A stretch of 30,242 nucleotides of DNA from Borrelia coriaceae (lineage in GTDB: Bacteria > Spirochaetota > Spirochaetia > Borreliales > Borreliaceae): positions 1-30,242 of the forward strand of contig NZ_CP075080.1 of assembly GCF_023035295.1 (NCBI RefSeq). Direction: 5' to 3'. Below, piece after piece: positions 1 through 30,242 of this stretch (the first letter of the stretch is position 1; every line of letters begins with the position of its first letter). A program made the translations under genes and the position numbers. The notes under the pieces were generated by a model, which did no database searches, had not been told where the DNA came from, and was given only the letters and a program-made list of their open reading frames with translations.

Positions 1-1107
1 ATGGAGAATAAACAAGCTACAAAGCTTGATACACAATGCTACAATAAATACCAACACAAACTAATAATACTAATATCAACAATTGAATATATCAATAATA
101 AACATAAAAAATACACACAAAGCAATCTACTTTACTACTTTAATGGAAACTTAAAACGTAATGGACAAAAAGAAACTACTCTTAAAACACTTCAAAAATA
201 TCTTTATACACTAGAAAAAGTACTCAAAATAACTAACAACTACCACAGACATTTGGGTGTTAACATGGGTACTGAGATTCACTATGAACTCAAATACTCT
301 AAAAAAGAATGTTATCGTATAATAAACAAACATTTTAGAGACAAAAAAGAGACAAGGCATAAAAACCGTGTTAATGCATATCTTAAAAAACTTTACACTA
401 AAAATAGCAATGTAAAAAAAGAGGAGTGTTTTAATAATATCTATAATAAAAAAGAAGAAGATGAAAACAAAACAAAATATATAGAAAGATTACAAATAAA
501 GAAATATGCAAAAAAAAGCAAAATCAAATACCATGTACTTTCTTCTGTTTTAAATTTAAATCTCAATAAAAAAGCTGCATTTGAGATATTCAAAGCAACA
601 AAGAAAGATGAAAATGAATCTGAACAAAAGGGACACAAGTCTAAAAACAGCATTAAAGAAAAACAAAATCATTTGAAAGAAATACTGAAAAATACAAAAA
701 ACCAACTAACAAATGAAGGGTATGACAGCAAACAGTTAGAAATACAAATACAAAACGTGTATGAACAATATAAAAACAAAACACATTTTATCATAGAAAA
801 AGGTAAATACAATGATTTAAAAAATGTAATAGAAAAACTTAAAAAATCAGTTCAATGTGTTAAAACAAATACTAAAGAAGACAAAAAAGGTATTAGGAAT
901 AACATTTTCAGCATACTCATTGATAGATTAAAACATAAAGTAAAAATTGAGATGTTTGTACCATTATTGAAAGACTATTTGGGTAAACAAAAAAAATTGG
1001 AATATAGAAAAGTATTTAGTAATCAATATTATTATGAACTTTTAGATTTAATAAATAATGATAAAAAATACTTGAAAGATAACGAATTTAAACAGGTTAT
1101 TAATTAA
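1..1107 (+). CDS. PF57/62 plasmid maintenance (replication) protein
   Basis: 368 aa, very lysine/asparagine rich. I recognise it as the Borrelia plasmid maintenance family PF57/62, which is needed for autonomous replication of linear and circular Borrelia plasmids and is thought to act as the initiator. An N-terminal segment at about residues 38-75 (SNLLYYFNGNLKRNG, then TLKTLQKYLYTLEKVLKI) looks like a winged-helix DNA-binding region. The rest is long basic helix. The ATG is base 1 and its Shine-Dalgarno AGGAG lies at 30231-30235, 7 nt away across the join, so the start is supported only if the molecule is circular. It is first in the partition operon and PF50 follows after 10 nt. The family call is strong; the initiator role is known from related plasmids. 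Confidence 0.88.
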   Translation: MENKQATKLDTQCYNKYQHKLIILISTIEYINNKHKKYTQSNLLYYFNGNLKRNGQKETTLKTLQKYLYTLEKVLKITNNYHRHLGVNMGTEIHYELKYSKKECYRIINKHFRDKKETRHKNRVNAYLKKLYTKNSNVKKEECFNNIYNKKEEDENKTKYIERLQIKKYAKKSKIKYHVLSSVLNLNLNKKAAFEIFKATKKDENESEQKGHKSKNSIKEKQNHLKEILKNTKNQLTNEGYDSKQLEIQIQNVYEQYKNKTHFIIEKGKYNDLKNVIEKLKKSVQCVKTNTKEDKKGIRNNIFSILIDRLKHKVKIEMFVPLLKDYLGKQKKLEYRKVFSNQYYYELLDLINNDKKYLKDNEFKQVIN

Positions 1108-1117
1108 AGGACTTGTT

Positions 1118-1663
1118 ATGAATGATCTAGTAGAAAAGGTAAAGATAATATCAAAAGAAGAAAAACCTATTTTTATTAAAATAGAAGAGATTGAAGGGCG
1201 AAAAATATACCATACTAAAATTATGGCAGATTTTCATTTATTCAAAGTAAATGAAAATCAAAAACATAAATTTTTTATCTCTTTTAGAGGACTTTTTAAT
1301 CAGAATAAAATAGAATATTTCCATTTGTTTTCTATAAAGAATGAAGACAAGTTTTTGGGTATTTATTATGGCTATAGAAAGCCAATAAAAAATGTATTGA
1401 GAAGATATGAAGAAAATGGGATTACTAAATCGATTGCGTTTTCGAAAATTTATTACATAGAGTTTAGATTTAAAAAAGGGAGTGTATTTTGCTATTTAAG
1501 TGCACTTGCTTATTTATTTAGAAACGATAGACTCAAAACAAAATACTGTCAAACTTTAATTGATATGACAAAGAGGTTGGAAAGTCAAATATATGAATTT
1601 TATGGTAAAAAATTACCAGAAGGAGGTTTAATTGAAAAATGGATACGAAAAAACCAAAAATAA
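1118..1663 (+). CDS. PF50 plasmid partition protein (DUF226)
   Basis: 181 aa. It matches the Borrelia PF50 / DUF226 family by position between PF57/62 and ParA and by sequence character (N-terminal IEEIEGRKIYHTKI, middle FFISFRGLF and GYRKP, C-terminal IEKWIRKNQK). PF50 proteins are part of the plasmid-specific partition set and in some plasmids can replace PF57/62 in replication functions. The start follows an AGGACTTGTT leader directly after the PF57/62 stop. Its end overlaps the start of parA by 25 nt, which implies translational coupling. No enzymatic motif is visible. The biochemical role is unknown and is inferred only from conservation of the cassette. Confidence 0.85.
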   Translation: MNDLVEKVKIISKEEKPIFIKIEEIEGRKIYHTKIMADFHLFKVNENQKHKFFISFRGLFNQNKIEYFHLFSIKNEDKFLGIYYGYRKPIKNVLRRYEENGITKSIAFSKIYYIEFRFKKGSVFCYLSALAYLFRNDRLKTKYCQTLIDMTKRLESQIYEFYGKKLPEGGLIEKWIRKNQK

Positions 1664-2388
1664 TAACTATTGCATCAATTAAAGGCGGTGTTGGAAAAAG
1701 TACAAGTGCTATCATATTTGCCACATTGTTATCTCAAAAATATAAAGTACTTTTAATAGATATTGATACACAAGCTTCTACTACTAGTTATTTTTATGAA
1801 ACAATAGAAGAACAGAATATAGATTTGAGAATAAAGAACATATATGAGGTTTTAATAGATACATTGAATATCAATAGTGCAGTTATAAATGTTGGAAGTA
1901 GATTAGATTTAATTCCTAGTTATTTGACTTTACATAGTATAAATGCATTTGGGTATAAACATACATTTAGTGAATTTAAATTAAAGAATGACTTGAAATA
2001 TTTGAATGTTAATTATGATTACATAATCATTGATACTCCTCCAAGTTTAGATTTTACATTAACTAGTTCTTTAATGTGTTGTAATTATGTAATAGTACCA
2101 ATGACGGCTGAAAAATGGACAATTGAAAGTTTTGATCTTTTGAAATTCTTTATGGAGAAAATAGCCTTGACCCTTCCCATGTTTTTTATTATTACTAGAT
2201 TTAAGAAAAACAATACCCATAAGCGATTATTAGAAATGATTAATTCAAAAAATAATTTTTTGGGAAGTATATCTGAAAGAGAGGATTTGAATAGGAGAAT
2301 AGCAGAGAACAGTATTTTTGATTTTGAAAAAGACTATATTAAAGAATATGAAAATTCTTTAATAAATCTTTTTAATAAGATCGATTGA
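1639..2388 (+). CDS. parA: PF32 ParA-family partition ATPase
   Basis: 249 aa ParA/MinD-type ATPase that moves plasmid copies to daughter cells; in Borrelia the PF32 paralogue defines plasmid compatibility. The deviant Walker A KGGVGKST is at residues 15-22 with the signature lysine K15. The Walker A' segment LLIDIDTQAS follows at about residue 38, and the Walker B-like IIIDTPPSLD lies in the middle. The protein is short and lacks an N-terminal DNA-binding extension, as in other Borrelia PF32. The start overlaps the PF50 end by 25 nt and is preceded by AGAAGGAGG (1619-1627). Its TGA begins immediately at a perfect 40-bp palindrome that separates it from PF49. Confidence 0.93.
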   Translation: MDTKKPKIITIASIKGGVGKSTSAIIFATLLSQKYKVLLIDIDTQASTTSYFYETIEEQNIDLRIKNIYEVLIDTLNINSAVINVGSRLDLIPSYLTLHSINAFGYKHTFSEFKLKNDLKYLNVNYDYIIIDTPPSLDFTLTSSLMCCNYVIVPMTAEKWTIESFDLLKFFMEKIALTLPMFFIITRFKKNNTHKRLLEMINSKNNFLGSISEREDLNRRIAENSIFDFEKDYIKEYENSLINLFNKID

Positions 2389-2427
2389 TTTAAATATAAG
2401 TTCAACGCGTTGAACTTATATTTAAAT
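2388..2427. repeat. Perfect 40-bp palindrome between parA and PF49
   Basis: Two 20-nt arms meet without a loop at 2407/2408 (centre TTCAACGCGTTGAA), flanked by AT-rich TTTAAATATAAG and its complement. The match is exact over 40 bp and starts at the last base of the parA stop codon. It could be a parS/centromere site, a replication-control site, or an operator for the PF49 promoter. As RNA it would form a hairpin, but no T-run follows, so simple termination is unlikely. Inverted repeats near PF32 are known in Borrelia plasmids; the function here is inferred. Confidence 0.9.
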
Positions 2428-2446
2428 ATAATTTTAGAGGTTAGCT

Positions 2447-3022
2447 ATGAAAAATTACAAAGGATTAAAAATTAATAAAAGAAATATTGATTCAGTAGGG
2501 AATGCATTACTTACTGAATCTGATAATAATGAAAAAGGTGTGGGTATTGTTCGTTACGATGAATTAAAAAAGAAATTATATATAAATCTTAGGGAAGGAA
2601 TTTATAACAGAATAGAATGTATGAAAATTTTGAAGGAAATAAAGGATAATGAATATTATAAGTTAGACGGTTATAAAAGTTTTGATGCTTTTATAAAAAA
2701 TTATGATGTTGCAAAAACCCAGGCTTATAATTATTTAAAAATTGCAACAGCCTTAGAAGAAGGATTATTAGAAGAGCAGTATGTACTAGAAAATGGATTT
2801 AGACAAATATTAGGTCTATTAAAGGATAAAGAGAGTGAAAAATTAAAAAAATCAAGAGTAAATCCAATTAAACCATTAAGGTTCCAACTTAAAAGTCAAG
2901 CAAGTTATGATTTTTATAAGCAAAATGCGAAGTTCACAAGTTTTTTAATGGATAGGCTGTTTGCGAGTAAAAAAGATTTGTTAGAAGAGTTTATGAAAGA
3001 ATTTAAAAATTTAAAAGGTTAA
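2447..3022 (+). CDS. PF49 plasmid partition protein
   Basis: 191 aa, the fourth member of the Borrelia plasmid maintenance set (PF49), usually next to PF32 and thought to act as the DNA-binding partner (ParB-like) of ParA. The middle region carries the family pattern YKLDGYKSFDAFIKNY followed by AKTQAYNYLKIATALEEG at about residues 65-105, a helix-turn-helix-like stretch. A Shine-Dalgarno TTAGAGG lies at 2433-2439 before the ATG. It follows the 40-bp palindrome, which could be its binding site or a parS-like site; that is inference. The C-terminus is basic and helical. It is the last gene of the partition operon. Confidence 0.85.
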   Translation: MKNYKGLKINKRNIDSVGNALLTESDNNEKGVGIVRYDELKKKLYINLREGIYNRIECMKILKEIKDNEYYKLDGYKSFDAFIKNYDVAKTQAYNYLKIATALEEGLLEEQYVLENGFRQILGLLKDKESEKLKKSRVNPIKPLRFQLKSQASYDFYKQNAKFTSFLMDRLFASKKDLLEEFMKEFKNLKG

Positions 3023-3037
3023 AGGTAAGGAATTTTT

Positions 3038-3118
3038 ATGAACAATTTAGCATGTAAAATGTACAGAACAGAATGTTTAAGTAAGGCGTTATTAACTAAA
3101 GTTCTGAAGAGGCGGTGA
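3038..3118 (+). pseudogene. Short ORF, possible bdr N-terminal relic
   Basis: A 26-codon reading frame (MNNLACKMYRTECLSKALL...) preceded by AGGTAAGGA. The first residues resemble, from memory, the MNNLAYKTYNIES start of one class of Bdr proteins. In Lyme-group cp32 plasmids a bdr gene lies at just this place after the partition genes. I read it as a possible remnant of a lost bdr gene. It could also be a small leader peptide or noise. Confidence 0.3.
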
Positions 3119-3220
3119 ATTTTATTTATTTAATAATGATAGTAGGAATTTGTTCCCAATTATTTTTTCTTTAATAAATATTTTATGAATTAGTAATGGG
3201 AAAAAATTTTGTTCTATATT

Positions 3221-3264
3221 AAGAAAATCAAATCAATATTTGTTAATATTGATTTGATTTTCTT
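3221..3264 (+). terminator. Long stem-loop (20-bp perfect stem, TGTT loop)
   Basis: Arms 3221-3240 and 3245-3264 are exact reverse complements (AAGAAAATCAAATC... and its partner), with the loop TGTT at 3241-3244. It lies about 200 bases after the PF49 stop. No T-run follows on the + strand, so it may be a terminator, an mRNA 3' stabiliser, or a DNA cruciform belonging to the replication origin. The structure is certain; the function is not. Confidence 0.6.
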
Positions 3265-3338
3265 GGAAAAATAGTGTATATTGTTGTTGAGTTCTATTTG
3301 TAACAATGAACTCTTTTATATTGTTATATTCTTAAGTT

Positions 3339-3395
3339 TTAGGGCTTAGTTAAGAGTTCTGTTTAGAATTTTTAATTAAGTCCTAAGTTTTTGTA
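3339..3395 (+). terminator. 22-bp hairpin with four G.U pairs, T-rich tail
   Basis: Left arm 3339-3360, loop GTTT 3361-3364, right arm 3365-3386, followed by GTTTTTG. All 22 positions pair as + strand RNA, with four G.U wobbles (G always in the left arm). On the - strand the same positions would be A.C mismatches. This indicates a + strand transcript, either termination of upstream readthrough just before the ERF promoter or a structured leader/small RNA. Confidence 0.6.
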
Positions 3396-3402
3396 TTTTT
3401 TT

Positions 3403-3464
3403 TTGACAAAAATAATTTTTGCTATATAGTTATTTGTATAAAAAACAATATAAAGGAGTTTTAT
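3403..3464 (+). promoter_or_regulatory. Promoter and RBS of ERF gene (shared 52-bp element, copy 1)
   Basis: Candidate -35 TTGACA (3403-3408), extended -10 region TTTTTGCTATATAGT (3416-3430; TATAGT 16 nt after the -35), then the leader AACAATATAAAGGAGT with the ribosome binding site AAAGGAG ending at 3458. Bases 3408-3459 are identical to the reverse complement of 30046-30097, which precedes the exonuclease gene. The two operons should therefore respond to the same signals. Confidence 0.7.
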
Positions 3465-4550
3465 ATGAAAATAAATAAAATAACAAAGAGTAATATTCAA
3501 AATATAAAAACTCGGGTGTGTGAAGCAAATAAGAAGCTAAAATCAAATAAAAAAAGAAAAGTACAAGATTTAATAATAAATGAAAATCAAGTAAAGATAG
3601 ACTTTCTAAAGTCATTACACAGTCTACAAATGAGTTTAAATGGTGTAGGCAAGAATCTTAATGGATATGGATATAAATATCAAGATTTTAATGAAATAGT
3701 AAGGGAAATTAAGAATGTTATAAAAACTAATAATTTAGATATTGGTTTTGTACAATGTCCAACTTTAAAAAGTTTTGATGGGCGTTTGATTAATGTTATT
3801 ACAACAACATTTTATAGTCCTAGCAGTGGATATAGCCAGTCATTTGATACACCAATATATACAGAAGAATTAACCTCAACAGGAGTAAAGAATCAAAATA
3901 CACTTCCACAACTTGTAGGTTCATGTATAACATATTTTAAGAGGTATGCACTTGTAGCGTATCTTTCCATTGAAAGTGAAGTTGATACTGATGCATGTTC
4001 TTTAGAACATAGACAAGAAGATAATAAAGAACAAGTTAGCATGGCAAATAACACATCTATGGAAACTGTCAAAGGAAGTAGAACTGTTAATGTTAAAAGT
4101 ACTAATGCTAAAAAAAACGCTATTAAAGGAGCAATAAAAGCACAGTCTATTGGTTGTAAATCCGTTAGAGGGGGTGATGAGCTTCCTAAGCGTGTACCTT
4201 CTAAGTATTATTATTACAAGAACTTACTTCAAGCGTCTAAAAGGATGCATTCACAATTAGAAGATACTCCTTTTGATAGTCTAGAAATGATAGATAAGTT
4301 TTTACATCAATTACAAGAAGATGATGATTCTAATATACTTAATTATTTTGAAACTAAACCAGAGCTTAAAACTATAGAATATTGGACAAACTTACTGAAT
4401 AATTATTTAACAAGGACCCAGTCTGATCCAGAAGTTGTAGAAGGGTTTTCTAAATTCTTAGTGTATAGAGAACCTAAATATGGTCAAAGTCCATTAAAGC
4501 TTTTTGGATATATAGCAAGTGATGAGAATTTTAGGTATCTTTGTGAATAA
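3465..4550 (+). CDS. ERF-family single-strand DNA annealing protein
   Basis: 361 aa. It contains an ERF domain at about residues 45-178, with the typical segment GSCITYFKRYALVAYLSI at 152-169 followed by the acidic ESEVDTDA. ERF proteins are phage recombinases that coat and anneal single-stranded DNA during phage recombination or circularisation. The partner nuclease (YqaJ type) and SSB lie at the other end of the sequence, adjacent on the circle beyond the partition genes, and the nuclease starts from an identical promoter. The C-terminal half (180-361) is not part of the ERF core and is unrecognised; it may contact SSB or DNA. The N-terminal 45 residues are strongly basic. The ATG is placed 5 nt after AAAGGAGTT. 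Confidence 0.88.
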   Translation: MKINKITKSNIQNIKTRVCEANKKLKSNKKRKVQDLIINENQVKIDFLKSLHSLQMSLNGVGKNLNGYGYKYQDFNEIVREIKNVIKTNNLDIGFVQCPTLKSFDGRLINVITTTFYSPSSGYSQSFDTPIYTEELTSTGVKNQNTLPQLVGSCITYFKRYALVAYLSIESEVDTDACSLEHRQEDNKEQVSMANNTSMETVKGSRTVNVKSTNAKKNAIKGAIKAQSIGCKSVRGGDELPKRVPSKYYYYKNLLQASKRMHSQLEDTPFDSLEMIDKFLHQLQEDDDSNILNYFETKPELKTIEYWTNLLNNYLTRTQSDPEVVEGFSKFLVYREPKYGQSPLKLFGYIASDENFRYLCE

Positions 4551-4571
4551 AGATATACCCCTATTCTGTTA

Positions 4572-4612
4572 AAAGATAAGCCTTGAGGGCTTATCTTTAT
4601 TTAATTTTTTAA
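4572..4612 (+). terminator. Terminator between ERF gene and late operon end
   Basis: Perfect 11-bp stem AAAGATAAGCC / GGCTTATCTTT (4572-4582 and 4588-4598), loop TTGAG, followed by ATTTAATTTTTT. It terminates the ERF transcript. Because the convergent lipoprotein gene stops 3 bases further on, the same hairpin can also serve the leftward late operon. Confidence 0.85.
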
Positions 4613-4954
4613 TTTCGAATATTTTTTATATACTATTTGTACAATAGGTTTAGTGATTTGAATGTACTTTTGAAACAAATTTATATTAAACATTAAATCA
4701 TCAATTGTATGATTTGATTTAAGTGTAGAAGCATCAAAGTAGGTAAACTTAGGATACTTTGGGTCATTAACCTTTTTCTTTGTTCTAGTTAAAAATACTT
4801 GTAAATACATAACATAATCAGATAACTTTGCTTCATATGCATTTAACTCTGTAAGAGTTTGTTCCTTAGGTGGCGTTGGCTCTTCTGTTAGTGATGCTAT
4901 GGTTGTACATGAGAAGATAAGTGTTAAAAAAGTTAAATTTATAAGCTTTTTCAA
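4601..4954 (-). CDS. Small lipoprotein (BBA14-like), end of lysis region
   Basis: 117 aa. The N-terminus MKKLINLTFLTLIFSC is a spirochaetal lipoprotein signal peptide with a relaxed lipobox (LIFSC, lipid Cys 16). The mature part is short and helical and starts with a proline-rich linker (TEEPTPPKEQ), then a probable coiled helix to the end. It resembles the small cp32 lipoprotein found after BlyA/BlyB (BBA14-type family; from memory, not verified). The start is TTG, supported by AAAGGAGG just upstream. It is the last gene of the late operon. Its place after the holin-like genes would suit an outer-membrane disruption (spanin-like) role, but that is inference. Confidence 0.6.
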   Translation of the reverse strand: MKKLINLTFLTLIFSCTTIASLTEEPTPPKEQTLTELNAYEAKLSDYVMYLQVFLTRTKKKVNDPKYPKFTYFDASTLKSNHTIDDLMFNINLFQKYIQITKPIVQIVYKKYSKLKN

Positions 4955-4955
4955 A

Positions 4956-5291
4956 TTAGGCCTCCTTTAACATTTTGATGTAAGTACTCATTATTTTGTT
5001 GCGTTTAGCTCTGAGTTGAGATATGTATTTTGAAAGTTCATCATACTCATCAGCAGTTTCTATTATTTCAATATTAATTCTTAGTATTTCTTCAATTTCA
5101 GATAATAGTTTGATAGCTTCCTTTTGTTCCATTTGATATACACTAGCTTCATATAGACAGTAAAAGTAATTGACTACTTTAGTGAAAATATTAATGTATG
5201 TAGCAGTGTTTTTATTTTGGTTATTGTTTTTGATGATATCTGTAAATTTGTTTAGAATTTCAACGCTAGTTTTAGCAGTACTTAATTTCAT
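4956..5291 (-). CDS. Hypothetical cp32 protein after BlyB
   Basis: 111 aa, predicted mostly alpha-helical with heptad-like stretches (EIEEILRINIEIIETADEYDELSKYI). It has no signal peptide or membrane segment. A strong ribosome binding site AAAAGGAG precedes the ATG, 12 nt after blyB. It corresponds in position to the conserved small gene following blyAB in cp32 plasmids. Its general build (about 100 aa, helical, two or three amphipathic helices) is like BlyB, so the two may be distant paralogues. No function can be assigned from sequence; a role in lysis timing or membrane-protein stabilisation is conjecture. Confidence 0.6.
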   Translation of the reverse strand: MKLSTAKTSVEILNKFTDIIKNNNQNKNTATYINIFTKVVNYFYCLYEASVYQMEQKEAIKLLSEIEEILRINIEIIETADEYDELSKYISQLRAKRNKIMSTYIKMLKEA

Positions 5292-5303
5292 TTTGTCTCC
5301 TTT

Positions 5304-5609
5304 TCATGATATATAATTTGTGAAGGCAATTTCATATATATTTGGGTTGCTATTAACTTTTTCTATAAATGCTTTTATTTTGATTTGGATAGGTTCAAGA
5401 TCCAACTTTATTTGTGGAGTTAATGCATTATCTAGTATTTCCATATTTTTAGTGTAGATTTGTTCATATTCTAAATAAAATTCACACAATAATGAAAATG
5501 CTTTATGAGCATTCTCATTGAAACTGCCGTCTTTGAAGTTTGAAAGTGTATCAATTAAATTGGATATTGACTCTAAAGCAGTATCTAGATGTTGCTTTTC
5601 AAGTATCAT
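5304..5609 (-). CDS. blyB: BlyB, BlyA-associated protein
   Basis: 101 aa helical soluble protein (ALESISNLIDTLSNFKDG near the start; IQIKIKAFIEKVNS near the end). I recognise it as BlyB by its position immediately after blyA and by size. In Lyme-group cp32, BlyB is reported as a soluble protein that stabilises the BlyA membrane protein and its haemolytic activity in E. coli. Its ATG overlaps the blyA TGA (ATGA, 5606-5609), indicating translational coupling and a fixed ratio of the two products. There is no membrane segment. Confidence 0.75.
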   Translation of the reverse strand: MILEKQHLDTALESISNLIDTLSNFKDGSFNENAHKAFSLLCEFYLEYEQIYTKNMEILDNALTPQIKLDLEPIQIKIKAFIEKVNSNPNIYEIAFTNYIS

Positions 5610-5803
5610 ATCTCCTCCTTCTCATCTTTGTCTTTTTGTTTGCATTGTGTTTTAAACTTATCTAGTAAGATATTTAAAATATCTTTAAGTACTGGTTTTA
5701 ATAGAAATGCAAGTCCTAGGATTAAACCTGAGATAACAAGTAACTTATTGCCATCAATACCAAGTAAAAGCTGTGTTAAATTATTTATATTTGTATCATT
5801 CAT
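5606..5803 (-). CDS. blyA: BlyA holin-like membrane protein
   Basis: 65 aa. A single strongly hydrophobic segment at residues 19-37 (NKLLVISGLILGLAFLLKP) is followed by a short amphipathic helix and a highly charged tail (KDKDEKEEI). That is the design of a one-span holin and matches BlyA of the cp32 prophages. It would permeabilise the inner membrane at the end of the lytic cycle. It heads the small lysis cassette blyA-blyB-hypothetical-lipoprotein. A possible - strand promoter (TTTTTTGATATATAGTT, 5838-5854) precedes it in the 72-nt gap after the fibre-like gene. No endolysin gene was found nearby. Confidence 0.85.
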   Translation of the reverse strand: MNDTNINNLTQLLLGIDGNKLLVISGLILGLAFLLKPVLKDILNILLDKFKTQCKQKDKDEKEEI

Positions 5804-5837
5804 TTATGCTTTAACCTCACTTTAAAAATTATTTAGC

Positions 5838-5869
5838 TACAACTATATATCAAAAAATAGTTTTTGCTA
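5838..5869 (-). promoter_or_regulatory. Possible blyA promoter overlapped by TTTTTGCTA element
   Basis: Read on the - strand, TTTTTTGATATATAGTT (5838-5854) closely resembles the TTTTTGCTATATAGTT core of the ERF and exonuclease promoters. Just upstream, 5858-5869 holds the + strand 12-mer TAGTTTTTGCTA, which recurs at 21126 and 26346. This could give lysis genes a promoter separate from the structural genes. No transcript evidence is available. Confidence 0.4.
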
Positions 5870-5875
5870 TTTAAT

Positions 5876-6682
5876 TTATAACTTTACTAAAGCAGGTACA
5901 TAGCTACCACTTTTATATAAACGTTTTTGAATATACCAACCTCTAAAAAGAGGAGAATAATCATTTAAAGTCATATTGCTACCCCCACGTTCATAGATAA
6001 TTGACTTTTGTGATTCACTAGAATATTTAAGATACACATATTTTTTGACACTGCTACTTCCAGCATAAATTGAAACATCAACATATATATCTAAGTAAAT
6101 AGGCTTGTCATCATCAGAGCTGTAGAAAACAAGAGTTACATCTTGATTTGAATACTGTGATGTCATGTCTAATCTGTAAGCTTGCCTTCTAAGTGAAGAT
6201 TCATAAATGGATGAGCTTGTGGTTCCTTCTCTTGTTGAATTGAACCCTGAAGGGATTCCTGTTAGATATTCAGGTATTTGTGATCTTTGCAATGAACTGT
6301 AACTTGAAGTAACAAAGTAGTCATCTTTGCTTAAGCTATGTGTTGATAATCCACTTCCAAGTTTATCTTTAACTTTACTATATGTATTTGAAATACTACT
6401 AGATTCATCATTTAAAAATTTGCTAAGTATTTTACTGTAGACTTGATTTATGAAATCATCATCTTGTTGTAATTCTGTAGCAATAGTACTTTTAATAATT
6501 TCTTTAAAATAAGTAAGTCCTTCACCTTTAAAAGTTTTATCTTTAGTAGTTTTAAGGAAATTTTCAAAAGTAATAGCATTACAACTTGAAATACCATCAT
6601 CGAGTAGTAATAAATCAGTATTTTTAACTGATTCAAGTCTATTTAAATCTTTAATTTGAATACAATCGTCTTGGTCACTCAT
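5876..6682 (-). CDS. Tail fibre-like protein (DUF685 family)
   Basis: 268 aa. The N-terminal stretch DLNRLESVKNTDLLLLDDG is like the short attachment region at the start of many tail fibres. A helical region follows (30-100), and then a Ser/Tyr-rich C-terminal domain (about 140-268) with probable beta structure and short repeats of SS. It lies downstream of the gpI-like gene, where contractile phages keep the fibre gene. I assign it to the cp32 family DUF685 from memory. It is the best candidate for the host-recognition protein. ATG with AAAGGAG upstream (6690s). No chaperone gene was seen next to it. Confidence 0.6.
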   Translation of the reverse strand: MSDQDDCIQIKDLNRLESVKNTDLLLLDDGISSCNAITFENFLKTTKDKTFKGEGLTYFKEIIKSTIATELQQDDDFINQVYSKILSKFLNDESSSISNTYSKVKDKLGSGLSTHSLSKDDYFVTSSYSSLQRSQIPEYLTGIPSGFNSTREGTTSSSIYESSLRRQAYRLDMTSQYSNQDVTLVFYSSDDDKPIYLDIYVDVSIYAGSSSVKKYVYLKYSSESQKSIIYERGGSNMTLNDYSPLFRGWYIQKRLYKSGSYVPALVKL

Positions 6683-6697
6683 TTATATAAACTCCTT

Positions 6698-7300
6698 TTA
6701 AATATTAAATTTAGCAATTTCCTTATTTTCCATGTCATATAATTTTAAGGCCCTTCCAATTGGTATTAAGTTTTTTAGGAACGTGTAAATAGATTCAGCA
6801 TATCCTTTAGGAAGGAAGTGAAAAATTAAGATTTTACATTGGATATTTTCATTTTCTTTTTTATAGCATAATTTGATTTTTCTATTTCTATTAGTAGTAG
6901 AACTAGGTGAGATTTTAGCAGTAAAGTTTGTTTTAACAGCACCTAGTAATTTTATATTAATAACACCATCACTTGGTACTGTAATTTCAATATCAACATT
7001 AAGAAAAGTTTTAAATAACTTAGTAAAAGATGCATCAGTACCAATGTGTTTTAATGCATAAATAATACTATCAATATTTTTTGTAAGATCTTGAACAGGT
7101 TGTGTTTCAACATAAAATATATTAAATATCTTAGATAGCCAAGTAGCAATGAATCTAGATGTGCAGTGTTTACTAATTGGTAGTCCAGTAAAGTTAGAAT
7201 TTAGACTTACAAGTTCAGATAACATTACATTAGCAAAGTTAAGTTCATTTTGTATAAACTTATCAAGTTGACTATTTCGAGTAAACCCAATTTGATTCAA
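6698..7300 (-). CDS. Baseplate gpI-like protein (DUF735 family)
   Basis: 200 aa. Its position between the gpJ-like protein and the fibre, its length, and the layout (N-terminal helices, middle YALKHIGTDASFTKLFKTFLN, then a beta-rich segment, C-terminal YTFLKNLIPIGRALKLYD) fit the tail protein I / YmfQ-type baseplate wedge component that links baseplate and fibre. The motif around 60-110 resembles the part of gpI proteins where a short helical core precedes a small beta domain. The start is TTG, backed by TTAGGAG 8 nt upstream. The gap to the preceding gene is 10 nt. The DUF number is recalled, not searched. Confidence 0.6.
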   Translation of the reverse strand: MNQIGFTRNSQLDKFIQNELNFANVMLSELVSLNSNFTGLPISKHCTSRFIATWLSKIFNIFYVETQPVQDLTKNIDSIIYALKHIGTDASFTKLFKTFLNVDIEITVPSDGVINIKLLGAVKTNFTAKISPSSTTNRNRKIKLCYKKENENIQCKILIFHFLPKGYAESIYTFLKNLIPIGRALKLYDMENKEIAKFNI

Positions 7301-7310
7301 AATTTAGCTC

Positions 7311-8192
7311 CTAACTTTCAATATCAATGATTAATCTATGAGTAATATCAAATACAAGTAACTCTGAAGGTTGTACAGTAATATCTTTATTTTCATTACT
7401 ATTAAATTCACTACTTAAATCTGATATGTTTGTACTTGTATCATCTTTAGTTACTGCAAATATTTTCATGCTTTTAATACCTTTAATTTCATTAACGGGA
7501 GCAAGGAAATCTTGATATTCAAAGCTAATACCCATATCAGAATAATTGTTTTTGATGATGCGATCATAGATATTTCGTATTTGTTTATCAATGTTAAGAT
7601 AAGTATGGTTTTTAATATCTAGACTGTATTTAACTTTAAGATAAAGATACTTTTTTTTACCAAGTGTGACTTTGTATACTTTTTTTTGATTTATTTCATT
7701 CATTCCATCAATTTCAATATCTCCTTCAAGGTTAGTACCACTAGGAACAGTCTCATAAAGCATATTCCAAAGATTGGCTTTAAATTTAGAATCTTGAATT
7801 TGAGCTTTAGATGTATTTAATACAGATTCATTTAAGAGTAGATATATCTTAACCTTACCAGCTTCACTTGTAAGATTAGCATATTCAATTTTATCTAGGT
7901 TAAGTAATGCTTTTATTACTCCAGGTTGGGTAATACTATTTGAAGTTATATATTTTTGAATAATTTGGAAAAATTCTCCACCGGGTTGCATTTTATCAAA
8001 AAATAAATTAAGCTCATTAATGATCTGTTCTTCTACAATTGAAAGTGAGGTTGCTATAATATTATAAATTGAAGATGGGTCATCACTTATTACAACATTA
8101 TACATTTGCATTAAATATTCTTTTTTAGTCTCTACGATTTGGGAAATATTTTGTTTTAAAATTCCAAAATTGGGATCAAATATGATACTCAT
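7311..8192 (-). CDS. Baseplate J-like protein (DUF276 family)
   Basis: 293 aa. Baseplate J/gp47-like features are visible: an N-terminal helix leading to SIVEEQIINELNLFFDKMQPGGEFFQIIQKY (positions about 51-81, in two pieces), the usual region preceding the conserved beta-barrel core, followed by alternating beta segments. It would form the baseplate wedge with the gp25-like and gpI-like neighbours. The ATG overlaps the end of the gp25-like gene by 4 nt. It is shorter than many gpJ proteins (usually 300-480 aa) but ordinary for cp32. Confidence rests on gene order as much as sequence. Confidence 0.65.
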   Translation of the reverse strand: MSIIFDPNFGILKQNISQIVETKKEYLMQMYNVVISDDPSSIYNIIATSLSIVEEQIINELNLFFDKMQPGGEFFQIIQKYITSNSITQPGVIKALLNLDKIEYANLTSEAGKVKIYLLLNESVLNTSKAQIQDSKFKANLWNMLYETVPSGTNLEGDIEIDGMNEINQKKVYKVTLGKKKYLYLKVKYSLDIKNHTYLNIDKQIRNIYDRIIKNNYSDMGISFEYQDFLAPVNEIKGIKSMKIFAVTKDDTSTNISDLSSEFNSNENKDITVQPSELLVFDITHRLIIDIES

Positions 8193-8521
8193 GTATTAAT
8201 AACCGTTTCAAGTGAGTCACCTGGGAAGTAAAATGTAATATTTAATTTTTTAAGTTTAATTTCAACTTTGATTCCTACAAGATTAATTTGTAATTCATTA
8301 ATTACGTTGTAAAAGTATGTTTTAATTTGATTTAGCTTTCCTAGTTTACATACTTTTAAAAGATATAAATAGTCAAGTCCCCACTGTGGTGCGTAAGATA
8401 TACTTCCCTTTAGTGTTTTAAGAAATATAAATAATCGTTGTTTTTGTTCTTCAACACCATCTATGATATTTAAGTCATTGTTAAATATTAAATCGAAGTT
8501 GTTATTAATTTTGATATCCAA
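8189..8521 (-). CDS. gp25/GpW-like baseplate protein
   Basis: 110 aa. The pattern NFDLIFNNDLNIIDGVEEQKQRLFIFLKTLKGSISYAPQWGLDYL is typical of the small gp25-like baseplate wedge protein: a segment that reports 'nothing before the given region', then the acid-rich IDG-EEQ-Q-L core, and a late Gly-Leu-Asp-Y. These proteins start sheath assembly in contractile tails. The start is TTG, with AAAGG 8 nt upstream. An extended -10-like element TTTTTGCTAAAAT lies about 45 nt upstream on the same strand (8561-8573), so a secondary promoter for the baseplate/fibre part of the operon is possible. Confidence 0.65.
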   Translation of the reverse strand: MDIKINNNFDLIFNNDLNIIDGVEEQKQRLFIFLKTLKGSISYAPQWGLDYLYLLKVCKLGKLNQIKTYFYNVINELQINLVGIKVEIKLKKLNITFYFPGDSLETVINT

Positions 8522-8558
8522 TCTTTATACCTTTAACCACGAAAATAAATATATAACT

Positions 8559-8575
8559 ATTTTAGCAAAAATCTA
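8559..8575 (-). promoter_or_regulatory. Possible internal late-operon promoter
   Basis: On the - strand: ATTTTTGCTAAAATAG, an extended -10 (TGC then TAAAAT) of the same type as at 3416, 25541, 26349 and 30081. It overlaps the end of the spike gene, where the only sizeable gap (about 50 nt) in this part of the late operon occurs. No clear -35 was seen. Confidence 0.35.
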
Positions 8576-9349
8576 ACTAAGTAAATCATAAATTCTGTTT
8601 CTAATACTATAAAGACCAGCTCTACTAGATTCATCTATAATAGCTTGACCAGTAACTCTTAAATTATTTATAGCGTATGTTATATCAATTAAAATACTTT
8701 TTAAAGTTTCAGAATTGTTGCTTATATCAATTTTATTATTAGATTTAATGCGAACTTTATTTTTACCTATTAAATCAAGATTGTAATTTGAACTGATATC
8801 AATGTCATCATTAGCTTTAATTACAACATCATCTTCAGCCTTAATACTAAAATCGACACAATTAATGTTGATGTTTTGATTTGCATTTAGATTAGTATTA
8901 TTAGCATTTATGTAGGTATCATTATCAGAATTTATGTTGATTTGATTGTTAGATTTAATATCAACTTTATTAATGGTTTTTAATTTGATATCATCACAAG
9001 CCATTTCTAGATATTTGGGATTTATAATACTTAATATATAAAAATGATTTTTGTCAAAGTTAATATTATCATCGTGATTGAAAAGGTTGATATTAGATTG
9101 AAGTAATAATACCATTTCACCTTCATTTGGGTTTATGTTAATATTTGATATGTTTTGTGTTTCAATTTCGATGTTATCAAATTCTTCTATTATTACAACA
9201 CCTTTTTGTGAATTTGGATCAAAGGTTTTAACTTTACCTATTTTAGTAATGAAGATATTATTGAATATCCATTTTTTTATTTCTTCTTGTGTTAATGCAG
9301 ATCCATATAGATTTTGATTCATTCTATAAAATTCGTAGTTAGGGTGCAT
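8573..9349 (-). CDS. Baseplate spike (gpV-like; DUF777 family)
   Basis: 258 aa. Residues about 33-110 look like the OB-fold of gpV/gp5 spike proteins (KIGKVKTFDPNSQKGVVIIEEF). Residues 119-211 consist of short alternating polar/hydrophobic repeats (IKSNNQININSDND, INANNTNLNANQNINI, VIKANDDIDISS), the pattern of the intertwined triple-stranded beta-helix that forms the membrane-piercing needle. A C-terminal helix follows. This identifies a central spike for a contractile tail. There is no lysozyme domain inside it, unlike T4 gp5. The ATG has AAAGGAG upstream. It sits between hub and gp25 genes, as expected. Confidence 0.75.
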   Translation of the reverse strand: MHPNYEFYRMNQNLYGSALTQEEIKKWIFNNIFITKIGKVKTFDPNSQKGVVIIEEFDNIEIETQNISNININPNEGEMVLLLQSNINLFNHDDNINFDKNHFYILSIINPKYLEMACDDIKLKTINKVDIKSNNQININSDNDTYINANNTNLNANQNININCVDFSIKAEDDVVIKANDDIDISSNYNLDLIGKNKVRIKSNNKIDISNNSETLKSILIDITYAINNLRVTGQAIIDESSRAGLYSIRNRIYDLLS

Positions 9350-9373
9350 ATGTATCTCCTTTTTAATTATGAT

Positions 9374-10315
9374 TTAAATTTGAATGCTATTTGAGTCATC
9401 ATAAAGTTTAAGCATGAGTGAGCATTCATTAGAATTACTAAGTGTAGCATTTGTTTCACTAATGGTGTTTTTGATTGTATTTCCAAGAGAATCGATAAAT
9501 GATACTTTATCACCAACTCTTAACTTATGTGTATAAGTTACTTTGGCTTTCCAATATATGAGCCTTATATTACGGTTAGAACCTAATGTTATTTCTTGTT
9601 GAGGTATAAACTGCAGTCCGTAATCTTCAAGTTTTTCATAATGAGTAGAATGACCAGTTTTCATATAGTTTGTAAATATAAAATTACATTCAACTTTGTC
9701 TATTCCATTACCAACGTCTGCTAATGCGCTTTTGACATATTTTTTAGATAGTTTTTCTATAAATTCTTTTGGATTTGTTGCGTAAAAGTTTTCTTCAATG
9801 ACTCTAAGCTTGTCATCAGTGCTCATATTGATAATATTTCTATTTGGGAAAGCTGATTTAATAGCAGCCTCTACACTCATACCTTTAAATTGTTTAGTTT
9901 TAAGTTCACGATTGAAAAAATTACTTTTTGAGGCTAAGTGAATCTCAAGTTCTACACTAAAATCACCACTAGGATAATCAGTACTCATTGGAACGCCAAG
10001 ATACCCTGCCATGATAAATTCAAATTCTTTTTCATGAGCATATTTTTTATAAAATATTTTTACAACATCTCCTTCTTTTACATCAGAAGTAAAATCTAAT
10101 GGCAAGTTCCAAAGTACTAGCTTTGCTTGTTTTGCTCTTACAAAATTATAGCTTGAATAAATGTTAGATATGGAAATATCTATGTGTATACCATCTTGTG
10201 TATCTATAACAATTTTAGGAACATCTTCAGTTATAGCCTCACCAGTAATATCAGAATTGGATGAGTTAATAGTAGAGTAAAATTCAATTTTAAAGTCATA
10301 CTTGAGTAATATCAT
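9374..10315 (-). CDS. Baseplate hub protein (DUF693; gpD/gp27-like)
   Basis: 313 aa, mainly beta-rich. It has features of phage hub proteins: an early FYKKYAHEKEFEFIMAGYLG strand pair (about 95-115), a central helical segment with MSVEAAIKSAFPNRNIINM (about 145-165; the typical 'critical temperature' domain between two barrels), and a C-terminal beta part (LRVGDKVSFIDSLGN) that resembles the XkdQ/gp44-type hub end. The hub links tail tube and spike, and the gene indeed lies between tape-measure and spike genes. I assign it to cp32 family DUF693 from memory. ATG start, 4 nt after the preceding gene's stop. Confidence 0.65.
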   Translation of the reverse strand: MILLKYDFKIEFYSTINSSNSDITGEAITEDVPKIVIDTQDGIHIDISISNIYSSYNFVRAKQAKLVLWNLPLDFTSDVKEGDVVKIFYKKYAHEKEFEFIMAGYLGVPMSTDYPSGDFSVELEIHLASKSNFFNRELKTKQFKGMSVEAAIKSAFPNRNIINMSTDDKLRVIEENFYATNPKEFIEKLSKKYVKSALADVGNGIDKVECNFIFTNYMKTGHSTHYEKLEDYGLQFIPQQEITLGSNRNIRLIYWKAKVTYTHKLRVGDKVSFIDSLGNTIKNTISETNATLSNSNECSLMLKLYDDSNSIQI

Positions 10316-10319
10316 TAAG

Positions 10320-10895
10320 CTATCCTTTATATTTTCTTAATGAAAATGTTTTAATAACCTCCATATTGAGACTAACTTCAACTTCATCAATAAAAGGAGT
10401 ATCTTTAAATGTGATTGAATTTATAACAACCAAATCTTTAATACCAAATGATGGACTGTAAGCAGTAAATGGTACTTGAGCTTGTAGTCTAGATGCTAGT
10501 TGTTCTTTTACCAAATTACTATCAAATTCGAGTAGACAATTACCAAAATAAGTTGATCTGAGCGGTGTTAACATTTCTTTATATAAATTTGTTAAGATGC
10601 CACCTGAGAGTGATATAGTCTCGGCTGTTAGAGTTGGATTATAGCTTACATATTCAGCTTTTCTAGAATAATAATTGATAACAGGACGTTTAGAACAACT
10701 TGTGTTATAAGTTCTAGTAATAAGTTCAGACTTTGGTTTAATAAAAAATAGTTGTGGAAGGTATCCCATTCCTTTAAGATCGGGTCTTGGAAAAAGAACT
10801 ATAAAGTTATCAGTACTAAATAAAGCAAAGATTTGGGTTGAAACATCTCTAATTATTTGAAATATTTCATGTGGTGATAATGTATTATTGTTCAA
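10320..10895 (-). CDS. Tail/baseplate protein (DUF792 family)
   Basis: 191 aa. Located between tape measure and hub, where contractile phages encode the tube-initiator/LysM-type protein (gp53/gpU-like). It contains AQVPFTAYSPSFGIKDLVVI near the middle-end and a C-terminal VEVSLNMEVIKTFSLRKYKG, which fit a beta-sandwich tail protein of this kind, but no LysM repeat is obvious. The start is TTG with AGGAGGG about 11 nt upstream. The cp32 family is, from memory, DUF792. The role is inferred from position. Confidence 0.55.
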   Translation of the reverse strand: MNNNTLSPHEIFQIIRDVSTQIFALFSTDNFIVLFPRPDLKGMGYLPQLFFIKPKSELITRTYNTSCSKRPVINYYSRKAEYVSYNPTLTAETISLSGGILTNLYKEMLTPLRSTYFGNCLLEFDSNLVKEQLASRLQAQVPFTAYSPSFGIKDLVVINSITFKDTPFIDEVEVSLNMEVIKTFSLRKYKG

Positions 10896-10928
10896 TATTT
10901 AAGTAACCCTCCTCATTTAAAAGTAAAA

Positions 10929-12209
10929 TTATGGTGTAGACACAGATTTATCTGATTCTTCTTGAAGTTTAGCTAGACTCTCACCACCGTCCCCTCCTAA
11001 GAATTTAGGAAGTATTGATTTAAGTCTTGCAATTAAGGTATCTATAGAAAAAATATTTTTGATTCCGTTTATTAAGGGATCAACGATATGTGTTTTAAAC
11101 TTAAAGTCTTTAAGCCATGCGAGTAGATCACCAGTGACTTTTACTAAAGGATCCATAACCTTAGCAGTTAGTTCTTTAAGCTCATCATCTAATTTGTAAA
11201 TATTGCTTACTGCTTTATCAGCAGCACTTGCATGTTGCGTGATATTTAAAGAGTTAAAGTCTTTTAGTACCTTTTCTATCATTTTGGTTCTAGAGCTTAA
11301 GTCTAGAGTAGCTCCTTGTTCATATTGCATTTGTGATTGTTCAAGATAATCTTTTCTAACTTTTTTAAACTGACTCATCATTGTAAAAATTGCATTACCT
11401 TTACCACTTAGAAATTCAATCACAGAAGATATAGCATCGTCATCACTTGAAGCAATACCACTTGCCTTAAGCTTAGCAGCAAGTTCCACAGATTTTAATA
11501 CATTATTTTCATTATCAAGTCCCAAGTTAGCAAGGGTACCCTTAATGACACCAGCTTTGCTTAAGAATTCTTCTATGCTTTTGGTTTGCTCAAATGTTTT
11601 CATGCCATGTAGATTACTCATTAAGCTTGCTTTTTCGTTTTTTTCAAATATCCTAGAATTTATAAGATTAAATCTTTTTGCAATAGCTTGTTCTTTTATA
11701 GCTTCTTTTGCAAATCCAAGAGTATTAGAAGAAACCTTTTTTATAGCATGAGATACTATATTTCCAATGACAGTTCCTATTGCAATACTTGGGATACCAA
11801 TTCCTACTTTATTTTGTTGTGTTAACTTACCTTTTCGTTTACTCTCTTCTTTTAATTTTTTATATTCTAATGTTCTTAAATCTTCTGATGACATAGTAGA
11901 ACGTTTAAATGCTTCACGTTGTGCTTTTTGGAATGTATAGCCTTGCTTTATGAGTTTTTTAGTTTCACTAAGTCTAAACTTTTCTACTTTGTCTCTTAAT
12001 TTTTCATATTTGGTTTGGTTTTTAAGTTCGCGTTTTTTTTCTTGTAAGTTATATTTAATAAAGTCTTTTGTACTTCCAAGTGATGTTCGTTTAGGTTTAA
12101 TTAGATTTTCTAACTTGGAAATATCTCTTTCTAATGATTTGCGCGTTGTTGCGTGATCTAAGACTCCTTTAAATTTGATTGTAAATTTATCATTCACACG
12201 TATCCTCAC
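10929..12209 (-). CDS. Tail tape-measure protein (DUF759 family)
   Basis: 426 aa. The N-terminal 130 residues are charged coiled coil (ESKRKGKLTQQNK at its end), followed by a hydrophobic Gly/Ile segment at 136-156 (IGIPSIAIGTVIGNIVSHAI), then long helices. This is the standard design of a tape measure: coiled coil plus a membrane-inserting section. At about 1.5 A per residue it would set a tail of roughly 60 nm (inference). The start is GTG overlapping the previous stop (GTGA), with no Shine-Dalgarno, so it depends on coupling. It is short compared with tape measures of other myophages (usually above 600 aa). Confidence 0.7.
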   Translation of the reverse strand: MRIRVNDKFTIKFKGVLDHATTRKSLERDISKLENLIKPKRTSLGSTKDFIKYNLQEKKRELKNQTKYEKLRDKVEKFRLSETKKLIKQGYTFQKAQREAFKRSTMSSEDLRTLEYKKLKEESKRKGKLTQQNKVGIGIPSIAIGTVIGNIVSHAIKKVSSNTLGFAKEAIKEQAIAKRFNLINSRIFEKNEKASLMSNLHGMKTFEQTKSIEEFLSKAGVIKGTLANLGLDNENNVLKSVELAAKLKASGIASSDDDAISSVIEFLSGKGNAIFTMMSQFKKVRKDYLEQSQMQYEQGATLDLSSRTKMIEKVLKDFNSLNITQHASAADKAVSNIYKLDDELKELTAKVMDPLVKVTGDLLAWLKDFKFKTHIVDPLINGIKNIFSIDTLIARLKSILPKFLGGDGGESLAKLQEESDKSVSTP

Positions 12210-12436
12210 TTAGAAAGAATAAGTTCTAATATTTGTTTTTCTAACTTAGCTTCAGATATTTTATTAACTTCCATGAGTTCATCATAAAACATGCTTTTAA
12301 CTTCATTATAAGAGCATACATTTGTAAATATTGGTAGCCAGTATTTATTTTTTTTAACTTCTTCAAGTAAAGCAAAATAGCGTTCTCTAGTAGTCTGTAG
12401 ACTTTTTATAAACTGAAGAGCATCTTTAGTAATCAT
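12206..12436 (-). CDS. Tail assembly chaperone-like small protein (DUF1322 family)
   Basis: 76 aa helical protein (ITKDALQFIKSLQTTRERYFALLEEV...). It lies between the DUF1473 protein and the tape measure, a place almost always held by the second tail assembly chaperone. Its ATG overlaps the stop of the upstream gene (ATGA at 12433-12436), and its stop overlaps the tape-measure GTG. I looked for a slippery heptamer at the end of the upstream gene and saw none, so it is made by re-initiation rather than frameshifting. The exact biochemical role is unknown. Confidence 0.6.
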   Translation of the reverse strand: MITKDALQFIKSLQTTRERYFALLEEVKKNKYWLPIFTNVCSYNEVKSMFYDELMEVNKISEAKLEKQILELILSK

Positions 12437-12882
12437 AAGGTTATCCTATCTTGATTATTATCCTTTATCTTATTTACAACGTGTTCATAATTAAATTCTG
12501 TGTCATTTATATAATCAAATTGAACAAAGTCTCCAACATTATTTTCATATTCTTTAAGGAAAATAAAAGATGGCTTTTTAAATTCGGGATCTAAATGAAA
12601 TATATTAAACTCTACACAGTATATAATTGCTACAAGGTAATCTTTATAATAAGTAGCAAATTCTCTATTATTATCTAAAATAAGATAAAACTCATCTAGA
12701 AATCCTGGTTTTATCATTAAATTGGTAATTTCCTTTAAATATTTAATTTCGTTCAGTTTTTGGGTGCCTTCATTTTGTGAAAATCCTAATATAGAATCCC
12801 ATTCATACATTGGTAATACTTTTAGTTGGTACTCATAAGTTTTATCTTTACTTAAAATTTGCATTTTATATCTTGTGATCAT
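12433..12882 (-). CDS. Tail assembly chaperone-like protein (DUF1473 family)
   Basis: 149 aa. Placed between the tube gene and the tape measure, as the first tail chaperone (gpG/XkdN-like). It is acidic and helical, with conserved-looking YELKVLPMYEWDSILGF-type start (residues 17-35) and a late YEHVVNKIKDNNQD. Such proteins keep the tape measure soluble during tail assembly and are not found in the particle. ATG start, AGGACAGATA upstream. Assignment to DUF1473 is recalled from the cp32 gene set; the chaperone role is inferred from gene order. Confidence 0.6.
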   Translation of the reverse strand: MITRYKMQILSKDKTYEYQLKVLPMYEWDSILGFSQNEGTQKLNEIKYLKEITNLMIKPGFLDEFYLILDNNREFATYYKDYLVAIIYCVEFNIFHLDPEFKKPSFIFLKEYENNVGDFVQFDYINDTEFNYEHVVNKIKDNNQDRITL

Positions 12883-12892
12883 TATCTGTCCT

Positions 12893-13321
12893 TTAATTTA
12901 TTTTGGTTATTTTTTCACAATTAATTGCTCTGATCTCAAAAGTAACCTTTTCAGCTTCAGATGAGTAGCTTCTAGAGGGTTCTTCTGTAAATACAGCAGT
13001 ATTACTAATAATTTTTGTTGAAATACGATCATTAAATACAAGATCTAACATCTTGTCATTTTTACTTATGTTCATGTTATAAAACTGATCATCTGCTAGT
13101 TGTGTAAGTAAAATGTAATCTTGGCTACCAAGCGTAACTTCAATGTTGAATATATAAGTAATGGTTTTAGGATCCCTAAGACTAATAACGGGCAGGCCTC
13201 TGTCTTCATTGCTAATTATTGCTCTTGTTGTAGGTTCACTTGTAAATTCTAATTTTCCACTGTTAATTTGCCTACCACCTATTGAAAAATAAACATCTGT
13301 TAATTTATATAAATTATTCAA
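12893..13321 (-). CDS. Tail tube protein (DUF1463 family)
   Basis: 142 aa, mostly beta. The opening TDVYFSIGGRQINSGKLEFTSE and the later TITYIFNIEVTLGSQDYILLTQLADDQ (in parts) fit small contractile-tail tube proteins of the XkdM/DUF3277 kind, which form hexameric rings. The gene follows the sheath gene directly, as sheath-tube pairs do in phage genomes, and should be highly expressed: a strong AGGAGGG precedes the TTG start. No cysteine-rich or Ig-like extra domain is present. Confidence 0.65.
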   Translation of the reverse strand: MNNLYKLTDVYFSIGGRQINSGKLEFTSEPTTRAIISNEDRGLPVISLRDPKTITYIFNIEVTLGSQDYILLTQLADDQFYNMNISKNDKMLDLVFNDRISTKIISNTAVFTEEPSRSYSSEAEKVTFEIRAINCEKITKIN

Positions 13322-13337
13322 AGCTTAAACCCTCCTC

Positions 13338-14462
13338 TTAACTGGATAAAGTATTTAAATAATCACTAATGTCTTGTGAAGTAATATTAAGAAGCACGCT
13401 ATTCATACTAAAGTTGTAAACAATATTTAGTGATAGTAAAAGTTTTAAGCTTGAACTTGACTGTATGGCAATGTGAAGATCTGAGTATGAGACAATCATA
13501 CCTTTATCAATGAAACTCTTAAGTTTACATTCAATAGCAGTAGTATATGCATTATCTTTTTTACCATCAAGTTGTAAAGCTGATAATTTACTGTTTTGTC
13601 TATTATTAACATTCCATACCCTAATAAGTTCAAAGGTGAGCTCATATTTGATATAGTGATAAGTAAATAATTCATCAATTGCAGCTCCTTCAAGAGTTAC
13701 ACCTTCTTTAAATGCCTTAACACCATCAAGACCCGTTTCATTAAGCAATGAGTAAAAATTAATATTAGCTTTTCTAAGTTTGTCAATATCACCACTATCA
13801 GTAATGGGATTCATACCACTGAACTTAAGTCCATAAGGATTGGTTGAATGAAATATACTAGCTTCATGTAAGTATTTAGATATAAATCTTAAATGTAAAT
13901 GTTCTTCTTTTTTAGAATGAATAACAATAATTTTGGCTTTAGAGTTAGTACTATCTTTAAATAACTCTTTTATTTCAGATTCTTTTGTTGCGAATACAAA
14001 AAAGTGCTTATCTTCTTTAAAATATTGATAGTCATCTTTATATACAGTAAGGCCATCGCCACCGTCGGTATTATCTTTATAAGTATTTATAAGAACAACA
14101 AAAGTATATCTGTTTTCTTGTAACTGGTTTTTAATTTCCTTTGATTCTGTACCCTCTTTATATATAAGGAGTCTAACTGATCTTAAGCCTTGCTCGCCTG
14201 CTGAGAAGAATGCTTGTATTGCTTTTTTTAGGTAGGCTTTTTCCTTGTTAAATTCATCATCACCGTTGCTACCTTCTTTTTCAAGTGCATCAATTTGCTT
14301 TGTAAAGCTATTTATATTTAAGTTTAATATCTTAACCTTAGGTGTTGAAGTATTAAGTTTAATCTTATCTGTTTTATACACAAGTAAGGGCTGGTAATAA
14401 TTTACATGTTTTATATCTAAGGCCTGATGAGTTAAATTGACGTTAATTGTGTCTTGTGGCAA
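13338..14462 (-). CDS. Tail sheath protein (DUF787 family)
   Basis: 374 aa. The C-terminal third has the usual sheath pattern: a long helix (FELIRVWNVNNRQ, about 280), a segment before the last domain (AIECKLKSFIDKGMIVSYSDLHIAI, about 310-335, in parts), and a terminal beta strand (NSVLLNITSQDISDYL), the strand-exchange arm region. The middle contains a Rossmann-like stretch (FVVLINTYKDNTDGG ... KIIVIHSKKEEH). Sheath + tube + gp25 + J + I + spike define a contractile tail. The start is TTG with strong AAAGGAGG. It overlaps the previous gene end by 20 nt. It is shorter than T4 gp18 (659 aa) but similar to simple myophages. Confidence 0.7.
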   Translation of the reverse strand: MPQDTINVNLTHQALDIKHVNYYQPLLVYKTDKIKLNTSTPKVKILNLNINSFTKQIDALEKEGSNGDDEFNKEKAYLKKAIQAFFSAGEQGLRSVRLLIYKEGTESKEIKNQLQENRYTFVVLINTYKDNTDGGDGLTVYKDDYQYFKEDKHFFVFATKESEIKELFKDSTNSKAKIIVIHSKKEEHLHLRFISKYLHEASIFHSTNPYGLKFSGMNPITDSGDIDKLRKANINFYSLLNETGLDGVKAFKEGVTLEGAAIDELFTYHYIKYELTFELIRVWNVNNRQNSKLSALQLDGKKDNAYTTAIECKLKSFIDKGMIVSYSDLHIAIQSSSSLKLLLSLNIVYNFSMNSVLLNITSQDISDYLNTLSS

Positions 14463-15009
14463 TATTAGCCTCCTTTAATTTTTGTATAATCTGTGCATTA
14501 GCTTTAAAGTTTTGACTACAACAATAAGCAACATTGCTATAATTGGAATCAATTTTAATAAGTCCACTGTTTTGCATATTTGTTGTAGGATAGATATATA
14601 AGTTAACTTGAAGTGAATATTTATCATCTTCTTCTTGTTCTAGTGTTAACTTACAAGTATTCTCATAAATAAAATCAGTTAACAAACTATAAATTTGAAG
14701 CATTGTGTAATATGAATCCCTATCTTTAGAATCTATAACTTGACTTAAAATAAATATTTGAAAATGCAAACTAAACTCATTGACATTAGAGTAAAATTCA
14801 CCGCATCTTGAATTTGGTATTAATAAGTTATCTATATTTTCAAATTTAACTGCACATATATTTTCAAGCTTAGTAGTGTGTTTAGACATGTATGGATGAT
14901 TATATGTATGAATTATGTCTAAGCTTATTCCTAAGTTCTTAATGACTTCTTTAAAACTTTTTAGATAATCTAGTAAACAAGTATGTATAACCTTAATATT
15001 GAGTATCAC
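14443..15009 (-). CDS. Neck/tail terminator-like protein (DUF764 family)
   Basis: 188 aa. It has the position of the tail completion/terminator protein, after the gp10-like neck protein and before the sheath. The sequence has an N-terminal helix (VIHTCLLDYLKSFKEVIKNL) and a beta-rich remainder (CGEFYSNVNEFSLHFQIFIL, KYSLQVNLYIYPTTN), which is compatible with the gpU/gp15 fold. The start is GTG whose G is shared with the upstream TAG (TAGTG), with AGGA 8 nt before. The family number is recalled from cp32, not searched; the function is inferred from order and shape. Confidence 0.5.
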   Translation of the reverse strand: MILNIKVIHTCLLDYLKSFKEVIKNLGISLDIIHTYNHPYMSKHTTKLENICAVKFENIDNLLIPNSRCGEFYSNVNEFSLHFQIFILSQVIDSKDRDSYYTMLQIYSLLTDFIYENTCKLTLEQEEDDKYSLQVNLYIYPTTNMQNSGLIKIDSNYSNVAYCCSQNFKANAQIIQKLKEANIATRHN

Positions 15010-15380
15010 TAGTTTATCCTATAACTAATAGAATTAAGCATATTTGCAGTATCAATTAATGTTGATGTTGGATAAGATGATCCTTTTCTTTTTTTATATG
15101 CAATGGTTTTAGCTTGTATTTGAGGTTTTACTTTGTTTGAAATTACATAATTAGTGTAATAAGCTATAAAGGCCTCGGCTATAGCTTGCATACCTTTTTT
15201 AGGATTTTGCATAAAGCAATTTCTTATATAAATTGTGTCTATGTTTTCCCTAAATCCCATTTCATTAGCAACAGCATATAAGTGTGATCTTGAAGGTAAT
15301 TTGCTACTACCAAATTCATGCATACGAGCAATTTTTGCATTTCTTTTATCAAACCAACCAATCTCAATCTCTATTTCCAT
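15009..15380 (-). CDS. Neck protein, HK97 gp10 / virion morphogenesis-like
   Basis: 123 aa. The C-terminal motif TSTLIDTANMLNSISYRI corresponds to the 'PLIDTGRLLNSI' end of gp10-like/Mu gpG-type phage morphogenesis proteins, and the middle ARMHEFGSSKLPSRSHLYAV corresponds to their 'HEFG...PPRPFL' segment. These proteins sit in the head-tail connection. The gene overlaps both neighbours (10 nt with the preceding gene end, 1 nt with the next start), which indicates close translational coupling through the neck module. Confidence 0.65.
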   Translation of the reverse strand: MEIEIEIGWFDKRNAKIARMHEFGSSKLPSRSHLYAVANEMGFRENIDTIYIRNCFMQNPKKGMQAIAEAFIAYYTNYVISNKVKPQIQAKTIAYKKRKGSSYPTSTLIDTANMLNSISYRIN

Positions 15381-15763
15381 TCTATTACCTTCAAAATGAT
15401 AGTAAGATAGCCAATACTAGAGTCAATACTCACTATTTCATAAAACATATTAGAATCTGATATTCTATCTTTAAGTTCAAACTCTAAATTAGATGTAGTA
15501 TAAAGTTTATGAAGCGACTTTATATCATAAAGATTGGAATCATATAAATTTGTAAGTTCATCTGATTCTATACTGAAAAATACGCCTGTAAACTGCTCAA
15601 AGTTGTTCTTATCATATGTCAATTGATAATCTGATAAGTCTTCTAAATAAGCATAAGTGCCTTTATAGAGCTTAAATGTCTCTTCATTCTTAAAGTAAGA
15701 GATTACTCTTGATGCTGAGCTTGCTAGTCTAGTTCTAATACTATTATTATGTGTCATCATTTG
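15371..15763 (-). CDS. Head-tail stopper-like protein (DUF1506 family)
   Basis: About 130 aa from the ATG at 15763. An upstream TTG at 15781 would give 136 aa, but the ATG is better supported, with AGGA 9 nt before it and an overlap ATGATGA with the preceding stop. The sequence starts with HNNSIRTRLASSASRVISYF and continues as a beta-rich small domain (YEIVSIDSSIGYLTIILKVIEW), fitting the stopper/connector protein (gp16/XkdH-like) below the adaptor. In other phages this protein closes the head after packaging. DUF1506 is recalled from cp32. Confidence 0.55.
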   Translation of the reverse strand, partial: QMMTHNNSIRTRLASSASRVISYFKNEETFKLYKGTYAYLEDLSDYQLTYDKNNFEQFTGVFFSIESDELTNLYDSNLYDIKSLHKLYTTSNLEFELKDRISDSNMFYEIVSIDSSIGYLTIILKVIEWK

Positions 15764-16152
15764 AGGATTCCTATACAACAAGGTGGATTAGTTGTTTGGA
15801 TTTTAAGACTACTAAGTAAAGATTCAAACTGACTACAAAAACTTGTGTTTGCATTAGATTCATTACCAATAGGGTGATATGAAATTTCAAGATCATTAAT
15901 CTTCTCACTCTTTATCCGATCAAGACCAAATTCACGTATCACACCGGCTTGATTTAGTTTACAACCTATATAGTAATAAAGTAGTAATATCAGATGTGAG
16001 GAGGTAAGCATGTCAGCATTAATGCCTTTGGTAGTTATTATCATCTCAAGTAATTCTGTATAAGTTTCAAACTGAGTAAATGACAATACTTCTTCACTTA
16101 AATTAAGTAAACTTAATATCTTACTATGAAGTGTTTGCAATTCTGATGACAT
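15757..16152 (-). CDS. Head-tail adaptor-like protein (DUF3890 family)
   Basis: 131 aa, helical (LSLLNLSEEVLSFTQFETYTELLEMI in parts; HLILLLYYYIGCKLN), ending CCIGIL. Gene order after the major capsid gene and helical build fit the adaptor (gp6/gp15/XkdG-like) that docks on the portal. The LLLYYYIGC stretch is hydrophobic but short and more like a buried helix than a membrane span. ATG start with AGGAGAG upstream. Family number from memory; role inferred. Confidence 0.55.
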   Translation of the reverse strand: MSSELQTLHSKILSLLNLSEEVLSFTQFETYTELLEMIITTKGINADMLTSSHLILLLYYYIGCKLNQAGVIREFGLDRIKSEKINDLEISYHPIGNESNANTSFCSQFESLLSSLKIQTTNPPCCIGILK

Positions 16153-16175
16153 GTTTACTCCTCTCCTTACTAATA

Positions 16176-17153
16176 TTACTTTTGCTTAATATTAACGTGT
16201 AAAATAGTATTCTGTGTTGCTATGAGGCCACCTAGTACAAAATCAATGTATGAATGAGCAATATCAGTTGAATCTTTATCAACTTGTTCATTTGGCATTG
16301 GTAACATATACTTACTTGGTTTGAATTTAATTAATTCTGAATTTAATGGGTAAATTAATATCTGATGTGATAGTAAGTTAGATGTTTGAATATATACTTC
16401 TTGTCTATTATTAACAGCTTTAATAGTCTTGATAAGGAAATCTTCCCATGAATCAGTTGAAGAATAAACACTAGATGATGAAGTTTCAGTTGGTATTGCA
16501 TAAGGTTTAACTAATTTTAAACTTGTTTTTGGATCAACTAGTACCATAAACGGAGTAGAAAATTCATCACCAAGTTCTAATTTTGAAAGCCCCGTTTCAA
16601 TACTTTCAAATATCTTATCCATTTTATCTTTATTAGATGACTGCACTTCTTCTTTTACTTGATCAGGCATATTAAGCAGTCCATACATATTAGGAAGCAT
16701 ACGTTTTTGATTCTTACCATCTTTTTGTATTGAAACAGAACCAGTCAATATAAAGTGATTTATAAGCTTAATAATCTCATTACTTGCAAGCTTATATGCT
16801 TCCCTAAATGGAAGTAAATTATTATTTACATCACCTGCATAATCATTATTTTTATAAAATCCTTCAGAAGTTTGCTTCAAATGTCTAAACTTATATTGTA
16901 ATTTAAGATAGTTAAGTCTAACTGCTTCTGAACGAAAACCAATAGTAGCAATAGTATTAACTTCATTTACTAATGTTGTTGGATTAGCATTAAGAAAGGC
17001 ATCCCATTTTATTGTTTTTAAGTACCCTGTCTTTAAATCTACATCTTCAATTTGTTCACTAGAAAACCAATTATAAAATATTGGTAACTTTACTTCATTA
17101 AATATATTTGCTATCTCTTTAGCATAATAATTTTGATCATATAATTCTGACAT
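16176..17153 (-). CDS. Major capsid protein candidate
   Basis: 325 aa, soluble, no signal. It fits HK97-type capsid length and the position between head accessory genes and the neck module. Visible elements are an N-terminal helix region (YAKEIANIFNEVKLP), a long helix (EAYKLASNEIIKLINHF, about 115-131, the backbone-helix type), and a C-terminal domain with FMVLVDPKTSLKLVKPY and IYPLNSELIKFKPSKYMLPMP, which resembles the P-domain/A-domain end of encapsulin-like capsids ('lvvnp.d...l...'). The ATG has AAAGGAGG upstream, in keeping with high output. The DUF228 proteins just upstream are an alternative or an additional shell component. Confidence 0.6.
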   Translation of the reverse strand: MSELYDQNYYAKEIANIFNEVKLPIFYNWFSSEQIEDVDLKTGYLKTIKWDAFLNANPTTLVNEVNTIATIGFRSEAVRLNYLKLQYKFRHLKQTSEGFYKNNDYAGDVNNNLLPFREAYKLASNEIIKLINHFILTGSVSIQKDGKNQKRMLPNMYGLLNMPDQVKEEVQSSNKDKMDKIFESIETGLSKLELGDEFSTPFMVLVDPKTSLKLVKPYAIPTETSSSSVYSSTDSWEDFLIKTIKAVNNRQEVYIQTSNLLSHQILIYPLNSELIKFKPSKYMLPMPNEQVDKDSTDIAHSYIDFVLGGLIATQNTILHVNIKQK

Positions 17154-17173
17154 CTTTAACCTCCTTTAACTTA

Positions 17174-17749
17174 TTAACTTGGTTTACCTTTATTACCATA
17201 AATAGCTACATTTACTATGCAAAGCTTTTTTTCAGTATCAAGTTCGATTACATCTGATAAGGCCATGGCATTAATTTTGCCATTACTTGAATCATTTTTT
17301 TCAAGCTCACCATTTGTATTAAATTTAAGTTTGTCTTTTCTTTTTATACTACTGCTTTCTTTTGCTACTAAATACCCTTGAAAGTTATTTGTAATGGGAA
17401 TTACTGTAGCAGTATTAGTAAACTCATCTATGTCTATGCATATGCCATAAATGTCATCTTCACCACCAACTGCAACATGAGGTTCAAAGTGTGGTTGACC
17501 ATCACTTGATGTTGTATCTACAACTAGCTTTACTCCTCTTTTGTATGGATAGCCTTTAAAGAAGTAATTCTCTAATTTGTCATGCCTACTAGTTACAGTA
17601 CCACCTTGATTTTGTAAATGTCTATTTTTATCCCTAAAATCAACTTTATTACTAAAAACCCCAGCATCACTAGTAGGGTTTTTCATTTGTTTTTTTAATT
17701 TCTTAAGTTTTTCTTGATATTCAGTTACTAACTGAGTTACAGTTGACAC
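17174..17749 (-). CDS. DUF228 virion protein, paralogue 3
   Basis: 191 aa. One of three adjacent homologous genes. Shared core: DKLENYFFKGYPYKRGVKL (57-75) and YGICIDIDEFTNTATVIPI (101-119), then NNFQGYLVAK, and the C-terminal VAIYGNKG. The Gly/Val-rich beta core with a KGYPYKRGV entry looks like a capsid decoration or head-fibre protein (in shape like lambda gpD-type DUF2190 proteins, which also have 'A.T.I..GDpVYldgg' patterns), but this is inference. The start is GTG with AGGAGG upstream. It lies directly before the capsid gene and is probably strongly expressed. Confidence 0.65.
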   Translation of the reverse strand: MSTVTQLVTEYQEKLKKLKKQMKNPTSDAGVFSNKVDFRDKNRHLQNQGGTVTSRHDKLENYFFKGYPYKRGVKLVVDTTSSDGQPHFEPHVAVGGEDDIYGICIDIDEFTNTATVIPITNNFQGYLVAKESSSIKRKDKLKFNTNGELEKNDSSNGKINAMALSDVIELDTEKKLCIVNVAIYGNKGKPS

Positions 17750-17776
17750 TTTAACCTCCTAACCTTTTGCTTTACT

Positions 17777-18616
17777 TTAAGAAACTGCCTTATTACCATA
17801 AATGGCTATCTTTATTAAATACAGCTTATAATCCTCTTGTTGTTTCTTAGTATTATCATCACTAAGGTGTAATGTAAATATATCTGATAATGCAATTGCT
17901 TTAATTGAAACTGATGACGAACTAGATGCATTAATAACTTCTCCATTTGAATTAAAATCTAATTTATCACCAATAGAAACACCCGAAGAACTGCTAGCAA
18001 TTACATACCCTTCAAAATTATTTGTTATAGGTATTACTGTTGCTACATTAGTATGCTCATCAATGTCTATGCATATTCCATACATATTCTTACCATCAGA
18101 TACTTCAACTTGAACTTCATCAGATTTTTCAGTTTCAACTTTTAATTTAACCGCACGCTTGTATGGGAATCCTATAGCAGGGTATTCTTCTAACTTATCT
18201 GTACTACTTGATACAGATTGAGATATAGCATCAAATGTTAAGTTTTTATCTCTAAAATCAGTTTTAGCTTTAAATACTGACCTTTCATCATAATTAAAAC
18301 TTTTAGAATATTTCTTTAACTTTAATATAACGTCTTTCAATGACTTACCCTCGTCAGTTTCAAGTACTGCTGCTTGCCTTTTTCTTCTACTTCGTCCTCT
18401 TGTTCTAGAAGGTTGTTGTAATTCTTCTCCTTGTTCTTCGTCTTTTTGTTCATCATCATTGTCTTCATCATCTTCTTTTATTCGTTCTTGTTGTAACTGT
18501 TGTTTTAAAGTCTCAATCAGTTCATTATCATCCATGCCAGCATACATATCGGGTTCAAGTGTTCCATGTCCCAAATTAGGTACTAAGCTTGGATTGTGAT
18601 TACCCTTGTTACCCAC
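17777..18616 (-). CDS. DUF228 virion protein, paralogue 2 with charged N-terminal extension
   Basis: 279 aa, about 90 residues longer than its two paralogues. Residues about 34-90 contain an acidic/Gln-rich run (DDEDNDDEQKDEEQGEE) and then a very basic run (RTRGRSRRKRQ), which the neighbours lack. After that the family core follows: DKLEEYPAIGFPYKRAVKL, YGICIDIDEHTNVATVIPI, NNFEGYVIA, and IAIYGNKA at the end. The start is GTG, sharing its G with the upstream TAG (TAGTG), AGAGG 12 nt before. The extension could bind DNA or scaffold, or be cut off on maturation. An internal ATG at residue 23 is a possible second start. Confidence 0.65.
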   Translation of the reverse strand: MGNKGNHNPSLVPNLGHGTLEPDMYAGMDDNELIETLKQQLQQERIKEDDEDNDDEQKDEEQGEELQQPSRTRGRSRRKRQAAVLETDEGKSLKDVILKLKKYSKSFNYDERSVFKAKTDFRDKNLTFDAISQSVSSSTDKLEEYPAIGFPYKRAVKLKVETEKSDEVQVEVSDGKNMYGICIDIDEHTNVATVIPITNNFEGYVIASSSSGVSIGDKLDFNSNGEVINASSSSSVSIKAIALSDIFTLHLSDDNTKKQQEDYKLYLIKIAIYGNKAVS

Positions 18617-19182
18617 TATGAATTAAGGCCTCTGTTCCCAAATATACTTACAAGTGCTATATATAGTTTTTCATTGATTTCAAATGGCTTTGATAAGGCA
18701 ACTCCATTAACAGTACGAGAACCTGAACCACTGTCATTTTCAATCTCTCCATTTGAATCAAATTTAACTTTCCCACCAAGTGTAATAGAAGATTGACTAC
18801 TTTGTTTTACTACTAAATATCCAGTAAAGTTATTTGTTATAGGTATCACTGTAGCAGTATTAGTAAACTCATCAATATCTATGCATATACCATATAGATC
18901 ATCACCACCCCCGGCTTCAACACAAGGCTCATCACTATCATTTGCTTCGTAAGATAACTTAACACCACGTTTATATGGGTATCCTTTAACGGGATAATTT
19001 TCTAATTTGTCAACACTGCTAGTTAGAGTACCACCTTGATTTGCAAAGTGTACACTTTTGTCTTTAAAACCTATATCTACATGAAAAAGCCCAGCATCTC
19101 TATTAGGGTTTTTCATTAGATCTTGTATTTCTTTTACCTTTTTATCATATTCTTCTTTAAGTTTAGTTATAGTATCTGACAT
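18616..19182 (-). CDS. DUF228 virion protein, paralogue 1
   Basis: 188 aa. First of the three DUF228 genes in transcription order. N-terminal short coiled helix (LKEEYDKKVKEIQDLMKNPN), then DKLENYPVKGYPYKRGVKL, GGGDDLYGICIDIDEFTNT, NNFTGYLVVKQSS and VSIFGNRG. It is clearly a paralogue of the 17174 and 17777 genes; the 191-aa paralogue is the closest by length and N-terminus (KNPxxDAGxF motif in both). A virion surface or head-fibre role is likely from position between scaffold-like and capsid genes. ATG, AAGGAG upstream. Confidence 0.65.
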   Translation of the reverse strand: MSDTITKLKEEYDKKVKEIQDLMKNPNRDAGLFHVDIGFKDKSVHFANQGGTLTSSVDKLENYPVKGYPYKRGVKLSYEANDSDEPCVEAGGGDDLYGICIDIDEFTNTATVIPITNNFTGYLVVKQSSQSSITLGGKVKFDSNGEIENDSGSGSRTVNGVALSKPFEINEKLYIALVSIFGNRGLNS

Positions 19183-19196
19183 ATGTACTCATCTCC

Positions 19197-19868
19197 TTAA
19201 GCAGTTTTTTGTTTCCTAGATTTATAAAATTGATTTCTTTTTTCTTTATAAGCATTAGCAATAGAAATATTAAACTCACTAAAGTTTTGGGGAGTAAAAT
19301 TAGAATCTAAGATTGAGATATCCTCATTTGTTAAGGCTAGTTTAATCTCACCTTTTGAATTGACACTTGTAGATTGTATTCTTTTCTTTATATTTACTTT
19401 AGCAAGGTTTACAAGTTGTTCAAGTAATTCACCATCTAGATGACTAGTATCTCTTACCTTAGCAATAGCATAAATCTCTTCAATGGGTACATATTTTCTA
19501 ACAAGCTCCCTACGCTGTGCTTGCATTATGTCTTTTAATAAGTATCCCTTAGCAAGTAATGTCTCTTTATTAAAATGACTACTTAAATGCTTACGAGCTA
19601 AATTATCAATCTCATTAATACGAGAAGCTTCACTTAATAATTTATTTTCTTCTTCTAAACGCGCTTGTGACTCTGAAAGTTCTTTTGATATCCTTTCATT
19701 AATAGTTAAATTCTTACCTTCAGATTCTTTTGATGCTTTATATGCCTTATATTCTTCATATTCTTTTAAACTTAAAGTAATACTGTCTGTATTCTCTTTA
19801 TTACCCTCTGTATTTTGAATTAAAGTATCTTCTTGTGTACTGGCTACATCTTGTATTTCTTGATTCAT
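19197..19868 (-). CDS. Scaffold-like head protein (DUF1357 family)
   Basis: 223 aa. It has an acidic N-terminus, a coiled-coil region with heavy charge (about 45-100: LKEYEEYKAYKASKESEGK, ELSESQARLEEENKLLSEA), and a basic C-terminal tail (KEKRNQFYKSRKQKTA). That is typical for a capsid scaffold, which binds coat subunits through a basic helical C-terminus. It lies directly after the portal gene in transcription order. No protease motif is visible, so the head maturation protease is either absent or not recognised. DUF1357 is recalled from cp32. ATG start, AAAAGGAG upstream. Confidence 0.55.
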   Translation of the reverse strand: MNQEIQDVASTQEDTLIQNTEGNKENTDSITLSLKEYEEYKAYKASKESEGKNLTINERISKELSESQARLEEENKLLSEASRINEIDNLARKHLSSHFNKETLLAKGYLLKDIMQAQRRELVRKYVPIEEIYAIAKVRDTSHLDGELLEQLVNLAKVNIKKRIQSTSVNSKGEIKLALTNEDISILDSNFTPQNFSEFNISIANAYKEKRNQFYKSRKQKTA

Positions 19869-19879
19869 AAACTCTCCTT

Positions 19880-21082
19880 TTAGCTTTCATAAAAAAATAA
19901 TTTTGATCTTAAAGTCTCAAGTTCACTTTTACTTAACGTATTACTTGCTTCTAATTCCTTGTATTTAAGGGTTAATTCTATAAGTTTGGAATCTCTTTCA
20001 TACTTTTCTTCTTCAGTGAGCATATGCAATGAGTTAAATCTAATGTCTAAATAATAATATTTATTAAGTTTACTATTGCAATTAATTTCTAACTCTTCTT
20101 GAACACCTTTTAAAAAGTCGTAATAGTTAGATCTGTCCCCTTTACCATCACTACCAAGCCCCTTAACTTGTTCATTAAAGCTTCTAGTTAAAGGCTCCTT
20201 AGTATCAGCTCCTATCTTTGCTTTTACTAATGCTAAAGCCTCTTTTAAATAGGTTATGTCATACTTAATAACTTCAAGTGAAGCATCTGATGTACCACTA
20301 TAAAATATGCCGTCATTATTTAAATTATTTCTAAGTCTATATAGTTCTCTTTCAAGTTCATTATTTACACCTTTAAACTTGCTTATATGCTCATCATCAT
20401 TTCTTCTGAAGATATTAGTAAATAAACTTCCCTTATCAACACCCTTAGTTAAAAGATCTAGAGACGTTTTAGCATTAACTAAAGCATCTTGTAATTCTAC
20501 TAATGACTCATCTTTATAAAATAAAAAATTATGACTCTCTATTCTCTTTTCTATTTCTTTATATATTTGTTCAAAAAGATATATATTAAGCAAAAAGCTT
20601 TGTGTATAACATGGACTGTATGCTTTAAGTATATAGTCATAATTAGAGTGTATTATCACTCTACTCTTATGAATTTTTATTTCCTTATAAGATATCTGAT
20701 CGTTTTCATTTATTTTCAAATTGTATGTTATATAAGTAGCATCAGGCCCCTCATCACGAACACTGTTATAATCAAGATACATAAATCCAGTAGGAAATTC
20801 TTTATTTACTTCTAAGTGTAAATCTTGTAGTTGGTCTTCTGTTTTAACTAAAATATATCCAACACCATTAAAACGGTAACTGATTAGGCACTGAAATAAT
20901 GTTGCTTTTAATTCTATTTTTAATGATTCTAAAGCATCTTCAATAGACAAAGAAGTTGGAATTACACTATTTAAAGTGATCCCATTCTTAAGAACGTCTT
21001 CTGCTACATTTGAGATGTAATTTCTAAAGAATATTGAATACTTGTATAGATCTTTAGCATGAAATTTGAAATCTAATCTCAT
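19880..21082 (-). CDS. Portal protein (DUF1073-like)
   Basis: 400 aa. A portal is expected here, after the terminase genes, and the sequence fits: an early ALESLKIELKATLFQCLISYRFNGVGYILVK (in parts; about 48-80, the 'a..d.l..GnayI.i' section of portals), YDYILKAYSPCYTQSFLLNIYLFEQIYKEIE, and near the C-terminus GLGSDGKGDRSNYYDFLKGVQEELEINCNSKLNKYYYLDIRFNSL (in parts), like the 'GLnssgegd...YYd.i...Q' motif of DUF1073 portals. It forms the ring through which DNA enters. ATG start. The upstream gap contains TAGTTTTTGCTA (21126-21137). Confidence 0.8.
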   Translation of the reverse strand: MRLDFKFHAKDLYKYSIFFRNYISNVAEDVLKNGITLNSVIPTSLSIEDALESLKIELKATLFQCLISYRFNGVGYILVKTEDQLQDLHLEVNKEFPTGFMYLDYNSVRDEGPDATYITYNLKINENDQISYKEIKIHKSRVIIHSNYDYILKAYSPCYTQSFLLNIYLFEQIYKEIEKRIESHNFLFYKDESLVELQDALVNAKTSLDLLTKGVDKGSLFTNIFRRNDDEHISKFKGVNNELERELYRLRNNLNNDGIFYSGTSDASLEVIKYDITYLKEALALVKAKIGADTKEPLTRSFNEQVKGLGSDGKGDRSNYYDFLKGVQEELEINCNSKLNKYYYLDIRFNSLHMLTEEEKYERDSKLIELTLKYKELEASNTLSKSELETLRSKLFFYES

Positions 21083-21125
21083 TTATTCTTCTAACCTTTA
21101 ACCATAAGAAATATAACTCAATACT

Positions 21126-21137
21126 TAGTTTTTGCTA
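21126..21137 (+). repeat. TAGTTTTTGCTA element in portal-bdr gap
   Basis: Exact 12-base copy of the element also present at 5858 and 26346. It lies in the 160-bp gap between the portal start and the bdr pseudogene end, in the orientation opposite to the late genes. No gene was recognised in this gap. Confidence 0.6.
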
Positions 21138-21244
21138 AATTTTTTTAACAAAAAAAATAAGGGTTATGAAAAAAAATTTGTTGTTTAAATATGAATTTAA
21201 GAAGGGGATAATTAATTTACATTTACTTATTTTAAAATAGTGAC

Positions 21245-21900
21245 TTATTTAAAGATTAGTGTCAATAATATTCCTACACATATAGTAATAATTGTTCCTA
21301 GCATCCAATTATGCACTTTTAACGTACTCTTAAGTTCTGATGCTGTTTTATCTATTTTATTATCTAACTCCATTTTGTTAAGGTCTATTCATATCTATCT
21401 TATTATCTAAATCTTTGATATCTGATTTTAATTCACTTCTTACATTATCTATCTTATTATTATGCATTTAAATTATTCTCTACTTATTATCTAAATCTTT
21501 GATTATCTGAGTTCAATTCGTTGACAGATGTGATTTCAGATTTTAAGCTACGTTCTGTCATCTCTATTTTTAAATTCAAATTACTCTCAACACTATTAAT
21601 TTTAACTTCTATCTTCTTCTAATCTTTTCTCTACACCATCAATCTTCTCTTCTAATCCCTCTTCTCAACTTTTACACCATCAATCTTCTCTTCTAGTTTT
21701 TCAAATCTAAAATTAAAATTATTTTCTAAATACTCAATATCTTTGTAAGTAAGCTCATTATGGTAATATCTTTTGGATAGATCATTTGCAATAAAATCTT
21801 GCATTCCCATCCTTATAAATTCTTGGTATATTATATCCTCAGTTATATGCCCATTAAAAATTTGTACACTTCCAACAGACTGTAATGATGGTTCTTGCAT
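21245..21900 (-). pseudogene. bdr: Bdr repeat protein gene, broken by several frameshifts
   Basis: The intact 5' part (82 codons) begins MQEPSLQSVGSVQIF and contains the Bdr hallmark RYYHNELTYKDIEYLE, ending early at 21652. The rest continues in other frames: EEKIDGVEKRLEE, then VESNLNLKIEMTERSLKSEI, then DNVRSELKSDIKDLDNKID, and lastly the membrane anchor ELKSTLKVHNWMLGTIITI to LTLIFK and a stop at 21245. At least five frame breaks interrupt what was a full Bdr (conserved N-region, KID coiled-coil repeats, C-terminal membrane helix). Bdr proteins are inner-membrane repeat proteins of unknown role found on Borrelia plasmids. It lies inside the late operon between portal and large terminase. 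Only the truncated 82-aa product could be made. Confidence 0.8.
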
Positions 21901-21939
21901 AAAATCTCCTTATTTAATTATTATATAATATTTTATGCA

Positions 21940-23292
21940 TTATAGGAATCTTATTTTACTAAAATGCGCTTTAAGAGAGCGCATATTTAAATTTAGTAAC
22001 ATATATGATGCTGAAAGGCTATCTAATGAATCATCATCACTCTTATCATCCCCTTTATATTTATACATATCTGATATACTTGATTTACTTGAATAATCCA
22101 AAATACTAAGCCTTGAGGTTGCTAAGGGTTCTATCAGTGTAGCAATTCTTGTAAATTTATTACTTATAGGTTTTATCGGTGCAATCCTAAACTTATGATT
22201 CATACTTGATCTAAGTTTTACAAAGGTTTGTGTTACATTCCCATGTCCTGAAATATTATCTCTATCTTCAACATAAAGGGTATGCACATTTAGATTTCCT
22301 AATATAGTTTTGATTGTGTTTAACACCTTAGGATCACCAAATGGTAGTTTTTCTTGAAATAGAAATGCATAATACTTATTATCTACTCTTTCTAATACAC
22401 AAAGTGCAGTATTATCACCACCAATACTGTATGCGGGGTCTAGATATGCTATTGGATTTACAAATTCATGCTCACTTGTAACATTAATATTGGTAAATAT
22501 AGCATCACACGGAGCAACCCATTCGCCTAAAAGGACTTTGGCTTTATATGTTGGCTTGTCTTTATAAATTTCTTCTTGTGTTTTAATAAATTCTTTTGAA
22601 ATTAGATTATTATCATAAGTTGTAAAGTTATATGTAGAATAAGTATTAGTATTATCAATATAATCAGTTTTAAAAAAGTGGTCAGGACTGTCGGGGTTAG
22701 TATCAAAAATAATTGTTTGCATACCCACTCTAAGTCTTTTTAAACATTCTATTAATGTTTCTTTATGTAGAGTTGTTGCTTCATTTACATATATAAGAGC
22801 TGAGTTGCTTCCTCTAAATCTTTCAAAATCACTGGCCTTATCACCACCATAAAGGTTAACCCTTAATGAATCAAGTTCAAAATATGATGTATTAGAAAAC
22901 TTAGGTAAAAATGGGATATTTAGCATATTAGCAAGCTTTTCAAATTGACCTAAAACATTAATCTCTAATGATTTTTGTGAATTACCCAATATAAAATTAT
23001 TGGTATCTTGTTTATATAAATTTCTATTCTTAATCAAGATTTTTAAGAACAAATAACATGCTAAAAAGGTTTTTCCACTTGCAATGCCACCACTTAAGAT
23101 AATTTTACTCTGATTATTTATTTCTATAATGCGTATTACTTCAAGCTGTTTTTTAGTTAAATATTTACTCTCAAACCCTTTAAAATCAACTTCTACTTCT
23201 TTAAACTTAATATACTTTAATATATCAATCCCAAATTCACGTTTATAATCCCTTTGCATTTCTTTAAACATTGGTAATTTATATATATCCAT
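21940..23292 (-). CDS. terL: Terminase large subunit
   Basis: 450 aa, usual length. The ATPase domain has Walker A GGIASGKT at 68-75 and a Walker B ending in catalytic Glu (ALIYVNEAT, E171), followed by the motif III-like MQTIIFDTNPDSPDHFF. The nuclease domain begins AYLDPAYSIGGDNTALCV, with acidic residues D285 and D293, and continues LYVEDRDN with D343. The protein cuts the DNA concatemer and pumps it into the head through the portal; PBSX-type terminases use headful packaging. ATG start, 10 nt after the small subunit stop. All catalytic residues are present. Confidence 0.93.
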   Translation of the reverse strand: MDIYKLPMFKEMQRDYKREFGIDILKYIKFKEVEVDFKGFESKYLTKKQLEVIRIIEINNQSKIILSGGIASGKTFLACYLFLKILIKNRNLYKQDTNNFILGNSQKSLEINVLGQFEKLANMLNIPFLPKFSNTSYFELDSLRVNLYGGDKASDFERFRGSNSALIYVNEATTLHKETLIECLKRLRVGMQTIIFDTNPDSPDHFFKTDYIDNTNTYSTYNFTTYDNNLISKEFIKTQEEIYKDKPTYKAKVLLGEWVAPCDAIFTNINVTSEHEFVNPIAYLDPAYSIGGDNTALCVLERVDNKYYAFLFQEKLPFGDPKVLNTIKTILGNLNVHTLYVEDRDNISGHGNVTQTFVKLRSSMNHKFRIAPIKPISNKFTRIATLIEPLATSRLSILDYSSKSSISDMYKYKGDDKSDDDSLDSLSASYMLLNLNMRSLKAHFSKIRFL

Positions 23293-23302
23293 TTCTTAAC
23301 CT

Positions 23303-23848
23303 TTAAACTTGAAATTTAAAACGTGACTCTACATCTGTTGCTTTTAGCTTTTGCAGCATCTCATAATACAACTGCATTTTCTTAACTTCCCTTTCTTTTT
23401 TAAGTTGTGACAGTTGAAGTGTTAAGTCTTCATTACTATTTTCTTCTTGTGAATGTTCACACTCTTTAGAAAGACTTATAATCTTAGACTCTATTTTATC
23501 TATTTGATCATCATGAGTTTTAAGTTCTAACTCTACATATCTACTAAATGAATTTATAAATTCTATTCCTAGAAGGCTACGAGCCATACTAAACTGACTC
23601 TTTAGATCACGGGCTTGCGCATTACTACTTGTCGCATGAAGTAAGATATTAGTCAGAGTATCTTCATGAATAGTAAGTTTATTGTCTCTAACATATTCAG
23701 AATTGTCTTTAACCGCTTCCCATTTGTGTCTCATCTTACTTACATTCGCTTTTGAGACACCCATTTCCTTTGCAATATTACTGTCATTAAGCTTTCCTTC
23801 CTTAAAATACACAATATAATCATCAAATGATTTCTTTAGCCTACTCAT
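23303..23848 (-). CDS. Terminase small subunit
   Basis: 181 aa from the ATG at 23848. A TTG at 23881 would add 11 residues (LTYWLTCVKD) that look non-native. The N-terminal helix-turn-helix (FKEGKLNDSNIAKEMGVSKANVSKMRHKW in parts; about 16-45) is typical of small terminases that recognise the pac site. A coiled coil follows (DDQIDKIESKIISLSKECEH, then QLKKEREVKKMQ) for oligomerisation. It is the first gene of the long leftward late operon, immediately before terL. Two GTTAAC sequences sit in its leader (23862 and 23874). Confidence 0.75.
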   Translation of the reverse strand: MSRLKKSFDDYIVYFKEGKLNDSNIAKEMGVSKANVSKMRHKWEAVKDNSEYVRDNKLTIHEDTLTNILLHATSSNAQARDLKSQFSMARSLLGIEFINSFSRYVELELKTHDDQIDKIESKIISLSKECEHSQEENSNEDLTLQLSQLKKEREVKKMQLYYEMLQKLKATDVESRFKFQV

Positions 23849-23904
23849 ATCTTTAACACAAGTTAACCAATAAGTTAACAAAAATATAATTAATTAACAT
23901 AAAC

Positions 23905-23931
23905 TCTATAACAAAATAATAAACTTTGCAA
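23905..23931 (-). promoter_or_regulatory. Candidate late-operon promoter
   Basis: On the - strand, TTGCAA (23926-23931), a 15-nt spacer and TATAGA (23905-23910), about 57 nt before the small terminase ATG. The two GTTAAC motifs lie between the promoter and the gene. The spacer is short, so this is a weak call; the divergent mlp promoter lies on the other side. Confidence 0.35.
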
Positions 23932-23956
23932 AAACAATGCGTAAGCATCAATAATA

Positions 23957-24017
23957 TAGACTGATTATAAAATAATAATCTATAATAACTTAGATCATGT
24001 ATAAGATAGATAAGGAG
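23957..24017 (+). promoter_or_regulatory. mlp promoter and ribosome binding site
   Basis: TAGACT (23957-23962), 18-nt spacer, consensus TATAAT (23981-23986), then AAGGAG at 24012-24017, 6 nt before the ATG at 24024. It is a complete and strong-looking signal set in front of a gene whose 3' half is broken. Confidence 0.6.
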
Positions 24018-24023
24018 AATATT

Positions 24024-25137
24024 ATGCAAATATTTATCAAATTATTAGTACTTTGTAGTACATTATTCTTGTATTGTTGCAATTCGGATAAAATTAATGA
24101 CATGTCTGATAAGACTATACCAATACCACATAAATTACCTATAATTACCTATAAAGGTCCAAGTAATCTACAGACGAAAACCCGTAAACCACCCGAAACA
24201 AAAACTGATACCTTAACTGCTGAGAATACTATCACTAATAAACCACCCGAAACAAGAACTGATACTTTAACTGCTGAGAATACTATCACTAATAAACCAC
24301 CCGAAACAAGAGTTGCTACTTTAATTGATGATGAAAAGCAAAAATTTGACGTTCTTATAAATGCATTTAATAAAATGATAGAGTTAAAGCTATTACCAGA
24401 TGATGAATTACAAAAAAGTCAAAACTTTTTAAATTGGATACGATCAACAGACGTACAAAAACAAAAAGAATTAGCTAATGCTTTTACTCTAGCCTATGAT
24501 TTCTTAAAAGACAAAACATCCCTAACAATCAAATAATTTGACCATTACTCAATTTATAAATAATGCTTTGACTTGCAACGATACAAATCAATGTAATGAT
24601 ACATATACAAAATTCCAGATAGACGTATACAAACTTTTTTTAGAAATATTCTATACGGCACAATTAAAGCAAGCAATAACAATGAAGAAAGATTTCAAGA
24701 TCTCAAGACAGAATTACTTAGACGGAATAATCATGTAAATTTTTTATTAGGAATAGAGAGGTTCGAAAGAAAAATAAGAATGCAACTAAAAAATGATAAT
24801 AACCGAACACAGGTTTTTAATTTCTTAATGAATGCTTTGACACAGGATCTGACACAGGACATGAATATTTATATTAGATCGGATTTCTCATTGTCATTTT
24901 TTGAATTTAAAGGTAATGGAACAGTAAATCCCACAAATCTTGAAAAGCTAAAATCTATATTAGATCATATACATACAGAACTTAACAAGTGTAATGGAAA
25001 TGAAACTGGTAAAAATAATTTTGGGAAGTCGCATAAAAGACTATTTCTTAAAAGCATACCAAGACAATACACTTTATAATGGCCACGACATATTTAATAA
25101 ATTTAAAACTGAAGTATTAAGCGATTGTCAAAAGTAA
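24024..25137 (+). pseudogene. mlp: mlp lipoprotein locus, 5' part open, 3' part frameshifted
   Basis: The ATG at 24024 (not 23997) follows AAGGAG. The signal peptide MQIFIKLLVLCSTLFLYCC ends in a lipobox with Cys 18/19, then NSD, as in Mlp proteins. A Pro/Thr-rich part with 18-aa repeats follows, then a helical domain (FLNWIRSTDVQKQKELANAF) up to a stop at 24536 (170 aa). Mlp-like sequence continues in shifted frames: ITQFINNALTCNDTNQCND (24538 on), NNNEERFQDLKTELLRRN (from about 24675), LEKLKSILDHIHTELNKCNG (to about 25010), and after another shift DYFLKAYQDNTLYNGHDIF with a stop at 25137. The tail may be one gene or two fused copies. The 170-aa lipoprotein could still be made. Confidence 0.75.
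24186..24323 (+). repeat. 54-bp tandem repeat in mlp
   Basis: Two full 54-bp units (24186-24239, 24240-24293) and a partial third. The coded unit is KPPETxTDTLTAENTITN. Only a few bases differ between units, so the duplication is recent. It lengthens the flexible linker just after the lipidated N-terminus. Confidence 0.9.
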
Positions 25138-25154
25138 ACAAAAGAATTAAATAC

Positions 25155-25204
25155 ACCTCTCATAATTAAGGCTTGCAAGTAAAGAAAGAGTACTTAAGAG
25201 AGGT
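25155..25204. repeat. Inverted repeat upstream of recombinase
   Basis: ACCTCTC (25155-25161) pairs with GAGAGGT (25198-25204), and inside it TTAAG (25166-25170) pairs with CTTAA (25193-25197). The centre is 22 nt. It could be a recombinase site, a terminator of the mlp transcript, or chance; no T-run follows. Confidence 0.4.
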
Positions 25205-25520
25205 AAATTTAAAAGAAAGTAATAGTTTATAAGGAAATATAAATTAAAGTGATTACAAAAATGGTAAGTTGAACAAAAAAGTTAACTTGAGGTTAACTGA
25301 TAATAAGAAGTTAAAATTTATTATACATAAATGCATCGACGTAAAATGAGAAGTCATTAAAAAAGACCATAGAGTAGATATAGAGTAAATAATTTAGTAT
25401 TTGTAAAATATAAGACAAAGTACCTATTGAATAATAGTTTAAGATACAAAAAAATAAACATTCTAGTTATAAAAATGACCTTAAAGACAATATTTTATAT
25501 ACAATGCTAAGCATCTAAAT

Positions 25521-25550
25521 TTGACTTTAAGAGTAAGTATTTGCTAAGAT
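25521..25550 (+). promoter_or_regulatory. Recombinase gene promoter
   Basis: TTGACT (25521-25526), 18-nt spacer and TAAGAT (25545-25550) with the extended TGC just before (TTTGCTAAGAT). It lies 54 nt before the ATG. No good Shine-Dalgarno precedes the ATG (only GTAAAG), so translation may be weak. Confidence 0.55.
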
Positions 25551-25603
25551 TTTTATAGTTAAATTTATATATTTTTAATGTGTTTAGTTAACTTGTAAAG
25601 TAC

Positions 25604-26341
25604 ATGCAAAGAGAACATTTAATTAATAAGTTAATAAAGGAAAATACACAATTAAATGAAGAACTAAATCTTCTAAAACTTAATCTTAAAGATAAGAAAA
25701 CCAAGCAAACAAGAAGTATTCCTATAAGGTTTTATCTTAATGATAAGATAATAAGATTAGTAAAGAGGTGTATAGAAAAACTTAAAGAAAAAGACCCAAT
25801 CTCAGGATGGTTTGTATATTTACTCTCAATTACTGGTTGTAGAGGTGTTGAGATTCAAAATGTAAAACTTACTGATATCTCTAAAGAGAGAAGTAGTGAT
25901 GGTGAAATGTTTTATTCTATTCGTGTAAATGTAGCTAAAAAAAGAAATAGTATATGCATAAGAGAAGTAGTCATTAGCAAATCTGAATTCAACTCTATAA
26001 TGCAAGCGCATCAAAACTACTTTCTATCTAAAGGAAAAGACACAAGGCGTACATATCTCTTTCAAAAAAGTAAAGTTAAATTTAAAGACAACAAAATTGA
26101 TATAATTAACATTTCAAAACAGTTTAAGGAATTACTAGTTAAATCTGGATTTAAATATCGTAAGTCCTTACATATATGCCGTAATATATTTATAGCATCA
26201 CTTAAAGCTAAAGGATACAATTCATTTGAAATAAAAGAACTTATGAAATACTCATCCACTTCTGAAATTGATAATGTCTATGGCCTATCCAGTGCTAGTA
26301 AGATACAAGCTTACAAAGATATCAAAAATAGCTTAAATTAA
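25604..26341 (+). CDS. Tyrosine recombinase (phage integrase family)
   Basis: 245 aa. Box I: ITGCRGVEI with Arg80. Likely beta-hairpin lysine K112/K113 (VAKKRN). Box II: HICRNIF with His190 and Arg193. The usual second His (GHSS) is replaced by KYSS (215-218). The nucleophile is Tyr226 in DNVYGL. The N-terminal 40 residues form a charged coiled coil in place of a full core-binding SAM-like domain, so it is a short form. Likely jobs are resolving plasmid dimers or joining cp32 to other replicons. It is a monocistronic rightward gene followed by a promoter-like element and terminator. Start ATG with poor RBS. Confidence 0.8.
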   Translation: MQREHLINKLIKENTQLNEELNLLKLNLKDKKTKQTRSIPIRFYLNDKIIRLVKRCIEKLKEKDPISGWFVYLLSITGCRGVEIQNVKLTDISKERSSDGEMFYSIRVNVAKKRNSICIREVVISKSEFNSIMQAHQNYFLSKGKDTRRTYLFQKSKVKFKDNKIDIINISKQFKELLVKSGFKYRKSLHICRNIFIASLKAKGYNSFEIKELMKYSSTSEIDNVYGLSSASKIQAYKDIKNSLN

Positions 26342-26345
26342 CTAC

Positions 26346-26371
26346 TAGTTTTTGCTAAAATATTGTATAAT
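26346..26371 (+). promoter_or_regulatory. Promoter-like TAGTTTTTGCTA ... TATAAT
   Basis: The repeated 12-mer TAGTTTTTGCTA (26346-26357), whose TGCTAAAAT is an extended -10, is followed by a consensus TATAAT (26366-26371). It begins 5 nt after the recombinase stop and points towards a terminator 55 nt on, with no gene between. Confidence 0.5.
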
Positions 26372-26377
26372 ATTAAC

Positions 26378-26447
26378 AAATGAAAAACTAAACAAGCAAA
26401 ATTTTACTTCATATAAAAACTAAGAGGCTTTAGGTCTCTATTTTTTT
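26378..26447 (+). ncRNA. Candidate small RNA
   Basis: If transcription starts about 7 nt after TATAAT, a transcript of about 70 nt would end at the hairpin/T-run 26423-26447. It contains only a 3-codon frame (ATG AAA AAC TAA, 26379). Being convergent with the methylase gene, it could also act as antisense on readthrough. No homology evidence. Confidence 0.35.
26423..26447 (+). terminator. Rho-independent terminator
   Basis: Stem AGAGGC / GTCTCT (one G.U pair), loop TTTAG, then A and seven T (26441-26447). The G.U pair is valid only in the + strand transcript, so it serves the recombinase/small RNA side; the methylase gene ends 16 nt further on from the other direction. Confidence 0.75.
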
Positions 26448-26463
26448 ACACATAAATTAATAC

Positions 26464-27276
26464 CTATATACTGAATATTTCCTTTTGGATATACCTAGTG
26501 TTTTTACAAGTTATACTTGATTTACTAGTTTTGTATGAAGTTGCTAGTATCTCATATTTAGTATGACCAAAAGTATTAGCTATACCACTTGATAAAGCTA
26601 TATAATTAATATGAAGATTATATTTTAAAAAAAGTTCTAATACCTCCTTATCATCAAATTCACTTATTGCAAACTTCCAATTATATCTCTTCATTTCTAT
26701 AATGAGCTTTTCTAAACAGTCTAAATTCCAACCCCGATTCTCATGCAAACGACCTCGTGATATTGAATATGGAGGATCAAGATATACAAATGTTGAAGGA
26801 ATCTTATCTTTCTTAGTTACAGCATTTAAAAAGTCAAATATGTCACGAGAAGTCAATACTGCAAAATTAAGCATTTCTTTGATTTTGGATTTATAAGTAT
26901 TTAACTTCTCTAAAAATAGTTTCTTAGAATTATTTTTATTAAATTTTATAGTTGTACTACATGTACCATAAATAGAATACAGAGTCCTTAATATGACATA
27001 TTCTATTTTATCTTGATTCTCATTTATAACTCTGTCATAAATAATTGCTTCTCTTACACGTCTGTAAAGCAAATCAGGATCTTGTTTTAAAAAATAAAAA
27101 AGCTTGTATATAAACTTAGAATTATCATTGAGTATGTTATAACAAGCTAATGGTTTTGCAAAAAATATAGATCCAGTACCAAAAAATCCTTCGATATATA
27201 AAGTATGTTTAGGAAAAAGACTTATAATGTTGGCTTTGTACCTATACTTACTGCCTTCTCTATTTAATAATTTCAA
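26464..27276 (-). CDS. DNA adenine methyltransferase (D12/Dam class)
   Basis: 270 aa. N-terminal SAM-binding motif I EGFFGTGSIFFAKP (29-42), ILNDNSKFIYKLF (48-60), and catalytic motif IV DPPY at 167-170. This is the Dam/D12 class of N6-adenine methylases. The usual motif I form is EPF.GGG; here it is EGFFGTG, so one Gly is replaced by Thr. It may protect phage DNA from host restriction or mark it for replication control. The start is TTG overlapping the DUF261 stop (TTGA) without a clear RBS, so it depends on coupling. It is the last gene of the leftward early operon. The target sequence cannot be told from here. Confidence 0.85.
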   Translation of the reverse strand: MKLLNREGSKYRYKANIISLFPKHTLYIEGFFGTGSIFFAKPLACYNILNDNSKFIYKLFYFLKQDPDLLYRRVREAIIYDRVINENQDKIEYVILRTLYSIYGTCSTTIKFNKNNSKKLFLEKLNTYKSKIKEMLNFAVLTSRDIFDFLNAVTKKDKIPSTFVYLDPPYSISRGRLHENRGWNLDCLEKLIIEMKRYNWKFAISEFDDKEVLELFLKYNLHINYIALSSGIANTFGHTKYEILATSYKTSKSSITCKNTRYIQKEIFSI

Positions 27277-27689
27277 ATTTTATTAAATACCCTTTTTGAT
27301 GTAACTTGATATTCCTTACCTTTTCCATCAAGACATAATGAGTCATAACACACTAAGGAATTATTAGTTGCCATAAAATGATAACCTTGGATACCTTTGA
27401 TTTTAACTTCACTTATTTCAAATTCATTCAATTTACATTTATAAGAATGGTGTTCCCATCTTACATCACTATTAATACCATAGTATTTAAGTATTTTGCA
27501 TGGATTTAAAATAAAACAATTACATTTCATATATCCTAAATCAACAAACTTGTGATAATTAACATTAATATCATTGATACTAAACTGTAATTTCTTAAAG
27601 TTTGCTATGTAATAATGAAGAGATAAAAAGTAACATCCCCAGCGCTGTATCTGAAGAACTAGCTTGGAATCATCTTGTTTTACACACAT
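27273..27689 (-). CDS. DUF261 protein, cysteine-peptidase-like pattern
   Basis: 138 aa. I recognise the Borrelia DUF261 family. The arrangement QIQRWGCYFLSL (Gln13/15, Cys19 followed by a helix) ... GYHFMATNN (His104) ... VCYDSLC (Asp116) follows the Gln-Cys-His-Asp order and the 'HFV....v.i.DP' strand of C39/papain-like folds. That reading is mine and is not based on a search. Five further Cys are present. It lies between a hypothetical protein and the methylase. No signal peptide is present, so it would act in the cytoplasm. ATG start; RBS AAAGG upstream. Confidence 0.65.
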   Translation of the reverse strand: MCVKQDDSKLVLQIQRWGCYFLSLHYYIANFKKLQFSINDINVNYHKFVDLGYMKCNCFILNPCKILKYYGINSDVRWEHHSYKCKLNEFEISEVKIKGIQGYHFMATNNSLVCYDSLCLDGKGKEYQVTSKRVFNKI

Positions 27690-27707
27690 CTTTAACCTTT
27701 AACCTCC

Positions 27708-28058
27708 TTAACCAATATTTAAGCTATCCATCAAAACCCCTAATCTCATCACATCATCAAACAAATACAACATCCGATCTAAAAACATAGATAATTTAAA
27801 TGATTTATTTACAAAGATACTCTTCTTAGTAATCTTGGTGATTCCACATTCAAAAGCTTCTTCATAATCTTCTTTGCAAAATCCCAAAAACACATCTAGA
27901 CACCACTTAGCATTTTTGATAGAAAACCTTTGATCACTAAGTTTTTCAAATATAGTGTCTCCACACTTATATTTCCTATTAAAGAAAATATCTTCAAAAT
28001 CATCACTATTCCTAATAATTTCTTTTAAAATCTCACGCTTAGAGATAAGCTTACCCAA
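27708..28058 (-). CDS. Hypothetical protein of early operon
   Basis: 116 aa, not recognised. Helical, moderately basic, with several aromatic and Cys residues (IKNAKWCLDVFLGFCKEDYEEAFECG in parts) and a hydrophobic C-terminal helix SMFLDRMLYLFDDVMRLGVLM that is too acidic for a membrane span. The start is TTG, supported by AAGGAG 7-8 nt upstream (28066-28072 region). It lies between SSB and DUF261 in one operon, so it may be a DNA-metabolism accessory or host-takeover protein, which cannot be decided from sequence. Confidence 0.6.
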   Translation of the reverse strand: MGKLISKREILKEIIRNSDDFEDIFFNRKYKCGDTIFEKLSDQRFSIKNAKWCLDVFLGFCKEDYEEAFECGITKITKKSIFVNKSFKLSMFLDRMLYLFDDVMRLGVLMDSLNIG

Positions 28059-28083
28059 ATTTAAACTCCTTGACTTTTAATCA

Positions 28084-28479
28084 TTAAAATGGAATATCTT
28101 CATAAAACTCTTCTTTAGAGTTAATATAACTAGTTTTTTCAACATTATTATGTGAGGTTAAAACTTGAATCTCATCAACTAAAATACTGTACTTACTTTT
28201 ATTCTCACCAGTACGCTTACAAGACCAACTCTCATGACGCAATGACCCATTAATTACAACTTGTGCTCCTTTGATAAGGAGTGAAACTAAACTCTCATCC
28301 CTATTACCAAATAGAATACAATCAAAAAATTGAGCATGATTAGTGAATTTATCATCTTTCTTAAATCCCCTATTATTAGCTAAAGTAAACTTTAGAGTAG
28401 GAATTTTGTTACCAAGGTGAATAAACTCACAGTCCCTAGTTAAACGACCCGACATACTTAAAGAATTAATATCAAACAC
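28084..28479 (-). CDS. ssb: Single-stranded DNA-binding protein
   Basis: 131 aa. The OB-fold pattern is clear: SMSGRLTRDCEFIHLGN at the start, LKFTLANNRGF, FFDCILFGNRDESLV, KGAQVVINGSLRHESW, and SILVDEIQVL. The acidic tip ends in DIPF, the standard C-terminal peptide that recruits partner enzymes. It is a phage/plasmid-encoded SSB serving the exonuclease/ERF recombination set and replication. The start is GTG with AAGGA upstream; the ATG at codon 8 (MSGRL) would cut the first strand, so GTG is preferred. Its start overlaps the preceding small gene by 8 nt. Confidence 0.92.
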   Translation of the reverse strand: MFDINSLSMSGRLTRDCEFIHLGNKIPTLKFTLANNRGFKKDDKFTNHAQFFDCILFGNRDESLVSLLIKGAQVVINGSLRHESWSCKRTGENKSKYSILVDEIQVLTSHNNVEKTSYINSKEEFYEDIPF

Positions 28480-28678
28480 TAGAATTTTCCTTATCCCTTA
28501 ATCTACTTAGCATTTCCATGCGTATTAAGTCATGTTCGAATCGTTTTAGGTCTGCTAAAAATTCTTGTCTTGAATATAGATTATAAACTACTCTCTCTAT
28601 AATCCTTTTGCAAAGCCCACACAAGAACTTTATAAGTTTATAAGATATAAATAAGGATAATACTATCATCAAGCCCAT
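28472..28678 (-). CDS. Small membrane protein
   Basis: 68 aa. One hydrophobic N-terminal segment (GLMIVLSLFISYKLIKFLCG, about 2-21), then a basic, amphipathic cytoplasmic part (ERVVYNLYSRQEFLADLKRF). It is placed between a hypothetical gene and ssb with an 8-nt overlap onto ssb, so the reading frame is real. It has the size and shape of small phage membrane proteins, e.g. second holins or superinfection-exclusion factors, but nothing specific identifies it. ATG with GAGAGGAGG directly upstream. Confidence 0.6.
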   Translation of the reverse strand: MGLMIVLSLFISYKLIKFLCGLCKRIIERVVYNLYSRQEFLADLKRFEHDLIRMEMLSRLRDKENSSV

Positions 28679-28690
28679 GTGCCTCCTCTC

Positions 28691-28957
28691 CTAAACAGCA
28701 CTTATACTAGATGTAGACCAATCATTATCTAAATCCAAACTATCAAAATTGAAGTTAATATCACCACCTAAAGACTTAAATCTATCCTTAATAGCTCTCT
28801 TAGTTGTATCTATAGAGAATAGATTGCCTTCAAGATAATAATGTATATGTTCAAGTAAAGAGAATTCTCCTAAAACTGAATTTATACATAATTTAAGCTT
28901 ATCTTTAATAGGCTTTGTTATCTTATCTAACTCTAACTTATGTTTTTTTAGTATCAT
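28691..28957 (-). CDS. Hypothetical protein after exonuclease
   Basis: 88 aa, not recognised. N-terminal basic helix (KKHKLELDKITKPIKDKLKL) and an acidic end (FNFDSLDLDNDWSTSSISAV). It overlaps the exonuclease gene end by 20 nt, which suggests coupling and a fixed ratio, and might be a small partner or inhibitor of that nuclease. The acidic C-terminus could mimic DNA or SSB's tip; this is conjecture. ATG start. Confidence 0.55.
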   Translation of the reverse strand: MILKKHKLELDKITKPIKDKLKLCINSVLGEFSLLEHIHYYLEGNLFSIDTTKRAIKDRFKSLGGDINFNFDSLDLDNDWSTSSISAV

Positions 28958-30041
28958 TCTCTACTTTGTCAATTTTACATTGTAAATCATTAATCTCTAA
29001 TAAGCATCCCTTTAAACGTTGATTCTCATAAGAATTAGTATCTAAATCAACAGACTTTACAAAATCTAAAAAATCAATCTTGTAATTTGATTTAGATAAT
29101 TCATTATATAAGCAACTAGCCTTAAAGAAATTATCTATAAGAGTAATTAATGCGTCTAAATTAATATTTTTGACATCACAGTTCTGTTTTAAATATTTAG
29201 CAATACGATTAACTTCACTCTCAAGTTTTTCAATACCAAACATTACCTTACTAATAAAAGCATCATTTCTATCTATTACACAGTTAATAGCGTCATTACC
29301 TATGATAAAGAACAAATTACCCTTACTTAAACCAGTACATGCAAGCTGAACCTGAACTTGAACATAATATTTAAAGAAATACTTATTTTCTAGAAAATTA
29401 CCGGTTTTATTATATTCAATAACAGCACTTTTTAAATCAATGGAATCACTGCATTTAATCTCAAGTAATTCTGATTCACCTTCTTTATTTATAAACCAAC
29501 CATCAATTGTAGAACCTATTAAATTGTCTTCCTTACCATACTTTTTGAAGTAATTATACTTATCTATCCCATTAGCATATTTGTTTTTATATAAAACCTC
29601 TATATTATCAGAATATATACGTACAAATTCATCAAATGCTAAATTTTCTAATACCTTGCCTTTTCGCATGCTTAAATTATCTTGAAATGGAATTTCCCTA
29701 TCTATAGATTTTAAAATCCTTTCAAGTACAAGTTTTGACAAATGAGCAGTACCAATAAACATGTTTCCAACTTCACTTGCTCCCATACGCCTTAAAGATT
29801 GTCTTTGAACACTAAAATCAACTGTACTATTAAACTTAAAATATTCATTCTTACCAATTCTTGATAGCTTGCGACATATTTTGTTTATTTTACTAGTGTT
29901 ATTTTGTTTGCCTTTAACCTGCTCTTGACTTTGATACGTAAATGCTTCAAAACCTTCAAGCATTTTTTGAGTGTATAAACCAAGATGATTCACCTTAACC
30001 TCTAATCTTTGATTATTTATTTTTGATATATTCGTATTCAT
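28938..30041 (-). CDS. YqaJ-type phage recombination exonuclease (DUF244-type)
   Basis: 367 aa from the ATG at 30041 (MNTNISK). A longer frame to 30086 would run through the promoter; AAAGGAG just upstream of 30041 sets the start. Nuclease motifs: GASEVG (87-92), GKVLE with Glu132, STIDGWF with Asp180, and LLEIK with Glu194 and Lys196, i.e. the PD-(D/E)XK set of lambda-exonuclease-like proteins. The C-terminal 100 residues are coiled coil (CLLEINDLQCKIDKVENDTK in parts), absent from lambda Exo. It would resect DNA ends to produce single strands for the ERF protein. It is the first gene of the leftward early operon and has the same promoter as the ERF gene. Confidence 0.85.
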   Translation of the reverse strand: MNTNISKINNQRLEVKVNHLGLYTQKMLEGFEAFTYQSQEQVKGKQNNTSKINKICRKLSRIGKNEYFKFNSTVDFSVQRQSLRRMGASEVGNMFIGTAHLSKLVLERILKSIDREIPFQDNLSMRKGKVLENLAFDEFVRIYSDNIEVLYKNKYANGIDKYNYFKKYGKEDNLIGSTIDGWFINKEGESELLEIKCSDSIDLKSAVIEYNKTGNFLENKYFFKYYVQVQVQLACTGLSKGNLFFIIGNDAINCVIDRNDAFISKVMFGIEKLESEVNRIAKYLKQNCDVKNINLDALITLIDNFFKASCLYNELSKSNYKIDFLDFVKSVDLDTNSYENQRLKGCLLEINDLQCKIDKVENDTKKT

Positions 30042-30045
30042 GAAT

Positions 30046-30104
30046 ACTCCTTTATATTGTTTTTTATACAAATAACTATATAGCAAAAATTATTTTTTGA
30101 CAAA
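30046..30104 (-). promoter_or_regulatory. Exonuclease promoter and RBS (shared 52-bp element, copy 2)
   Basis: Read on the - strand it holds TTTTTGCTATATAGTT, the leader AACAATATAAAGGAGT and the RBS. Bases 30046-30097 are the exact reverse complement of 3408-3459. The upstream hexamer differs (TTGTCA in place of TTGACA, one base further away), so the strengths of the two promoters could differ slightly. Confidence 0.7.
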
Positions 30105-30116
30105 AAATTTACAAAA

Positions 30117-30131
30117 AATGTTATAAACATT
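30117..30131. promoter_or_regulatory. Small inverted repeat AATGTT-ATA-AACATT
   Basis: A 6-bp inverted repeat with 3-bp centre midway between the divergent exonuclease and PF57/62 promoters. Possible operator; chance occurrence cannot be excluded in such AT-rich DNA. Confidence 0.3.
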
Positions 30132-30200
30132 ATTAATTTTGCTAAACTAAAAATAATTTTTATTTTTACTAATTATTGATTTACTTATAGCCAAACATTG

Positions 30201-30242
30201 GTTTATCATTAGTAATGATAAACAATATAAAGGAGTTTAATA
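30201..30242 (+). promoter_or_regulatory. Operator-like palindrome and RBS of PF57/62 gene
   Basis: GTTTATCATTA G TAATGATAAAC (30201-30223), 11-bp perfect arms around one G, is followed by AACAATATAAAGGAGTTT, which carries the RBS AGGAG (30231-30235) for the gene at base 1 of the circle. The palindrome overlaps the 5' leader and is well placed for autorepression of the replication operon. The leader is nearly the same as in the ERF and exonuclease leaders. Confidence 0.65.

What the first reader, a model, noticed from the sequence alone, without database searches (positions are those of the whole stretch)
3408..30097. 52-bp identical promoter/leader in inverted orientation on both sides of the partition cassette
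Bases 3408-3459 (+) and 30046-30097 (-) are exact reverse complements over 52 bp and include extended -10, leader and RBS. On the circle they bracket a segment of about 3.6 kb that contains only the replication/partition genes and their control sites. The pair ties exonuclease and ERF expression together. It also provides homologous arms for inverting the cassette or exchanging it between co-resident cp32-like plasmids, which differ mainly in this cassette.
Basis: partly seen in the sequence, partly recalled or inferred. Interest (0 to 1): 0.75.

Follow-up and report, generated by a model that had tools for sequence, protein, structure and literature searches.

The report
Private antisense RNA code on Borrelia plasmids
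The two matching promoter stretches are two of three copies of a plasmid-specific RNA tag that a small antisense RNA from the same plasmid appears to recognise, which may let a Borrelia cell control many near-identical plasmids one by one.

Summary
In detail: 52 bp are exact inverted copies, before ERF and before a YqaJ/DUF244 exonuclease. The pair is conserved in 57 of 60 readable units. It is more than a promoter pair. The 10-15 nt before the ribosome-binding site form a near-private tag: exonuclease, recombinase and rep leaders of one plasmid usually share it, co-resident plasmids mostly differ. Inside the cassette lies a predicted small RNA (window 3254-3392) whose seed pairs 16-19 bp across the ribosome-binding sites of all three genes. 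In other loci, seeds placed by covariance model pair with their own rep tags (-14.7 kcal/mol; others -6.5; 0 of 10000 permutations). In this genome 13 of 13 seeds pair best with their own replicon's leader, including 7 contigs that are not intact cp32-like units. Best reading: a trans-encoded antisense RNA for replicon-specific copy control that also holds the recombination genes. Cassette inversion is supported: B. hermsii carries it inverted beside an uninverted sister, junctions within 28 nt of the arms. No transcript was observed; I found no functional description in nine searches.

The parts
3408..3459 (+). arm 1: leader, RBS and most of the promoter of ERF (TTGACA 3403-3408, -10 within 3423-3430)
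   Evidence: promoter boxes read by eye
30046..30097 (-). arm 2: leader, RBS and most of the promoter of the exonuclease gene (TTGTCA just upstream, about 30098-30103)
   Evidence: promoter boxes read by eye
3443..3458 (+). private tag + SD, ERF leader (AAACAATATAAAGGAG)
30047..30062 (-). private tag + SD, exonuclease leader
30220..30235 (+). private tag + SD, rep leader
3254..3392 (+). predicted antisense small-RNA gene: -35 TTGATT 3254-3259, -10 TATATT 3277-3282 (by eye), RNA about 3289-3392 (start inferred)
   Evidence: (model R2 hit 3273-3392, 79.9 bits; the window is in that model's training set)
3289..3313 (+). 5' hairpin of the small RNA (GAGTTC / GAACTC)
   Evidence: fold; position
3306..3326 (+). 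seed (antitag), pairs with exonuclease, ERF and rep leaders at -19.0, -20.7 and -22.0 kcal/mol
3339..3392 (+). terminator hairpin and T-run of the small RNA, just before the ERF promoter
1..1107 (+). rep (Borrelia orfA; PF57/62 type by recall), third target
1118..3022 (+). DUF226 (PF50 by recall), ParA and Plasmid_parti (PF49) genes
3465..4550 (+). ERF single-strand annealing recombinase, target
28938..30041 (-). YqaJ/DUF244 exonuclease, target

Best explanation
The plasmid encodes in its rep/partition cassette a roughly 105-nt small RNA: 5' hairpin, unpaired seed, terminator. The seed is complementary to a plasmid-specific tag that overlaps the ribosome-binding site. On this phage-like plasmid three mRNAs carry the tag: rep, exonuclease and ERF. 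Pairing would block translation of all three. Because the RNA is encoded by the plasmid it controls, its level would rise with copy number and damp replication, and the plasmid-specific seed keeps its control largely separate from close relatives in the same cell. The 52-bp inverted pair exists because exonuclease and ERF must both carry the plasmid's own tag. It also serves as homologous arms, so the cassette can invert without breaking either gene. Shown: tags, seeds, matching, specificity, inverted configurations. Inferred: transcription, translational repression, copy control, incompatibility.
For: Window: 16-19 bp duplexes (one G-U) with all three leaders across the SD. Own genome: 13 of 13 seeds pair best with their own leader in the row, mean -16.1 against -5.9 kcal/mol, 0 of 100000 permutations; 6 cp32-like units (one tested with its recombinase leader) and 7 other contigs. 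Test with seeds located by covariance model: rep n=50, left arm n=35, right arm n=37, each 0 of 10000 permutations for all loci combined. Tags: exonuclease and recombinase leaders match at 8 or more of 10 in 32 of 42 units, against 3 of 174 between different plasmids of one genome. Deviations from Watson-Crick are G-U 31 against A-C 2, p 6.5e-8, which points to RNA rather than DNA. The frame of the small RNA is conserved while the seed is variable. In 3 of 6 inverted units the RNA gene was found with the inverted cassette at over 60 bits.
Against: No RNA or protein data. The antitag was found by looking for complementarity, so first-set positions, and the six cp32-like rows are partly circular; one search is the cleaner test. 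There 17 of 50 rep pairs have a contiguous run under 8, the relapsing-fever left arm alone (n=7) gave 24 of 10000, and in L087/L088 the best model hit does not match. The code is not fully private: the G000C2 RNA pairs with the exonuclease leader of co-resident C6b at -13.1 against -11.7 for its own, and 2 of 130 within-genome unit pairs have identical rep tags, as do G009C4 and L121 of one genome. In G021C9 the exonuclease tag does not match, G021C7 likewise by eye. 3 of 60 units lack a detectable inverted pair. 19 of 39 relapsing-fever sources gave no model hit of 60 bits or more, some being only flank pieces; 3 of 6 inverted units gave none above 60 bits. Among 8 non-cp32 Lyme-group loci 2 own pairs are not the row's best. 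Units share ancestry, so permutations overstate independence.
Confidence: 0.8

Rival explanations
1. The tag is a DNA motif, for instance plasmid-specific partition or replication sites bound by PF49, PF50 or rep: three direct copies and one inverted copy near the cassette.
For: Tag copies surround the partition genes and are plasmid-specific; a perfect palindrome overlaps the rep leader (30202-30222).
Against: The tag sits directly before the SD of three genes; the inverted copy sits in a promoter-hairpin-seed-terminator frame; departures are G-U rather than A-C, 31 to 2, which a strand-symmetric DNA motif does not predict.
Confidence: 0.1
2. The identity of the arms is only a by-product of gene conversion or cassette inversion between repeats, without shared regulation.
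For: Arms are long (up to about 200 bp) and alike within a plasmid in the Lyme group; inversions with junctions at the arms exist.
Against: Rep has a different promoter yet usually carries the tag, and the seed is complementary to it; neither follows from conversion between the two arms.
Confidence: 0.07
3. The pair is mainly a device for inverting the cassette, with expression of the flanking genes secondary.
For: Opposite orientations in the two genera and sporadic inversions.
Against: Units against their group's majority are few (5 of 55 and 1 of 56), and inversion leaves the leaders intact, so no on/off switch is apparent.
Confidence: 0.03

Closest known systems
Antisense-RNA copy control of plasmids (CopA of R1, RNAI of ColE1, RNAIII of pIP501, ctRNA of repABC; all recalled)
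   Same: Small plasmid-encoded RNA complementary to the rep leader; plasmid-specific pairing expected to set copy number and incompatibility.
   Different: Those RNAs are transcribed opposite their single target (recalled). Here the RNA is encoded apart from its targets, pairs through a short seed and has up to three targets including recombination genes.
Sequence #5 of Delihas 2009 (PMC2674063; outline, Results part 1, Sequences #5 and Discussion read)
   Same: Conserved three-stem-loop motif on lp54-type plasmids, immediately downstream of a PF49-like gene, the same neighbourhood as here in relapsing-fever plasmids.
   Different: No target, seed or function was given in what I read, and more homologues were asked for. 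I did not test pairing for lp54.
Inverted repeats at promoters of plasmid cp8.3 (Dunn et al., known to me only as cited in the Discussion of PMC2674063)
   Same: Two inverted repeats in tandem next to putative -35 sequences on a Borrelia circular plasmid.
   Different: Described as hairpins beside one open reading frame; tags, seed and second gene are not mentioned there.
Inverted partition cluster of cp9 subtype III (PMC5310021, passages seen)
   Same: The same kind of cassette found inverted.
   Different: No mention of arms, tags or RNA in the passages seen.
Red/ERF recombination modules of phages (recalled)
   Same: Exonuclease plus annealing protein, expected to be made together.
   Different: The two genes are divergent, about 3.6 kb apart, with the partition cassette between them and twin leaders instead of one operon.

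Membership tests
Plasmid antisense RNA copy control | RNA gene with its own promoter and intrinsic terminator | tested here: met
   Sequence level only: frame, alignments, folds; no transcript seen
Plasmid antisense RNA copy control | Complementary to the rep mRNA leader at the RBS | tested here: met
Plasmid antisense RNA copy control (classical, cis-encoded) | Transcribed from the strand opposite its target | tested here: not met
   Seed lies at 3306-3326, targets at 3443-3458, 30047-30062 and 30220-30235
Plasmid antisense RNA copy control | Changes copy number and causes incompatibility | not testable with these tools
   needs experiments
Invertible DNA segment | Both orientations found, junctions in or at the inverted repeats | tested here: met
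   between plasmids of one genome; not within one culture
Site-specific inversion system | Dedicated invertase with a fixed core site in the repeats | tested here: inconclusive
   Arms vary in length and sequence; a phage-integrase-type gene lies at 25604-26341, link untested
Known Rfam family | Match at the gathering score | tested here: not met
   window 2900-3700: 7 matches listed, none at its gathering score; the lowest E-value (0.092) has 23.4 bits against 75

The most novel reading that the evidence does not exclude
A general replicon-identity code: Borreliaceae plasmids, circular and probably linear, carry a largely private small-RNA seed and a matching tag over the rep ribosome-binding site, which keeps the copy control of many related replicons in one cell separate; the phage-plasmids have placed their exonuclease and recombinase under the same RNA, so that replication and recombination of each prophage plasmid are coupled.
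Probability: 0.58. Interest if true: 0.93.

Novelty: new variant of a known kind. Interest (0 to 1): 0.85.

Why it matters
[quoted passage not shown] A plasmid-specific antisense code would give a concrete, sequence-readable answer to how each replicon is counted separately, would add a possible compatibility determinant beside ParA type, and would explain why exonuclease and ERF/RecT leaders of one plasmid match. Each predicted pair is a ready-made test, and a co-resident plasmid is the built-in control.

Tried and rejected
Rfam: no family at its gathering score in window 2900-3700. First automatic start-codon calls misplaced several leaders; replaced by a promoter-to-SD rule, which still missed some. 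The first region-wide ungapped pairing score was weak for single units (27 of 54 rep tags strictly best) although 0 of 20000 permutations reached it; replaced by model-located seeds and duplex energies. Model R1 hardly reaches relapsing-fever plasmids (0 hits in G017 and 2 weak ones in G004). Identity blocks between B31-like cp32 pairs were too patchy to date exchanges. Minus-strand model hits that overlap a stronger hit on the other strand were taken as echoes of the terminator hairpin and not used. Not tested: whether tags follow ParA type; topology of the other contigs.

Literature searches behind the statement that I found no functional description: (open-licence papers only). Papers seen as passages: PMC5310021, PMC3303823, PMC5870499, PMC11008901, PMC9158201, PMC5216591, PMC5051733, PMC9839762, PMC9039534, PMC9108270, PMC10319736. 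PMC2674063: outline, Results part 1, Sequences #5, Discussion. PMC101665 was not held.
Full report
What is there. The window is contig C5 (30242 bases) of a Borrelia assembly. The closest named records over its first 8 kb are B. turicatae plasmids at about 83%; the tool warns that records of the same or a very near genome may be left out. Its two inverted 52-mers are exact, lie in a 75-nt 91% repeat, and occur nowhere else in the 1.79-Mb assembly with up to 3 mismatches. One arm precedes ERF, the other the YqaJ/DUF244 exonuclease. That the contig is a circle is inferred from relatives.

Conservation. I took 62 cp32-like units from 14 genomes, the own one included. In 60 both flanking upstream regions could be read; in 57 of these the two align with a higher score than all of 20 base shuffles. 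The three failures are G007C13, G017C8 and G004C4a. In the Lyme group the arms reach about 200 bp.

A plasmid-specific tag. Reading the leaders side by side showed that the stretch just before the SD differs between most plasmids of one cell but is shared inside a plasmid by exonuclease, recombinase (ERF or RecT) and rep. At 8 or more matches of 10: exonuclease-recombinase 32 of 42, exonuclease-rep 29 of 46, recombinase-rep 33 of 41. Different plasmids of the same genome: 3 of 174, 7 of 186 and 5 of 156. Several misses are one-base register shifts. In later loci: 22 of 25, 29 of 32 and 29 of 32. Exceptions include G021C9 and, by eye, G021C7, where the exonuclease tag differs. Identical rep tags occur in 2 of 130 within-genome pairs of units, G004C4a with C4b and G007C3 with C4a, and in G009C4 with L121; each pair involves a long contig that holds two units.

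The antisense gene. Searching the cassette for the complement of the tag showed a conserved frame: a TTGATT-type -35, a -10, a 5' hairpin ending mostly in CUAC, a variable stretch, and an intrinsic terminator. In the relapsing-fever alignment all 22 predicted pairs are in the terminator and 11 of them show changes on both sides. In the Lyme alignment 4 of 21 do, three in the terminator and one in the 5' hairpin. The 5' hairpin was not predicted in the relapsing-fever consensus, though the window's own RNA folds that way. In the window the RNA is about 3289-3392. Its seed pairs 16, 18 and 19 bp with the exonuclease, ERF and rep leaders across the SD, at -19.0, -20.7 and -22.0 kcal/mol.

Tests. 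The first, region-wide test had 0 of 20000 permutations at the observed mean for each gene, but only 27 of 54 rep tags were strictly best, and it was suggested by the same data. I therefore built covariance models from 16 Lyme and 20 relapsing-fever sequences and searched other loci: 37 of 41 Lyme sources and 20 of 39 relapsing-fever sources had a hit of 60 bits or more; some of the latter sources are flank pieces without the site. From 57 loci one hit each was kept. Seeds placed by the model pair with their own tags: rep n=50, contiguous run of 9 or more in 33 of 50 against 72 of 2432 for other tags, energy -14.7 against -6.5; left arm n=35, -14.4 against -6.2; right arm n=37, -14.2 against -6.4; each 0 of 10000 permutations. 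Own tag strictly best by run: 32 of 50, 21 of 35 and 17 of 37. 17 of 50 rep pairs had runs under 8; a few rep leaders picked by the automatic rule look like coding sequence, which counts against the reading. The relapsing-fever left arm alone (n=7) gave 24 of 10000 by run. Some of these loci came from the first fetch but none was used to build the models; close relatives of training sequences are among them.

RNA or DNA. Of 241 tag-seed pairs, 206 passed the 8-of-11 filter in the first placement. With Watson-Crick-only placement, 93 unique pairs held 944 Watson-Crick, 31 G-U, 2 A-C and 46 transversion positions; G-U against A-C p 6.5e-8. A DNA motif would have no reason for that asymmetry. The filter and shared ancestry limit the p value.

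Whole-genome view. Model R2 found the RNA on further contigs of the own genome. In the 6 cp32-like units, tested with every leader found, seeds prefer own leaders with one cross-talk pair: the C2 RNA pairs with the C6b exonuclease leader at -13.1, with its own exonuclease leader at -11.7. A 13 by 13 table of seeds and one leader each (rep; the recombinase for C4; C21 lacked a readable leader) is diagonal: 13 of 13 best in their row, 12 of 13 in their column, own mean -16.1, others -5.9, 0 of 100000 permutations; C11 is the least specific and C23 the weakest at -9.6. The cp32-like seeds in it were located with the help of complementarity, the other seven by the model. Those seven contigs are not intact cp32-like units and are probably linear plasmids, but topology was not tested. 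In eight Lyme-group loci that are not cp32, 6 of 8 own pairs are the row's best; L181 is matched by the near-identical L185, and L184 pairs slightly better with another leader. So the code does not seem confined to phage-plasmids, though evidence there is thinner.

Inversion. Of 114 units, 111 could be assigned: relapsing-fever 50 with rep next to exonuclease, 5 opposite; Lyme 55 with rep next to the recombinase, 1 opposite; three unassigned. Units are not independent, and some have one flank only. B. hermsii DAH cp30-2 against a sister of the same genome (G004C2): the RecT block ends at 1369 and the exonuclease block starts at 4900 in unit coordinates, arms at 1253-1341 and 4899-4987, while the cassette aligns in the other sense. 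Seven plasmid records cover at least 80% of the PF49-exonuclease junction query: the query's own, one of B. nietonii and five of B. miyamotoi. In 3 of the 6 opposite units (L003, L021, L083) the RNA gene lies with the inverted cassette at over 60 bits; L125 has a 37-bit hit and G002C14 and G003C5 none.

Mechanism. Shown: sequence elements, matching and specificity. Inferred: the RNA is made, covers the SD, lowers rep, exonuclease and recombinase, and so limits copy number and recombination until the plasmid is scarce or the RNA falls, for example on prophage induction. Leaders inside the arms would keep both recombination genes expressed whichever way the cassette lies.

Known and new. Antisense control of plasmid replication is an old principle (recalled). 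What I found no account of, in nine searches of the open library, is a trans-encoded plasmid-specific seed with up to three targets in Borrelia. Delihas 2009 described an lp54 motif after a PF49-like gene without function. One survey of B. burgdorferi small RNAs says that small RNAs in repetitive regions were likely missed (PMC5216591, passage); another counted 82 putative non-coding RNAs from cp32 prophages (PMC5051733, passage), whose list I could not see, so these RNAs may already be in it. cp9 subtype III is known to have the cluster inverted (PMC5310021, passage).

The probability of the general reading is lowered slightly, from 0.60 to 0.58, for these.

Noticed in passing
window 30202-30222: Perfect palindrome TTTATCATTAGTAATGATAAA between the rep promoter and its tag; may be an operator or a hairpin in the rep leader.
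   Followed up: no
L092, L087/L088, L136: A second small-RNA copy on the other side of the cassette; in each locus one of the two seeds does not match the plasmid's own tags.
   Followed up: partly
L070 (G021 C7), recombinase start: The recombinase reading frame appears to stop a few codons in, and the exonuclease tag looks like that of another plasmid, G021 C3 (by eye).
   Followed up: no
L004, L006, L008: Recombinase genes of the sister plasmids hit both the RecT and the ERF query, the ERF query best at its end, in the slot held by ERF here.
   Followed up: no
Lyme group against relapsing-fever group loci: The small-RNA gene lies before rep in the Lyme units listed but after PF49 in the relapsing-fever ones, so a simple arm-to-arm inversion does not explain the difference between the genera.
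   Followed up: partly
window 24185-24346: Three 54-nt tandem copies inside a lipoprotein-like gene at 23997-24536.
   Followed up: no
window 17174-19182: Three paralogous genes in a row (136-nt repeats at 68-81%), DUF228 type by comparison with the annotated relative.
   Followed up: no
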